From: Trichocoleus sp. FACHB-40
Lineage (GTDB): Bacteria > Cyanobacteriota > Cyanobacteriia > Cyanobacteriales > FACHB-T130
Assembly: GCF_014695915.1 (NCBI RefSeq)
Contig: NZ_JACJPF010000041.1
Span: 62,001-126,000 of the forward strand
Length of the DNA stretch: 64,000 nt
Reading direction: 5' to 3'
The notes below the pieces were generated by a model. The model did no database searches and was not told the origin of the DNA. It saw only the letters and a list, made by a program, of their open reading frames with translations. Within the stretch, counting starts at the first letter, position 1. The number at the start of each line of letters is the position of its first letter. Positions 1 through 64,000 of the stretch are shown piece after piece. A program made the position numbers and the translations under genes.

Positions 1-137
1 TCAACAATTAAAGCAAGACTTTCAGTACCTGTTGGTGGGGTAGTCCAACTCAGAGGAGGAGAAATGTCTGCGCCGTCGCAGGTATATTTAGACGGTATTA
101 AACCATCGGCAGAAAAAGCTGTACTTTTAAGTTTCAT
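1..137 (-). CDS. YbhB/YbcL-type Raf kinase inhibitor-like (PEBP) protein, N-terminal part
   Basis: This gene runs off the left edge; only the first 45 residues are visible, starting at the ATG at 137-135. The visible part contains IPSKYTCDG followed by ADISPPLSW, the conserved early block of bacterial phosphatidylethanolamine-binding-like proteins (YbhB/YbcL), which carries the ligand-pocket Asp and Pro residues. The family is a small cytosolic or periplasmic beta-sandwich of about 150-180 residues with poorly known function. No signal peptide is seen, because the domain starts almost at the Met. The rest of the gene lies outside the window, so intactness cannot be judged. Confidence 0.85.
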   Translation of the reverse strand, partial: MKLKSTAFSADGLIPSKYTCDGADISPPLSWTTPPTGTESLALIV

Positions 138-470
138 CGTCTTTACTGCGAGTTTTTGACGATTGGTAGGGGTAACTGGCAAATTGCTTAAATTGGTAAA
201 ATTGCAACTTCCTGTTAGTCAACCCTGCTAATCCCAGTAGATTAGCGCTTTGTCGCTGAAAGATGCGTCGTCCTTTGGGATTAAGCACGCTTAATATTTT
301 GCCGTTGTGCGAAGAACAATAATCGCACTCAGAGATTCTTCAGGCTACGGCTTTCGTCCCCGAACAACTTTAGCTGGCTGTTTTCCACAATCACAATGCG
401 CGATCGCGATCGCATTTGCTCAATCAAAATAAATATAAGTTGAAATTTTTACTTTCCCAGCTTGGTCATC
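138..470. other. Intergenic region left of the Uma2 remnant
   Basis: No credible gene is seen in these 333 bases. The stretch from 381 to about 437 is one copy of an imperfect direct repeat whose partner lies at 3382-3438, and it contains HIP1-like GCGATCGC palindromes. The rest shows no clear promoter or RNA gene. Confidence 0.5.
381..437 (+). repeat. Imperfect direct repeat, copy 1 (flanks the Argonaute segment)
   Basis: This segment (starting TTTCCACAA and ending CAATCAAAATA) aligns with 3382-3438 over about 50 bases at roughly 75-80% identity by hand, with one single-base gap. Copy 2 lies just upstream of the carotenoid oxygenase start. The two copies flank the broken Argonaute gene and the metH 3' remnant, which suggests that the intervening DNA was inserted or rearranged. 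Confidence 0.6.
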
Positions 471-623
471 GTGGAAAGCGATCGCAACTGGTTGCGCTGG
501 TATGATGCTAATAGTAACTGGATTATTACTCCGCAAGAGCGAGAAAGTCAACGGCTTGAGAGATTAGCAGAACAACTACGCGACCTTGACGTTGAACCCT
601 ATCTAGATGATGAGATGGAGTGA
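471..623 (+). pseudogene. Uma2-family (DUF820) C-terminal remnant
   Basis: An open frame of 50 residues ends at the TGA at 621-623. It reads LRWYDANSNW, then ITPQERESQRLERLAEQLR, then DLDVEPYLDD. This matches the usual C-terminal tail of cyanobacterial Uma2 nuclease-like proteins: a short 'WYDANGNW' segment, a charged helix with repeated ERLAEQL, and an acidic end. The PD-(D/E)XK nuclease core that should precede it is absent, so this is only the tail of a lost gene. The GTG at 471 is merely the first possible start, not a supported one. The remnant lies just left of the Argonaute segment. Confidence 0.55.
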
Positions 624-1043
624 GGTAAAGGTAGGGACGCCATCGGCACCACTGGATAGGTGAAACTTTCTTGCCTTGATTGCTTTAGCAATTCTAGCCA
701 CAGATGTTCTTCTGAAGCGTGTATGTAGAGCAACGACGTTCATCTGAGCTTGGGCTTGGCAAACACATCTTATTCTGAAACACCCACTGAATAAGGATTT
801 CGGCTTTTGAGTATTTTTGCTTAGTTTTTTTGAACCCATTAGCCAGTAGGACTTATAGATTTTAGATGCGTTTGCCCTGTTAGTTTGGGATTTTTGAACC
901 TGTTACTTTAGTGAAATTTCTGGGAACTCTAGGTATAGAGTATCTGAGATTTGTCAGTCAATCCTGTATTCTCAAAGCCCCCTATGGCTAATTAACTGAC
1001 AGAAATATCACCTTCACTATATAAGTAATGGAGCTAAAGCAAT
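624..1043. other. Intergenic region upstream of the Argonaute pseudogene
   Basis: No gene is supported in these 420 bases. A reverse-strand open frame of 78 codons at 603-839 has no recognisable protein. TGTCAGT and ACTGACA at about 954-1001 can pair across a 30-base loop. A GGAG at 1030-1033 lies 10 bases before the Argonaute ATG and is its likely ribosome binding site. Confidence 0.5.
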
Positions 1044-3183
1044 ATGTTTTTTCTTTACCCAGCTAAAGGAGCAGTTTATGTTCCCAACTGTCCTTTTAGT
1101 ATTGAAAAAGATTACTCTCTTCAAATCAAATATTTATCACGCAAAGAGGTTAAATTAAATGAGTGTAGATATTTAATTCAGAAGTCTGTAGATACTCAAG
1201 TATTAAGTTTTTTCTTAATATATGGAAACGAACCAGTTGCCAACGAAGAACATAAATTGTTTTTGCAGCAATACTTGACAATAAAAAGTCCAAACATTAT
1301 TAATTTATTTGTTGAGTCGTTTAAGCTTCAGAATTTCAAACAATCATTAATCAACTTAGAGAAACTCGAAGAAGAATATCAAATATTTGATAGTTCTTTC
1401 CAAACCTTGGTTACTGCTCTTCCTGTAAGCTTAACTAGATTAGTTACAGTTAACAGAAGCACAGATCAGACTAGCGAAGATATACGAAAAAGTTTTCTTA
1501 AAAACTTTTTGGGAAAAAATAACTTGGAATTTAGACTTACCAGGTGATGTAATTCAATTATTTTGAACTCAAGGGTAAAGGCAGATGGCAACAATAAGCT
1601 AATAGTTAAGAAAGGTATTGAGTATTCTGTTGAATTCATAGAAGGTCGAATACATATAAACTTGAGTTACACCAACTTATGCAGAACAACTAAACCAGTT
1701 ATAGAATTAAAGTTGCAAAATCCTATTGACCACAAAAAACATAAGCTGATAAACATAAAGACAGGTAAATCTCTATCTCATGAAGTTAAAACTATATCAG
1801 AAATAAAAGATTCTGAAAATATATTTGAAACTTTTGATACAGCTCAAGCCTTTGAAGAGAGATTCGGAAATATTCGCTTTTCACAAGAAAAATTTTATTT
1901 TGAGCAAACGAACTTGAGAGAAACAATAGAATTAATAAATGAGCTGCAGGCTAATTATAGTAATATAACAAGCCTTGTTAATTTTACTAACCTCAATCAA
2001 ATACCTTATTCCGCGAATATTATTCTAAATAGTAAAAAATTCGTTTTTGCAAATGGTAAAATTCATTACACTCCCGTCGAAGGTTTGATAAATTCAGGTT
2101 TATTGCAAATGCCTATTACGTTTCCGATTAAATTAATCATATCAACCGCAATTGTTTTTAGGGAAGGCATTGAAAAGATTCTTGATAATGTTAATGCCAG
2201 ACTTTTTTTTATACAAAGAGAATATTTCGCCACTTACGAAAGAAGATGTTATTTTATTCGATTATGAAACATTTGATATAAATAAAATATCTGAAAACAT
2301 CAAGAGCAGCAATTCTAGCTATATTGTTCATTTAATTAATCCTCTTCATGTTAAACAGTCTGATATTTTAGGTATAAACCAATTTGAATCCGTAAATAAG
2401 CAAATTGTAAAAGCCCTAAAAAATAAATATAGTCAATACATAATCTTCAATGATTTAAATAAGTATACCCTGGCAAATGTGTTACTTAAACTAGGCATGA
2501 AGAATAAAGCTATCCCCTGGAAAATAAATAGTATTGATCCTCAAGATCCCCAACATATCTTTATTGGTATAGACTTGGGACACGACCATAAAACAAAATC
2601 TACTAATCTTACAGTAACGGCGATTGATAATCAAGGCTGGTTAATTGACAAATTTACTAAGAAGGGGCTGCAACTCAATGAAGTTATTGATTATGAAATT
2701 TTGCTCGAAGCCTTTCTATATCTTTCTCATAAATTTTTAAATAAAAACCAGCAATTGACTATACATCGCGATGGCATACTCAAAGAGGTGGGGGATTTAC
2801 ATAAAGTAATGAAAAAAATTAACATCAATCAATACAATTTAGTAGAGGTTATAAAAACTGGAGTACCGTTAATTGGTTTTTATTCAAACTATCGAGGTCA
2901 CAAAACATATTTAGACGGTTTCCAAGGATACTATGTTTATACAGAAAATTTATCCTACTTGATAACCAATGACCAGTCATTAAAAACAAAAACTGCACCT
3001 AAGCCTTTAAAAATAAGGAGAATATATGGTTATAAACAAATCACAGAACTAACAGAAGAAGTTTATTGGCTTACAAAAGCGTATTCTCAGAATATCTTTG
3101 AACCAACAAAGTTACCGATAACCATACAGAAAGCAAACAATCTTTCATACAGTGGCGATCTTATACAGTTTACAAATCAATAA
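1044..3183 (+). pseudogene. Long prokaryotic Argonaute (pAgo), interrupted by one stop and one frameshift
   Basis: Read through its two lesions, this gene encodes about 713 residues, the normal length of a long pAgo with N, PAZ, MID and PIWI regions. The PIWI part is recognisable: FIGIDLGHD near 2561-2590 holds the first catalytic Asp, and LTIHRDG near 2755-2775 holds the conserved Asp of the DEDX tetrad. The final conserved block (about 3109-3150) has Asn where Asp or His is usual, but this alignment is uncertain. Lesion 1 is an in-frame TGA at 1545-1547. Lesion 2 is a one-base indel in a run of eight T at 2203-2210, which shifts frame 0 to frame 1. The protein is rich in Lys, Asn and Ile and the DNA is much AT-richer than its neighbours, which suggests horizontal transfer. 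pAgos use nucleic-acid guides against invader DNA or RNA. No partner nuclease is visible. The gene is dead unless the lesions are sequencing errors. Confidence 0.8.
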
Positions 3184-3231
3184 GCTAGCTACCTACCCGT
3201 GACAGTAGGTATAACATCAGACCTCTGGCAC

Positions 3232-3337
3232 TTAAACGCTGAAGTATTTTGCTGTTGGATGATAGGCAATAATCGCAGCGCAGCTTGTTCGGGATACAGT
3301 GATTTGCTTTCATCCATGTAGAGATGGATGCGATCGC
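3232..3337 (-). pseudogene. Decayed copy of the metH 3' end
   Basis: These 106 bases align with the last 107 bases of the intact metH (59247-59353), in the same orientation. Identity is about 84% by hand, with one single-base gap. The alignment begins exactly at the metH stop codon (TTA on the plus strand in both copies) and the flanks beyond it do not match. The gap shifts the frame, so it cannot encode the MetH C-terminus. It covers the end of the AdoMet-binding activation domain. It lies just after the Argonaute pseudogene and just before copy 2 of the flanking repeat. Confidence 0.8.
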
Positions 3338-3381
3338 ATTCACTTCTAAGCGCTAACACACCCCAACCACATCAGCAGTGT

Positions 3382-3438
3382 GTTTCCACAACCATAGTGC
3401 GAGACGCGATCGCCTTGGCACAATCAAAATATAGAAAA
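3382..3438 (+). repeat. Imperfect direct repeat, copy 2 (upstream of the carotenoid oxygenase)
   Basis: This is the partner of 381-437. It shares TTTCCACAA at the left, a HIP1-type palindrome in the middle and CAATCAAAATA at the right. It ends about 22 bases before the oxygenase ATG, so it may include that gene's promoter or leader. Confidence 0.6.
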
Positions 3439-3460
3439 GACAACTGACTCAGCACAACGC

Positions 3461-4852
3461 ATGACCACAACAGCAGTCAATCTCTATCTAGAAGGTAACT
3501 TTGCGCCAGTACGGGAAGAAATAGCAGCAGATAACCTGAAAGTAATCGGCGAACTACCCCCCGATTTATCCGGGATGTTCGTGCGAAATGGCCCAAATCC
3601 GCAGTTTTCACCAATCGGTAACTATCACTGGTTTGATGGGGATGGGATGTTGCACGGAGTGCGAATCAACAACGGTAAAGCTGAATATCGCAACCGTTAC
3701 ATCCGGACGCGGGGATTTAATATTGAGCGCGAAGCGGGTAAGGCGATTTGGACGGGGATGATGGAACCGTCACGAGGCAACAATCCTTACAATTTTCCTA
3801 AAAATACTGCTAACACGGCTCTGGTGTGGCACGATGGGCGACTGCTGGCGCTCTGGGAAGGCGGTGAACCTCACGCTATTAAGGTTCCCAGCTTAGAGAC
3901 ATCAGGCACTTACACTTACGACGGCAAACTGGCTTCTGGTTTCACCGCTCATCCCAAAGTAGATGCCGAAACTGGCGAAATGATGTTTTTTGGCTACTCG
4001 TTTGCTCCGCCTTACCTTAAATACAGCGTCGTTTCAGCAAGTGGTGAGCTTTTGCGGACAGTTCCCATCGACTTGCCGATGGGAGTGATGATGCACGATT
4101 TTGCCATCACCGAACACTACACGATTTTTATGGATCTGCCGCTAACCTTCAGCATGGTACGAATGCAGCAGGGTAAACCAGGGTTGATGTTTGAACGCGA
4201 TCGCCCTAGTCGTTTCGGCATTGTCCCCCGTCATGGCGACAATAGCAACATCCGCTGGTTTGAAAGCCCTCCCTGCTACGTCTTCCATACCCTCAACGCC
4301 TACGAGGAAGAGGATGAAGTAGTGCTTGTCGCTTGTCGCATGAGTTCCACCAGTGTCTTAACGACTGATATGACACCCGGTGAAAATGAGGGAGACGCTG
4401 CGCGTCTGTACCGTTGGCGGTTTAACCTCAAGACGGGTACTGTAAAAGAGGAAATGCTGGATGATGCGCCATCAGATTTTCCCCGTCTGAACGAACAGCT
4501 AATGGGACGACCGATGCAATACGGTTATACCGGAAAGATGGCAAATAATCCTATGCCTTTGTTTGAAGGTGTTATCAAGTATGACTTCAGCAGTGGTAAG
4601 TCCGAAACTCACAAATTCGGACGGGGACGCTATGGCGGTGAGGCGGTATTTGTTCCCCGTCCTAATGCTACTGCTGAAGATGATGGTTGGCTTGTCACCT
4701 TCGTTCACGATCGGGAAGCAAACACTTCTGAACTGGTAGTCGTGAATGCCCAAGATGTGACATCTCAACCAGTGGCGCGGGTTCTCATTCCTCAGCGCGT
4801 CCCTTACGGCTTCCACGGTGCATGGATTTCTGAAGAACAGTTGGCTAGTTAG
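3461..4852 (+). CDS. Carotenoid cleavage oxygenase (RPE65/ACO family)
   Basis: The protein has 463 residues, typical for cyanobacterial apocarotenoid or carotenoid oxygenases. These are seven-bladed beta-propellers that use a four-His Fe(II) centre to split a polyene double bond with O2. The family's N-terminal block (LPPDLSGMFVRNGPNP, then HWFDGDGMLHG) is at residues 33-69. Candidate iron ligands are the His residues in TAHPK (about 166), MMHDFAI (about 212), VFHTLNAYEE (about 276) and the C-terminal GFHGAWI (about 453). The usual acidic second-shell residues are also present. It is a single gene with a terminator directly downstream. The exact substrate (carotenoid, apocarotenal or stilbene-like) cannot be read from the sequence. 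It appears intact. Confidence 0.93.
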   Translation: MTTTAVNLYLEGNFAPVREEIAADNLKVIGELPPDLSGMFVRNGPNPQFSPIGNYHWFDGDGMLHGVRINNGKAEYRNRYIRTRGFNIEREAGKAIWTGMMEPSRGNNPYNFPKNTANTALVWHDGRLLALWEGGEPHAIKVPSLETSGTYTYDGKLASGFTAHPKVDAETGEMMFFGYSFAPPYLKYSVVSASGELLRTVPIDLPMGVMMHDFAITEHYTIFMDLPLTFSMVRMQQGKPGLMFERDRPSRFGIVPRHGDNSNIRWFESPPCYVFHTLNAYEEEDEVVLVACRMSSTSVLTTDMTPGENEGDAARLYRWRFNLKTGTVKEEMLDDAPSDFPRLNEQLMGRPMQYGYTGKMANNPMPLFEGVIKYDFSSGKSETHKFGRGRYGGEAVFVPRPNATAEDDGWLVTFVHDREANTSELVVVNAQDVTSQPVARVLIPQRVPYGFHGAWISEEQLAS

Positions 4853-4875
4853 CGTAAGTTAGTCCCCAGAATGTG

Positions 4876-4908
4876 AAACCCAACAAAACATAGGCATTTG
4901 TTGGGTTT
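4876..4908 (+). terminator. Rho-independent terminator after the carotenoid oxygenase
   Basis: A 12-base stem (AAACCCAACAAA at 4876-4887 pairing with TTTGTTGGGTTT at 4897-4908) encloses a 9-base loop and runs into further T residues. It lies 24 bases after the stop codon. Confidence 0.8.
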
Positions 4909-5090
4909 TTCTACGTAGGACATGGCATTGCCATGTCCTGCCATGTTATTTGCGTCATAGACGGAGCGACCAGCAAAGGCAATAGTAAAACGCTCCCGCC
5001 GGAACGCGCGTCAGAAGCCGAGGGTAAGAAATAGACTGCGCGTTGACAGGCTAATGAACCCGGTTAGCACATATGTAGTTTATTCACAAA

Positions 5091-5105
5091 TGAGAATATT
5101 TTGCA
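5091..5105. promoter_or_regulatory. Possible Fur box 1 (weak)
   Basis: TGAGAATATTTTGCA fits the Fur 7-1-7 pattern TGATAAT-N-ATTATCA at 10 of 14 positions. It lies 16 bases before a better site, and paired sites are common at iron-regulated promoters. It is about 375 bases upstream of the acylase start. Confidence 0.35.
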
Positions 5106-5121
5106 TATATCTTTCATTAAT

Positions 5122-5140
5122 AATGATAAGATTTCTCATT
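5122..5140. promoter_or_regulatory. Likely Fur box 2
   Basis: AATGATAAG-A-TTTCTCATT is a 9-1-9 near-palindrome that matches the Fur 7-1-7 core at 11 of 14 positions. It implies iron control of plus-strand transcription toward the acylase. The distance of about 340 bases to the acylase start, with a repeat in between, would give an unusually long leader. Confidence 0.5.
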
Positions 5141-5229
5141 TAGTGGAGATAGGAGGCGGCCTTGGCCTTCAAAACATTGAGGCTGTACCAGATTGGCAGA
5201 CATCGGACAATATAGCAATTCTCGTTTGG

Positions 5230-5315
5230 ATGCAGTACACTCTGACCTCTCCCCAACCCCTCCCCTGCAAGGGAAGGGGCTAATTTTCCCTTGCCTATTC
5301 CGGGGAGGGAGCTGA
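5230..5315. repeat. Dispersed C-rich/G-rich palindromic repeat
   Basis: A CCTCTCCCCAACCCC-type tract is followed by its imperfect complement (GGGAAGGGG). Related tracts occur at 9380-9450, 59150-59230 and inside metH at about 60120-60235. This is the common cyanobacterial intergenic repeat and can fold as a hairpin. Confidence 0.65.
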
Positions 5316-5481
5316 ATCCTTAGGTCTGTATTGGTTTCAACATATGTATGGTCAATAAAGTGAAAAGACATCAAGAGGGAAGTTGCGAAAATAATCAGGT
5401 AAAACGAGTTGTTAAGGCACAATCAAATTTTTAAGAAATGAAACTGTGTTGTCTATACATTATTAATTTATCGAAAAGGTG

Positions 5482-7656
5482 ATGTTTAAATCTCTTTTAA
5501 AGTGGTGTTTTCTAAAAAGTCGTTGGCGTTTTCTTGATGGTTTTTTCAAGGGTGGTATAGGCTATAAAGTCAGGGGTTTGAAAGGGAAATCATTCCGACT
5601 GCTACCGTTGATATTTGGGTTCATGCTGGTTTTACTTGTGGGGAGTCAAAGTAATAGCTCATCACCTTCCTCAACTGAAATACTCTGGGACACGTACGGC
5701 GTACCGCATATTTACGGCAAGGATGCGAAAAGTGCATTTCAGTCCTTTGGTTGGGCGCAGATGCAAAGTCATGGAAACCTGATTTTACGCCTCTACGGTC
5801 AGGCACGCGGACAGGGTGCAGAATACTGGGGAAAAGAGTACCTAGAATCAGATCAATGGGTACAAACAATGGGGATTCCTGAGCGTGCCAGCAAGTGGTA
5901 TGAAGCGCAAAATCCAGCTTTCCGGAGTTATTTAGATGCCTTTGCTGCTGGGATAAATGCCTATGCTTTGAAACATCCTGAGCTGATTGATGATGAAGTT
6001 GAGATGGTGTTGCCAGTCCGGCCAGTCGATATAATTGCTCACGAGCAGCGCGTGATGAATTTCACATTTATTGTGAATCCAAAGAGTGTAAAAGAAACTA
6101 GCGATCGCACTAACCCCGTCGGTTCTAATGGTTGGGCGATCGCACCAGCACGTTCTGCAAGTGGGAACGCGATGCTACTGGCAAACCCGCACCTCCCTTG
6201 GTCAGATTTATTTGTTTGGTATGAAGCCCAGATTACCGCGCCTGGAATCGATGCTTACGGGGCGACACTTGTCGGACTTCCGGTATTAGCGATCGCATTC
6301 AACAACAACTTGGGATGGACTCACACAGTCAACACCCATGATGGATGGGATGCTTACGAATTGCAGCTCAAAGACGGCGGCTACCGCTTTGATGGCAAGG
6401 TTCAAGCCTTTGAGACAGAAAAGAAAATCTTGAAGGTGAAACAGGATAACGGCACACTGCGCTCCATACCACTTGTAGTGCAACGCTCGATACACGGGCC
6501 TGTTGTAGAGCAAAAGGATGGAAAAGCCCTAGCGCTGAGGGTTGTGGGACTTGAACAACCTGGTGCATTAGAGCAGTGGTGGGATATGGCGCGTGCAACC
6601 AAACTCTCTGAGTTTGAGACTGCCCTAAAGCGCTTGCAGATTCCGATGTTCACGGTAATGTATGCAGACCGCCAGGGACACATCATGCACCTGTTCAACG
6701 GTCAAGTGCCAATCCGCTCTCAGGGAGACTTTAAATACTGGGAAGGCATAATCCCTGGTGACACATCTACAACGTTGTGGACAAAAGCTCACCCTTATAC
6801 CGATTTACCGCGAGTAGTTGACCCGCCTAGCGGCTGGTTACAAAATGCAAACGATCCACCCTGGACAACGACTTTCCCAGCGGCGCTAAATCCAGCAGAT
6901 TTCCCGCCCTATATGGCACCGCAGTTTATGTCTTTCCGAGCGCAACGTTCCGCGAGGATGTTGGATGAGGATAAAAAGATTTCTTTCGAGGAAATGATTA
7001 AGTACAAACACTCAACACGCATGGAACTGGCAGATCGTCTTCTGGATGACCTGATTCCCGCTGCACGGAAGCATGGGGATGAATTAGCGCGTCGAGCCGC
7101 CGATGTACTTGAGGCTTGGGACGCATCAGCAAATGCAGATAGCCGGGGTGCCGTACTCTTTTCCTTCTGGGCTGAAGAGATGGACTTCGACAGCGCATTT
7201 AGCACCCCGTGGAACCAGAATTCCCCACGTACCACGCCAGACGGTTTGGCAGATCCTCCTCGCGCAGCTAAGGCGCTTTCTACCGCTGCGGCGAAGGTGG
7301 AGGCGGCTTATAAGGCGCTTGATGTACCTTGGGGTGATGTCTTCCGGCTGCGGTCTAATAATGTGGATCTTGCTGCCAATGGTGGGCCGGGAAGTCTTGG
7401 GATTTTCCGGGTTCTCAATTTCGCTCCGGCGTCAGATGAGCGATTTTCAGCTTTCGATGGCGATTCCTATGTTGCTGCAATCGAGTTTTCCAACCCAGTA
7501 AAAGCGATGGCACTTACAAGCTACGGTAATGCAACCCAGCCGGGTTCGCCCCATGTTGGCGAGCAGTTGCAGATGTTCGCTCGAAAACAGTTGCGTCCGG
7601 TTTGGCGAGCGCGTCAGGATATCGTGGCCCATCTGGAAAAGCGCGAAGTATTCTAA
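5482..7656 (+). CDS. Penicillin acylase/AHL acylase family Ntn-hydrolase (PvdQ/QuiP-like)
   Basis: The protein has 724 residues from the ATG at 5482; a GTG one codon earlier is possible. An N-terminal hydrophobic segment at about residues 40-55 suggests export or membrane anchoring. Peptidase family S45 precursors cut themselves into alpha and beta chains, and the new N-terminal Ser is the nucleophile. Here it is Ser215 in VGSNGWAIAP, followed by the expected LLANPHLPW block. Family members hydrolyse the amide of penicillins, acyl-homoserine lactones or, in PvdQ, the fatty acyl tail of a pyoverdine precursor. It sits beside a lipo-NRPS siderophore locus and has Fur-like sites upstream, so a role in trimming or recycling the lipopeptide is plausible but inferred. 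It converges with the NRPS operon across a shared terminator. Quorum quenching, as for cyanobacterial AHL acylases, is the alternative. Confidence 0.88.
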   Translation: MFKSLLKWCFLKSRWRFLDGFFKGGIGYKVRGLKGKSFRLLPLIFGFMLVLLVGSQSNSSSPSSTEILWDTYGVPHIYGKDAKSAFQSFGWAQMQSHGNLILRLYGQARGQGAEYWGKEYLESDQWVQTMGIPERASKWYEAQNPAFRSYLDAFAAGINAYALKHPELIDDEVEMVLPVRPVDIIAHEQRVMNFTFIVNPKSVKETSDRTNPVGSNGWAIAPARSASGNAMLLANPHLPWSDLFVWYEAQITAPGIDAYGATLVGLPVLAIAFNNNLGWTHTVNTHDGWDAYELQLKDGGYRFDGKVQAFETEKKILKVKQDNGTLRSIPLVVQRSIHGPVVEQKDGKALALRVVGLEQPGALEQWWDMARATKLSEFETALKRLQIPMFTVMYADRQGHIMHLFNGQVPIRSQGDFKYWEGIIPGDTSTTLWTKAHPYTDLPRVVDPPSGWLQNANDPPWTTTFPAALNPADFPPYMAPQFMSFRAQRSARMLDEDKKISFEEMIKYKHSTRMELADRLLDDLIPAARKHGDELARRAADVLEAWDASANADSRGAVLFSFWAEEMDFDSAFSTPWNQNSPRTTPDGLADPPRAAKALSTAAAKVEAAYKALDVPWGDVFRLRSNNVDLAANGGPGSLGIFRVLNFAPASDERFSAFDGDSYVAAIEFSNPVKAMALTSYGNATQPGSPHVGEQLQMFARKQLRPVWRARQDIVAHLEKREVF

Positions 7657-7661
7657 GTGGC

Positions 7662-7710
7662 TACTCCCTTACGGCTACAAGATTATTTATTCTGTAGCCG
7701 TAAGGGAGTA
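7662..7710. terminator. Bidirectional terminator between acylase and NRPS operon end
   Basis: Two perfectly complementary 18-base arms (7662-7679 and 7693-7710, outer bases TACTCCC/GGGAGTA) flank a 13-base AT-rich loop. The hairpin lies between convergent genes and should end transcription from both sides. Confidence 0.85.
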
Positions 7711-7732
7711 ATTAATGGAAGCGATCGCGTTT

Positions 7733-9139
7733 TTATGAAATCTTAGCTGGATCTGGTAAAAATCCCCCTTCTCGCAGTTCCTTGACACTATCTTTAACAG
7801 CCTGAATTATGTAAGCAATATCTTCATCTGTATGTGCTGTAGATAAGTACCCGCCTCCTCCCAACAGAAGTATCCCCTTGTCAAGCAGGTGATAGCGTAA
7901 CAAATCCATACTTGTTGAGGCAGCAGGATTTTCCGCAGCTACAGAATTTCTTGAAGAAGCGGAGCCGAAAAGCGAACCAAAGTTCACCATTCGGACAGGT
8001 ACTTTATCTTCTTCAAAGTAAGTATTTAATGCTTCCATAAATTGGGATGTACGTTGATTTAACTCCTGTTGAAGGGCAGGCCCCTGAGTTTTTAAATAAT
8101 TAAGAACGGCTCGTGCAGCAGCCATAGCTAATGGATGCTTGCAAAAGGTGCCTGCAAAAAATGTTGTCTTCGCTTGGGGGTAAGATGAATCGCCATAATT
8201 CCACATACCACCATCAATTGCATCCATGTAGACAGCTTTTCCAGCAATAATGCCAATTGGCATACCGCCACCGACAATTTTCCCATAAGTGGCTATGTCT
8301 GCTTCAATGCCAAACCATGCCTGTACGCCACCCGGATGAATGCGAAAACCAGTTACCATTTCATCAAATATTAATACCATCCCTGATTCTTTTGTGAGTT
8401 CTCTCAGTTCCATGAGAAACGTTTTAGGCTGGAAGTCAGGGCGGCTAGTTTGCACAGGTACAACTAGAACAGCTGCTATTTCTTCTTGATGAGCTTTTAT
8501 TACTTCAAGTGATTCAGGATTTCCATATTCTAAAACCAAAACATCTTCAACCATATTTGGTGGTATTCCCGGAGCAAGAGGTAATACACGTAAATTCCCG
8601 TTTTCCGTTTGAGCTTTAACTAATGTGCCATCAAAATGACCGTGATAAGAACCTGAAAAAATTACAATTTTGTGGCGATTTCTTACTGCTCTTGCCAAGC
8701 GTATTGCTGTCATCACAGCTTCTGTGCCTGTATTACTAAATGCTACCCGCTCCATCCCCGTTAGTTCACAGATTAACTCAGCTACTTCACCAGCAAACTC
8801 TGATTGTGGGCCTAGTTGTATGCCTTTATCAAGTTGCTCTTGCAGTGCTTCTTTAATAAAAGGAGGATTATGACCAAAGAGATTTACGCCAAATCCCATC
8901 ATTAAGTCTATATATTCGTTGCCATCGACATCCCAAGTTTTAGAGCCTTGAGAACGCTTGGCTACAATTGGATAAACCATTTCTTTAAAAAGATTATGGA
9001 ATCCTGTATAAATTTTACTATCAGCCAGGGCTGGGCGATAAGTCTGCGCCATCTGTTTTGATGTTTTTGTGCGCTGGTTGTAACGAGTTATAAAGGCTTG
9101 TAAATATTTCTGTTGTAAATTTGTTTCTTGAGAGATCAT
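7733..9139 (-). CDS. Class III aminotransferase, glutamate-1-semialdehyde aminotransferase-like, NRPS-associated
   Basis: This PLP enzyme of 468 residues starts at the ATG at 9139, preceded by an AAGGAG site; a TTG lies one codon upstream. It has the fold-type I pattern of the GSA-aminotransferase group: FSNTGTEAVMTAIRLAR for phosphate binding, FSGSYHGHFDG, FDEMVTGFR with the PLP-ring Asp, and the Schiff-base Lys in TYGKIVGGGMPIG. A housekeeping hemL is unlikely because of its place as the last gene of the NRPS set, directly after a module ending in a thioester reductase. In myxochelin B biosynthesis MxcL, a related aminotransferase, converts the released aldehyde to an amine; the same role is proposed here. 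It is separated from the upstream NRPS gene by 365 bases containing a MITE-like element, so it may have its own promoter. Confidence 0.9.
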   Translation of the reverse strand: MISQETNLQQKYLQAFITRYNQRTKTSKQMAQTYRPALADSKIYTGFHNLFKEMVYPIVAKRSQGSKTWDVDGNEYIDLMMGFGVNLFGHNPPFIKEALQEQLDKGIQLGPQSEFAGEVAELICELTGMERVAFSNTGTEAVMTAIRLARAVRNRHKIVIFSGSYHGHFDGTLVKAQTENGNLRVLPLAPGIPPNMVEDVLVLEYGNPESLEVIKAHQEEIAAVLVVPVQTSRPDFQPKTFLMELRELTKESGMVLIFDEMVTGFRIHPGGVQAWFGIEADIATYGKIVGGGMPIGIIAGKAVYMDAIDGGMWNYGDSSYPQAKTTFFAGTFCKHPLAMAAARAVLNYLKTQGPALQQELNQRTSQFMEALNTYFEEDKVPVRMVNFGSLFGSASSRNSVAAENPAASTSMDLLRYHLLDKGILLLGGGGYLSTAHTDEDIAYIIQAVKDSVKELREGGFLPDPAKIS

Positions 9140-9504
9140 CAAACTTATCTCCTTTTTTGTTTTATTTTAGGGTTAGGGTAAGCGTTGTTAGTCTTGCCAA
9201 GGGGTTAAGTGAAATCTGATAATTTTCTTCGCCTATTCGGGATTTTAACCCGCGAAGGTGCAAAGAACACGAAGGTAAAATGTAGAGGTTAAGGCATAAT
9301 TTTCCTTTTTTCCTTACCTTTACTGGGCTAGGTGGACAATACCTGACCTAAGAGGATGTCCCAGAAGTGTCAAAAGTTAGTTTGATACTCCCCAGCTCCC
9401 TTTTCTAGGGGGGAGAATTAAGTCTTAGTCCCCCTTGAAAAGGGGGATTTAGACCGTCTCAGCGTCTCAATTATGACTTTTCAGACATCCTCGAATAATT
9501 AACG
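9140..9504. other. Gap between terminal NRPS and aminotransferase
   Basis: No gene is seen in these 365 bases. They contain a MITE-like element (9352-9492) and the aminotransferase ribosome binding site (about 9146-9153). The stretch 9160-9350 shows no clear feature. Confidence 0.6.
9352..9492. mobile_element. MITE-like element with terminal inverted repeats
   Basis: The 141-base element has ends GAGGATGTC... (9352-9368) and ...GACATCCTC (9476-9492) that are inverted repeats matching at 14 of 17 positions. The inside holds the C-rich/G-rich dispersed repeat (9385-9450). There is no coding capacity. The GAGGATGTC ends look like the terminal repeats of a small non-autonomous transposon. It sits in the NRPS operon between the reductase module and the aminotransferase. 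Confidence 0.6.
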
Positions 9505-12500
9505 CTAAATTTCGCTCGGCTGCGGCGCATCTAAAAAGCCGATTTGAATCAGGTATGAGAAGTAGGTATGAAGGAATTTGTCATCTACTGGTGGACAACA
9601 GATTGAAGCGCTGGCAAGTTTATCGAGAGTATTCTGGAAATTGGTATCTTCCACAGAATTTGATTTTGGTGTTGAGGACTCCGCTTTACTGGCACGATTA
9701 GATAAGCTTTGCTCAAATAAAGGTAGGAGCGAAGAGACTGCATTATCCTGAGAATGTTCGGCATAATTTGAGAGTTTGGTTTGCCATTCTGCATAGGAAA
9801 TTTGCTGAATTGAATAGCCAAATGAACTCAGCCACTTGAAAATATCGCTGATTAGGATTGGGTGTGGACTTGATAAATGGAAGTCTTCACCGAGTAAGTT
9901 TTTTTGCTGCGATAGATGCAGAATGGCTTGGCTCACATAATCAACTGGAGCCGTCCTTAATATTCCATTTTCGGCGGGCGCGCTTTTGAGTTGAATATAG
10001 CCTTTGATAGTTCTGCACAGATGATCGTTTGGATTACAAGCACCAGTTTGGCTGTGTCCTGATACACTACCAATTCTGTAAATAGAGGCGGGAAGACCTT
10101 GCGATCGCGCACTCATTATCAACTGTTCCGCAACCCATTTAGTCTGAGCATAGCCACTCTTTGGTACATCATTGTCCGCTGATAATAGAGTAGCAAGAGT
10201 TGAAACATAATGCACTGGCTTCACTTTGGTTTGACAAGCCAATCTCAAGATTTCCTGCGTCCCCAAAACATTAGGTGTTTTGAGCATTGAGTAGGGATAA
10301 ACAAGATTTATTGCCGCCCCATTGTGATAAATCACATCGATTTTATTTGCCAAAAGTTGAAATTGCTCCTGGGAAAGACCTAACAAGGGTTGGGATAAAT
10401 CTCCTAAGACGGGAATGATTCTAGAGCTGAGAGATTCATTCCAAATTAAATAGGATTCCAGGTTGCTTTGAAGTCTCTTTTTGGCGGATTCGATATTAGG
10501 AGAACGAACTAGACAATAAATGTCTGCTTGGGTTTGTTGTAGCAGTTCGTAAAGTAGAAAAGCTCCCAAAAAGCCCGTTGCTCCCGTTAAAAAAATACAA
10601 GTTGGATCAGTTAAATCCTTAACAGGTGCAGTATTGGGGCGGATGGCGGAATCTAGGATGGCATCAGCAAGTAACTGTTCAATAGTAATTTCCTTGCTAG
10701 TGGTGGTGGGGTTTGCCGGAAGGGGCGTTTCCAGGGGACTTAGCTTTGGTTGTGAGTCAGAAGGGGTGTAGACTGGCGATCGCATAGTCTGACAGTGGGT
10801 GATGAGCGATCGCAATCTCTCCTGAAAATCTTCCGCTAAACTCTCAATTGTCACCCGGCGATGAACGGCCTCGCTGTACGTCCAATTCAGCCGCAGCTGA
10901 CCTCCTACAACAATCCCATTGATATCTAACAGGTAACGCCGATGCCCTCTTGGACTGCGGACAAGACCGCTGGATTCCTCGGCTAGAGCCAACAGCGATG
11001 ATTGAAATACTTGATCGGATTGACCTAAGTAGTTGAAAATCACTTCCGCTTGAGGCATTTGCAACTGCAAAGGCTTTTCCAGATTTTTGCTTAGATAGCG
11101 CAGCACGCCATAGCCAAGGCCCCGATTTGGGATACTACGCAGTTGCTTTTTGATAGCCTGCAAAGCATCTCCAGGGTTAGAAGCTTCCTCTAAGCTCAGC
11201 CGCACTGGGAAGATGGTAGTAAACCAGCCGACTGTACGCGATAAGTTTACATCGTCGAAAATTTCTTCGCGCCCGTGACCTTCCAAATCCACTAATAACG
11301 AATCCCCTGTCCACTGTCCGAAGGCTTGCACCAGCGCTGTGAGCAACACATCATTGATCTGAGTTCCATAAGCTGCTGGTACCTGCTGCAACAAAGCTTG
11401 AGTTTCTTCTTGAGAGAGGGTTACGGACACTGTGCTAACTGACGCTACAGTGTTGGCACCTCCAGAAAAATCCACTGGTAGAGGACAAACTGGTTTCCGT
11501 AGCTGGGTCAACCAATAATTCTCCTCTTGCTGGAGTTCTGATGAGTGGGCGTATTCCTGCAATCGTTGCGCCCACTGCTGGAAAGAAGTTGTTTTGGGTG
11601 GCAGTTGGATCGTCTTACCCCGGCTAATTTGCTCATAAGCTGTCTGAAGATCCTCTAGTAAAATCCGCCAGGAGACACCATCAACAGCTAAGTGGTGGAT
11701 GACAATCAACAGGCGATTCCGCTGGTTGTTACCTAAGGTAAAAAAGACAACTCTGACCAACGGCCCTTGTGATAGGTTCAAGCTAGTTTGTACTTCGGCG
11801 GCGGCGGATTCTAAGGCGGCTTTTTGTGCATCGGGGGAGTGCGCCGACAAATCTAGGCAGGTAAATGGTACTACCTCATTGAAACTAGCATTGACTTGTT
11901 GAGGAGCGTCGCCTTCTTGAATAAAACGCAGACGGAGTGCGTCGTGATGTCTAAGCAAATGCTGCACGACTATTTGCAAAAGCTGCGGGTCTAAATCGGG
12001 CGGCACTTTTAACAAGACAGCTTGGTTGCTGTGGTGCGGATCGAGAGGATTGTCTTCAAAAAACCAGTGCTGAATAGGTGTCAGAGGCACCTGTCCAATT
12101 ACCATCCCCTGTTCTGCCTGGATAGTATGGGTAGTACCAGTAAGAGCAGCTAATTGGGCAATTGTCGGAGCCTCGAAAAGCTGCTTGGGAGTTAGGGCTA
12201 GTCCGGCTTTGTTGGCTTTGGCGATTACCTGAATATTGAGGATAGAATCGCCGCCTAAATCGAAAAAGTTGTCGTGGATGCCCACTCGCTCAACGCGCAG
12301 GATTTGCGCCCAGATGCCAGCTAGGAGCTTTTCAACCGGGGTTTTAGCGGCCGTATATTCTGGGAGCTGTTCGCTAGTGGAATTCGGGGCTGGCAATTGC
12401 TGGCGATTTACTTTGCCGTTGGGCAGCAGTGGCAAAGCCAACAGCCGCACAAAAGCTGATGGGATCATGTATTCCGGCAGCTTTTCTTGCAAGAAGTGGC

Positions 12501-15246
12501 GCAGGTTGCTAATTGTGAATGTCGATTCTGGGGACGGGACGAAATAAGCGACTATGCGGCGATCGCTTACTACATCTTCTCGCGCCACAACTACAGTTTC
12601 CCGCACACCTGGGTATTGTTTTAACACCGCCTCGATTTCTTCGAGTTCTATCCGGAAACCCCGAATTTTTACTTGGTGGTCAATTCGCCCCAAAAATTCC
12701 AGGTTCTCATCTGGCAAGAAACGCGCCAAATCGCCAGTTTTGTAAAGCTGTGTATCAGCTTTAAAGGGGTTGTTGATAAATTTTTGGGCAGTTAGTTCGG
12801 GGCGATTTAAGTAGCCGCGAGCTAAGCCAGCACCGCCGATATATATTTCTCCCGGTACGCCAATTGGTACGGGACGAAGATCGGAGTTTAGTAGATAAAT
12901 CTGCGTGTTGGTAATAGGACGACCGATGGGAAGGCGAATTAATTCTGGTGACTGGCAATGGTAGACGCTGCTCCAAACTGTGCCTTCGGTTGGGCCATAT
13001 TCGTTAAACAAAGATGTTTTTGGCAGCTGTTCTAGGTGACGGGAAACTAATTCTTTTGGACAAAGTTCGCCGGCGACGATGACAGTACGCAGTGAAACAA
13101 GCTGTTCTGATTGAGCTTGTTCTAACAGGAGAGCGTAAAGAGATGGCAGACTTAAGAAATGGGAAATACGATGTTGACTAATTAAACCGAGGATTTGTGA
13201 CAGATCCCGTTGTACACCTTCCTGGGGAAGAACGAGCATTCCTCCTTGAGTAATAGTCCAGAATATACCCGCGATTGAACTATCAAAGGCAAATGATGAA
13301 AGCAGCAAGAAGCGATCGCATGGTTCCCGATAGTAAGCTAAACGCGCACTGGTTGAGTGAACTAAATTTTGATGCGCGATCGCTACTCCTTTCGGTTTGC
13401 CTGTGGAACCGGAGGTATAAATAACATAAGCTAAGTTATCGGACTTGGCTTCATGGGTAAGATTTTCGTCGCTTTCTAAGGCAATATTTTCCCAATCTGC
13501 ATCTAAGCAAATTACACTAGCTTGATGTTTGGGTAATTCAACTAACCGCTGTTGAGTCAACAGCACTGATACCTGAGCATCCTCTAACATGAAGGCTAGA
13601 CGCTCTTGGGGATACGCTGGATCGAGGGGTATGTAGGCTCCGCCAGCTTTGAGAATGCCCAAAATCCCAACAATCATTTCTAGCGATCGCTCTACACAGA
13701 TTCCTACTAATACCTCTGGTTTTATGCCTTGTTTCTGTAGGTAATGAGCTAATTTGTTCGCCCGTTGATTCAGTTCGCGATAGGTTAATTCTTGAGTATC
13801 AAACACAACTGCGATGTTGTCTGGTGTTTGATTTACTTGGGTTTCAAAAAGCTGGTGGATGCACTGGTTTTGTGAGTAATCAGCTTGGGTATTGTTGAAG
13901 TCAACCAAAAGTTGCTGTCGTTCGCGATCGCTTAATATTTCTAACTGAGCTATCGATGCGTCAGGGTTGTTAGTAACGCTTTCTAACAATTTCACAAATT
14001 GCTCTGATAAGCGTTTGATATCTTCTAGAGCGAATAAGTTACTATCGTAGTGGAATTCTGCAATTAAATCGTCCCTACGAATACAAGAAAGTTTGATTTT
14101 GAATCGTTCTATACAGGCATACTCTTTGTTAATTGTAAATACTTTGTTCTCGTTTGAATCTCGCTCAAATTCTTCAACCTCAAAAGTAAACGGGAAAAAA
14201 GGTGTATCTAAATGATTTACCTGTTGTTGCCAAGTAAAATATTCTTGCCATTTATAGCCTTCATTGACAGAATTATCAACCAGTTCTAAAACTTTGCTGA
14301 AAGGTAAATTCTCTGACAAATGAGTTTGAATGGGTAAATATTTAGCAAACAACCCTAGTGCTTGCTGTAAATCCTCATATTTCCGCCCTTCATATGCTGT
14401 CCCGACGGTAATATCTGGATAGTCAATCAAACGCCAGAGGAGAACTTGCCAGCAAGCCAATAAAAATTCTGAAACCGAAGTATCATTACCCACTAAGGTT
14501 TCTATAGCGGCTATCAAATTTGGAGGAATAGCTGCTGTCAAAACTTGCGGCTGAAATTCTATATTTTTAGAAATTTCATTCTCATAACTCAGCTTTAAGT
14601 TTGACAACCCCGATAAATCTTTTTGATGCCAATATGCTCTTTCTAACTCTCCTTCTCCCTCAAGTAACTCATTCTGCCATTCAGCAATATCTGCATATTG
14701 CAGCGGTTCATCTGAGAATTTCTCGCCACGCAAACAAACTGCATAGGCATCATTGATTTCCTGTACTAAATTTCTCAATGTCACCCTATCTGCAAGCATA
14801 GCTGGTAAGCTTACCAGCAATATATACTTATTTGACGATAGGGAAATCAGAGATAGATGTAAAAGGAAATCTTTTTCAAAATTTAACGGAAAACCTAGAG
14901 TTTCATTAAAAAGCGCCTCAACTTTCTCATCTTGTGTAGCGGGAGGTAACTCGCTTAAATCGTAGTAATTGATTGAGGGTGTAACACTATGAGTAATTAC
15001 CTGGAAAGGAAGCTCCATCCCGGATAGAGAACGGAAATTCGTGCGAAGAATTTCATGTCGATTTACTACCTCTTGTAAGGCACTTTTTAAGATGTTTTTA
15101 TCCAGCCCGTGGTGCAATAAGGTACATTGGACACGATAAGGTAGGCTAGAGTCAATTTGCTGTAATGACCATAGATGAGCTTGCTGAGGGGAAAGCCGAT
15201 AACCTTCCACGATTTCATCTGGCATTTTTGTGTCTACGCTTTGCAT
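9505..15246 (-). CDS. NRPS: interface(degenerate C)-A(His-like?)-PCP-E-thioester reductase
   Basis: The 1913-residue terminal module starts with an RBS AAGGAG before ATG 15246. Residues 1-430 are a condensation-like domain in which HHxxxDG is replaced by LPAMLAD (about 149), so it cannot condense and probably docks the hydroxylase encoded just upstream. The A domain spans about 480-960. Its specificity residues read by eye are D-S-A-S-I-A-E-V-W-K, nearest to the bacitracin His code DSELTAEVCK that I know (6 of 10); this is tentative. PCP carries GGDSIL (about 996). An E domain (1055-1500) has intact HHLAVDGVSW. The C-terminal reductase (1545-1913) has the NAD(P)H loop TGATGFLGA and the YxxxK pair in YAQTK, so the peptide should leave as aldehyde or alcohol without a thioesterase. 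Hydroxylase (15270-16316) and aminotransferase (7733-9139) neighbours fit a final beta-hydroxy, reduced, aminated residue. Confidence 0.95.
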   Translation of the reverse strand: MQSVDTKMPDEIVEGYRLSPQQAHLWSLQQIDSSLPYRVQCTLLHHGLDKNILKSALQEVVNRHEILRTNFRSLSGMELPFQVITHSVTPSINYYDLSELPPATQDEKVEALFNETLGFPLNFEKDFLLHLSLISLSSNKYILLVSLPAMLADRVTLRNLVQEINDAYAVCLRGEKFSDEPLQYADIAEWQNELLEGEGELERAYWHQKDLSGLSNLKLSYENEISKNIEFQPQVLTAAIPPNLIAAIETLVGNDTSVSEFLLACWQVLLWRLIDYPDITVGTAYEGRKYEDLQQALGLFAKYLPIQTHLSENLPFSKVLELVDNSVNEGYKWQEYFTWQQQVNHLDTPFFPFTFEVEEFERDSNENKVFTINKEYACIERFKIKLSCIRRDDLIAEFHYDSNLFALEDIKRLSEQFVKLLESVTNNPDASIAQLEILSDRERQQLLVDFNNTQADYSQNQCIHQLFETQVNQTPDNIAVVFDTQELTYRELNQRANKLAHYLQKQGIKPEVLVGICVERSLEMIVGILGILKAGGAYIPLDPAYPQERLAFMLEDAQVSVLLTQQRLVELPKHQASVICLDADWENIALESDENLTHEAKSDNLAYVIYTSGSTGKPKGVAIAHQNLVHSTSARLAYYREPCDRFLLLSSFAFDSSIAGIFWTITQGGMLVLPQEGVQRDLSQILGLISQHRISHFLSLPSLYALLLEQAQSEQLVSLRTVIVAGELCPKELVSRHLEQLPKTSLFNEYGPTEGTVWSSVYHCQSPELIRLPIGRPITNTQIYLLNSDLRPVPIGVPGEIYIGGAGLARGYLNRPELTAQKFINNPFKADTQLYKTGDLARFLPDENLEFLGRIDHQVKIRGFRIELEEIEAVLKQYPGVRETVVVAREDVVSDRRIVAYFVPSPESTFTISNLRHFLQEKLPEYMIPSAFVRLLALPLLPNGKVNRQQLPAPNSTSEQLPEYTAAKTPVEKLLAGIWAQILRVERVGIHDNFFDLGGDSILNIQVIAKANKAGLALTPKQLFEAPTIAQLAALTGTTHTIQAEQGMVIGQVPLTPIQHWFFEDNPLDPHHSNQAVLLKVPPDLDPQLLQIVVQHLLRHHDALRLRFIQEGDAPQQVNASFNEVVPFTCLDLSAHSPDAQKAALESAAAEVQTSLNLSQGPLVRVVFFTLGNNQRNRLLIVIHHLAVDGVSWRILLEDLQTAYEQISRGKTIQLPPKTTSFQQWAQRLQEYAHSSELQQEENYWLTQLRKPVCPLPVDFSGGANTVASVSTVSVTLSQEETQALLQQVPAAYGTQINDVLLTALVQAFGQWTGDSLLVDLEGHGREEIFDDVNLSRTVGWFTTIFPVRLSLEEASNPGDALQAIKKQLRSIPNRGLGYGVLRYLSKNLEKPLQLQMPQAEVIFNYLGQSDQVFQSSLLALAEESSGLVRSPRGHRRYLLDINGIVVGGQLRLNWTYSEAVHRRVTIESLAEDFQERLRSLITHCQTMRSPVYTPSDSQPKLSPLETPLPANPTTTSKEITIEQLLADAILDSAIRPNTAPVKDLTDPTCIFLTGATGFLGAFLLYELLQQTQADIYCLVRSPNIESAKKRLQSNLESYLIWNESLSSRIIPVLGDLSQPLLGLSQEQFQLLANKIDVIYHNGAAINLVYPYSMLKTPNVLGTQEILRLACQTKVKPVHYVSTLATLLSADNDVPKSGYAQTKWVAEQLIMSARSQGLPASIYRIGSVSGHSQTGACNPNDHLCRTIKGYIQLKSAPAENGILRTAPVDYVSQAILHLSQQKNLLGEDFHLSSPHPILISDIFKWLSSFGYSIQQISYAEWQTKLSNYAEHSQDNAVSSLLPLFEQSLSNRASKAESSTPKSNSVEDTNFQNTLDKLASASICCPPVDDKFLHTYFSYLIQIGFLDAPQPSEI

Positions 15247-15269
15247 CTCTTTAACTCCTTTTGTGTACC

Positions 15270-16316
15270 CTATATTTCTGAATTAGTAAATGGTTCAGCC
15301 ATTCCCACTACAACTTTGCGCGAACCTACAAAAGGTGTACGACTATGAGCGACTGACATATTATCTAACATCAATACGTCGCCTTCTTGCCAGGGGAAAA
15401 TTACTCTTTCTTGCAGATAAGCTTCGCGAAGTTCATCCAATACAGATATTTCAATTGAAGAGCCATCACCGTAATAAGTATTATTGGGAAGGTCTTCTTC
15501 TTTAAACTCCGCCAACAATGTTTCGCGCATCGTTGGCTCTAGTGTAGAAACATGGAAAAAAGTAGCATGATTAAACCAGATATTTTCTCCGGTTTGGGGG
15601 TGTTTGGCAACAGTTTGTCGGACTTGGCGAGTCCTGAGACGATCACCACTTTTCCACTCAAATTCAATCCCATTACGACGGCAATATTCCTCTACCACAG
15701 TTTTATCTTCAGTTTGAAAAACTGTCTGCCAACTTAATCCAAATCCATCATTATAGTTTCGGACATACAAAACTTTTTTTTCGATAAAACGCTCTCTAAT
15801 TTTTGGATTGATGCGCTGAAAAATATTTCGACAGTCAGCAATAGGGGTTTCTCCTCCCTGCTGCGGAGCTATAAGACAGCCAAAATATATTTTTAGAGGC
15901 CAAGTTAGCCAATAGGTTCCTTCGTTGTGTAAAAAGATGCTTTGTTCGGCGGGGTAATCAGTTGAAGTATATATTTTGCCGCTGATTTCATGGCGTGGCG
16001 ATGAGCGATCGCGATATTCCAGCAGTTCTCCGGTGGAAGTGGTTTTGATAAACTGGTTAAACAAATCCGTTGAATTTATATTAAAATTCCGAAAAAGTAA
16101 GGCTCTGTAGTTTAGTAACAGGGTTTTAACCGTTTCCTGGTTACTTGTAGCCCACTCTAATAAATTGACACCTAGGACGGCTGGTTTTACAAGTAGAGGA
16201 ATGCTTTTACCAGGGAGTAGATACTCGGTTTCAATTAACTCATTTTGGGAGAGGTGGAAGGGTTTGCGAGTAATCGACCTTTTATTAAAGGGAATTTGGG
16301 AGTTTATTTTTTTCAT
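15270..16316 (-). CDS. TauD/SyrP-like Fe(II)/2-oxoglutarate amino acid beta-hydroxylase (third copy)
   Basis: The protein has 348 residues. The Fe-binding facial triad is visible as HNE (about residue 128, in IFLHNEGTY) and a distal His in VAHSR (about 320), followed by Arg in GSRKVVVGM that binds 2-oxoglutarate. The HxE form and the FLHNE context are those of SyrP-like hydroxylases acting on carrier-bound Asp or His, not of taurine dioxygenase. It lies 23 bases before the terminal NRPS gene and 24 after the Thr NRPS gene. By analogy with known NRPS siderophore hydroxylases it should act on the aminoacyl-PCP of the following module. If that module loads His, the product is beta-hydroxyhistidine, a known siderophore ligand. 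It is similar along its length to the copies at 30768-31814 and at the C-terminus of 43596-51254. Confidence 0.92.
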   Translation of the reverse strand: MKKINSQIPFNKRSITRKPFHLSQNELIETEYLLPGKSIPLLVKPAVLGVNLLEWATSNQETVKTLLLNYRALLFRNFNINSTDLFNQFIKTTSTGELLEYRDRSSPRHEISGKIYTSTDYPAEQSIFLHNEGTYWLTWPLKIYFGCLIAPQQGGETPIADCRNIFQRINPKIRERFIEKKVLYVRNYNDGFGLSWQTVFQTEDKTVVEEYCRRNGIEFEWKSGDRLRTRQVRQTVAKHPQTGENIWFNHATFFHVSTLEPTMRETLLAEFKEEDLPNNTYYGDGSSIEISVLDELREAYLQERVIFPWQEGDVLMLDNMSVAHSRTPFVGSRKVVVGMAEPFTNSEI

Positions 16317-16340
16317 ACTTTATTACGCTCCGGAATATTT

Positions 16341-19300
16341 TCAACCGCGAATTGCTTTTCTTTTGGCGGTTTTTAGCTTTTGTAAGCTGGTTGATTCTAT
16401 TTGCTCTTGTTTGAGCAACAAGGATGGTTTTTTATGTTCCTGCGCTTGGTAAGATTCAGTTGGTTCGTTGGCTAAAGTGGTAAGAGTTTGAAAATAAGTA
16501 TGACCAATCTCTTCAATTTGCTGCTGGGATAATTCAGAGGTATGGCACTTTAAGAAAAGTTTGATTTGAGATGTAGTCACATTCAAACCAAAATCAGCTA
16601 ATAAGGCGAAATCGGTCATTTCAAAGTGCATATCATCTAAAACCTGCAAATCGGTGAATGATTTTAGACGTTGGTAAACATGGAAATGAGTGAAGTTAAA
16701 ACAAGTTTCAAAGAGCTGCTGTCTTCCTAAATCTTTCTGAATTTGAGCCATTGGATACCATCGGAAAGGTAATAATTCGCGCTCAGCTGCAAAAGCTTCG
16801 CGAATCAGGTCAAGCCAAGTACCTCCGGAAAGTTTCATCCGAAATGGCAAAGGAGTAAGGAAAAGTCCTAGAGAGCGATCGCTACCACTGTCCGGGCGAC
16901 CATTTGCTGAAAGTATTGTTAAAATGTCCGATTGACCGCTCAAAGTTGCGATCACTTTCAGGTGTGCGGCTACCAAAACGCTTTTGAGTGGAACAGCAGC
17001 AACCTGAGTCAGCTGCTTGAGCTTTTGGGAAATCTCTGCGCTGACTGGAATCTCTAGTACGCGAACCGCCTCTGTATTTGTTTGGGAAACAGAAGTGCGA
17101 GGTAATGTTGTCTTTGTGCTGTCACTGAGTTTTTGAATCCAATACCGCTTACATTCCTCCGACCGAAGCGCATTTTTCTGCAAAGCTACAAAATTTCGGA
17201 AAGCGATCGCTTGGTTCGGTAACGGCGGCGCAATTTCTTTACCCAGAAGGAAGAAATATTGCTCAAATAACTCTGTGAGTAACAATGCTACACTCCAACC
17301 GTCGAGAATCACATGGTGGAAGCTCAGCGTAAATTGAAAGGTAGCTTCACCACGGCGATGAACCTGAAAACGCAGTAGAGGAGGACAATTCCAATCAAAA
17401 TTCTGTTTCTTTTCCGCTTCCATCCAACCAGCGATCGCTTCCTCTTGCTCGGCGGGTGAGAGGTGGCGCAAGTCTTCTATCTGCAAAGGAATCTCCACCA
17501 TCCGATGCACCAGTTGCAGGGGTTCGGAGAAGTTTGTCAGATTGAAAGAAGTACGCAGTACAGGATGACGGGTTAACAATTGCTCGATAGCCGCCGTCAA
17601 AACCTGAAGGTCGAGAGGCGTTTGCAGGTGGAAGCTGAAGATGTCATGAAAGAGAGTAGAATCCTGGCTATAGGCACTGTGGAACAGCATCCCCATCTGA
17701 AGCATCGCCAGGGGATAGGCATCTTCCACATTTTCCGGCAAACTTAACCGATCTGCTGAGGAAATCAGGCTAAATGGTTCTGTGTCTGATATAGGTAAGC
17801 TGGATTCTGTCCGATTGGCGTGTTGAGCCAGTTCGCCTATCGTTTGATAACGGAATAGTTGTTCGATAGAAAAATCTATCCCGTTTTTCTGAGCTTGAGT
17901 GCGAACTTGGATACTCCGAATCGAGTCTCCCCCCAAGTTAAAAAAGTTATCATGGATGCCCACAGACTGCACGCCCAGAACTTCAGCCCAGATTTCGGTA
18001 AGTACCTGTTCAACAAAGTTGCGCCCAGCGACAAAGGCGACATCCCGCTCAGGTGTGGCGACGGGGGTTGGCAATGCCCGCCGATCTACCTTACCATTCG
18101 GCGTTAGAGGTATGGCTTCGAGTAGTACGAAGGCGGCGGGTATCATGTAGTTGGGCAATTGAGCTAGAAAGCTACGCAGTTCGCTGATAGTAATCGCTTG
18201 TTCTGGGTAAGGGACAACATAAGCTACCAAACGTTGTTCCCCAGAATTTTCGCCTTGCGTTACAACCAGCCCTTCAGAAACAGCCGGGTGTTGAGTCAAC
18301 ACCGCCTCAATTTCTCCTAGCTCAATCCGGAAGCCGCGAATTTTGACTTGGTCGTCAATTCGTCCTAAGTATTCAATGTCTCCATTGGCTAGATAACGTG
18401 CTAAGTCGCCAGTTTTGTAAAGGCGTTCCGATTGTGGATTGTGGATTTTGAAGGGATTGGAGATGAACCGTTCCGAAGTCAGATCGCTACGGTTGAGATA
18501 TCCCCGCGCCAAACCCGCGCCACCAACGTACATCTCGCCCGGAACTCCGATAGGAACTGGCTGCTGATGACTATCGAGTATGTAGATTTGCAAATCTGGA
18601 ATTGGACAACCAATTACACTTCCGGAAACCAGATTCAGATCGGCAGCTGTCAGCAAACGATAGGTTACGTGTACGGTGGTTTCTGTAATGCCGTACATAT
18701 TGACTAGCTGAGGAAACTGGTCGCCATGACGGTCAAACCAAGGCTTCAAGCTTTGGAGGTTTAAAGCTTCCCCACCAAAAATTACCAAACGCAAAGACAA
18801 CGCCTGTGTCGGATTAGCCAATTCTTCTGCTCGAATTAGTTGGCGGAAGGCTGAGGGAGTTTGGTTAAGGACAGTTACCTGCTGCTTACACAATAAGTCG
18901 TAAAACAATTCCGGCGAACGACTCACCCAGTAAGGGACTACCACCAACCGCCCACCAAAAAGGAGAGCGCCCCAAAGTTCCCAAACAGAGAAATCGAAAG
19001 CATAGGAGTGAAAGAGCGTCCACACATCGCGATCGCTAAATTGATACCACGACTGCACCGCGTCAAACAGCCGGACGACATTCCCGTGCGGGATTAATAC
19101 GCCCTTCGGCTGTCCTGTAGAGCCGGAGGTGTAGATAACATAAGCCAGGTTGTCAGTTGTCGTCTGACTGACTGGATTAGCGTCGCTTTCTTGGCCAATG
19201 CCCCATGTATCCAAACAGACTACTTTAGCTTTAGATGTCGGTAAAGCTTCTACCAACGACTGCTGAGTTAACAGCACTGGCACTTGCGAGTCTTCTAGCA

Positions 19301-21083
19301 TGAAAGCTAGACGCTCTTTGGGATAGGCGGGATCTAAGGGAACATATGCGCCACCAGCTTTGAGAATGCCCACTAGCCCGACTACTGTGTAAAGCGATCG
19401 CTCTACACATATCCCTACCAATGTCTCTGCACCGACTCCCAACGACTGGAGGTAGTGAGCGATTTTGTTCGCCCGCTGGTTCAGTTCCCGATAGGTTAAC
19501 TGCTCCTCTTCAAAGACTACTGCGATCGCGTCGGGCGATCGCTCTACTTGCGCCTCAAACAGCTGATGCAAACACAACGAAGGCGGAACTAGCAAAGTCT
19601 GATTTATCGTCAGTCGTTGCTGACGTTCAGCTTCAGTCAGCAGGGGTAATTCCGAAATCCGGGCTTCCGGATTAGCAACAATACCTGCAAGCATTGTTTG
19701 GAAATTCCCCAACATCCGCTTGATTGTTGTGGCATCAAATAAGTCAGTGTTGTACTCTAACGATCCGATCAGTCCTTCCTCGGCGAAAGACATCGTTAGG
19801 GTTAAATCAAACTTAGCGATCGCGCTTTCCACCGCTAAAAAGCTGAGGCTCAAGTTTGGCAGCTTCAGCACCTCTTTTGGAGCATTTTGTAGCACAAACG
19901 CCACCTGAAATAGCGGGTGATAGCTCAAGTCTCGCGCTGGCTGAAGTTCCTCTACCAAATGCTCAAAAGGCAAGTCCTGATGGGCATACGCTCCCAAAGC
20001 TACCTCCCGTACTCGCCCCAACAACTCCCGAAAACTGGGGGTGCCAGAAATGTCAGTACGCATCACTAAAGTATTCACAAAAAAACCAATTAACCCTTCT
20101 ATTTCCGCTCGGTTGCGGTTAGCAATTGGTGTGCCTACCAGGATGTCATCCTGTCGCGTGTAGCGGTACAGGAGAGCTTTAAACGCTGCCAGCAGAGTCA
20201 TAAATAGGGTGACATTCTCCCGCTGCGAGAGCGCCTTCAGTGCCTCAGAAAGACTCGCTGGTAACACGAAAGATTGGCTGGCACCCCGAAAAGTCGAAAC
20301 AGGCGATCGCGGTCGGTCAGTCGGTAACTGCAAGGCTGGCAAATTGCCCCTAAGCTGTTGCTTCCAGTAGGATAGCTGCGTTTTCAGCACTTCTCCCTGA
20401 AGCCATTGCCGTTGCCAAACAGCAAAGTCTGCATACTGGATCGGCAGTTCCGGTAACGGTGAAGGCTGACCGTCAACATAAGCTTCGTAGAGTGCCGCTA
20501 ATTCTCGGATCAGGACTCCAATTGACCAGCCATCAGAGACGATGTGGTGCATTGTAAACAGCAGCACATACTCGGCTTCGTCCAGATGGAGCAAAGTACC
20601 ACGCAGTAAAGGTTCGCGCCCTAAATCAAAGGGTTGCTGTGCCTCTAGCGTCGCTTGCCTTTGGATCTCTGCATCTCGCTCACTTTTCGCCAGATGCCGC
20701 AGGTCTACCACAGGTAGAGTTAACTTTAAACTGGGGGCAATTACCTGAATCGGTTGCCCCTGGTGAGTTGCAAACGTGGTTCGCAAAACTTCGTGACGCT
20801 GGATCGCCTCATTAAAGCTCTGCTCCAATGCCGCTATATTCAGCGAACCCAAGAGTAGCACAGCAGCAGGAATATTATAGGTAAAGCGTCCCGGCTCCAA
20901 TTGATCGAGAAACCACAATCGCTGCTGGGAAAAAGAAAGAACCGCAGGCTGCTGGCGAGCGCGTCGAGGAATAACTTTAGACTCCTCAGTTCGCACAGCT
21001 TGTTCTCGCAATGCCTTAAGCACCAAGGCGCGTTTCTCTGGCGAGAGATTTTTTAGCCGTTCTAAGCGATCGTTAGTCGTCAT
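16341..21083 (-). CDS. NRPS: C-A(Thr)-PCP-C
   Basis: A 1580-residue protein from ATG 21083. I prefer this to the ATG at 21110 because GAGGAG lies 11 bases upstream and the resulting N-terminus (TTNDRLERLKNLSPEKRALV) is the usual NRPS docking helix. It overlaps the decarboxylase stop by 11 bases. The first C domain is LCL-like with HHIVSDGW (about 178). The A-domain residues read D-F-W-N-I-G-M-V-H-K, the classical Thr code. PCP has GGDSIRS (about 1051). A second C domain (about 1110-1540) begins AYPLAMLQMGMLFH and has HHVILDGW. It ends the protein and must serve the A domain of the next NRPS, across the hydroxylase gene. The first motif of this second C domain looks DCL-like although no E domain precedes it, which is a small inconsistency. 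The tail is basic (LKTAKRKAIRG). Confidence 0.95.
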   Translation of the reverse strand: MTTNDRLERLKNLSPEKRALVLKALREQAVRTEESKVIPRRARQQPAVLSFSQQRLWFLDQLEPGRFTYNIPAAVLLLGSLNIAALEQSFNEAIQRHEVLRTTFATHQGQPIQVIAPSLKLTLPVVDLRHLAKSERDAEIQRQATLEAQQPFDLGREPLLRGTLLHLDEAEYVLLFTMHHIVSDGWSIGVLIRELAALYEAYVDGQPSPLPELPIQYADFAVWQRQWLQGEVLKTQLSYWKQQLRGNLPALQLPTDRPRSPVSTFRGASQSFVLPASLSEALKALSQRENVTLFMTLLAAFKALLYRYTRQDDILVGTPIANRNRAEIEGLIGFFVNTLVMRTDISGTPSFRELLGRVREVALGAYAHQDLPFEHLVEELQPARDLSYHPLFQVAFVLQNAPKEVLKLPNLSLSFLAVESAIAKFDLTLTMSFAEEGLIGSLEYNTDLFDATTIKRMLGNFQTMLAGIVANPEARISELPLLTEAERQQRLTINQTLLVPPSLCLHQLFEAQVERSPDAIAVVFEEEQLTYRELNQRANKIAHYLQSLGVGAETLVGICVERSLYTVVGLVGILKAGGAYVPLDPAYPKERLAFMLEDSQVPVLLTQQSLVEALPTSKAKVVCLDTWGIGQESDANPVSQTTTDNLAYVIYTSGSTGQPKGVLIPHGNVVRLFDAVQSWYQFSDRDVWTLFHSYAFDFSVWELWGALLFGGRLVVVPYWVSRSPELFYDLLCKQQVTVLNQTPSAFRQLIRAEELANPTQALSLRLVIFGGEALNLQSLKPWFDRHGDQFPQLVNMYGITETTVHVTYRLLTAADLNLVSGSVIGCPIPDLQIYILDSHQQPVPIGVPGEMYVGGAGLARGYLNRSDLTSERFISNPFKIHNPQSERLYKTGDLARYLANGDIEYLGRIDDQVKIRGFRIELGEIEAVLTQHPAVSEGLVVTQGENSGEQRLVAYVVPYPEQAITISELRSFLAQLPNYMIPAAFVLLEAIPLTPNGKVDRRALPTPVATPERDVAFVAGRNFVEQVLTEIWAEVLGVQSVGIHDNFFNLGGDSIRSIQVRTQAQKNGIDFSIEQLFRYQTIGELAQHANRTESSLPISDTEPFSLISSADRLSLPENVEDAYPLAMLQMGMLFHSAYSQDSTLFHDIFSFHLQTPLDLQVLTAAIEQLLTRHPVLRTSFNLTNFSEPLQLVHRMVEIPLQIEDLRHLSPAEQEEAIAGWMEAEKKQNFDWNCPPLLRFQVHRRGEATFQFTLSFHHVILDGWSVALLLTELFEQYFFLLGKEIAPPLPNQAIAFRNFVALQKNALRSEECKRYWIQKLSDSTKTTLPRTSVSQTNTEAVRVLEIPVSAEISQKLKQLTQVAAVPLKSVLVAAHLKVIATLSGQSDILTILSANGRPDSGSDRSLGLFLTPLPFRMKLSGGTWLDLIREAFAAERELLPFRWYPMAQIQKDLGRQQLFETCFNFTHFHVYQRLKSFTDLQVLDDMHFEMTDFALLADFGLNVTTSQIKLFLKCHTSELSQQQIEEIGHTYFQTLTTLANEPTESYQAQEHKKPSLLLKQEQIESTSLQKLKTAKRKAIRG

Positions 21084-22749
21084 TAGCAACACTCCTCGCC
21101 AGCTGGTCATATCCTGTTAACACGGGTAGCTTTGCAGCCGTCGCTATCTGATCGTCTAAAACTGCATCAATATCACTTTCAGTAGTGAGTGGATTTGCCA
21201 ACACTGCACGCAACGTCACAATAGATTTACCTTTCCCATAGCAGGTGGTATCTAATGTTGTCCGCGAAACAAATGTATGACCAGCCTGGCGCTGAGCATT
21301 CTGAAGCAGTTCATTAAATTGATTAATTGATTGTTGGTCGGCTTCAGTTAACTCGCCTTTAGCAACTTTCTGTCGCCAAGGTTCTGGAATGTAGCGATAT
21401 AGAAGAATATTAATTTCCGGCTCTACCAGCAATTCAAATTCAGGTCGCAGACAAATTAAATTTGCCATGTATTGAGTTTTCTGGATACCGCTATCAATCA
21501 AAAATTCATAACCTTGATGTCCGATAATATTCAGCGCCGCTTGTAGAAATAAACTGTTTCCCGGACGAGAGCCTTCTAAGGTGCGCTTTCCTAAATCAAT
21601 TGACCCTTTGCGGACAGTATAGCGGGCTGTTTTTTCAATAACATTTGCCATTTGGGGATTGCGGAAAAATACCATACCAATTCCCATTGGCAGATACATT
21701 TGTTTATGTCCGTCGATGGTGACAGAATCCGCTTTTTCGATGCCAGCTAGTTTATGTTGGTGTTGCTTTGAAAAAAGAACTGGCCCACCCCAAGCCGCAT
21801 CTACATGAAAGTGAACATTTGCGTTTTGGGCAATCTCCGCCATCTCTAAAAGTGGATCTACCGCTCCCGAATCCGTACACCCAGCAATACCCACGATGGC
21901 GATAATAAGTTGGTTACGGGCGCGACACTCGGCAACAGTTCGCCGTAGAGCGAGTAAGTCAATCCGATGGTTACGATCTACAGGGATTTTTATCAAGTTG
22001 CGATCGCCAATGCCCATCATCCCCGCAGCCTTCTCAAAAGAGTAGTGCATCAAGGTAGAGCCAATAATTACCGCTTCCTTGTATCCATAAAAATTTAGAG
22101 CCGCTGGTAAGCCTTCATTTTCAACCCCAGTAAAATCATCTTTTGACCCTAATGAAGCGTTACGAGCGCACCACATTGCTGTTATATTTGCCAGAGTCCC
22201 GCCAGTTGCGATCGCGCCCAAGGTACTCTCGCTTTCTTGAATATGTTGATGATAGAAATCATCAGAAAATTTGTAAATCAATCGGTGCATCATCGCTAAA
22301 GCCTGACGTTCGCAAGGGCTAAAAGCTTTTGAAGTTTCTACCTTAACTACGTTTTGATTCATGGCTGCGATCAGCTTCCCCAAGGGCAGGACAAAATGGG
22401 GCAGTGCCGAGGTCATGTGACCGATATATCGTGGGGAGGATGTATGAATTGAATGGGCAACTACACTTTCAGTCAAGTAATCGATATAATCTCCCACATC
22501 AGATGGCTCGACCGGAATTTTACTATCTGTAAATTTTTCGACTATTGAATCCAGCTCAATATCAGTGCTGACGTTTTTAGTATGCAGAAAACTTTGCGCG
22601 ATCGCTGTAATTCGGGCTTCTATTTCTGTCGGGGTTCCATCTTCGGAAACCGAAAATAATTCCATTAATTGGCTTTCGACTTGCTCCAAGTTGCGTTCAG
22701 AAGCTAGTTTTTCATTTGGTAAGCTTGGCACTTTAATTGTTTCTTTCAT
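21073..22749 (-). CDS. PLP-dependent aspartate 1-decarboxylase, PanP-like (beta-alanine supply)
   Basis: This group II PLP decarboxylase of 558 residues has an AGGAAGTG site upstream of the ATG. Family marks are HTSSPRYIGHMTSALPH early on, GGTLANITAMW, HVDAAWGG (Asp and Ala stacking on PLP) and the Schiff-base Lys in TIDGHKQMY. The overall length and the block HMTSALPHFVLPLGKLI with NQNVVKVETSKAF resemble PanP, the PLP-type aspartate decarboxylase of marine gammaproteobacteria, as I remember it, more than 2,4-diaminobutyrate decarboxylase. The product would be beta-alanine, which matches the beta-Ala-type codes of two A domains in this operon. Diaminobutyrate or glutamate decarboxylase are the alternatives. 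It lies within the NRPS set, overlapping the next NRPS gene by 11 bases. Confidence 0.85.
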   Translation of the reverse strand: MKETIKVPSLPNEKLASERNLEQVESQLMELFSVSEDGTPTEIEARITAIAQSFLHTKNVSTDIELDSIVEKFTDSKIPVEPSDVGDYIDYLTESVVAHSIHTSSPRYIGHMTSALPHFVLPLGKLIAAMNQNVVKVETSKAFSPCERQALAMMHRLIYKFSDDFYHQHIQESESTLGAIATGGTLANITAMWCARNASLGSKDDFTGVENEGLPAALNFYGYKEAVIIGSTLMHYSFEKAAGMMGIGDRNLIKIPVDRNHRIDLLALRRTVAECRARNQLIIAIVGIAGCTDSGAVDPLLEMAEIAQNANVHFHVDAAWGGPVLFSKQHQHKLAGIEKADSVTIDGHKQMYLPMGIGMVFFRNPQMANVIEKTARYTVRKGSIDLGKRTLEGSRPGNSLFLQAALNIIGHQGYEFLIDSGIQKTQYMANLICLRPEFELLVEPEINILLYRYIPEPWRQKVAKGELTEADQQSINQFNELLQNAQRQAGHTFVSRTTLDTTCYGKGKSIVTLRAVLANPLTTESDIDAVLDDQIATAAKLPVLTGYDQLARSVANDD

Positions 22750-22831
22750 CTAAAGACACTTCCTTTTCAAGCTAAAACTACAAAATTTATAAGACTTACA
22801 GGAAAAATCTACGTTGAGGGGCGCGGCGTTT

Positions 22832-22882
22832 GAGGTAATAAAAACCCAACGTTAATATTAGGTTTGTTGGGTCTTATTACCT
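22832..22882. repeat. Hairpin repeat in the NRPS operon gap
   Basis: GAGGTAATAA plus AACCCAAC on the left pairs with GTTGGGT plus TTATTACCTC on the right, with one bulge and a 14-base loop. It lies between the beta-Ala NRPS gene and the decarboxylase gene and could act as an attenuating or mRNA-stabilising hairpin. The AACCCAAC core resembles other dispersed repeats in this window. Confidence 0.65.
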
Positions 22883-22892
22883 CAACTACTTG

Positions 22893-25800
22893 CTAATTTC
22901 CCTCATTTTGACAATCAATTAAAATCTTCTGTATTTCGTCTTCCTCTAGCCCTTCCAATTGGTCTAGCATTTTATCGATATCTGTGGAACTTGATAGCAA
23001 AAGAGCTTCTTCCACCATCTCAGCTAAATTCTTAATCGTGGAAGACGCGAAAAAATTTCGCAATGATATATCTACACCAAAATTGGTTCGTACCCGCGAT
23101 AACAACTGCGTTGCTATCAAAGAATGACCCCCTAAATCGAAGAAATTGTCATAAATTCCCGCCTGTACCCCTAGCACTGCGCTCCAAATTTCGGCAAGTT
23201 CTTTTTCAGTTTGAGTTTGCGGGGCTACAAAAACTGTTTCCCGTTCGGCTGAGAAAGTTTCTGGTGCTGGCAGTGAATTGCGATCCACTTTTCCGTTGGG
23301 CGTTAGCGGCAAGACAGGAAGGATTACGAAAGCTGATGGCACCATGTACTCTGGTAGCTTCTCTTTGAGAAATTGGCGCAGCTGGCTCGATTTTGAATTG
23401 ATGAGTTGGTCGTCAGGAACAACATAAGCTACCAGCCGCTTGTCACCAGTCTCGTCCTCCCGTGTCAGAACTACCGCTTCCTGAACTGCTGGGTGTTGAA
23501 CCAACAACGCCTCGATTTCGCCGACTTCGATGCGATACCCCCGAATCTTCACCTGATGATCCAGCCGACCGAGGAACTCAATATCCCCAGTGGGCAGGTA
23601 ACGCCCCAAGTCTCCAGTTTTATACAAGCGGTCTGAAGAAACTAAAAGGGAAGAATCTTTTGACTTTTGACTTTTGATTGCCTGATTAAAAGGGTTGGGA
23701 ATAAATTTCTCGGCGGTCAGTTCAGGCTGGTTTAGGTAGCCGCGTGCTAAGCCATCACCGCCGATATATAGCTCTCCCGGTACGCCAATTGGGACAAGTT
23801 GCAGGTTGCTATCCAGCAGAAAACAACACGTATTGGCAATCGGGCGACCGATGGAAACGCAAGAATCTAGCGCGTTTTCTGTTGTGTCGTACCAAGTAAC
23901 ATCAGCAGACACTTCCGAGGAGCCATAAAGGTTGATCAGTCGGCTTTGAGGCATCCTCTGGCGAAAGCGTTGGCATAGTTCAATGCTAAGGGCTTCGCCG
24001 CTGCTGACCCAATACTTCAGTTTGGGAAGGCGGCTGGACAAATCGGCGAACGTGTCTAAGATGACGCGCAGCAACGACGGAACTAAGATGATGCGCGTAA
24101 CCTGCTGTTCAGAGAGAGTTTGTACTAGCTGGTACGGATCTTTTACAACTTCATCAGCAATGATTACTGTTCGCAACCCGTGCAGTAATGGGGCAAAAAT
24201 TTCCCAGACAGAATCTACAAAGTTTAAAGAGGTTTTTTGGCAACAAATATCATCTGTGTTGAAGGGATAGGCTGCCCAGTAACAGCGATTGACTGCGCCT
24301 TGGTGCCGACCGAGGACACCCTTGGGAGTTCCGGTGGAGCCAGAGGTATAAATGACATAAGCTAGATTGTCAGATGTCACTCGGTTAGTAGGGTTTTGAA
24401 AGCTTTCTTGGGCAATGTCCCTGTCCCAGTCGGTATCTAGGCACACAGAACGGCAGGATGAAGGAATTTTGTCAGAATATCGATCTTTGAGTGCAGAATG
24501 GGTTAGTAAAACTGACACTTGAGCATCGTTGAGCATGAAAGCTAGACGATCACTGGGGTAGGCGGGATCTAAGGGAACATAAGCTGCTCCAGCCTTGAGA
24601 ATGCCGAATATGCCGATGATAGTATGGAGCGATCGCTCTACACTAATGCCAACTAATTCCTCTGTTCTCACGCCCAGCCGCAGCAGGTAGTGCGCTATTT
24701 TATTAGCCTGCTCATTTAGCTCCCGGTAAGTCAGTTTTTCGTCTTCAAAAACCACGGCAATGGCATCGGGTGTGCGTTCTACTTGAGCTTCAAACAGCTG
24801 ATGCAAACATTCTTTCGGGTAATCTGCCTTTTGGTTGTTCCACTCAACTAGCTGTTGATGAACTTCCGCTTCTGTTAACAGCGGTAAGTCACACAAGCGC
24901 TGTTGGGGATTGGTTGCCATGCCTGCGAGTAAAGTTTGGAAATGATTTAGCATCCGGATGATCTCGGCGGCATCAAAGCAGCAGCAATCGTACAATATCC
25001 TCAGCTCCAACTCTGAACCTGGGATGGCGAATACAGTTAGAGGATAATTCGTCTTTTCAAAGACAGTAAAATTCTGAATTTCTAGATTGACTTTCCACTC
25101 CTGTAAAATTCGATCTACTGGGTAGTTCTCAAACACTAAAATGCTCTCGAACAAAGGTTGACCTCGTGGCACTTCGCTCCACCCTTGCACCTCTACCAGG
25201 GGACTGTACTCGTACTGACGCATCTCCACCAGTTGAGCCTGAAGTTGCTTGAGCCAAGCCAACAGAGGCTGTTCCGGCTTTACTTGTACCCGCACAGGCA
25301 GGGTATTGATCAACAGCCCTACCATAGACTCGGCTCCTGCTAAGTCGGCTGGACGACCAGAGACCGTGGCTCCATAAACTACGTCGTTCTCGCCACTTCT
25401 TCGACTCAGAAGCAACGCCCATGCTCCCTGAACTAGGGTATTTAGGGTTAGTTGATGCTGTCGTGCCAAGGATTGCAGGGCTGCTGTGGTAGTTGACGAA
25501 AGCTGAAGCACTTGTTGATTGCAGTCTTTTTGGAGGCGGGAGCTAACATCTAACCCTAAGCGCTTTGTGAATGGATTAAATCCCTTGAGCTTTTCTCGCC
25601 AGAATGCCTCGGCTTTTGACAAGTCTTGCTGCTGTAACCAAGCGATGTAGTCCCCATAGCTACTGATGGGCAAATCTGGCTCCTGTTGTCCCTGAGAAAG
25701 GGCTGCGTAAATTTCAACGACTTCTTTGAGTACCAATGCTGTTGACCATCCATCCAGAATTAGATGGTGCTTGCTCCAGATGAACTGGTAACTTTTTTCG

Positions 25801-26192
25801 CCAAGTTGCAGCAAATTCAAGCGCATTAAAGGTGCTTCGGACAGGTCGAAGCCTTGACGATCTATTTCTAGCAAGGTTTGGAGATGTTCTTGCTGTTCTG
25901 AGGGAGAAAGCTTTTGTAAATCATGCTGCACCAGCGGCACTTTAATATGTTGATGTACGACTTGCAATGGCTTTTCTAGGTCTTCCCAATGAAAGCTAGT
26001 ACGCAAGGCGGGGTGACGAGCTATGACTTTCTGCCATGCCTGCTCGAAGGCAGAAACATCAAGATAACCCTGCAAGGTATAGTGCAACTGTAGGAAATAT
26101 ACTCCAGATTCGGGGGTATACAAACTGTGAAAGAGTATGCCCTGCTGTGCTGGTGATAGTTCGTAAATATCTTGAAGATTTTCTACTTTCAT
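22893..26192 (-). CDS. NRPS: C-A(beta-Ala-like)-PCP
   Basis: One complete module of 1099 residues. The C domain starts IYELSPAQQGILFHSLY, which is DCL-like and fits the E domain at the end of the preceding protein; its active site is HHLILDGW (about 141). The A-domain core is shifted (FVDSVWE at about 659) and the code reads V-D-W-L-V-S-L-A-D-K. This matches 8 of 10 positions of the published beta-alanine code VDWVISLADK. PCP carries GGHSLIATQ (about 1020). A short acidic tail of about 60 residues follows, possibly a docking segment. The start ATG overlaps the stop of the upstream NRPS gene by four bases, implying translational coupling. The code is identical to that of the first A domain in 43596-51254. 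Confidence 0.95.
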   Translation of the reverse strand: MKVENLQDIYELSPAQQGILFHSLYTPESGVYFLQLHYTLQGYLDVSAFEQAWQKVIARHPALRTSFHWEDLEKPLQVVHQHIKVPLVQHDLQKLSPSEQQEHLQTLLEIDRQGFDLSEAPLMRLNLLQLGEKSYQFIWSKHHLILDGWSTALVLKEVVEIYAALSQGQQEPDLPISSYGDYIAWLQQQDLSKAEAFWREKLKGFNPFTKRLGLDVSSRLQKDCNQQVLQLSSTTTAALQSLARQHQLTLNTLVQGAWALLLSRRSGENDVVYGATVSGRPADLAGAESMVGLLINTLPVRVQVKPEQPLLAWLKQLQAQLVEMRQYEYSPLVEVQGWSEVPRGQPLFESILVFENYPVDRILQEWKVNLEIQNFTVFEKTNYPLTVFAIPGSELELRILYDCCCFDAAEIIRMLNHFQTLLAGMATNPQQRLCDLPLLTEAEVHQQLVEWNNQKADYPKECLHQLFEAQVERTPDAIAVVFEDEKLTYRELNEQANKIAHYLLRLGVRTEELVGISVERSLHTIIGIFGILKAGAAYVPLDPAYPSDRLAFMLNDAQVSVLLTHSALKDRYSDKIPSSCRSVCLDTDWDRDIAQESFQNPTNRVTSDNLAYVIYTSGSTGTPKGVLGRHQGAVNRCYWAAYPFNTDDICCQKTSLNFVDSVWEIFAPLLHGLRTVIIADEVVKDPYQLVQTLSEQQVTRIILVPSLLRVILDTFADLSSRLPKLKYWVSSGEALSIELCQRFRQRMPQSRLINLYGSSEVSADVTWYDTTENALDSCVSIGRPIANTCCFLLDSNLQLVPIGVPGELYIGGDGLARGYLNQPELTAEKFIPNPFNQAIKSQKSKDSSLLVSSDRLYKTGDLGRYLPTGDIEFLGRLDHQVKIRGYRIEVGEIEALLVQHPAVQEAVVLTREDETGDKRLVAYVVPDDQLINSKSSQLRQFLKEKLPEYMVPSAFVILPVLPLTPNGKVDRNSLPAPETFSAERETVFVAPQTQTEKELAEIWSAVLGVQAGIYDNFFDLGGHSLIATQLLSRVRTNFGVDISLRNFFASSTIKNLAEMVEEALLLSSSTDIDKMLDQLEGLEEDEIQKILIDCQNEGN

Positions 26193-29100
26193 TTGGCTTT
26201 CTTCTCACTGGTGCGGTTGATTTTGGCAAGCAACTTGTCCAGGTCTTTTTGATTCAGTTGGGCTTTTGGGAAGTCAGTTGGGGTGTAGCCTCCCGCTTCC
26301 GCAGATTGGCAGTGAGCAATGAGCGACGCGCAAGCTGTGAGAAATTTTTGCGCTAGGCTTGACACAGTTGAATCTTTATGTATTGCGGCACTGTATGTCC
26401 AATCTAGTTGCAGCTTTCCGTTGACAACAAAGCCAGTGACATCCAGCAGGTGAGGGCGATTTCCTTGGGGACTCCGCGCCGCGCCGGTCGATTCCGGGGC
26501 TAAGGTAAACAAAGAGGACTGTTGTAAAGCTGGGTCAAACTGGCCCAGGTAGTTGAAACAAACTTCGGGTTGAGGAAGCTGGCGCGATCGCTCTTTTACT
26601 GACGTGTCTGGCTGGAGATATCGCAGCACACCGTAGCCAATTCCTCGATTTGGAATCTGGCGCAATTGCTCTTTGATAGCTTTCAACGCCTCTCCCGGTT
26701 CAGACGCTGCTTCTAACTCCAATAGCACCGGGAATAAAGTCGTGAACCAGCCGACTGTGCGCGACAAGTCCACATCCTTGATAATTTCCTCTCGTCCGTG
26801 ACCTTCAAGATTAACTAAAAGCGATCGCTGTTGAGTCCAATCGGCAAAAGTCTGCACCAGTGCTGTCAGCAACACATCATTCACCTGCGTTTGATACGCC
26901 GATGGCACCTTTTTTAACAGTGCTTGCGTCTGGGACTCACTCAACGATACGGAAACTGTGCGAGCTAACTCCACCGTATTCGCGCGGTTTGGAAAGTCCA
27001 CAGGCAAATGCGATCGCTGACGGGGAGCTAACCAATAATCTTCCTCTTTTCGTAGAGTCGTTGATTGTGCATACTCCTGCAAGCATTCAGCCCACTGCTT
27101 GAACGAGGTTGTTTTCGCTGGCAGCTGTATCGTTTCATTCCGGCTTACCTGTTCATAAGCCGTTTGCAAGTCTTCCAGCAAAATCCGCCAGGAGACGCTA
27201 TCAACAGCTAAGTGGTGGATAATCAGTAACAAGCGGCTCGGTTTAGAAGGCCCCAAGTTAAAGAGCGTTACGGCCATCAACGATCCTGCTGACAGATTCA
27301 GACTAGCTTGCTGTTCCCCAGCAGCAGCTTCAATAGCTGCGGTTTGTTCGCTGGGTGAGAGTGTCGATAAATCCAGCACAGTTACTGGCACTACTCGCTG
27401 ATAATCAGTATTAACAGCTTGCCAACCCGATGCTTCTGGAATAAACCGCAGACGCAGAGCATCGTGATGTTTCAGCAAATGCTGCACCACTTGCTCTAAT
27501 AGCTTGGGATCTAAATGCTGTACTTGCAGGAGAACAGCTTGATTCCAGTGATGGGAATCGGGTAAATTTTGCTCAAAAAACCAGTGTTGAATCGGGGTAA
27601 GAGGAACAAACCCCGTTACCAGACCTTGTTCAATTTCGATGGTTTGGGTGATATCCGCCACTGCTGCTAATTGGGCAATCGTCGGATGTTCAAATATTTG
27701 CTTGGGGGTCAGCCGCAAGTTTGCTTTATTGGCTCTAGCAATTACCTGAATACTGAGAATGGAATCTCCGCCTAACTCAAAGAAGTTGTCATAGATACCA
27801 ACTTGCTCTAAACCCAAGATTTGCGCCCAAATTTCCGCCAACACCTTTTCCTGGGGATTGCGAGGTGCGGAAAAACCTGGATTAAATTCTGGCTTAGTCG
27901 CGTCCGGCGCTGGCAGGTTGTGGCGGTCTATTTTGCCATTGGGTGTTAGGGGCAAGGCTTTGAGCAGTACGAAGGCAGAAGGCACCATATACTCAGGTAA
28001 TTTCTGCTTCAGAAAGCTACTTAGGTCGCTGATGGTAGCGGTATGGGAATCCGGAACAACATAAGCGACAAGACGCTTGTGATCAGGCTCATCCTCTCGC
28101 GCCAGTACGACAACTTCGCGCACTTTTGGATGTTGACTCAGTACGGCTTCAATTTCCTCTAATTCGATGCGGAAGCCATGCAATTTGACTTGACGGTCTA
28201 GGCGACCCAAAAATTCTAGGGTGCCATCTGGTCGGTATCTTGCTAAGTCACCAGTTTTGTATAGTCGTTCTTGAGTTTCCTGATTAAAGGGGTTGGGTAT
28301 AAATCTCTGGGCAGTCAGTTCAGGTTGATTCAGGTAGCCTCTGGCTACGCTATCACCGCCGATGTAGAGTTCGCCCGGTACGCCAATCGGCACGGGTTGC
28401 TGATGGGTGTCTAATAAATAAATCTGGGTGTTGGCTAGGGGACGGCCTAAAGGAACGGTTGCTCTATTCGCCTCGGTTGGCAAGCTTTTTACTGAATAGG
28501 TAAGTACGCCAACGGTGGTTTCCGTCGGGCCGTAGTGGTTGAGAATCTGACATGGGGAGTGTTGTCGCACCTGTGAGATCAAATTCCAGCTGACGGCTTC
28601 ACCGCCCAAGATTAGACACTGACGGGGCAGAATTTGCTCTGGATGGGCGGTCGTTAGCAGGGCTGCTAGGTGGGTTGGGACTATCTTGAGACAGTCAATA
28701 GGATGGCGGCGGCAGTATTGGGCTAGTGCTACTGGGTCGGTAGCTCTTTCCTGAGAGATGATATGCAGACATCCCCCCGTACACAGGGCTGGGAAGATGG
28801 CTGTGTTGCCGAGGTCGGCGGCGATGGTGGAGACGGTGGCGAAGCTGGCACCACTTGGCAGTACCAATTTTTCTAGGATGGCGTTGAGATAATTGAGGAG
28901 TTGCCGATGCTCAATAGCAACTCCTTTGGGCTTGCCAGTGGAGCCGGAGGTGTATATGACGTAGGCTAAGTTTTGGGCGGTGGTATGGCTGATGGGATTG
29001 GAGTGGTCTTCTTTAGCGATCGCATCCCAATTATCCAGACACACTACTTGCGCTTGCGGTTGAAGTTCAATAAGGTGCTGTTGTGTTAACAGGATGGTTG

Positions 29101-30763
29101 CCTGTGCTTCTTGCATTCGCAAGGCTAAGGCTTCTTTGGGTAATGCCGGATCTAAAGGTAAATATGCTCCGCCTGCTTTGAGAATTCCCAGCAAACCGAT
29201 GATCAGTTCTGGGGATCTTTCCAGGTGCAGGGCGACGATGATTTCGGGTTTAACTCCGAGTCGCTGTAGGTAATGAGCAAGTTGATTGGCTTTAATGTTG
29301 AGTTCGGCATAGGTGAGTTGCCGATCTTCAAACACAAGGGCAATGTTGTTGGGTGTAAGCTGTGCTTGTGCTTCAAACCAGTGGTGAAGACAGGAATAGG
29401 GGGGAGGAGCGGTTTTGTTATTGTTGAATTCGACTAATAGTTGCTGTCGTTGGCTGCTGTTGAGGATTTCTAATTGCGCGATCGCTACTTCTGGATTCTC
29501 AATGGCATGGGTTAGCAAGGTTTCAAATTGTGCCGCTAACCGCTCGATTTCTTCTGTCTCGAATAAGTTAGCGTCATAGTGCAATTCTGCTGTCAGAGAA
29601 TCATTCTGCTCTTTTACAGAAAGTTTTACTTTGAATCGGTCGATGCAGGTGTAAGACTTGTAAATGGAAAATAATAGGTCTGCCGCAGAATATTGAGGGG
29701 GCTGGGATTCAAATTCAAAGCAAAAGGGGAAAAACGGTGTTTCTTTATTTTGGATGTTACTTTTAACAAGATATTCCCAATTAAAGGATTCTTGCCATTT
29801 CAAAGCATCGCTGGTTATCTTGTTAAGCTGCTGCCACACTTCATAAAATTTAAGTTCTCCCTGCAAACAGCCCTGGATTGGTAAATATTTTGCCAGCAAA
29901 CCTATTGCAGGTTCTAACTCTTCATGGTTTCTGCCAGCACAAGCAATTCCTATCTCAGATTTACCCGTAATACGCCACAGTAATATCTGCCAGCAAGCCT
30001 GTAAAAAGCTGGAAACAGTATATGTCTCTTTATTCGCTAAAGCTGCAATTTTTGTCTTTATGTCAGTATTTAATTTTAAGGAAATAGACTCTGGTTTAAA
30101 TACTGATATCAACGGCTTTTCATTAGGAAGCGTATTTTGGATAAAGTTTAAATCCAAATTGCGCCAATACTCTTTTCCCGTTTCTGCCTCTTCAGCTTCA
30201 AACAGCTCATTTTGCCATGCCGCAATATCTGCATATTGCAAAGGTTCGTCACCCAGAGGACTATTCTGGATACAAGCTGCGTAAGATTGGCTAATTTCAC
30301 CTACTAAATTATTAATTGCTATCCTATCTGCACAAAGAGCTGGTAAGCCAAGTAATAAGATATGCTTTTCCGGGGAAATAATTGCTAAAGATACTTGTAA
30401 GTTTGAGCCATGAGATAAATCGAAAGGATGCTTTTTTGCTTCTTGAAAAAGTACCTCTAGTTTTGCTTCTTGTTCCTCAAATTCTAAGTGCTTTAAATCA
30501 CACTTGTTAACTTCAGGTAGATTGCGATCGCTTATTACTTGTAAAGCAATTGACATCCCGCTTAGGCAGCAAAAACTTGTCCGGAGTATCTCATGTCTTT
30601 CTACAACCTTTTGTAAAGCTGCCTCTAGAACGTTTATCTTAAGATTTCCTTCTATTAAAACAGCACAATGAACCCGATAAGGCTGACTCTGGTTTTGCTG
30701 TAACAACCACAAATTTTTTTGCTGTGGGGAAAGCTCAAACCCCTCTATAGATAATTCTTGCAT
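26189..30763 (-). CDS. NRPS: interface(degenerate C)-A(Asp)-PCP-E
   Basis: This protein has 1524 residues. Residues 1-430 are a condensation-like domain with HHxxxDG replaced by LPALCAD (about 144), so it is non-catalytic and is likely the hydroxylase-recruiting interface. The A domain (about 455-945) reads D-L-T-K-I-G-H-V-G-K, essentially the Asp code DLTKVGHIGK. PCP has GGDSILS (about 998). The E domain (1058-1500) should invert the residue but has HHLAVDS, Ser for Gly, in its active-site motif. The gene follows the standalone TauD gene by four bases and overlaps the next NRPS gene by four. The predicted unit is D-beta-hydroxyaspartate, provided the hydroxylase acts on this PCP. Confidence 0.95.
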   Translation of the reverse strand: MQELSIEGFELSPQQKNLWLLQQNQSQPYRVHCAVLIEGNLKINVLEAALQKVVERHEILRTSFCCLSGMSIALQVISDRNLPEVNKCDLKHLEFEEQEAKLEVLFQEAKKHPFDLSHGSNLQVSLAIISPEKHILLLGLPALCADRIAINNLVGEISQSYAACIQNSPLGDEPLQYADIAAWQNELFEAEEAETGKEYWRNLDLNFIQNTLPNEKPLISVFKPESISLKLNTDIKTKIAALANKETYTVSSFLQACWQILLWRITGKSEIGIACAGRNHEELEPAIGLLAKYLPIQGCLQGELKFYEVWQQLNKITSDALKWQESFNWEYLVKSNIQNKETPFFPFCFEFESQPPQYSAADLLFSIYKSYTCIDRFKVKLSVKEQNDSLTAELHYDANLFETEEIERLAAQFETLLTHAIENPEVAIAQLEILNSSQRQQLLVEFNNNKTAPPPYSCLHHWFEAQAQLTPNNIALVFEDRQLTYAELNIKANQLAHYLQRLGVKPEIIVALHLERSPELIIGLLGILKAGGAYLPLDPALPKEALALRMQEAQATILLTQQHLIELQPQAQVVCLDNWDAIAKEDHSNPISHTTAQNLAYVIYTSGSTGKPKGVAIEHRQLLNYLNAILEKLVLPSGASFATVSTIAADLGNTAIFPALCTGGCLHIISQERATDPVALAQYCRRHPIDCLKIVPTHLAALLTTAHPEQILPRQCLILGGEAVSWNLISQVRQHSPCQILNHYGPTETTVGVLTYSVKSLPTEANRATVPLGRPLANTQIYLLDTHQQPVPIGVPGELYIGGDSVARGYLNQPELTAQRFIPNPFNQETQERLYKTGDLARYRPDGTLEFLGRLDRQVKLHGFRIELEEIEAVLSQHPKVREVVVLAREDEPDHKRLVAYVVPDSHTATISDLSSFLKQKLPEYMVPSAFVLLKALPLTPNGKIDRHNLPAPDATKPEFNPGFSAPRNPQEKVLAEIWAQILGLEQVGIYDNFFELGGDSILSIQVIARANKANLRLTPKQIFEHPTIAQLAAVADITQTIEIEQGLVTGFVPLTPIQHWFFEQNLPDSHHWNQAVLLQVQHLDPKLLEQVVQHLLKHHDALRLRFIPEASGWQAVNTDYQRVVPVTVLDLSTLSPSEQTAAIEAAAGEQQASLNLSAGSLMAVTLFNLGPSKPSRLLLIIHHLAVDSVSWRILLEDLQTAYEQVSRNETIQLPAKTTSFKQWAECLQEYAQSTTLRKEEDYWLAPRQRSHLPVDFPNRANTVELARTVSVSLSESQTQALLKKVPSAYQTQVNDVLLTALVQTFADWTQQRSLLVNLEGHGREEIIKDVDLSRTVGWFTTLFPVLLELEAASEPGEALKAIKEQLRQIPNRGIGYGVLRYLQPDTSVKERSRQLPQPEVCFNYLGQFDPALQQSSLFTLAPESTGAARSPQGNRPHLLDVTGFVVNGKLQLDWTYSAAIHKDSTVSSLAQKFLTACASLIAHCQSAEAGGYTPTDFPKAQLNQKDLDKLLAKINRTSEKKAK

Positions 30764-30767
30764 ATCC

Positions 30768-31814
30768 TTAAGCTCCGCTGTTTTGATTAGTAAAAGGTTC
30801 TGCCATCCCTACTACTACTTTTCGGGAGCCAACAAACGGCATACGTCCATGAGCCGTTAGCATATTGTCCAGCATCAATATATCTCCTTCTTGCCAAGGA
30901 AATATAACTGTTTCCTGCTGATAAATTTCCCGAATTTCATCTAAAACAGAAGTTTCAATCGGAGAGCCATCACCGTAATAAGCATTACGAGGTAAATCTT
31001 CCTCTTTAAAGGTTGCCAGCAGGGATTGATAAACTTCTGGATTTAGGCTTGAGACGTGAAACAAATGAGCTTGATTAAACCACACCAGTTCGCCAGTTTT
31101 GGGATGGGTGGCGACAGCTTGGCAAACCTGACGAGTTCTTAGCTGATTTCCCTTCCAATCAAACTCAATTCCCTTACTCCGGCAATAATTTTCAACTTCA
31201 GTTTTATTTGTTGTTTGAAAAACATTTTGCCAGTCAAGGTCTAGTTTATCACCATAATTGCGGACATACATCACTTTTCTCTGAATAAATTTATTTTTAA
31301 TTTTATTATCAATGCGTTCAAAAACCTTACGACTATCGGCAATCGGTGTCTCTCCTTTCTGTTCGGCACATTTGACGCAAAAGAACCAAATTTTCAAAGG
31401 CCATTCTAAGGAATAAGCCATCTCATTATGTAAAGGAATAACTTGGGTGGCAGGATATTCAGTTGACGTATATATGTTGCCACTTACTTGAGTTCGGGGT
31501 GTTGACCGATAGTAGTATTCGAGTAATTCTCCGGAAATTGCTTGGATAAATTGCTCAAATTCGGGTAATTCTTTAAGATCAAACTTCCGAAACAATAAGC
31601 CACCATGTTTTAATAACTGTGTCTCGATCCATGAGCGATTATTTGTTGCCCAAGTAATCAAATTCAACCCATCTACCGCTGGCTTAATTACCAAGGGTAG
31701 AGGATTTTCAGGCTGAAGGCACTCTATCTGAATTAATTTCTCTGGGGAGATGCTGACGGTTTTTCGCCTGACATTGCTTGGCTTCATCGTGTTGAGGTTT
31801 GTAGATTCTTTCAT
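30768..31814 (-). CDS. TauD/SyrP-like Fe(II)/2-oxoglutarate aspartate beta-hydroxylase (second copy)
   Basis: This 348-residue dioxygenase has the triad HNE (about 129, in PLHNEMAY) and the distal His in TAHGR (about 321), then GSRKVVVGM with the 2-oxoglutarate Arg. It belongs to the SyrP-like hydroxylases that modify carrier-bound amino acids. Its ATG overlaps the stop of the upstream NRPS gene by one base (TGATG), and the Asp-specific NRPS gene starts four bases after its stop. The likely substrate is aspartyl-PCP of that NRPS, giving beta-hydroxyaspartate, a bidentate Fe(III) ligand. Its N-terminus contains NVRRKTVSISPEKLIQ, which is echoed at the very end of the upstream NRPS protein (see findings). 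A free taurine dioxygenase role is unlikely given the HxE motif and context. Confidence 0.93.
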   Translation of the reverse strand: MKESTNLNTMKPSNVRRKTVSISPEKLIQIECLQPENPLPLVIKPAVDGLNLITWATNNRSWIETQLLKHGGLLFRKFDLKELPEFEQFIQAISGELLEYYYRSTPRTQVSGNIYTSTEYPATQVIPLHNEMAYSLEWPLKIWFFCVKCAEQKGETPIADSRKVFERIDNKIKNKFIQRKVMYVRNYGDKLDLDWQNVFQTTNKTEVENYCRSKGIEFDWKGNQLRTRQVCQAVATHPKTGELVWFNQAHLFHVSSLNPEVYQSLLATFKEEDLPRNAYYGDGSPIETSVLDEIREIYQQETVIFPWQEGDILMLDNMLTAHGRMPFVGSRKVVVGMAEPFTNQNSGA

Positions 31815-34800
31815 CAGTGGTTATCCCGTTCTAATTGTTCAGTTGCAACGCTGATCGTCTTGCGCCTGACATTTCCTATTTTTTGACGACGAACCGCTTG
31901 GAAATCTTTCTGTTTCAGAATTTGTTGTTGTTTGTCGCCTTCTATCAGTGCTTCTTTAAGGGCGCGAATATTAGCATCAGGTTGTTCCGAAACCCGGTGT
32001 AGCATAAATTGGAAATGTTCTAAAATTTGAGCGATCGCGTCCGGCTGAAAGCGGCAAGAATCGTATAAAATTTGCAGCGACAAGTCCGGTAACAGAACTC
32101 TGACAGTCAGAGGATAATTATTTTTTGAGGAAGAGCGAATATTGCCAAATTCAAATTCTCGGAAGCCTTGACGTAAGGATGGATCTACTGGATAGTTTTG
32201 GAAGACAACAATACTTTCAAATAGAGGCAAGTCCCTTGGCATATCGCTCCATTTGTGCAACTGCACTAAAGGAGTGTGTTCGTACTGACGGGCTTCAACT
32301 TGCTGGGACTGAATTTTCTTGAGCAAAGAGACAAAAAAATCTTCAGGAATCAGTTGTACTCGCACTGGCAAAGTATTAATAAAAACCCCGACAATTGATT
32401 CCGAACCAGCGAGGTTGGGCGGACGGCCGGAAACGGTGCTACCAAAAACTACATCTTCGGCACCGCTATAGTGGTTCAGCAGCAAAGCCCAAGTTCCTTG
32501 AATTAAGGTATTTAGAGTTAATTGATGCTGTTTGGTAAACAGTAGTAAGGCGGCGGCGGTGGCTTCTGAAAGCTGGATTTGCTGTTTATTTTCGCTTTCT
32601 TTTAAGCTGGGCAATTTTTGGGAAACTGGATTGATTTCTAGGGGGGTTGGTGTTGTGAAACCTTTGAGCATTTGCTGCCAAAATACCTCAGCTTTGGATA
32701 GATCCTGCTGCTGTAACCATGCAATGTAGTCCCGGTAAGGACGGGGGCGTTTGGGATTTAAGTCTTGTCCCTGAGAGAATGCTTGGTAAAATGCGATCGC
32801 GTCTTTGAAAACGATGGGCATAGACCACCCATCTAGCAATAGGTGATGATGGCTCCAGATGAATAGGCTGGTGTTGTCGGTCAGCTGGATTAAAATTAGG
32901 CGCATTAGCGGTGCTTGCGACAAATCGAAGCCTTGACGATCGCGCTTTAGAACAGCTTCCAGACGTTCCTGGTTGGTTAGAGATCCCCGCCAATCTTGCT
33001 GTTCCCAAGGTAATTCCACTTGTCGATGGACGACTTGAAGCGGTGTATCAATTTCTCCGTAAAAAGAGGTTCGCAGAACTGGGTATAAGTCTACAACTCT
33101 CTCCCAGGCTTGCTTGAAGGCTGAGATATTTAAGTTTCCCTTGAGGGTGCAGCTAAACTGTTCGCAATAAATTCCGGAGTCGGGATCGTAAAGGGTATGA
33201 AAAAGCATCCCCTGTTGTATAGGCGAAAGCGGGTAAATATCCTCTATCTGCGATTGGACAAACAACTCATTAAGTGTTTGCTGATCCAGTTTTGCTAATG
33301 GGAAGTCAGAAGGAGTATAGCCTCCAGCTTCCGGAGATTGGCAATGGGCGATAAGCGATCGCAACGCCTCGATAAACCCTTGCGCCAAAGCCTCAATTGT
33401 GGATTGGTGATGAACACTCTGGCTGTAAGTCCAATCTAGTTGCAACTGACCGCCAACTACAAAACCATTGATTTCTAAGAGTTCGCTGCGATTGTCTCGC
33501 AAGCTGCGTTCTATCCCGCGAGGTTCTGAAGACCACTTAAATAGAGGTGATGAAAGCGTCTGGTCAAACTGACCCAAGTAATTGAAACACACCTCAGCTT
33601 GAGGAAGCGATCGCAGCGATTCGACTATAAAAGGATCATTACTCAGATAGCGCAGAATACCATAATCTATCCCTCGATTGGGAATACTCCGCAACTGCTC
33701 TTTGATAGCTTTCAACGCTTCCCCAGGATCAGCATCTCCCAACAGCAACACTGGAAAAACTGATGTAAACCAGCCCACAGTACGGGACAAGTCCACATTG
33801 TCAAAAATTTCCTCCCGTCCATGACCTTCTAAGTTAACAAGTAGCGATTGTTCTCCCTTCCACTGTGCAAATGCTTGCACCAACGCCGTTAACAACACAT
33901 CATTAATCTGGGTGTGATAGGCAGCAGGCACCTTTTGCAACAAAGCTTTGGTTTCTGCAACACTCAGGGAAACTGATAAAATCCGGGCGGAACCTACTGT
34001 ATTAGACCCCCCAGGAAAGTCCACTGGTAGACGTGAAACCGATTTGCTCTTTTTCGCTAACCAATAATCCAGTTCCAGCAAAGCCTTACTGCGAGCATAC
34101 TCAAGCAACTGTTGCGACCATTGCTTGAAGGAGGTTGTTTTCAATGGTAAGGCAAGCGCTGCTGTGTCGTTGGCACTCGCTTTTGTGTTGTGCTGATAGA
34201 TTGTCTGCAAATCCTCAACTAAAATTCGCCAAGAAACACCATCTATCGCCAGGTGGTGAATTATTAACAGCAGGCGACTTTCTCCACTCAGTTTAAAGAA
34301 AGCCGCTTGTACCAGAGGCCCTTGCGATAGGTTTAAGCTGCTCTGTAGTTCAGTGGCGGCTGTCTCCAGAGCGAATTTTTGCTTTTCTGGTGGCAAGTCT
34401 GACAAATCCACGTAGGAGAAAGGCACCAAATCATCAGAATTAGCATTAATTTGTTGCCAACCAGACTCAGTTTGTATAAACCGCAGGCGGAGAGCATCGT
34501 GATGGATTGACAACTGCTGCACAGCCCGTTCTAACAGTTTCGGGTCAACATCTGGCTGCACTTCTAGCAACAGAGATTGATTCCAGTGGTGCGGGTCAAG
34601 TAAATTTTGCTCAAAGAAGCTGTGTTGAATCGGTGTAAGTGGTAGGGAACCCACAACTAAACCTTGTTCTGCCTGAATTGCGCCAGTTGTGTCAGCGACC
34701 GTTGCTAAGTCTGCAATTGTCTGGTGCTGAAACATTTGCTTCGGGGTCAGCTGAACTCCTGCTTGATGAGCTTTGGCAATCACCTGAATGCTGAGAAGAG

Positions 34801-37345
34801 AATCGCCGCCTAATTCAAAAAAGTTGTCATGGATGCCTACCCGTTCGATACCCAAAACCTGCTCCCAAACCTGAGTTAAGATTTCCTCAACGGGAGTGCG
34901 AGGCAACATAAACGTTTCTTGGGGTGCTAACCGCGTTTGATCTGGTGCTGGCAAAGCTCGACGGTCTACTTTGCCGCTGGGTGTCAGGGGTAGAGTCTCT
35001 AACAGCACAAACGCAGATGGCACCATATACTCAGGTAGCTTCTGTTTCAGAAAGCTCCGAAGCTGCGATACTAGATCGCTTTGCACTTGGTTATCCGGAC
35101 TCGGAACAACATAAGCTACCAAACGCTTTTGGTTTGATACATCTTCCCTGAATGCGATCGCAGTTTGTCGTACAGTTGGGTGTTGACTCAGTAGAGCCTC
35201 AATTTCTCCAAGTTCAATCCGGAAGCCACGAATCTTTACTTGGTGGTCAATGCGTCCCAAAAATTCAATATTTCCATCGGGAAGCCACCTTCCTAAATCT
35301 CCTGTTTTATAAATTAAATCTTTATTAGTACCAGGCAAACATTTTGCAGTATTTGGAAAAGGATTAGGAACAAAGCTTAACTGGGTACTTTTTTCATTCT
35401 TCCAATACCCCACACCAACACCAAATCCTGATACGCAAATCTCCCCAGGAACCCCAACAGGTACTAACTGCATTTTGCGGTCAAGAATATAGATATTTAA
35501 GTTAGCTAAAGGTTTACCAATTGAAACTGTTCGTTCCTCTAAAGGCTTGTCTATTATCAACTGAGTGATATCATCTGCTGCTTCAGTAGGGCCGTAAGCA
35601 TTTACAACTTTAATTGAGGGATACAGACTAAGCCACTGATTTACCAGATCTACCGAAACAGATTCTCCTGTCACCATCATCCACTTCAAATCTGGTAACA
35701 GTCTTTGGTCGCTCGACAGTTGGGAAGTATATTCTAGTAAGCTTGTTAAAACAACTGGGACGATTTCAATAATAGTAACTTTTTTATTTTTAATCTCATG
35801 AAACAATTTCTCAGGATTACAGACTGTTTCCGTGTCTACAATAACTGTCGTCCCACCAATTAAGATTGGCGCTAAAAATTGCCATACAGAAATGTCCGAT
35901 GAAGCCGGGGCGCTTTGCAGGAATCTAAGGTTTTCCGGAAGATTTAAAGCATCATATTGGGCATAAATATGATTAATAGCGCCACCATGTCTGATAATTG
36001 CACCTTTAGGAAATCCAGTTGAACCGGAAGTATATATCATGTAAGCAGCATCGATTCCCCGATTAATAGCATCTATCGCTGTCGGTAAATGCTGGAAATC
36101 GCTTTGCTGATATAAATTTACTCCGGTTATTTTTTGGTTGCTCTCATCGGAAATAGCATCTAGGCAAATAATTGATTGTAAGCAAGAACATTCAGATATA
36201 ACTTCCGGCAATATATTCAGAGATGAAGACTCTGTTAATAGAACCTGAACTTCGCTATTCAATAGCATATATCTGATTCTATCCGCTGGATAAGTTACAT
36301 CAATAGGTACGTAAGCTGCGCCAGCTTTTAAGATAGCCAGTATTGCTATTAAATAATTTGGATTGCGTTCCTTTAAAATTCCAACAAAGCTACCATTTGT
36401 GATTCCCAGTTTACGCAAAAATAAAGCAAGCTGACTTGCCTGGTCGTTCAGTTTGCAGTATTTTAATTGAGTGTTTTCAAAAACCACCGCAATCCGATCC
36501 GGTGTTTTTTCTACTTGTTCTTCAAATAAAGCATGAATTGTTTTAGTGACGGGATAAGGTTTGGTATTATCATTAAACTCTTCTAATAATTGCTTTCTGT
36601 CGGCTGCTGTTAGAAAATCAAGCTGTGCTAGAGGAATGTTTATGTCACAAAGAGCGATTTCAAGAATGTTGATATAGTGCGCGATCGCTTGATTGATAGT
36701 TTCCTCTTTGAAAAGAAGCGAACTATACTCAACTTTTCCTTTCAAGCCATTCTCAGTAACTACAAAAGAAAATGTAATATCATTTTTTATTTCTGCCAAG
36801 CAAGGCTGATTGTGGATGTTCTCCAACAAAAGGATGATGTCAAATATTGAACACCGATTCTCACTTTGCGGCAGCTTTAACAAGCCTACTAATTCACCAA
36901 AAGGATAGTTTTGATGGCTATAAGCACCAATAACAGTATCTTTTACTTGTAGAAGAAAATCTTTAAAGGTCAGGCTATCTGCTACCTGCGATCGCAGGGT
37001 AACAAAATTATTATTTAACTTCTTACCCTCTCCTATTTTATAAACAGGTGAACCGACAATTACATCATCATTGCCAGTATATCTGTTTAGCAATATCTTC
37101 AGCGCTGATAAAAGAACTAAATAGATAGACAAATAGGAACGATTAGTTAACTTAAAAATTGCCTCCGATAAATTTTCTGACAACTCGAAACTGATAGATT
37201 GGTTTTTCTTGCCATAAGGTACTGGTCTTAGATAATCCGCAATCAAAGTAGTTTCCGGTAATTCTCCGGATAACTTGTGTAACCAATATATTTTCTGAGT
37301 AAACAAGTCTTCAGAAAGAGGAATATTTCTAATATTTTTAGTCAT
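31814..37345 (-). CDS. NRPS: partial C-A(Dab)-PCP-E-C
   Basis: This protein has 1843 residues. The first 240 are only the second lobe of a condensation domain; no HHxxxDG is present. The A domain (about 282-795) reads D-I-W-E-M-T-A-D-D-K, one residue away from the 2,4-diaminobutyrate code DIWELTADDK. This agrees with the Dab aminotransferase gene directly upstream. PCP has GGDSLLS (about 845). The E domain (about 902-1350) has HHLAIDGVSW, so D-Dab is predicted. A C domain (about 1368-1810) starting IYPLSPIQQGMLFH is DCL-like, with HHLLLDGW; it serves the Asp module of the next NRPS. The last 20 residues (VRRKTISVATEQLERDNH) copy the N-terminus of the TauD protein that follows. RBS GGAG lies about 14 bases before the ATG. 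A lone C domain (38854-40299) probably supplies the missing condensation. Confidence 0.95.
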   Translation of the reverse strand: MTKNIRNIPLSEDLFTQKIYWLHKLSGELPETTLIADYLRPVPYGKKNQSISFELSENLSEAIFKLTNRSYLSIYLVLLSALKILLNRYTGNDDVIVGSPVYKIGEGKKLNNNFVTLRSQVADSLTFKDFLLQVKDTVIGAYSHQNYPFGELVGLLKLPQSENRCSIFDIILLLENIHNQPCLAEIKNDITFSFVVTENGLKGKVEYSSLLFKEETINQAIAHYINILEIALCDINIPLAQLDFLTAADRKQLLEEFNDNTKPYPVTKTIHALFEEQVEKTPDRIAVVFENTQLKYCKLNDQASQLALFLRKLGITNGSFVGILKERNPNYLIAILAILKAGAAYVPIDVTYPADRIRYMLLNSEVQVLLTESSSLNILPEVISECSCLQSIICLDAISDESNQKITGVNLYQQSDFQHLPTAIDAINRGIDAAYMIYTSGSTGFPKGAIIRHGGAINHIYAQYDALNLPENLRFLQSAPASSDISVWQFLAPILIGGTTVIVDTETVCNPEKLFHEIKNKKVTIIEIVPVVLTSLLEYTSQLSSDQRLLPDLKWMMVTGESVSVDLVNQWLSLYPSIKVVNAYGPTEAADDITQLIIDKPLEERTVSIGKPLANLNIYILDRKMQLVPVGVPGEICVSGFGVGVGYWKNEKSTQLSFVPNPFPNTAKCLPGTNKDLIYKTGDLGRWLPDGNIEFLGRIDHQVKIRGFRIELGEIEALLSQHPTVRQTAIAFREDVSNQKRLVAYVVPSPDNQVQSDLVSQLRSFLKQKLPEYMVPSAFVLLETLPLTPSGKVDRRALPAPDQTRLAPQETFMLPRTPVEEILTQVWEQVLGIERVGIHDNFFELGGDSLLSIQVIAKAHQAGVQLTPKQMFQHQTIADLATVADTTGAIQAEQGLVVGSLPLTPIQHSFFEQNLLDPHHWNQSLLLEVQPDVDPKLLERAVQQLSIHHDALRLRFIQTESGWQQINANSDDLVPFSYVDLSDLPPEKQKFALETAATELQSSLNLSQGPLVQAAFFKLSGESRLLLIIHHLAIDGVSWRILVEDLQTIYQHNTKASANDTAALALPLKTTSFKQWSQQLLEYARSKALLELDYWLAKKSKSVSRLPVDFPGGSNTVGSARILSVSLSVAETKALLQKVPAAYHTQINDVLLTALVQAFAQWKGEQSLLVNLEGHGREEIFDNVDLSRTVGWFTSVFPVLLLGDADPGEALKAIKEQLRSIPNRGIDYGILRYLSNDPFIVESLRSLPQAEVCFNYLGQFDQTLSSPLFKWSSEPRGIERSLRDNRSELLEINGFVVGGQLQLDWTYSQSVHHQSTIEALAQGFIEALRSLIAHCQSPEAGGYTPSDFPLAKLDQQTLNELFVQSQIEDIYPLSPIQQGMLFHTLYDPDSGIYCEQFSCTLKGNLNISAFKQAWERVVDLYPVLRTSFYGEIDTPLQVVHRQVELPWEQQDWRGSLTNQERLEAVLKRDRQGFDLSQAPLMRLILIQLTDNTSLFIWSHHHLLLDGWSMPIVFKDAIAFYQAFSQGQDLNPKRPRPYRDYIAWLQQQDLSKAEVFWQQMLKGFTTPTPLEINPVSQKLPSLKESENKQQIQLSEATAAALLLFTKQHQLTLNTLIQGTWALLLNHYSGAEDVVFGSTVSGRPPNLAGSESIVGVFINTLPVRVQLIPEDFFVSLLKKIQSQQVEARQYEHTPLVQLHKWSDMPRDLPLFESIVVFQNYPVDPSLRQGFREFEFGNIRSSSKNNYPLTVRVLLPDLSLQILYDSCRFQPDAIAQILEHFQFMLHRVSEQPDANIRALKEALIEGDKQQQILKQKDFQAVRRQKIGNVRRKTISVATEQLERDNH

Positions 37346-37469
37346 CGTTTACGTCTATCTCCTGCCTAAAAATGTCAGTTCTGCCGTTCATTAATCTTCA
37401 CCAATTACCTTAAGCGCACGCCAAGGCGATTATTAAAAAAAGGCAGCTTTCATAAATAAAATCGGATTG

Positions 37470-38720
37470 CTAGTTAATGCAGTCAAAAAAAGCTTGCTTA
37501 ATAATTGAACAGCCCTTTCTTAAAACAGGCATTTCAATATTCAAAGGAGGCAAAATTTTAATCACCGTATCATTTCTTCCCACCCTTTCAACGATTAATC
37601 CTAGTTCATAGCAACGCTGCGCGATCGCTTTCGCAAAACTTGCGCCTCTATCCGACAGATCGATTCCCCAAATCATGCCGATCCCGCGAATAACTATTTT
37701 TTCACTTAAGCAAGCTATCTCCTTATTAAGGAAAGTATTCAAAAAAGATTCTTTAAGTTTGACCTCGTATTCAAGATTAATACTTTCTCTGTACTCTATA
37801 GCCGCCGATGCTCCCACAAATGCCAATTGGTTTCCTCTAAAAGTGCCTGTATGTTCGCCTGGTTCCCAAATGTCAAACTCTGGCTTAATCAATAACAAAG
37901 ACATGGGAAACCCGTAACCACTGATAGATTTTGAGATAGCTACTATGTCAGGAACAATATTCGCTCTTTCAAACGAAAAGAACGGGCCTGTGCGACCGCA
38001 GCCGACTTGAATATCATCACAAATTAATAAAATATCATGGCGGTCGCACAAATTCCTGAGCCTTTGCATCCACTCGATCGGTGCTACAACAACACCACCT
38101 TCAGCTTGTACCGTTTCAAATATAATTGCTGCTGGTTTTTCCACCCCAGAATTAACATCAGTCAGTACCGTTTCCATATACTCTATGGTGTCGAAATTTT
38201 CCATATATCCATAGGGAAACGGCATAAAAGTTACATGGTTTGATGTTACTCCTGCCCCTAAGCGAATACCGTTATTGCTACTAATAGCTAAGCTGCCTAA
38301 AGTCATGCCGTGATATCCTCCCATAAATGAGAATATACCAGTTCTTTGCTTGACTTTTCTTGCCAGTTTTAAAGCGGCTTCAACAGCATTTGTTCCGGTA
38401 GAACCACAAAATTGAATCTTGTAATCGAGTTTTTTGGGTATTAAAACGGCTTCGGAAAACTTTTCTAAAAAGTCGCGTTTAGCCATTGTATGTAAGTCTA
38501 GACCATGAGCGATCGCATCCGATTCTAAATATGAAATAACTTTTTGTTTTATGTATTGATTGTTGTGTCCATAATTAAGAGCGCCAGCACCAGCAAGAAA
38601 GTCGATAAACTCTACGCCTGATTCCGAATAAACGGTAGAACCTACAGCTTTATGGAAAACATCGGGAAAATTTCTACAATAAGTTCTGACATTTGACTCG
38701 CGTTCTTCAAAGATATTCAT
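37470..38720 (-). CDS. Diaminobutyrate-2-oxoglutarate aminotransferase (EctB/DABA-AT type)
   Basis: The protein has 416 residues, the normal length for class III diaminobutyrate aminotransferases, which make L-2,4-diaminobutyrate from aspartate semialdehyde with glutamate as donor. Visible marks are FCGSTGTNAVEAALKLAR, the GGYHGMTLGSL block, ICDDIQVGCGRTG with the PLP-pyridine Asp, and the Schiff-base Lys in AISKSISGYG. No ectA or ectC (ectoine genes) is nearby, so ectoine synthesis is unlikely. It lies 124 bases upstream of an NRPS gene whose A-domain code is that of Dab, so it is interpreted as the local Dab supply. Confidence 0.92.
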   Translation of the reverse strand: MNIFEERESNVRTYCRNFPDVFHKAVGSTVYSESGVEFIDFLAGAGALNYGHNNQYIKQKVISYLESDAIAHGLDLHTMAKRDFLEKFSEAVLIPKKLDYKIQFCGSTGTNAVEAALKLARKVKQRTGIFSFMGGYHGMTLGSLAISSNNGIRLGAGVTSNHVTFMPFPYGYMENFDTIEYMETVLTDVNSGVEKPAAIIFETVQAEGGVVVAPIEWMQRLRNLCDRHDILLICDDIQVGCGRTGPFFSFERANIVPDIVAISKSISGYGFPMSLLLIKPEFDIWEPGEHTGTFRGNQLAFVGASAAIEYRESINLEYEVKLKESFLNTFLNKEIACLSEKIVIRGIGMIWGIDLSDRGASFAKAIAQRCYELGLIVERVGRNDTVIKILPPLNIEMPVLRKGCSIIKQAFFDCIN

Positions 38721-38784
38721 CTAATTCTTCTCCTTGGGCAATTGGGTCGCTGTGAGAGGGAATAACAAAAGCTTAATTAGGCTG

Positions 38785-38850
38785 GTTAATGTTGGGTTTC
38801 GTTAGTACAATTACTGATTAGTATTGGGACTCCTTCCTCAACCCAACCTA
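38785..38850. repeat. Dispersed GTTGGGTT/AACCCAAC repeat
   Basis: GTTGGGTTTCGTTA (38791-38804) and CCTCAACCCAACCTAC (about 38837-38852) form an inverted repeat with 8-base arms. This is the widespread cyanobacterial 'ggttgggttgagg...aacccaac' type. It fills the gap between the lone C-domain gene and the Dab aminotransferase. Confidence 0.6.
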
Positions 38851-38853
38851 CAA

Positions 38854-40299
38854 TTAGTTAAGAGCAAAATCGAAGTTAAAAGTCGCTTCTTTTTCTAACA
38901 CGAAAGTAATGTGCTGCTCAGATTTTTTTAGCAAGGATAAATCTGATAGACGCTGGTTAGGATTGGCAACAATGCCTTCTAATAAAGTTTGAAAATGTCC
39001 TAATATGCTGCTAATTGTAGCGGGAACAAACAGGTCAGTGCTGTACTCCACCGTCCCGATAAGCCCTTGTGGTGTCTCCATTATGTCGAAGCTCAAATCG
39101 AACTGCGCCGTATTACTTTTAACCTCTAACAAACTCACGCTTAGACCTGAAAGCTGCAAGGCTGGCATCGGGGCATTATTCAACGAAAACCACACTTGAA
39201 ACAGCGGATGATAGCTCAGGTTACGTGTTGGCTGAAGTTTTTCTACCAGTTGCTCAAAAGGCAAATCTTGATGATCGTATGCCTCCAAAGCTACTTTGCG
39301 GACTCGATGCAAAATTTCTCGGAAACTTGGGTTGCCTGATAGGTCAGTCCGCATCACCAAAGTATTGACAAAAAATCCAATTATCCCCTCAAATTCAGCT
39401 CGGTTACGGTTAGCAATCGAGGAGCCGATAAGGATATCATCTTGCCTAGTGTAACGGTAAAGTAAGGTTTTGAATGCAGCAAGCATTGTCATGAACAGGG
39501 TGACATTTTCTCGCTGCGAAAGTGTCTTGAGTTGCTCAGAGAGGTTAGTAGGTAATCCGAAAGATTGGGTGGCACCTTGACCAGTTTGAACTGTCGGTCG
39601 CGGGCGATCGCTAGGTAACTCTAGTACGGATAAGTTGCCACTCAACTGCTGCTTCCAGTAAGACATCTGAGCTTCTAGCACTTGTCCCTGCAACCTTTGC
39701 CGCTGCCAGATAGCGTAATCAGCGTACTGGATGGGCAGTTCGGGAAGCGGTGAAGGACGACCTTGAGAAAAGGCTTCATAGAGGGCGGCTACTTCGCGAA
39801 CCAGCACACCCTTAGACCAACCATCGCTAATAATGTGGTGTATCGTTAGCAGCAATACGTGCTGTTCTTCATCCAGCTGTAGCAACTTTGTCCGCAGTAA
39901 AGGCCCTTGGGACAAGTCAAAAGGTTGTTGGGTTTCTTGTGCGATCGCGTTTTGCACCTGAACATCGCGATCGCGATCACACAGCGATCGCACAAGCACC
40001 AGCGGAAGTTTCCACCTCAGACTTGGCGCAATCACCTGAACAGGTTGCCCATCAACCATAACAAACGTAGTTCGCAAGGCTTCATGACGGCGCACAATTT
40101 CGTTTAAACTTTCCTCTAACGCTGGCACGTCAAGCGCACCCGTCAGTTGTATGGCGACAGGGCTAATGTATTGAAGGCTACCTGGCTCCAATCGATCGAA
40201 AAACCACAACCGCTGCTGGGCAAAAGAGGCCGGAAATACAAAGACATCTTCTTCGGAAGTATTAACATCAGAGGAAAAATCTACTTTCATCGTCACCAT
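38854..40299 (-). CDS. Standalone NRPS condensation domain (LCL type)
   Basis: The 481-residue protein is one full condensation domain and nothing else: FPASFAQQRLWFFDRLEPG at the start, HHIISDGWSKG (complete HHxxxDG) at about 152, and the later IGFFVNTLVMRTD and HQDLPFEQLVE motifs. No A or PCP domain is present. It lies between the Asp module (40454-43606) and, beyond the Dab aminotransferase, the Dab module whose own C domain lacks its catalytic half. The simplest reading is that it acts in trans to join acyl-beta-Ala-(OH)Asp to Dab. The LCL-like motif fits an upstream module without an E domain. An alternative is that it is itself a docking domain. Confidence 0.9.
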   Translation of the reverse strand: MVTMKVDFSSDVNTSEEDVFVFPASFAQQRLWFFDRLEPGSLQYISPVAIQLTGALDVPALEESLNEIVRRHEALRTTFVMVDGQPVQVIAPSLRWKLPLVLVRSLCDRDRDVQVQNAIAQETQQPFDLSQGPLLRTKLLQLDEEQHVLLLTIHHIISDGWSKGVLVREVAALYEAFSQGRPSPLPELPIQYADYAIWQRQRLQGQVLEAQMSYWKQQLSGNLSVLELPSDRPRPTVQTGQGATQSFGLPTNLSEQLKTLSQRENVTLFMTMLAAFKTLLYRYTRQDDILIGSSIANRNRAEFEGIIGFFVNTLVMRTDLSGNPSFREILHRVRKVALEAYDHQDLPFEQLVEKLQPTRNLSYHPLFQVWFSLNNAPMPALQLSGLSVSLLEVKSNTAQFDLSFDIMETPQGLIGTVEYSTDLFVPATISSILGHFQTLLEGIVANPNQRLSDLSLLKKSEQHITFVLEKEATFNFDFALN

Positions 40300-40327
40300 A
40301 CCTGACTTGAGCTGTGAAGCTGTCTTC

Positions 40328-40440
40328 CCGGAAACTGAAGTTCCGGCTGAAAGCTAAAACCCATTGAAATGGGTTGTTTTTGCGTTTTCAGTCAGTTTCC
40401 ACTGACTTGAGCTTTGCGCTGGGAAATCAATTTCCCAGCG
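40328..40440. repeat. Cluster of four hairpins in the NRPS operon gap
   Basis: Four consecutive inverted repeats fill the gap between the Asp NRPS gene and the lone C gene. The arms are CCGGAA/TTCCGG (40328-40346), AACCCATT/AATGGGTT (40358-40375, followed by GTTTTT on the plus strand), AGTCAGT/ACTGACT (40390-40407) and CGCTGGGAAA/TTTCCCAGCG (40417-40440). This looks like a dispersed cyanobacterial palindromic element inserted in the operon. On the minus-strand mRNA it would be a highly structured spacer. Confidence 0.8.
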
Positions 40441-40453
40441 TTGAGTGCGTAAG

Positions 40454-43400
40454 TCACAAGGTGAGAGGATCACCATCTTTCAAAGAAGAAAGCTTCACCC
40501 GGTGCGCCGTTCGCGAAACTGCTACGATTTCTGGTTCATTAAGGTAGGCACCTTTGTCCTTCGCCTCCTCAATTTTCTTGGCGACTCCAGCAATAGTTGG
40601 CATTTCAAAAAAGTCGCGCAGAGGTAGTTCTACTTGGAACGCTTGGCGCAACTTAGAAATAACTAAGGTAGCAAGTAGAGAGTGTCCGCCCAACTCAAAG
40701 AAGTTATCGTGGATACCCACCTGTTCGATACCCAGGACTTCCGCCCAGATTTTAGCGATCGCTTGCTCTGTAGAAGTACCAGGAGCAACAAAATCTCCCA
40801 ACTCAGGTCGGATCTGGTCTGGAACTGGCAAAGCTCCACGGTCTACTTTCCCATTAGCTGTCAGTGGCAGAGCCTTCAATATTACGACAGATGGCACCAT
40901 ATACTCTGGCAGCTTCTGTTGCAGGAAGTGGCGTAAATCATTGGTATTGGTAACTTGTCCCGGATGCGGAACTACATAGGCTACTAACCGCCGATCTCCC
41001 GGTTGATCCTCCCGCGCCAAGATGACAACTTGGCGAACAGATGGGTCTTGACTCAGCAGTGTCTCAATTTCTCCCAACTCAATGCGGAAGCCTCGAATTT
41101 TCACTTGGTCGTCAGTCCGACCAAGAAACTCCAAATTGCCATCCGGTAAGTAGCGAACCAGGTCGCCAGTTTTGTAAAGCCGCGCCTCGGTGTCGCTAAA
41201 GGGATTTGATATGAACCGGAGGGCGGTCAAATCTTCTCGGTTGAGATAACCCCGTGCTAACCCCGCACCGCCGATGTATAATTCGCCGGAAACGCCGACT
41301 GGCACTAGCTGGAGATGCCGATCTAGCACATAGACCTGGGTGTTAGCTAGAGGACGACCGAGGGGAACAGTCTCAGAATCAGGGCGATCGGCTTTGTCTA
41401 CCTGATAAGTGAGTACGCCGACAGTGGCTTCTGTAGGGCCGTAGTGATTGAGAATCTGGCACTCAGGTTTGTGTTGCTGAATTTGCTCGATTAGTTGCCA
41501 ACTCAACGCCTCACCACCCAAAACTAAACGCTGTGGCAAAATTTGCGCTGAGTGCGAAGATGCCAAAAGCGCGGCTAGGTGGGAAGGAACAATTTTCAGA
41601 CAGTCAATCGGATAGCGGCCAAAGTAGTCTGCTAGGGCGGCTGAGTCGGTAGCGCGTTCTGCGGACACTATATGCAGGCACCCGCCCGTACACAAGGCGG
41701 GAAATATAACGGTGTTACCTAAGTCTGCTGCGAAGGTCGATACAAGTGCGAAGCTGGCACCAGTCGGTAAATTCAGTTTGTCTAGAATCGCTCTCAGGTA
41801 ATTGAGGAGTTGCTGATGTTCGATGGCAACTGGCTTGGGTTTGCCTGTTGAGCCAGAGGTAAACAGCACATAAACTAAATTTTTACTGTTCGCCTCGCTG
41901 GTGGGATTGGCATTGCTCTGTTGAGCCGCTTCCCAATCTTCATCTAAACATACCGTTGTTTTTCCCTCATAACTCTTACCACAAAATCGCCTTTTTGTCA
42001 ATACAATCTGAGCGACTTGCGACATGAAATCCAGACGCTCTTGGGGTAAAGCCGGGTCGAGGGGAAGATAGGCTCCGCCTGCTTTCAGGATGCCCAACAT
42101 TCCCACCACCATATCTAGCGATCGCTCCAAACAAAGCCCCACCACCACTTCTGGTTTTACTCCCAACATCTGTAGGTGATGGGCAATTTTATTGGCACGA
42201 GCATTGAGTTCGCGGTAGGTAAGTTGTTGATCTTCAAAAACAACGGCAATATTATCCGGCGTTTGTGCGGATTGGGCTTCAAACAGGTGGTGAATACATT
42301 GCTGTTCGGGGTAATCGGTTTGAGTGTTGTTATGGGCTAAAAGTTGAGCGCGATCGCTAGGCTGTAGAATCTCTAACCGACTAATTGCAACTTCCGGATT
42401 CTCCGTAGCACTGGCAAACAATGTCTGAAATTGCTTTACCAACCGTTGAATTGTCTCGGCTGAGAACAAGTTGGAATCATAGTAAAAATCTGCCTTTTCG
42501 CGAGTGCAAACCAGTTTTATTTTGAACCGCTCAATGCAGCTATAGAAATTCAACAACGAAAATGACACCCCTGCGCCAAAACGTTTTAAAACGCTTTGCT
42601 CAAACTCGAAACCAACCGCAAATTGCGCCTTGCTAGTCACCCCATCAAAAGGTTCCCAGACAAAATACTCCTGCCATTCAGAAGCCTCGCGCAGTGCTTG
42701 GCTTACCAGTTCCAAAACTTCTTGAAAGCGCAATTTTACCGCTAAACAGCTCTTAATTGGCAACCATTTTGTACATAGTCCCAAAACCGAATGCAGCGTT
42801 TCAAATTCTCTGCCATCCACCGCTGCGCCAACAATATTTTCCTCTCCGGTGAGCCGCCACAGCAGAACTTGCCAAGATGCTAGCAAACAGATATCGAGAG
42901 CAATATCAGATTTTTCCAGCTTAGCAACCGCTTTAGAATCAAGCGTTAAACTAACACAATCAATTGCAAATTCTGAGGTTTTCAGATTGCGCTCAAAAGG
43001 TAGTTTAATCCTGTCTAAACTAGAAAAATCCTGCTGTTCCCAATATTCCTTACCTGTCGCATCCTCTTCTTCTAATAATTGATGCTGCCATTCTGAAAAT
43101 TGGACATATTGCACTTCCTCAGTTGAAAAATCCCCAGCATAAGCCAAGCTGATTTTCTCAACCAATTTCTGAAGCGTCCAGCTATCCGCGCACAGTGCAG
43201 GCAAACTGATCAGCAAAATATACTTTTCTGCTGATAGCTTTAATAAAGACAAGTGTAATGAAACTTGCTCTAAGTCAAAATTTGCCCGTTTCGCTTCTTG
43301 AAAAAGTGCCGTAATTTTGGCTTCCTGCTGCTGGGGTTCCTGATCGCTTAAATCAATTTCTTGCCACAAAGGAACGCTGCTATCCGCTACAACCATAACT

Positions 43401-43606
43401 GGAATCTTCATCCCAGGTAGGCGGTGGAAGGTTGTCCGCAGAATCTCATGTTGATTGACGACTTGCTCTAAAGCTGTTTTTAAGACATCTACTTTCAGAT
43501 TGCCTTCTAGAAGAAGGGCGCAGTAAGCAGCGCTATCTTGTTGTAACAACCAAAGACGCTTCTGTTGAGGAGAAAGCCGAAAGCCGCCGAGGGTTTTACT
43601 GTGCAT
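40454..43606 (-). CDS. NRPS: interface(degenerate C)-A(Asp)-PCP
   Basis: This protein has 1050 residues and its ATG overlaps the stop of the upstream loading NRPS by 11 bases. Residues 1-430 are a C-like domain with the active-site motif replaced by LPALCAD (about 137); it matches the first domains of the two other NRPS proteins that follow a TauD. The A domain (about 440-920) reads D-L-T-K-V-G-H-V-G-K, the Asp code. PCP has GGHSLLAT (about 972). No E domain is present, so L-configured aspartate is expected. The hydroxylase is the TauD domain fused to the end of the upstream protein. The last 60 residues are a short linker without a recognisable domain. Confidence 0.95.
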   Translation of the reverse strand: MHSKTLGGFRLSPQQKRLWLLQQDSAAYCALLLEGNLKVDVLKTALEQVVNQHEILRTTFHRLPGMKIPVMVVADSSVPLWQEIDLSDQEPQQQEAKITALFQEAKRANFDLEQVSLHLSLLKLSAEKYILLISLPALCADSWTLQKLVEKISLAYAGDFSTEEVQYVQFSEWQHQLLEEEDATGKEYWEQQDFSSLDRIKLPFERNLKTSEFAIDCVSLTLDSKAVAKLEKSDIALDICLLASWQVLLWRLTGEENIVGAAVDGREFETLHSVLGLCTKWLPIKSCLAVKLRFQEVLELVSQALREASEWQEYFVWEPFDGVTSKAQFAVGFEFEQSVLKRFGAGVSFSLLNFYSCIERFKIKLVCTREKADFYYDSNLFSAETIQRLVKQFQTLFASATENPEVAISRLEILQPSDRAQLLAHNNTQTDYPEQQCIHHLFEAQSAQTPDNIAVVFEDQQLTYRELNARANKIAHHLQMLGVKPEVVVGLCLERSLDMVVGMLGILKAGGAYLPLDPALPQERLDFMSQVAQIVLTKRRFCGKSYEGKTTVCLDEDWEAAQQSNANPTSEANSKNLVYVLFTSGSTGKPKPVAIEHQQLLNYLRAILDKLNLPTGASFALVSTFAADLGNTVIFPALCTGGCLHIVSAERATDSAALADYFGRYPIDCLKIVPSHLAALLASSHSAQILPQRLVLGGEALSWQLIEQIQQHKPECQILNHYGPTEATVGVLTYQVDKADRPDSETVPLGRPLANTQVYVLDRHLQLVPVGVSGELYIGGAGLARGYLNREDLTALRFISNPFSDTEARLYKTGDLVRYLPDGNLEFLGRTDDQVKIRGFRIELGEIETLLSQDPSVRQVVILAREDQPGDRRLVAYVVPHPGQVTNTNDLRHFLQQKLPEYMVPSVVILKALPLTANGKVDRGALPVPDQIRPELGDFVAPGTSTEQAIAKIWAEVLGIEQVGIHDNFFELGGHSLLATLVISKLRQAFQVELPLRDFFEMPTIAGVAKKIEEAKDKGAYLNEPEIVAVSRTAHRVKLSSLKDGDPLTL

Positions 43607-46600
43607 TTGCTTTCACCATTGCTTTGTATTTAATTTCTGCGCTACGCATTAATTCCCCCAATGCCACTACAATCTTCCGGGAACCTACATAAGGGTTGCG
43701 ACTGTGTGCGGCGAGCATATTGTCTAGCATCAATACGTCTCCTTGTTGCCAAGGGAAAGCGATCGCGGCTTCTTGATAAACCGCTCGAATTTCTGCTATT
43801 ACCGAGTCTTCAATGGGCGAACCATCTCCGTAATAAACGTGACGTGGCAACTGGTCTTCTCCGAACAAGGATAATAAGGATTCGCGGACTGCTGGATCTA
43901 GGCATGAGGCATGGTGCAACTGCAACTGATTAAAAAACACCAACTCATTCGTCTTCGGATGCTTAGCCACTGCTGGACGAACCAGGCGAGTTCTCAAACC
44001 ATTGCCCGAAAGCCACTCAAAAGCGATGCCCGCTTGATGGCAATATTCCTCTACTACAGCTTTATCGTTGGTGTGAAAGAATTCTTGCCAACTTACGTCA
44101 AAGTTCTCGGTATAGTTGCGAACATACATTAGTTGCTTTTGTTGAAATTTTTCTCGCAGCCTGGGGTCAAGCAACTGGTAAACTTTTCGACAGTCCACGA
44201 TTGGCGTTTCGCCGCCCTGCTGCGCTGGTTGCACGCAGAAGAACCAGATTTTCAAGGGCCAGCAATGCAGATGGGAACTTTCGTTATGGAACAAAATAGG
44301 TTGTTCCGGCGGATAAGGTGTTGAGCCGTAAACTTTGCCGCTGACTTCCACACGCGGTAAGTCTCCATACTCAGCGAACAATTCTGTGGCAATTGCCTGA
44401 GCAAAACTTTCAAATTCAAGCACAGAAGCGATGCGGAAGTTGCGGAAAAGAATCGCACCGTGATGCAGCAATTTTGTTTCTAGGAATTCCCGGTTGCTCT
44501 TAGCCCAGTCGATGAGATCGATATCGTCAACGTTTGGCTTGATCACCAGAGGGAGGGTTTCTTCAGTACCTAAAAACTCTGTTTGAATTAATTTCTCCGG
44601 TAAGAAACTAACAGCCTTGGGCTGGATGTTCATCAACTGCTTGAGCTTGGATTCTTTGCGCTCTTTTTTGGAAGCAGCTTGTTGAGTTCTTTCCACGACG
44701 TTAAGCATTTCTAAGGTGTTTATTCGGGCATCTGGTTGAGCCACAATGGACTCTAGTAGCGTTTCTAAATGACCTGACATCCGAGCGATCGCGCTTTTCT
44801 CGAAAAGGTCGGTTCTATAGTTCCAAGTGCCAACAATTCCCTGCTCGGTTTCGCTCACAAGCAAAGCCAAATCAAACTTCGCCGTGCCACTGTCGATATC
44901 CAACAGTTTCAAGCTTAAGCCTGGAAGCTCTAAGGCTGGCATCGGGGCATTTTGCAGAACAAATAATATTTGAAATAGGGGTGTGTGGTTTCCTTTGCGC
45001 TCCGGCCGCAGTGCCTCTACCAGCTTTGCGAAGGGTAGATCCTGGTGGGCGTATGCTTGTAGCGCTACCTCACGCACTCGCCCTAGCAATTCTCGAAAAC
45101 TTGGGTTGCCAGCTAGATTAGTCCGCAAGACTAGCAAGTTGACAAAAAAACCAATTAGTGGTTCTGTTTCAGCTCGGTTACGGTTAGCAACATCAGTGCC
45201 TACAACGATATCTTCTAGACCAGTGTAACGCTGTAACAGTACCTCAAATGCTGCCAGCAAGGTCATAAATAAGGTGACACCTTCCTGGCGCGAAAGTGTC
45301 TTGAGCGCTTGTGATAGGACAGAGGAGACGAGGAAGGAATGAGTGGCACCCTGATTAGTTAATGAAGCTGGTCGCTTGGTGCCAGGTAACTCCAACACGG
45401 GCAATCCCGCCAGCTGCTTTTTCCAATAAGCAAGCTGAGATTCTAAGACTTCAAGATGCGATCGCTCCTGCTGCCAAACGGCAAAGTCTGCATACTGAAT
45501 TGACAGGTCGGGGAGTGGTGAGGGAACGCCTGCACAGAAAGCTTTGTATAAAGCTGCTAACTCTCCAATCAGCACTCCAATCGACCAAGCATCAAAGATA
45601 ATGTGGTGCATGGTCAATAGCAGCACATATTCTGTCTCATCGAGTTGCAATAAAGTGCCACGCAGCAACATTCCCTGTGTTAGGTCAAAGGGGCGCTGCG
45701 CCTCTTGGGTGGCTAGTCGCTGAACTTCATTGTCCTGCTCTATTGTGGGCAACCGGCGCAGGTCTACCACAGGTAGGGTTAAGGTTAAGCTGGGAGCGAT
45801 CGCTTGAAATGGTTGTCCATCCACCGTTACAAAAACCGTTCGCAAGGCTTCGTGACGCTTGATAATTTCGTTAAAACTCTGCTCCAACGCCGCTACATTC
45901 AGCGAACCACTCAGTCGCACGGCGGCGGGAATGTTATGAACAGCAGTACCAGGCTGCAATTGCTCTAGAAACCACAATCTAGCTTGAGCAAAGGATAGGG
46001 GCAAATTGATTGTCCGTGAAACGCGCTCAATAGGCATCTCCAGTTTTTGCCCCAGCTTCATCGTCGCCTCGATGCGATGGGAGAGTTCGCTGACTGTCGG
46101 CGACTCAAACAAACAGCGCACAGGTAGTTCTATCTCCAAGACTTGCCGCAACTGAGAGACCACCTGAGTAGCTAGTAAGGAGTGTCCGCCTAATTCAAAG
46201 AAGTTGTCATAGATACCTACTTGTTCCAGTCCCAGAATCTTCGCCCAAATTCCGGCGACTATTTCTTCTAAGTAGGTGCGCGCAGCCACAAAATCTGAGT
46301 GTTGCCGTCTTGTCTCCAGTGCTTGCAACGCCTGACGATCAACCTTACCGTTGGGTGTCCTCGGTAGTTCCGACAGCATCGCAAACGTTGCTGGAATCAT
46401 GTATTCTGGCAATTTCAAGAAGCGACGCAGGCAACTAATTGTCGGTGTCTCCTCTGTCGGGACAACACAAGCTACCAGGTACTTATCGCCCGGTTTATCT
46501 TCTTTTACTAGAACTACAGCTTCTTTGACCATTGGGTGTTGTCTGAGAGCTACCTCAATTTCTCCCAACTCGATGCGGAAGCCGCGAATTTTTACCTGAT

Positions 46601-49600
46601 GGTCACTTCGCCCGATGTATTCAATATCACCATTAGGCAAGTAGCGGGCGATATCGCCAGTCTTGTACAACCGAGTTTTGGGTTCATCAGTGAAGGAATG
46701 CAGGATGAATTTTTCAGCTGTTAAATCGGGACGGTTCAGGTATCCTCTAGCTAATCCGGCACCGCCGATGTAGAGTTCGCCCGGAACTCCAATCGGCACA
46801 GGTTGCAAATGAGCGTCTAGTAAATAAACCTGTGTATTAGCGATGGGGCGACCAATAGAAAGGCTGCTTTGTTGATTTGTGCAGCAAGTAACGTCAGCAG
46901 AAACTTCTGAGGAACCGTAAAGGTTTAAGAGAATGCTCTCTGGCAGATTTTCTCGAAAGCGCTGCCATAAATCGACACTTAACGCTTCTCCACTGACCAC
47001 CCAAAACTTCAATTTGGGCAAGCGTTGGATGTTGCTGTCGGTATCTAATAGCACACGCAGCAAGGAGGGTACGAGGACAATCCGCGTAATGCGATCGCGT
47101 TCCAGGGTTTCGATAAATTGTTGCGGATCTTTGATAACTCGGTCGGGAATAATCACTGTCCGCACGCCTTGTAGTAAGGGGCCGAAAATTTCCCACACTG
47201 AGTCTACAAAGCTTAAAGATGTCTTCTGGCAACAAACCTCTCCCGGCATAAAGGGATAGGTTTCCCACATCCAATGAAAGCGATTAACAGCACCTCGATG
47301 TAAACCCAGGACTCCCTTGGGCATTCCGGTAGAGCCAGAGGTATAGATCACATAAGCTAAGTTGTCAGCTGTAGTCTTGCTGACTGGATTCTCCTTACTG
47401 TGTTGGCTGTAATCCCATGCGTCTATGCAGACTACCTGCATCTCATGTTGCGGAAGCCGTTCGACTAGATGCTGAGTTGTCAGTAACACTGACACTTGAC
47501 AATCCTGCAAGATGAAATTCAATCGCTCCTGTGGATAGGCAGGGTCTAGCGGTACATAGGCTCCACCCGCCTTGAGAATACCCAAAAGCCCTACGACCAT
47601 AGAAAGCGATCGCTCTACATATATCCCTACCTGCACTTCCGTACTAACGCCCAAACTTCGCAAATGGTGTGCTAGTTGATTGGCGCGTTGGTTTAGCTCT
47701 TGATAGGTCAATTGCTGGTCTTGACAGACGGCAACGGTATCTGGCGATCGCTCTACTTGAGCCTCAAATAGTTCGTGGATACATTGTTTGGGGTAATCAG
47801 TTTGAGTACGATTCCACTCGACTAGCAGTTGATCTCGTTCAACTACCTTTAGTAAAGGCAATTCCGAGAGATGTTGGTCAGGATTGGCAACTATCCCTTC
47901 TAACAAAGTTTGGAAATGCCCTAACATTCGACTAATGGTAGTGACATCAAACAAATCAGTGTTGTACTCTACAAACCCGGTTAATCCTGATTGGGATTCC
48001 TCCATTGATAGCGTCAAATCAAACTTGGCTGTTTCATTATCAATCTCTTCAATATCCAAAGTTAACCCCGAAATTTCTGCGGTTAACTTTAGAGCAGGTT
48101 GAAGAATAAACATTACCTGAAACAGAAAATTATGGCTCAGGTTCCGCTCCAGGTGCAGCGACTCCACCAGTTGCTCGAAGGATAAATCTTGATGGGCATA
48201 AGCACCCAGTGCAACTTCGCGTACCCGTCGCAGAAGCTCCCGAAAACTGGGATTTCCAGCGAGGTCAGTACGCAACACCAAGGTGTTGACAAAAAAGCCA
48301 ATTAACTGTTCAAATTCAACCCGATTGCGGTTGGCAATCGGCGAACCTATAATAATATCTTCCTGCCCTGTATATCGATGTACCAACGTTTTAAAAGCTG
48401 CCAACAAAGCCATAAATAAGGTGACATTTTCCTTCTGGCTTAGTAGCTTAATTGCCTCAGTAAGCGCTTTGGGCAAGATAAACTTTTGTCGCGCACCTTT
48501 GAAGGTTTGAATAGCTGGTCGGGGACGGTCGGTGGGCAAATTCAGGACGGGAAGGTTTCCGGCTAATTGTTGCGTCCAGTAGTTTAGCCCAGACGCTAAA
48601 ATTTCACCTTGTAGCAACTGTCGTTGCCAATAATAAAAATCTACATATTGAATCGGAAGTTTGGGGAGTGGGGAGGTTTTTTCAGTGGCAAAAGCTGTAT
48701 AAATTTCTATCAGTTCTTTGAGTAATACTCCCATTGACCAACCATCTGAGATAATGTGGTGCAAGGTGAGAATTAGAATGTATTCTGTTTCCGTAAGGTG
48801 CAGAAGTTTAGCGACAAAAAGGCGATCGCGTGACAAGTCGAAGGGAATTTTAGCTGCTTCAATGGTGAGGCGTTGTGCTTCGGTTTCCCGTTCAGTCTGA
48901 GATAGCGATCGCAAGTCTATCTTTGGCAAGTTTAAGCTAAGCGTGGGCGCGATCGCTTGCACGGGTTGACCGTCCACAACTCTAATATTTGTCCGCAAAA
49001 TTTCGTGGCGATGGATAATTTCGTTTAAACTTTGTTCTAATGCTGTTACATTCAACTCACCTTTGAGGTGAATGGCTATAGGAATGTTATAAGCGAGGTT
49101 ATTCGGTTCCAACTGATGGACTAACCACAGTTGTTGTTGAGAAAAGGAAAGTGGATGTCCTGAAGCAGGCTTTTCAATGGGAAAAAGCAGCGACGCACGA
49201 GAAGCTTCCCCTGTCAGTTGACTGAGGATATGCGCCACCAGTTGAGTAATGCACAAGCCTTCAAATATGTCTGATACAGATACAATAACTTCTAGGTCGC
49301 TCTCAATCCGATTTTTGAGCGCAAAAACTCTTAAAGAGTCGAGTCCTAAACTACTAAGAGGCTGTTGAGGATTGATTTGGGATGGCGGAACTCCCAAGAC
49401 TTGGGCGACTACTTCCTGAAGATAAGTTGTCAGAGCTGATGCTTGTTCTTCGGACGCGATCGCAACTAAAGATTCACGGGTCAGCCTAATTTCTTTCCCT
49501 AAATGGGTACTGTTTAAAATGCTGCTTCCGGCAACCTCCAAGGTGTCTGCCAAAAATGCTGCACGAGTAGCGCGACGTTGAATTTTACCGCTAGAAGTTT

Positions 49601-51254
49601 TGGGAATACTGCCCGCTTTAATTAAAATTACTGCATAAACTTGCACCTGATGTTCTTCAGTTATTGCCTGACGAATTGCGGCAATAACTTCTTCAACATT
49701 CGGTTTAGCGCGAAACTCCAACTCTTGGACGACTACCAGCTGTTCTTCGCCCTTTACTTCCACTGAAAAGGCTGCACCACTACCCAAACGCAACGCTGGA
49801 TGGCTGCGTTCTGCTGTCAGTTCAATGTCTTGCGGGTAGAGGTTGCGACCCCGGATAATAATTAAATCTTTGGCTCGACCTGTAACAAATAGTTCGCCAT
49901 TTTGCAAAAACCCTAAGTCCCCAGTCCGCAAAAACGGCCCTTTACCTGTATCTGAAAGATAAGCGTGAAATGTTTGCTCTGTCTCAAAAGGGCGATTCCA
50001 ATAGCCATGACAAATACTAGGGCCAGAAACCCAAATTTCGCCAATTTCATCCTCAGAACAACTGGTTAAGGTTTCCGGATTGGCAATAAGAATCTGCTGT
50101 TCTGGTAAAGTTTGACCGCAACTAACTAGACGCTGGGAATTCTGGTCATCAGGTTGAGCGTCAATTATACGGTTGCTTAAAAAAGCAGTTTTTTGAACAG
50201 TTTTGGTTATCGGTAACGCCGCCTTAGCACCACCAGAAACCATCAGAGTTGCCTCTGCCATTCCGTAACACGGATAAAAGGACTCTGGACGAAAACCGCA
50301 CTCAGCAAAGGTGAGGGCAAAACGCTCTAAAGTTTCCTGACGAATTGGTTCAGCACCGTTAAAAGCAACACTCCAACTGGACAAGTCTAGGGTTGACCGT
50401 TGTTCGGGGGTAATTTTCTGAATGCACAGTTCGTAGGCAAAGTTAGGAGCGCCGCTGGTGGTTGCCCGATAATGGGAAATTACCTGTAGCCAGCGGTAAG
50501 GAGACTGGAGGAATGAAGCTGGCGACATCATAATGCAGGGGAAACCGCCATACAGGGCTTGCAGTACGCAGCCGATCAGTCCCATGTCGTGGTAAACAGG
50601 TAGCCAGGAGACATATATACTGCTGGGCGAATTTCCCATGAATTGGTAAGTCATGGTGGCGTTGTGTAGCAAGTTGCTATGACTTACCATTACGCCTTTT
50701 GGCGTTCCAGTAGAACCGGAAGTGTATTGTAAAAACGCTAGAGTATCCCCTTCAATCAAAGGCTCTTGCCAAGTGGTTTCCATTTCGGGGGTGAGGTTAT
50801 CGGTAGCGAGCCACTTGAGGACTGGGTTAGTTTTGATAATTAGGGATTGTACTTTGGAGAGGATGGCTGTTGTCGTCAGCGCGATCGCGGCTTGAGCATC
50901 TGTCAACACCGACAAAATTCTGGGGGTGTTGCGTTGGTTGCGCGGTGGGTAAGCGGGAACAGCAATTACTCCCGCGTACAAACAACCTAAAAACGCAGCA
51001 ATATAATCTAAACCTGGTGGGTAAAGCAGTAAGGCTCTTTCGCCGCTTAAACCCAAAGTCTGAAGTTGGGATGCGATCGCTCGTGCTTTTCCGTCCAAGT
51101 CTCGATAAGTTAGGCTAATTTCCTGAGTTTCGCCTTCTTGGAGGAAGGTAAAAGCTATTTGCTCCGGCTGTGTAGCACTTCTGTAGCGCAGTAACTCTAC
51201 TAAAGTTGAACAGCTGTGGGGGATTCTGGGAAAGTTATTAAAAGCTTGAGCCAT
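43596..51254 (-). CDS. Loading NRPS: FAAL-ACP-C-A(beta-Ala-like)-PCP-C-TauD hydroxylase
   Basis: This first and largest protein has 2552 residues. A fatty acyl-AMP ligase (1-575, LQYTSGSTGTPKGVMVSH at about 178) should activate a free fatty acid and pass it to the ACP (LGLDSLRV, about 638). C1 (690-1130) is LCL with HHIISDGW. A1 (about 1170-1650) has a shifted core FVDSVWE and the code V-D-W-L-V-S-L-A-D-K, close to the beta-alanine code. PCP has GGHSLLAT (about 1688). C2 (1750-2190) has HHIIFDAW, Ala for Gly in the motif. Residues 2208-2552 are a fused SyrP/TauD-type hydroxylase with HNE (about 2322), distal His in AAHSR (about 2515) and the Arg of GSRKIVVAL. The hydroxylase should act on Asp loaded by the next protein. 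No strong ribosome binding site is seen before ATG 51254. This is the likely first gene of the operon. Confidence 0.96.
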   Translation of the reverse strand: MAQAFNNFPRIPHSCSTLVELLRYRSATQPEQIAFTFLQEGETQEISLTYRDLDGKARAIASQLQTLGLSGERALLLYPPGLDYIAAFLGCLYAGVIAVPAYPPRNQRNTPRILSVLTDAQAAIALTTTAILSKVQSLIIKTNPVLKWLATDNLTPEMETTWQEPLIEGDTLAFLQYTSGSTGTPKGVMVSHSNLLHNATMTYQFMGNSPSSIYVSWLPVYHDMGLIGCVLQALYGGFPCIMMSPASFLQSPYRWLQVISHYRATTSGAPNFAYELCIQKITPEQRSTLDLSSWSVAFNGAEPIRQETLERFALTFAECGFRPESFYPCYGMAEATLMVSGGAKAALPITKTVQKTAFLSNRIIDAQPDDQNSQRLVSCGQTLPEQQILIANPETLTSCSEDEIGEIWVSGPSICHGYWNRPFETEQTFHAYLSDTGKGPFLRTGDLGFLQNGELFVTGRAKDLIIIRGRNLYPQDIELTAERSHPALRLGSGAAFSVEVKGEEQLVVVQELEFRAKPNVEEVIAAIRQAITEEHQVQVYAVILIKAGSIPKTSSGKIQRRATRAAFLADTLEVAGSSILNSTHLGKEIRLTRESLVAIASEEQASALTTYLQEVVAQVLGVPPSQINPQQPLSSLGLDSLRVFALKNRIESDLEVIVSVSDIFEGLCITQLVAHILSQLTGEASRASLLFPIEKPASGHPLSFSQQQLWLVHQLEPNNLAYNIPIAIHLKGELNVTALEQSLNEIIHRHEILRTNIRVVDGQPVQAIAPTLSLNLPKIDLRSLSQTERETEAQRLTIEAAKIPFDLSRDRLFVAKLLHLTETEYILILTLHHIISDGWSMGVLLKELIEIYTAFATEKTSPLPKLPIQYVDFYYWQRQLLQGEILASGLNYWTQQLAGNLPVLNLPTDRPRPAIQTFKGARQKFILPKALTEAIKLLSQKENVTLFMALLAAFKTLVHRYTGQEDIIIGSPIANRNRVEFEQLIGFFVNTLVLRTDLAGNPSFRELLRRVREVALGAYAHQDLSFEQLVESLHLERNLSHNFLFQVMFILQPALKLTAEISGLTLDIEEIDNETAKFDLTLSMEESQSGLTGFVEYNTDLFDVTTISRMLGHFQTLLEGIVANPDQHLSELPLLKVVERDQLLVEWNRTQTDYPKQCIHELFEAQVERSPDTVAVCQDQQLTYQELNQRANQLAHHLRSLGVSTEVQVGIYVERSLSMVVGLLGILKAGGAYVPLDPAYPQERLNFILQDCQVSVLLTTQHLVERLPQHEMQVVCIDAWDYSQHSKENPVSKTTADNLAYVIYTSGSTGMPKGVLGLHRGAVNRFHWMWETYPFMPGEVCCQKTSLSFVDSVWEIFGPLLQGVRTVIIPDRVIKDPQQFIETLERDRITRIVLVPSLLRVLLDTDSNIQRLPKLKFWVVSGEALSVDLWQRFRENLPESILLNLYGSSEVSADVTCCTNQQSSLSIGRPIANTQVYLLDAHLQPVPIGVPGELYIGGAGLARGYLNRPDLTAEKFILHSFTDEPKTRLYKTGDIARYLPNGDIEYIGRSDHQVKIRGFRIELGEIEVALRQHPMVKEAVVLVKEDKPGDKYLVACVVPTEETPTISCLRRFLKLPEYMIPATFAMLSELPRTPNGKVDRQALQALETRRQHSDFVAARTYLEEIVAGIWAKILGLEQVGIYDNFFELGGHSLLATQVVSQLRQVLEIELPVRCLFESPTVSELSHRIEATMKLGQKLEMPIERVSRTINLPLSFAQARLWFLEQLQPGTAVHNIPAAVRLSGSLNVAALEQSFNEIIKRHEALRTVFVTVDGQPFQAIAPSLTLTLPVVDLRRLPTIEQDNEVQRLATQEAQRPFDLTQGMLLRGTLLQLDETEYVLLLTMHHIIFDAWSIGVLIGELAALYKAFCAGVPSPLPDLSIQYADFAVWQQERSHLEVLESQLAYWKKQLAGLPVLELPGTKRPASLTNQGATHSFLVSSVLSQALKTLSRQEGVTLFMTLLAAFEVLLQRYTGLEDIVVGTDVANRNRAETEPLIGFFVNLLVLRTNLAGNPSFRELLGRVREVALQAYAHQDLPFAKLVEALRPERKGNHTPLFQILFVLQNAPMPALELPGLSLKLLDIDSGTAKFDLALLVSETEQGIVGTWNYRTDLFEKSAIARMSGHLETLLESIVAQPDARINTLEMLNVVERTQQAASKKERKESKLKQLMNIQPKAVSFLPEKLIQTEFLGTEETLPLVIKPNVDDIDLIDWAKSNREFLETKLLHHGAILFRNFRIASVLEFESFAQAIATELFAEYGDLPRVEVSGKVYGSTPYPPEQPILFHNESSHLHCWPLKIWFFCVQPAQQGGETPIVDCRKVYQLLDPRLREKFQQKQLMYVRNYTENFDVSWQEFFHTNDKAVVEEYCHQAGIAFEWLSGNGLRTRLVRPAVAKHPKTNELVFFNQLQLHHASCLDPAVRESLLSLFGEDQLPRHVYYGDGSPIEDSVIAEIRAVYQEAAIAFPWQQGDVLMLDNMLAAHSRNPYVGSRKIVVALGELMRSAEIKYKAMVKANAQ

Positions 51255-51617
51255 ATTGCTGTTGGTACTCTATGCAACCCTGAGCGGATGCGGCGACTCT
51301 AGTCAAACCAAATCTCTTCAAAGCCTAGAAAATCTCTTTTTGTGTGAAGCGCTTAGCTTGACGCTTCACGTTTTTTGAACAATTGCGCCATTGGAGCAAT
51401 TCCCATTTGGAGACGCTACTGTGTCGCTAGGTTTTTTGTAGCGCTGTATCGATGAAAGCTTGCTAGTGGGCATCGCAGGGATTCGCGATGCTGCCGTCAT
51501 AGCCAATCCTAGTGCTTGATAGTTTTTTACCGTGAATTCTTTGCTCTTATTGCGACTAATTTTCGATAAGTCTCAATTACAGTAAACAACTTTATCCCCT
51601 TTTGGCAACTAGCAATA

Positions 51618-51636
51618 GATAATTTTTATCATTTGT
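51618..51636. promoter_or_regulatory. Possible Fur box between the divergent siderophore genes
   Basis: GATAATTTTTATCATTTGT matches the 19-base Fur consensus GATAATGATAATCATTATC at 13 positions, including both GATAAT and ATCATT. It lies about 364 bases before the NRPS start and 558 before the receptor start. The region is AT-rich, so chance similarity is possible. Confidence 0.4.
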
Positions 51637-52077
51637 ATTCAATATAATCGAGTTTGGCTATTCTAAATCTTCTACATCTTTTGGTAGATGCTAGGTAATA
51701 AGTTTAAGAGTAAATGGATTTTCTTTACCTTCGTGGCAAACGCGGCTCTATTCGCCGCGCCACAGTCCCTTTGGGGGTGTCGGCTTCTTCAAGGAAAAGT
51801 TACCCAGCCATTTTTTGGATTTGGGCAATCGCATCTGATTAGTTAACACTTCTTCACCAATTGTCTTTAAAAGAGAGACTCGAAAAACTTCCTTAATGCC
51901 TCATTTCGGCTTCTTTTTGGCGAAATTATCTGTTTGGCTCCCCACAATTGGAACGTTAAAAGTGCCAGTCCATCAGTCTTAGCTCTTTTAGTAGTTCAAA
52001 GCTGCTAGAGGATGAGGTGAGCAGGTTCCCCAGCTCACCCTGATAGTAATTCTCAATAAAATAAATTTGTATAACCA

Positions 52078-52107
52078 TTGACATTGGTAGTAGAGTCATT
52101 TTATTTT
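52078..52107 (+). promoter_or_regulatory. Candidate promoter of the TonB receptor gene
   Basis: A perfect -35 TTGACA (52078-52083) is followed after 18 bases by TATTTT (52102-52107), four of six matches to the -10 consensus. The receptor start is 87 bases further on. Confidence 0.4.
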
Positions 52108-52193
52108 TACTAAGTTAGTGCAAATAACTTTCAATAAGTAGCCGGGTCATCCACTATGACCTGACTATATCGATTGGTGTTGAGGAAACCGGA

Positions 52194-54989
52194 TTGAAAC
52201 TACATAAATTACTCTCTAGCCTGTTGCTGACAGGCTCCGCTACCCTGTTAGCGGCCACTTCTGCGATCGCGCAAACAGTACAAGTAACAGGTGTGCAACT
52301 CAAGCAAACGGCGAATGGTTTGCAAGTCATCCTCAAAACTAACAATGGCAACGAAGCGCAAAGCTTTACTGGTCGTTATGGCAACACGTTCTTTACTGAT
52401 GTCATCAACACTCGACTAAAGTTACCCACCGGACAAAGCTTTAGTGTCAGTAACCCCACAGAAGATGTTGCATCGGTGACAGTACAGCAATTAGATGCTA
52501 ATAGTATTCGGATTAAAGTTATCGGTACAGATGGTATACCTACAGCACAACTAACTCAAAGCAACCAAAATTTAGTTTTCAATTTAACGCCACCATCAGG
52601 GACAGCTGTTGTGCCTCCGCGAAGGACAGCACCTGCAACCAGAACTCCAACAGCACCAACAACACCAACAACTGGAACTCCGACAACACCTTCAACACCA
52701 ACAACTGGAACTCCGACAACACCAACAACTGGAATTCCGACAATACCTTCAACCGAAACTCCGACAGCACCTTCAACTGGAACTCCGACAACACCTTCAA
52801 CCGAGACTCCGGTAACTGAACCGGGAACGCCGCCACCTGCTGGAACTGTACCGGATGCTTCTCGACCAGGGGGGACACCGGGAAGTAACGAAATATTGCC
52901 GGATAGAGTAATCGTAACGGTAACGCGCACAGAAGAAGCCCTAGAAGATGTACCGCGTTCTGTCACCGTAATCACCAGCGAGCAGATCCAGCGCCAGACA
53001 GCCTTGACGAGGGACTTAGGGGAAACTATTGCCAAGTTAGTTCCCGGATTTGGCCCTCCCAATCAACAAAACCGTTCAAATGGTCAAACTTTGCGGGGTC
53101 GTAACGCTTCCATTTTGATTGATGGTGTTCCCCAGCAAAACAATAACTCTACACTTGTTCAGTTCAGAAACATTGCTCCTGATGCTATTGAACGCATCGA
53201 AGTTGTTCGCGGGCCGAGTGCAACCTATGGAAGCCAAGCGACAGGTGGCACGATTAACATTATTACTAGAAGACCAAGCGAAGAAAGGCTAACTTCTACA
53301 ACTCAATTTGGTGTGTCAGATGCTTTGGGGAATTTGGAAGAAGATAGTTTTGGCTATAATCTCCAACACTCAATTTCTGGTACAGAAGGGATTTTTGATT
53401 ATCTGCTTTCCGTCTCAGGAAATTGGACAGGTGGCTTTTATGATGCTCAAGGCGATCGCATCCCCACTGATAATGGGACTCTAGACGACACCACGACCTA
53501 TGGCATCTTGGGTAAGGTTGGTTTGAACTTTGATGAAAATCAACGCCTGCAATTTACGATCAATCACACTCGCGATCGCCGAGAAGTCAGTTACATCCCA
53601 GATACAACCATTGAAAGTATCCCCGGCTTGCAAAAACCCCGCGCCATTTTTGTTGGAGAACAAGATTATATCGGCACAGACGATCCGGCACAACGGGGTA
53701 CAGTGATTAGCTTGGGTTACACCAATGAAAATCTTTTAGGTAGTAACGTTCAGGCTCAAGCATATTATCGAGATAATACAGAGATTAGTATTGCTTTTGA
53801 TTATCGAGATGACGGCTTCTTTGATGCCATTACTCAATTTCCGAGAAGGGAGAATACTTGGGGAGGACGATTACAAATAGACACGCCCTTATTCGAGAAT
53901 GCTAGTTTACTCTGGGGCGTTGACTATGAAAAACAAAAAAATACGGCTTCCGATGTAGACGTGTTTGACTCAGAAGCTTTTGACAACAGTGGCGGTCGAA
54001 CTTTAAGAAAAATTGGTTCTCTGACTCCATACACCCCAGCTTATGACTTTGAAAGTTTGGGATTGTTTGCCCAGATGCAATGGGACTTAAGCGATCGCTT
54101 CCGAATCAATGGCGGAGTGCGTCACGAACGTAGCGGTCTAAGTATTGACAACTACACGACTTATGAAGGGCCGGGAAATCCAGGTAGAGACATTGAAGGG
54201 GGAGAGAAAAACTTTAGCGCCACCCTTTTTAATATCGGTGCCGTGTATAACCTAACAGATGAAGTAAGTTTGTTTACCAGCTTTTCTCAAGGATTTTCTG
54301 TACCTAACGTTAGCTTCGCCCTCGGTTTTCCCCCGGATGGATTTGCAGTTGAAAAAGACTTTCAAGCTTTAGAACCGCAGAAAGTCGATAATTACGAAAT
54401 TGGAGTACGAGGTAACTGGAACAATGTGCAAGCATCTATAGCTGGTTTCTACAACTACTCAGCTTTAGGTTCAGTCCTTAGCTTCACAGGAAATGATTTC
54501 GGTGACTTTGAACTTCTGCGTTCTCCACAACGGAACTACGGCGTTGAAGCTACTCTTGATTGGCAAGCTGGAGGAGGCTTTGCCCTTGGTGGTACAGTGA
54601 GTTGGACTGAAGGCGATATTGATGAAGAAGATACAGGTGATTTTAGACCTCTTAGCAACCGCGACATCCAACCCATAAAGATCACAGCATATGTTGAACA
54701 TCAAACTACACCCGGCTGGCGAAATCGATTGCAACTTTTATATAGTGGCGATCGCAGGCGGGGATTTGAAGATGGGGTTGGTTTCCGTCAACCACTCAGC
54801 AGCTACGTGGTGGTTGACTACATCAGTGGCATAAAGTTGGGTCAAGGGGAATTGTATCTAGGCATTGAGAACTTGCTAAACAATCAATATTTCCCAGTCT
54901 TTTCTCAATCTACGACTGGTGATGATGATAGTAGTTACCTTGCTGCTAGAGGTAGAAGTATCAGCATTGGCTATCGTCTGACTTGGTAA
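52194..54989 (+). CDS. TonB-dependent siderophore receptor with N-terminal AMIN domain
   Basis: The protein has 931 residues and starts at a TTG preceded by GAGGA; the resulting N-terminus (MKLHKLLSSLLLTGSATLLAATSAIA) is a clean signal peptide. Domains in order: an AMIN domain (about 27-135), a low-complexity Thr/Pro linker of repeated TGTPTTPS-type units (about 140-230), the plug (about 237-365, with DRVIVTVTRTEEALEDVPRSV and the RIEVVRGPSATYGSQATGG block), then a beta-barrel ending in SIGYRLTW with a terminal aromatic. Such receptors import ferric siderophores across the outer membrane with TonB energy; AMIN-fused ones are typical of cyanobacteria. It is divergent from the NRPS operon and leads a PepSY and exporter group, so it probably imports the locus' own product. 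No separate TonB-box could be fixed with confidence. Confidence 0.95.
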   Translation: MKLHKLLSSLLLTGSATLLAATSAIAQTVQVTGVQLKQTANGLQVILKTNNGNEAQSFTGRYGNTFFTDVINTRLKLPTGQSFSVSNPTEDVASVTVQQLDANSIRIKVIGTDGIPTAQLTQSNQNLVFNLTPPSGTAVVPPRRTAPATRTPTAPTTPTTGTPTTPSTPTTGTPTTPTTGIPTIPSTETPTAPSTGTPTTPSTETPVTEPGTPPPAGTVPDASRPGGTPGSNEILPDRVIVTVTRTEEALEDVPRSVTVITSEQIQRQTALTRDLGETIAKLVPGFGPPNQQNRSNGQTLRGRNASILIDGVPQQNNNSTLVQFRNIAPDAIERIEVVRGPSATYGSQATGGTINIITRRPSEERLTSTTQFGVSDALGNLEEDSFGYNLQHSISGTEGIFDYLLSVSGNWTGGFYDAQGDRIPTDNGTLDDTTTYGILGKVGLNFDENQRLQFTINHTRDRREVSYIPDTTIESIPGLQKPRAIFVGEQDYIGTDDPAQRGTVISLGYTNENLLGSNVQAQAYYRDNTEISIAFDYRDDGFFDAITQFPRRENTWGGRLQIDTPLFENASLLWGVDYEKQKNTASDVDVFDSEAFDNSGGRTLRKIGSLTPYTPAYDFESLGLFAQMQWDLSDRFRINGGVRHERSGLSIDNYTTYEGPGNPGRDIEGGEKNFSATLFNIGAVYNLTDEVSLFTSFSQGFSVPNVSFALGFPPDGFAVEKDFQALEPQKVDNYEIGVRGNWNNVQASIAGFYNYSALGSVLSFTGNDFGDFELLRSPQRNYGVEATLDWQAGGGFALGGTVSWTEGDIDEEDTGDFRPLSNRDIQPIKITAYVEHQTTPGWRNRLQLLYSGDRRRGFEDGVGFRQPLSSYVVVDYISGIKLGQGELYLGIENLLNNQYFPVFSQSTTGDDDSSYLAARGRSISIGYRLTW

Positions 54990-55029
54990 TATCGTAACTG
55001 CTCACAGATGGGTAATCAGGATAGGAAAC

Positions 55030-56193
55030 ATGAAACTACGCAAACCCGCATTGATTTTGCATCGAATTGTTGGGGTAATAGTAGGACTATTGCTGATTGT
55101 AATTGGCTTGACTGGTAGCGCGTTAGTCTTCTGGCACGAGATCGACCACTCCCGGAATTTAACTTTGATGGAAGTTGTCCCTCAAGGCGATCGCATATCC
55201 CTAGAGACTGTAGTGAAAAATGCCCGTCAAGCCTACCCAGACTTTTTCCCTGATTCCATCGAACTAGCGCGATCGCCAGAATTAACTCATCAAGTCTGGA
55301 TGAAATCAAAAGATGATAAATGGAACAAAATTTACATTAATCCTTACACGGGAGCAGTTCTAGGTTCTCGTCAGTGGGGACAAACTCTGATGACTTTCAT
55401 CTATGACATTCACAAGACCCTCCTCGCTGGCGAAACTGGTCAAATAGTCGTGGGTATATGTGGCATATTGCTGCTGCTACTGGGAATCACTGGATTAATA
55501 CTATGGCCTGGCTGGAAACGGTTCGGTCAAGGTTTCAAAATCCGATGGAATTCTCCTAAGCAACTGGTTAACTACGACATCCACAAAGTAGGAGGGATTT
55601 TGTCCGCTGCGTTCCTAATCCTCCTTGCTTCCACGGGAGCAGCGTTGGCTTTTAACTCTCAGTTTGAAAGTGTAATTTATGGGTTGACAAATACACAAAC
55701 ACCCGCCGAACCAAAATCTACCCTTGTTCCAAATAAGTCACCAATAGCATTAAATGCAGCTTTACAAAAAGCTTCTTTAGCATTGCCAGAGGGGGAAGCC
55801 ACCTATATTTCCCTTCCTAGCGAACCGGATGTGGCTTTTCGAGTCACCATGAAATTACCCCAAGAAGCAACTCCCAGCGGTCGCAGTAATGTTTATGTTG
55901 ACCAATACAGGGGTGAGGTTTTACGGGTAGAAAATTCTCTTAAGTTACCCTTGGGAACCAAGATTATGAATGCACTGTTTCCTATGCACATGGGTAACTT
56001 TGGTGGGATTCCTATGCGAATTTTATACGTGTTTATAGGCTTCACACCCACTGTTTTATTTCTCACGGGCTTCGCGTTGTGGCGTCAGCGTCAGTGGGCG
56101 ATCGCACGTCGCAAAGAAGCTATGTTCCAAAGCCAAAGCTTACCAGAAGGGAAGGAAAAGATACTTACGACTACTGCATGGCCTTGGATTTGA
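55030..56193 (+). CDS. PepSY-associated TM protein (iron-uptake type)
   Basis: The 387-residue membrane protein has four main hydrophobic segments: about 10-35, 135-162 (IVVGICGILLLLLGITGLILWPGW), 185-207 (GGILSAAFLILLASTGAAL) and 335-355. Conserved His residues occur in LILHRIVG, WHEIDH, YDIHKTL and YDIHKVGG. This pattern, with two soluble PepSY segments between helices, marks the PepSY_TM family found beside TonB receptors; some members are thought to reduce ferric siderophores or help their use at the inner membrane. AGGATAGGA lies just before the ATG. It starts 40 bases after the receptor stop, so it is probably co-transcribed. Confidence 0.92.
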   Translation: MKLRKPALILHRIVGVIVGLLLIVIGLTGSALVFWHEIDHSRNLTLMEVVPQGDRISLETVVKNARQAYPDFFPDSIELARSPELTHQVWMKSKDDKWNKIYINPYTGAVLGSRQWGQTLMTFIYDIHKTLLAGETGQIVVGICGILLLLLGITGLILWPGWKRFGQGFKIRWNSPKQLVNYDIHKVGGILSAAFLILLASTGAALAFNSQFESVIYGLTNTQTPAEPKSTLVPNKSPIALNAALQKASLALPEGEATYISLPSEPDVAFRVTMKLPQEATPSGRSNVYVDQYRGEVLRVENSLKLPLGTKIMNALFPMHMGNFGGIPMRILYVFIGFTPTVLFLTGFALWRQRQWAIARRKEAMFQSQSLPEGKEKILTTTAWPWI

Positions 56194-56768
56194 GAGTTCT
56201 AACATCCATCGACCATTTAAACTTAACTTTTCCTATCCAAACTTTGACTGTTTACTTGTGTATAGCAGCCCTATTTGAGCTGTGACTACCTTTTAAACGA
56301 ACCGCTAAGGCAGACAGGGTGTTGAGGAGAAGGAAAGGGAGAAGTTATTAAATGAGTTAGTATTGCTATATAAAAGCTTTATTTTTATTTAGTAAAAAAC
56401 AGCTCCTCCGGGGGATATAGAAGAGTCTGGAAAAAAGAGCGAAAATTTTTTAATTCCTACATGGATTGCTATGTATGAGTTTATAAAAACCTGATAAATC
56501 TTTCTTTTCTCAAGTTCTTAACATAAAAATCTTAAGATTGGTTAAACAGTAATTATATTCTTAATTTAGTTCAAACCTACGGAAAATAAACGCATACGTG
56601 TGAATTTTCATGGGTTATGCTGGGATTAAACTAACCTAGAATTAATAATTTATTTATGAGTTTCTCTCTTTATCAGTCAAGCATCTCAGTAGTTCATCAA
56701 AAAAATAGAGACGTTGCCTGCAACGTCTCTACACATTAAATAGGATTGCTATATAGGAGAAAAAACTA
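56194..56768. other. Intergenic region between PepSY and MFS genes
   Basis: The 575 bases are AT-rich and hold no supported gene. A hairpin AGAGACGTTG/CAACGTCTCT (56707-56730), a common cyanobacterial dispersed palindrome, lies 40 bases before the MFS gene. GGAG (56757-56760) is the MFS ribosome binding site. The motif AAATAGGATTGCT (about 56738-56750) recurs near 58288-58300. Confidence 0.6.
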
Positions 56769-58102
56769 ATGGAACCAGAAAATCAGCCAACTAACCTTAA
56801 CAAGTTTCTTATTATTTGGATCGGACAGTTGGCATCAGTTCTTGGCTCCGAGATGACTAACTTTGCTATTACTTTATGGGCTTGGGAACTTACAAATCAA
56901 GCAACGCCCTTGTCTTTAATTATATTTTTTACCCACATCCCAAAAGTAATCGCCGCCTCTTTCGCTGGGTTATTTGTCGATCGCTGGAACCGTAAATACT
57001 TAATGATGCTGGGTGATACAGCCGCAGGTTTCTCGACAGTTGCCATTTTATTACTACTGTTGACCAATCACTTGCAAATTTGGCATTTTTATGTGACAGG
57101 AGCCATTAATGGTTTCTTTGGCTACGTCCAGAGTCTGGCTTACTCAGCCTCTATGTCAGCGATCGTACCCAAACAGCATTACACTCGTGCTACTGCGATG
57201 AGTTCATACATCACCTATTCTGGTTCTAGTATCATTGCACCAGCGTTAGCGGGGGCGCTTTACTATACAATTGGGTTCCAAGGAATCCTGACAATTGATA
57301 TTATTACCTTTGCGATCGCTATCAGTACGCTTTGGTTTATAGCTATCCCACAACCCCAAAAAAGCCAAGAGAGTCCCCATAGCCAAAACATTAAGCAAGA
57401 GTTGACATTTGGCTTCAGTTACATCTTGAAGCGTCCTAGCCTTTTAACAATCCTGATTTTCCTGCTAAGTTCTAATTTATTTGATACTGCTAATGGTGCG
57501 ATTCATTCTCCGATGATTTTAGCTCGTAGTGGTGATAATGCAGGGGTACTCGCCAGCGTACAAGCTGCTATCGGTATAGGTGGTGTAGTCGGTGCTGTGG
57601 TACTTAGTATTTGGGGCATTTCCCAGCACCGCATTCACGGGTTGTTGCTAGGGACAGCATTGAGCTTTACTGGCATGATGGTGTTGGGTTTAGGAAATTT
57701 GCCCTCAATTTGGATGATAGCTGGGTTTTTTATGGCTTTCTTTTCACCTTTTATCGGTAGTTCTAATCAAGCTATTTGGCTATCAAAGGTGGAACCCAAC
57801 GTCCAAGGACGTGTTTTTGCTACTCGCTACTTAATTGCCCAGATTACTGCACCACTGGGGTTAGCGATCGCTGGACTTTTAGCTGACTATGTTTTTGAGC
57901 CAGCGATGGTACCAGGAGGCTTCCTGGCTGGGAGCTTGGGTAGTATATTTGTACTGCCTCTGGATCTGGAATGGCACTTCAATATACTCTCTTCTCCTTT
58001 TGTGGTTTGCTCATCGGCTTGGGTGGGTATGCTTTCCCTGCGTTGCGCGATGTAGAAACTATTGTCCCAGACTGCGATCGCGCTACAGAGCCTAATCCCT
58101 GA
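56769..58102 (+). pseudogene. MFS transporter (EntS-like siderophore exporter) with a 3' frameshift
   Basis: This major facilitator protein starts at ATG 56769 after a GGAG site. It has about 12 helices, the loop DRWNRKYLMMLGD after helix 2 and a family C-terminus like enterobactin exporters. The open frame ends at 58055 with an aberrant tail (after GSIF). The expected C-terminus, [11 protein letters not shown] then [16 protein letters not shown], continues in another frame and ends at the TGA at 58100-58102. Loss of one G at about 57950, after TTTG, would explain this (TTTGGTACT to TTTGTACT). The first 11 helices are intact; the last helix is lost unless this is a sequencing error or frameshifting occurs. 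Position suggests export of the siderophore made by the neighbouring NRPS. Intact reading frame: 56769-58055. Confidence 0.88.
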
Positions 58103-58180
58103 AAAAATTAGCATAAATTTTTTTAGATTTATGGTGTATAAAATCTAAAAAAAACGTTTAAAAGTAATTTTTTCAGGATT
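58094..58180. repeat. Nested inverted repeat after the MFS gene
   Basis: Outer arms of about 16 bases (AATCCCTGAAAAAATTA at 58094-58110 and TAATTTTTTCAGGATT at 58165-58180, one bulge) enclose inner arms TTTTTTAGATTT (58119-58130) and AAATCTAAAAAA (58141-58152). It overlaps the ancestral MFS stop and may serve as its terminator, or be a small palindromic element. Confidence 0.7.
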
Positions 58181-58233
58181 CAACGAGATAGCAATTACTA
58201 AGTTATAGCAGTTCTAAATGATTCGAGAAGGCG

Positions 58234-58266
58234 AGATACCCGACTTTTTCAAGAAGTCGGGTATCT
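58234..58266. terminator. Strong hairpin upstream of the Uma2 gene
   Basis: Arms AGATACCCGACTT (58234-58246) and AAGTCGGGTATCT (58254-58266) are perfect complements around a 7-base loop. The sequence is a common cyanobacterial dispersed palindrome and may also terminate transcription from the MFS side. Confidence 0.65.
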
Positions 58267-58383
58267 GAAAGGCTATCCTTCACAACTCAAATAGGATTGC
58301 TTGTGGAGATTGATGCGTTGGCAAAGCCCACCGAAGGCATCGCTATAATTAAAACAATTTCCCCAAGCTCCAAACACAGCAGT

Positions 58384-59142
58384 ATGGTACAACAACTACC
58401 AACAGATACCGCACCAGCCATCATCTACCCTGACAGCGACGGGCAGCAAATGTCAGACAACACTAAACAATTCCGTTGGATTGTAATAATTAAGGAAAAC
58501 TTAGAATTATTGTTTGCTGCTTACATGGATGTATTTGTCGCAGGTGATTTACTTTGGTATCCCGTCGAAGGAGATAACAAGACTCGCCAAGCGCCAGATG
58601 CAATGGTAATCTTTGGTAGACCAAAAGGTGATAGGGGTTCCTATAAACAATGGGAAGAAGATAATATTCCCCCACAGGTTGTTTTTGAAATCTTATCTCC
58701 CGGAAATCGTCTTAAAGCAATGGCTCATAAATTAAAGTTCTACGAACGCTACGGCGTTGAAGAATATTACATTTACGATCCAGATGACATTGAGTTAATC
58801 GGCTGGCTGCGTTCTGGAGAGCAATTAGAGATAATTGAAGAGATGAACGGATGGGTTAGCCCTCGTCTAGGGGTAAGGTTTCAGGTGACATCCGATAATT
58901 TGGAAATTTTTTCACCCACAGGAGAACGGTTTCTGACCTTTGTTGAATTGGCTCAACTTAGGGAACAGGAACGTCAAAGGGCTGAAACTGAACGTCAACG
59001 GGCTGATGAGGAACGTCAAAGGGCTGAAACTGAACGCCAACGGGCTGATGAAGCACTATCCCAGTTGGAACAAGAAAGACAGCGTTATCAAGCCTTAGAG
59101 GAACTCCTGCGAGAACGAGGGATTAACCCGGAACAGTTGTGA
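58384..59142 (+). CDS. Uma2 family (DUF820) PD-(D/E)XK nuclease-like protein
   Basis: The preferred start is ATG 58384 (252 residues), because the family N-terminus (TKQFRWIVIIKENLELLF) follows soon after; an in-frame TTG at 58297 would add 29 unlikely residues. The core shows DLLWYPVEGD, RQAPDAMVIFG with the metal-binding Asp, and VVFEILSPGNR with the Glu of the nuclease motif, then MAHKLKFYERYGVEEYYIYDP. The C-terminus is a coiled coil of repeated ERQRAET/ERQRADE units. Uma2 proteins are abundant in cyanobacteria; their target is unknown and a nuclease role is inferred from the fold. It is not obviously linked to the siderophore genes. Confidence 0.88.
   Translation: MVQQLPTDTAPAIIYPDSDGQQMSDNTKQFRWIVIIKENLELLFAAYMDVFVAGDLLWYPVEGDNKTRQAPDAMVIFGRPKGDRGSYKQWEEDNIPPQVVFEILSPGNRLKAMAHKLKFYERYGVEEYYIYDPDDIELIGWLRSGEQLEIIEEMNGWVSPRLGVRFQVTSDNLEIFSPTGERFLTFVELAQLREQERQRAETERQRADEERQRAETERQRADEALSQLEQERQRYQALEELLRERGINPEQL
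58969..59052 (+). repeat. Tandem 42-base repeats encoding the Uma2 coiled coil
   Basis: Two near-identical 42-base units (GAACGTCAAAGGGCTGAAAC then TGAACGTCAACGGGCTGATG) encode the 14-residue unit ERQRAETERQRADE twice. A third partial unit follows. Copy number probably varies between strains. Confidence 0.8.
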
Positions 59143-59149
59143 AGGCAGA

Positions 59150-59235
59150 CCTAACCCCCTAATCCCTTCCCTGTGAGAGAAGGGGGAATTATGACTCCCC
59201 TCTCCTGCTAGGAGAGGGGTTGGGGAGAGGTTAAC
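59150..59235. repeat. Dispersed palindromic repeat after Uma2, before metH
   Basis: Tracts of CCTAATCCCTTCCCT and CCCCTCTCCTGC pair with AGGAGAGGGG and the following GGGGAGAGG. The hairpin at 59197-59219 lies between convergent genes and may terminate both. It belongs to the same family as 5230-5315. Confidence 0.65.
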
Positions 59236-59246
59236 CCGCCACCCGC

Positions 59247-62200
59247 TTAGGCGCTGAAGTATTTCGCTGCTGGGTGATAGGCAATAATCGCAGTCGTAGA
59301 TTGTTCCGGATAAAGTTGTTCGCTTTCATCCATGTGGAGATTGATGCGATCGCTTCCCAACAACTCTAACAACTTATACTGATCCTGAATATTCGGACAA
59401 GCCGGATACCCAAAACTATACCGACTCCCCTGATAACGCTGCGCCAAAATATCCCGAATATTATCCGGTTCCTCACCACCAAACCCAAACTCCCGCCGAA
59501 TTCGGGCGTGAAGCCACTCCGCCACAGCCTCAGCCGTCTGCACCGCCAAACCGTGGAAATACAGATAATCGCTGTATTGATTATTCGCAAAAAGCTTCTG
59601 CGCGAACTCCGTCGCAATATCCCCTACAGTCACCGCCTGCATCGCAAACACATCAATTTGTCCTGACTCAACAGGCGCAAAGAAATCAGCAATACACAGC
59701 CGACGCATAGACCTCTGGCGAGGAAAATTAAACGTCGCCACAACCTTCTTCTCCCTCTCTTCCTTCGCGTCTTTGCGGTTCATCCCCTCCGGATCGTACA
59801 AATACAACGAATTCCCTTCAGACTGGCACGGGAAATACCCATAAACAACTTGCGGACGCAGCAAATTCTCCTCTAAAACTCGCTGCTTCCACTCCTTCAA
59901 AATCGGATAAACTGTCTCCTCTAAAAACTGATTGTACTCCTCACGAGACTGCTCTTTCGGCTTGCGGAATTGCCACTGTCCAGCAATCAAAGCTTGCAAA
60001 TCCAGATACTCAAAAACCTCCGCCAACGGGATATCTTCAGGCTGCAATAACTTACTACCCCAGAAAGGCGGAATTGGACGCTCAATATCGGTTGCTACTG
60101 CCTCAGAACGCCGTGTATCTTCAGGTTGGGACACCACCTCATTCTTGCCGTCTCCGCCTGCGGGAAGGGTGTTATTTTCTTCTCCTTCCGTCGTTGACGC
60201 GGGAGGGTTGGAGAGGGAGTCAGATATTGCAACTTCATCCAAAAATCCCTGTAAATTATCCCAGTTTCCCGCAGATTTTGCCGGCATCAATTTATCCATG
60301 AAATGCAAGTCAGAAAAAGCATCTTTGCCGTAAATTACCTTACCTTTGTAAGTGTTTTGGCAATCTTCATAGACAAATTTTGGGGTCAGTGCCGCACCGC
60401 CTAAAATTACTGGAACTGTAATTCCTTTTTGGTTAAAAACCTCCAAATTCTCTTTCATAAAAGCGGTGGATTTCACCAACAACCCGCTCATCGCAATACA
60501 ATCAGCCTGGTGCTGTTCAAAAGCATTAACGATGTTATCAACTGGCTGCTTGATGCCAATATTAACCACCTTGTAACCATTATTTGAAAGAATAATATCC
60601 ACCAAATTCTTACCGATATCGTGGACATCTCCTTTAACGGTGGCAATTACTACAGTTCCTTTGGCATTATTTCCAGCATCTTTCTTTTCCATCAATGGTT
60701 CTAGATAAGCAACAGCCGCTTTCATTGTTTCTGCTGATTGCAACACGAAAGGTAACTGCATTTGTCCGGAACCAAACAACTCGCCAACAACTTTCATGCC
60801 ATCAAGCAGGAAAGTATTAATAATATGGAGAGGCGGATATTTTTCTAAAGCTTTGGTAAGTTGTTCTTCTAAACCGATGCGTTCTCCGTCGATGATGTGA
60901 CGCTTGAGACGTTCTTCGACTGGTAGATTTTCATCCCCAGAGCGATCGCGTTTTGTGGTTTTCCCTTCAAACAGTGTGGTAAGCTCTCCCAAGGGGTCAT
61001 AAACGCAAACATCGCCTTCAAATTTGCGTTCATCGTAAATTAGCTTGCGGCAGACTTCTTGATGTTCTGGCTCAATTTTCGCCAATGGTAGAATCTTGCT
61101 GGCGCTAACAATTGCCGCATCCATCCCCACTGCCATCGCCTCGTGCAGAAACATGGAATTCAGCACCACCCGCGCCGCTGGATTCAAGCCGAAAGAGACA
61201 TTAGAAACGCCCAGCATAACGTGACATCCAGGCAATTCTTCCCGGATGCGACGGATAGATTCAATTGTGGCTTTAGCGTTAGCCCGGTCTTCTTCAATGC
61301 CCGTAGAAATAGGTAGAGCTAGCGTATCAAAAAATATCTCGTGAGCTGGGATACCGAATTCAACAGCTTGATGATATGCCCGGTGCGCGATCGCAAACTT
61401 CTTATCAGCCGTCCGCGCCATCCCATCCTCATCGATAGTGCCAATTACTACGCCAGCCCCATACTTCTTCGCCAACTCCAACACCTTCAAAAAGCGCGGC
61501 TCACCATCTTCATAGTTAGTCGAATTGAGCAAACACTTACCACCAGAAACCTTTAACCCCGCCTCCATCTTTTCCCATTCCGTCGAGTCCAGCATCAGCG
61601 GCAAAGTAACATTTGTTACTAACCTAGATGCCAACTCGTGCATATCACGCACACCATCGCGTCCCACATAATCCACGTTGACATCGAGGACGTGCGCCCC
61701 TTCGCGCACCTGCGACTTAGCCAAAGACACCAGACCATCCCAGTCTTCAGCATTCAGCAAATCGCGGCACTTCTTAGAACCACTAGCATTTAAGCGTTCA
61801 CCCACAATCAAGAATGAATTATCCTGGTCATAAGGCTGAGCGCTGTAAATCGACGCACCCGCAGGCTCATAGCTAGGCTGTCGCTCCTTCGGTTGCAAAG
61901 TCTTGCCAATTTCTGCCAACTGTTCAATATGGGCAGGGCGCGTACCGCAACAACCGCCAATCACCTGCACGCCCAAATCTTCTACAAAGTGCATCAGCGC
62001 CATCCGCAATTCCATCGGAGTCAGACGATAATGTGCATGACCGCCGACGTTTTCCGGAAGTCCCGCATTCGGGATACAAGAAACTACAAAAGGCGAATGT
62101 GCTGAAAGATACTTAACATGCTCCGCCATCCGGTCGGGGCCAGTGGCACAATTTAACCCCAAAATATCAATCGGGTAAGGTTGCAGAATCGTCAAAACTG

Positions 62201-62831
62201 CGCTGATATCAGAACCCACCAGCATCGTCCCAGTAGTTTCCATCGTCACCGACACCATCAACGCTCGTCTTTCGCCTTTCTTCTGAAATACTGACTCAAC
62301 TGCATTCAGTGCCGCCTTAATTTGCAGCACATCCTGACAAGTCTCAACAATAAACAAATCTACGCCGCCATCAAACAGCCCTTCTGCTTGTTCTGCAAAA
62401 GAAGCTTGCATCGTGTCAAAGTCAATATGTCCCAGCGTCGGTAACTTTGTCGTTGGCCCCATCGAACCAGCAACAAATCGGGGTTTCTCCGGCGTAGAAA
62501 ATTCTGCCGCCACCCGTTTCGCTAGTTCCGCCGCCTTTTTATTCAAACTATACGCTTCATCCGCCAAGTCATACTCAGCCAGCACAATAGACGCAGCGCC
62601 AAAGGTATCCGTCTCAATTACATCCGCACCAACCGCCAGAAAGTCGCGATGTACCTTCTCTACGGCTTCCGGCTTTGTGTATATCAGATACTCGTTACAA
62701 CCTTCGTATTGCGCCCCACCAAAGTCTTCAGCAGTGAGGTTTTGCGTTTGCAGGTTGGTTCCCATTGCGCCATCGAAGACGATGACAGGGCGTTCGGGAC
62801 TGTGGAGGCGAGTCAGGAAGGGGCTAGTCAT
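59247..62831 (-). CDS. metH: Cobalamin-dependent methionine synthase
   Basis: The protein has 1194 residues. Modules in order: homocysteine S-methyltransferase (1-310, with GAMGTNLQ and the Zn-binding IGGCCGTRP), pterin (methyltetrahydrofolate)-binding (about 340-600, [12 protein letters not shown] and DSTEW), B12-binding cap (about 650-740), cobalamin domain (about 750-880, [12 protein letters not shown] carrying the cobalt-coordinating His) and the AdoMet-binding reactivation domain (about 960-1194, ending [11 protein letters not shown]). It transfers the methyl group from methyltetrahydrofolate to homocysteine in the cytosol. The linker between the cobalamin and activation domains is unusually long and is encoded by a dispersed repeat (60120-60235). 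It appears intact. It is a single-gene unit; a decayed copy of its 3' end lies at 3232-3337. Confidence 0.97.
60120..60235 (-). repeat. Dispersed repeat captured in frame inside metH
   Basis: Read on the minus strand the DNA runs GACTCCCTCTCCAACCCTCC, then about 35 bases later CACCCTTCCCGCAGGCGG. This is the layout of the C-rich dispersed repeat seen between genes at 5230-5315 and 59150-59230. It encodes the low-complexity linker [18 protein letters not shown] followed by [10 protein letters not shown]. Confidence 0.6.
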
Positions 62832-63299
62832 AGATGGCGACGGCTTTAAAATATGAATTGAGTTAGGCTTTGAAGGTCAGCTTAATATATTTTGCAATAT
62901 TTAATAGATTTCTGGAGTAATCAAAGCGATAAACATGCAGACAGTGAATACATCTACTCTCCCACAAGAGCAAGTTACCACACAAGCAATTATTTTAACT
63001 GGCGTTAAATGGCAAACTTTTAAGGCATCCGGATTAAGGGAACGCGAGTTGGGATCGAAAGTATGGCTCATGTGCGACACCCCCCATAAACCCAGCAGAA
63101 TTACAGTTTTCATCCACTAAATAACGTTATTTCTCTGGGATTTTAAAACTGACCTATCTTTTGGTTGTTTTGGCCTTTTGGATACAGTATCCTTTTGGGT
63201 ACTATCTTACTTTAAAGTGCATACTTTACAGCTTTAGTCAATATACATTATATTTTAATTATTGAATTTAAAAGTAAACCTGCAACAATGAAATAACCA
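62832..63299. other. Intergenic region between metH and the CDGSH gene
   Basis: The 468 bases hold the possible Uma2 N-terminal remnant (62935-63120) and AT-rich sequence. No riboswitch (cobalamin or SAM) could be recognised in the metH leader by eye. Confidence 0.5.
62935..63120 (+). pseudogene. Possible Uma2 N-terminal remnant
   Basis: A 61-codon open frame begins MQTVNTSTLPQEQ and reads AIILTGVKWQTFKA, which resembles the first 30 residues of one class of cyanobacterial Uma2 proteins (the 'GVSWQTF' segment). The rest (WLMCDTPHKPSRITVFIH) does not fit that family and no nuclease core follows. It may be a truncated gene fused to unrelated sequence, or a chance small frame. Confidence 0.35.
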
Positions 63300-63521
63300 G
63301 TGATCGCTGATAGAAATCCAATTGTTTTAGAACTGGAAACAGGCACTTATTACTGGTGTAGTGGCGGACAATCTGAAAATCAGCTTTTTTGTGACGCTCA
63401 CAAAGAAATAGAATTTGCTTTTGGGGCTTTTGAGATTACGGAAAAACAACAAAAAGCAATTTGCAACTGCAAATACACAGGCAATCCCCCATATTGTGAC
63501 GGTAGCCATAGCAAACTTTAA
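63300..63521 (+). CDS. CDGSH iron-sulfur domain protein
   Basis: The small protein has 73 residues and starts at a GTG. The C-terminal half has a complete CDGSH motif, CNCKYTGNPPYCDGSH, with three Cys and one His to hold a [2Fe-2S] cluster as in mitoNEET-type proteins. The N-terminal half is a second repeat with YYWCSGGQSENQLFCDAH, in which the second Cys of C-x-C is Gly and CDGSH has become CDAH. One cluster is thus expected instead of the two found in double-CDGSH proteins. The family is linked to redox sensing or iron handling; the role here is unknown. It lies 46 bases before the pirin gene, so the two may be co-transcribed. Confidence 0.85.
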   Translation: MIADRNPIVLELETGTYYWCSGGQSENQLFCDAHKEIEFAFGAFEITEKQQKAICNCKYTGNPPYCDGSHSKL

Positions 63522-63567
63522 GCTGTAATTCCTGCTGCTACATCTTTGAGGTAAATAGGAGTAGAAA

Positions 63568-64000
63568 ATGATTACGCTTCGGAAATCAGAAAATCGAGGA
63601 CACGCTAATCACGGTTGGCTAAACAGTTACCATACATTTTCCTTCGCTAACTATTACGATCCTGCTCAGATGGGATTTAGAAGTCTGCGCGTGATTAATG
63701 AGGATCGGGTACATTCAGGTAAGGGTTTTCCGACACATTCCCACAATGATATGGAGATTGTCACCTATGTGCTAGAAGGTGCTTTAGAACATAAAGATAG
63801 CTTGGGTACTGGTTCGATAATTCGCCCTGGTGATGTGCAGAGAATGAGCGCTGGTACAGGTATTGCTCACAGCGAGTACAATCATTCTCAAACTGAAGGA
63901 GTGCATTTTCTGCAAATTTGGATTTTGCCGAATAAAAAAGGGGTAAAACCAACTTACGAGCAGAAGACTTATTCTGATGAAGAAAAGCGGGGTAATCTTC
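63568..64000 (+). CDS. Pirin family protein, N-terminal part (runs off right edge)
   Basis: The gene starts at ATG 63568 with AGGAG at 63557-63561 and runs off the right edge after 144 codons. The visible part has the pirin cupin signature: [37 protein letters not shown] with metal-binding His and Glu residues, [20 protein letters not shown] and HFLQIWILP. Bacterial pirins are Fe-binding cupins; several act as quercetin dioxygenases or redox-responsive regulators. The C-terminal cupin is outside the window. Confidence 0.93.

Follow-up and report, generated by a model that had tools for sequence, protein, structure and literature searches.

An NRPS cluster of Trichocoleus sp. FACHB-40 with three cyanochelin-type units in which inactive condensation-fold domains probably dock TauD-type beta-hydroxylases

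Three times within one NRPS cluster of the cyanobacterium Trichocoleus sp. FACHB-40, a TauD-type hydroxylase is followed by a domain that resembles a condensation (C) domain with a changed active site. What does such a domain do, and why does it stand beside an oxygenase? We addressed these questions in the window, by which we mean the whole stretch of 64,000 nucleotides that was analysed (contig NZ_JACJPF010000041.1 of assembly GCF_014695915.1, positions 62,001 to 126,000, forward strand). Very probably the cluster encodes a cyanochelin-type lipopeptide siderophore NRPS, in which the degenerate domain, called here the interface (I) domain, docks the TauD enzyme for beta-hydroxylation of a T-bound residue.

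The large NRPS cluster in the window lies on the minus strand, and its gene order is given here in the direction of synthesis. It opens with a single ORF (43596-51254) of the order FAAL-ACP-C-A-T-C-TauD, in which the FAAL starter, the ACP, a C domain, an A domain coded VDWVVSLAD (probably for beta-alanine) and a T domain occupy 46335-51254 and precede the first of the three blocks. An I-A-T protein (40454-43606), a free C domain (38854-40299), a diaminobutyrate (Dab) transaminase (37470-38720; EctB model, above cut-off) and a half-C-A-T-E-C protein (31814-37345) come next. They are followed by a stand-alone TauD ORF (30768-31814), an I-A-T-E protein (26189-30763), a C-A-T protein (22893-26192), a PanP-type aspartate 1-decarboxylase for the supply of beta-alanine (21073-22749; above the NCBIfam cut-off), a C-A-T-C protein (16341-21110), a second stand-alone TauD ORF (15270-16316) and an I-A-T-E-reductase protein (9505-15246) whose terminal thioester reductase domain lies at 9532-10596 (TIGR01746). 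A class III aminotransferase resembling glutamate-semialdehyde aminomutase (7733-9142) is found after the terminal reductase. Beside the cluster, on the plus strand, a TonB-dependent receptor and a PepSY_TM protein (52194-56193) provide an iron-uptake context. The cluster has the features of the cyanochelin type, namely a beta-hydroxylase-bearing NRPS, a lipid start, reductive release and a TonB uptake gene.

The class III aminotransferase gene is kept in many related clusters and its product may aminate a released aldehyde. On the opposite strand, 5479-7656 encodes a member of the penicillin amidase family whose best NCBIfam match is the PvdQ acylase, far below the cut-off of that model. Three adjoining ORFs in 1044-3183 match no Pfam family significantly; by eye the last resembles PIWI, and it may be a piece of a broken Argonaute gene. 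The condensation step for Dab is split (31814-40299), with a free full C domain, the Dab transaminase gene and then a module whose A domain, coded DIWE[MI][TS]ADD, is preceded by no more than the C-lobe half of a C domain. The same split order is seen in ten loci, the window together with L003, L026, L053, L056, L066, L069, L081, L085 and L087, one of the ten being cut by a contig end; their transaminases are 69-78% identical.

A preliminary description of this DNA had reported three copies of a block made up, in sequence, of C, TauD, degenerate C, A and T, with the TauD enzyme fused in 43596-51254 and free at 30768-31814 and 15270-16316. Each hydroxylase was found in its place and the order held in all three blocks, but the third block is coded for His, so that the series is no plain repeat of Asp units. 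In the first block, again on the minus strand like all that follow, a condensing C domain (44724-46010; HHIIFDA) precedes the TauD-type Fe(II)/2OG beta-hydroxylase (43620-44669), which forms the C-terminus of the FAAL-ACP-C-A-T-C protein and has the HNE and distal AHSR residues; then come the interface domain I1 (42386-43585), an A domain coded DLTKVGHVG, for Asp (40838-42223), and a T domain (40580-40804), with no E domain. The second block consists of a condensing C domain (31970-33241; HHLLLDG), the free hydroxylase of an Asp-associated group (30768-31814; TauD at 30771-31814), the interface domain I2 (29483-30742), an A domain coded DLTKIGHVG, for Asp (27923-29317), a T domain of the GGDS type (27665-27886) and an E domain (26324-27610). 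The third has a condensing C domain of a divergent branch (16437-17723; HHVILDG), a free hydroxylase (15270-16316; TauD at 15273-16316), the interface domain I3 (13954-15204), an A domain coded DSALIAEVW, for His (12403-13788), a T domain (12148-12369) and an E domain (10807-12093), which the reductase follows. HHxxxD is intact in all three C domains that precede TauD, as are the metal-binding residues in the hydroxylases of the cluster. In the C-domain tree the upstream C domain of the third block and one Nostoc relative (L004, 8571-9869) stand apart on a long branch.

The interface domains have lost the residues that a condensing domain uses. In an alignment with the window's other C and E domains, HHxxxDG falls in register with PALCADS in I1, PALCADR in I2 and PAMLADR in I3: both His residues are gone, the Asp is kept and the Gly is replaced. 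The active-site strings LPALCAD, LPALCAD and LPAMLAD had been read correctly, and they are the sole LPAxxAD matches in window ORFs of at least 100 aa. Across 123 interface domains neither His is kept in any, and the Asp is retained in all 123. The exact LPAxxAD string, which had been put forward as a diagnostic motif, is specific, being present in 66/123 interface domains as against 0/316 other C and E domains, but as a strict diagnostic it had to be abandoned, since it covers just those 66 members; the looser L[PS][AS]xx[AGST]D covers 105 of the 123. The three domains of the window are 45-46% identical to one another and 26-29% identical to LCL domains. In a C-superfamily tree of 105 domains, 36 interface domains form a single clade (SH-aLRT 97), separate from C and E. 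Two divergent I domains that follow fused TauD enzymes in siderophore-type clusters of Janthinobacterium and Azospirillum join that clade (SH-aLRT 98); they are its only proteobacterial rows and neither is a characterised type member. The Janthinobacterium domain reads LPALVAD. The window domains therefore do not group with ordinary LCL domains, a grouping that the preliminary description had named as counting against its reading: their HHxxxDG is not intact and they are placed outside the LCL clade. The family is present in Cyanobacteria, Acidobacteriota, Chloroflexota, Nitrospirota and KSB1, and its conserved positions are kept family-wide. An AlphaFold2 model of I2 (mean pLDDT 91.5) has a complete C fold and matches C-domain structures with Foldseek E values down to 6e-33 and VIA Z scores of 36-41, with the X domains of glycopeptide NRPSs among the structural matches. 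No PDB entry named as an interface domain was among the sequence matches, and the absence of one from the fold list carries no weight. The degenerate domain would make no peptide bond.

Its association with TauD is close to obligate. We took an unbiased census of 386 cyanobacterial genomes in which the best few candidates were scored per genome, so that the counts are lower bounds, and in which the scores of the interface profile split into those of at least 391 bits and those of 290 or below. There were at least 54 interface domains in at least 25 of the 386 genomes, and all 25 genomes have TauD. A TauD gene lies directly upstream of 51 of the 54 that were scored (at least 54 in total), with a median gap of 67 bp, and domains of the LPAxxAD type that lack a neighbouring hydroxylase, whose abundance was the second outcome named as refuting in the preliminary description, are rare. 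Read in the reverse direction, 51 of 55 scored TauD matches have an interface domain next to them, three of the four exceptions being low-scoring. An earlier set of 123 interface domains from named genomes and plasmids, which is biased because it was partly fetched by TauD, has TauD within 3.5 kb upstream in 109 cases. The blocks marked by LPAxxAD are not a product of chance, since none of the 316 other C and E domains matches the motif and the layout recurs in those 51 of 54 cases. In relatives of the cluster the upstream C domains keep HHxxxD in 93/93 checked.

Some modules of the C-I-A-T type carry no tailoring gene. The interface domain comes straight after C in L026, L027, L057, L073, L075, L078, L081, L084, L085, L087, L089, L091 (4331), L155, L156, L158 and L159; in these a hydroxylase may act in trans. 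For loci of the first census that have no adjacent TauD, a TauD gene was found elsewhere in 13/13 genomes checked, and in 4 of the 13 it lies 11-21 kb away, on a contig bearing the same number as the one with the locus. We considered the TauD-less loci as counter-examples and, given that all 13 genomes have TauD, treat them as unexplained rather than as refuting the association. HHxxxDA replaces HHxxxDG in 22 of the 93 C domains before TauD, among them that of the window at 44724-46010, and in 6 of 11 C domains that precede TauD-less interface domains. In two loci a class III (Dab-type) aminotransferase gene stands between TauD and I (L036, 8641-9876; L174, 2018-3316).

The arrangement is of a known kind, because the characterised cyanochelin B cluster (Leptolyngbya sp. 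NIES-3755 plasmid 2, AP017310; loci L001 and L002) has the same layout; the window is a three-unit case of it. In both, a fused TauD precedes a non-epimerising Asp module and a free TauD precedes an epimerising one, the modules open with a His-less C-fold domain (LPALCADT and LPSLCADA in cyanochelin B) and release is reductive. The cyanochelin B product contains L-threo beta-hydroxy-Asp from the fused unit and D-threo beta-hydroxy-Asp from the free unit with epimerisation (PMC12628792). Unlike the window, with its three units of which one is coded for His, cyanochelin B has two units and none for His, and it has a PKS/thiazoline start and Phe, Gly and Ser residues; its interface domains are 35-40% identical to I2. 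Reitz et al. (2019, PNAS) put forward the interface domain, as cited in PMC12230676 and PMC12971057, and antiSMASH 8 has profiles for them and for IbetaH and TbetaH (PMC12230676). In proteobacterial siderophore clusters the interface domain is likewise a His-less member of the C superfamily placed right after a TauD that ends the upstream protein. The proteobacterial free TauD enzymes examined precede no interface domain, whereas the free and the fused enzymes of cyanobacteria both do. CyanoBH_Asp1 and CyanoBH_Asp2, the metallophore-linked beta-hydroxylases of cyanochelin clusters (PMC12971057), are described for Asp only; compared by description, the third TauD of the window differs in sitting with His-coded modules. 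The X domain of glycopeptide NRPSs (4tx2, 4tx3, 6m7l) is a further dead C fold that recruits tailoring enzymes, and the I2 model aligns with it at Z of about 37, although the X domain recruits P450s in the last module while the I domain of the window opens its module and has an Fe/2OG enzyme as partner.

Distance correlations over 57 complete units are 0.68 for I and TauD, 0.55 for TauD and A, 0.51 for I and A, and 0.30 for I and C. The co-inherited unit looks like TauD-I-A rather than C-TauD, even where TauD is fused to C, because the upstream C domain correlates weakly with I and TauD (0.30). The C domain travelling with the hydroxylase as a C-[TauD] block, the unit in which the preliminary description had cast the repeat, was set aside on the same value.

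We propose the following order of events. The upstream, catalytically intact C domain would receive the growing chain, and T would be charged with Asp or His by the A domain. Standing in for a C domain on the A-T module, the interface domain would hold TauD beside the aminoacyl-T, so that TauD could beta-hydroxylate the T-bound residue before condensation. Where an E domain is present it would epimerise the residue, and the upstream C domain would then join the chain to that residue. The fused TauD would serve the L-Asp module, the first free TauD the Asp module with epimerisation and the second free TauD, most likely, the His module with epimerisation.

Could the degenerate domain instead be a leftover whose only role is structural, that of keeping the C-A platform rigid, with the hydroxylase finding its T domain unaided and the adjacency reflecting cassette inheritance? 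The domain does occupy the position where a normal C domain would pack on A, and the distances of I, TauD and A all correlate. In free units alone the I-TauD value (0.60) is not above that for I-A (0.65), so the coevolution signal may be one of cassette inheritance only and contact is left unproven. The proteobacterial stand-alone TbetaH_Asp enzymes, moreover, are described in PMC10391617 as partners of a T(E) domain, and the proteobacterial free enzymes examined have no I domain directly downstream. We nevertheless regard such a leftover as improbable: a full C fold with its own clade and with conserved positions kept across five phyla, Acidobacteriota and KSB1 included, is hardly ever seen apart from an oxygenase gene, and from a mere spacer one would sooner expect truncation, of the kind that the half-C of the Dab modules in the same clusters shows. 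That the domain is a modified C domain with other catalysis, such as hydrolytic gating, dehydration or an epimerase-like reaction, seems very improbable indeed. Members of the C superfamily with altered chemistry are among the structures listed and the Asp of the motif is invariant; yet both His residues are lost in 123/123, modules expected to epimerise have an E domain of their own further on, and the cyanochelin B product shows only beta-hydroxylation at the corresponding modules (PMC12628792). Docking of the hydroxylase by the interface domain, the role that the preliminary description had also given it, remains our preferred account and is supported by these findings.

A narrower doubt concerns the residue in the third unit. 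Read by alignment in order of synthesis, the A codes are VDWVVSLAD, DLTKVGHVG, DIWEMTADD, DLTKIGHVG, VDWIVSLAD, DFWNIGMVH and DSALIAEVW. Codes for Asp and Thr are listed in PMC12283262, as is DSALIAEVWK, a His code accepting the beta-hydroxylated residue. The code of the third block matches the listed His/beta-hydroxy-His code exactly; it is for His and not Asp. The hydroxylases of the window fall into three groups of a tree built from 115 TauD enzymes. The fused enzyme (43620-44669), like an IbetaH_Asp hydroxylase, is in a fused clade of 46 rows (support 99) that includes two proteobacterial fused enzymes, the first free enzyme is in a free-Asp grade, and the second is in a clade of 20 rows (99) that holds all nine His-coded units together with some that are Asn- or Asp-coded; both free enzymes are separate from a proteobacterial stand-alone clade of six rows (98) and, unlike TbetaH_Asp enzymes, precede an interface domain. 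It is unlikely, though less so than the alternatives above, that the substrate of the third hydroxylase is Asn, Asp or some residue other than His, or that the third A domain loads something else. Close relatives of this hydroxylase (65-68%) serve the Asn-like codes DATKVGEVG and DLTKIGEVG; against this stand the exact match of the A code and the sharing of one hydroxylase clade by the nine His-coded units. Because of the His code and of that clade, the third unit probably makes beta-hydroxy-His, which would give the product three bidentate ligands. No report of beta-hydroxy-His in a cyanobacterial siderophore was found in the literature searched.

For the other residues, the DIWE-type code is presumably that of Dab, an assignment supported by the EctB-model transaminase in the cluster, and the VDW-type code we take to be that of beta-alanine, as supported by the PanP decarboxylase. 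VDWVVSLAD itself was not found in the literature searched. The PanP gene (21073-22749) and two A domains coded VDW[VI]VSLAD (at 46335 and 23280) point to beta-alanine residues. For the whole chain we predict acyl-(beta-Ala)-(beta-OH-Asp)-Dab-(beta-OH-Asp)-(beta-Ala)-Thr-(beta-OH-His), with two beta-hydroxy-Asp and one beta-hydroxy-His as the predicted chelators. Its release is predicted to be reductive, with three bidentate iron-binding residues on the chain, perhaps followed by transamination, and the product is most likely an iron-binding peptide.

TauD does not always fill the slot that separates C from the interface domain. Adjacent TauD is absent for 3 of the 54 scored interface domains of the census and for several in a further sample from the order, of 391 genomes. 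In L153 and L157 the slot has an AsnB-like amidotransferase and a gene of the PF05118 Asp/Asn-hydroxylase family with no TauD, in L151 a methyltransferase and an AsnB-like gene, in L154 and L168 paired WelO5-family genes with no TauD, and in L160 a WelO5-family pair plus TauD; L164 is also among the loci where other genes replace or accompany TauD. HxG, which we take to be the halogenase-type active site of WelO5, is present in five of the six WelO5-family proteins (L154, L168, L160). The L157 genome, which is 99% complete, has one interface domain and no siderophore-type TauD, its best TauD match reaching only 4.6e-27. In the interface-domain tree the PF05118-linked pair is nested (100) among TauD-linked domains and the WelO5-linked domains are in three places, which would mean repeated swaps of partner, perhaps even from hydroxylase to halogenase. 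This gene neighbourhood suggests that the dock is kept while the guest enzyme changes; we hold the odds to be even that the interface domain serves as a dock for carrier-acting Fe/2OG tailoring enzymes at large and not for TauD in particular.

In Trichocoleus, then, three dead copies of a C domain most likely hold an iron enzyme in place to hydroxylate the next amino acid. With two Asp units and one predicted His unit, the cluster would allow Asp-directed and His-directed interface/hydroxylase pairs to be compared, and exchanged, within a single assembly line. Should the interface domain prove to take enzymes of more than one family, peptide engineering would gain a portable docking part for putting a hydroxyl or a halogen on a residue of choice, and genome mining that links the domain with TauD only would overlook modified residues.
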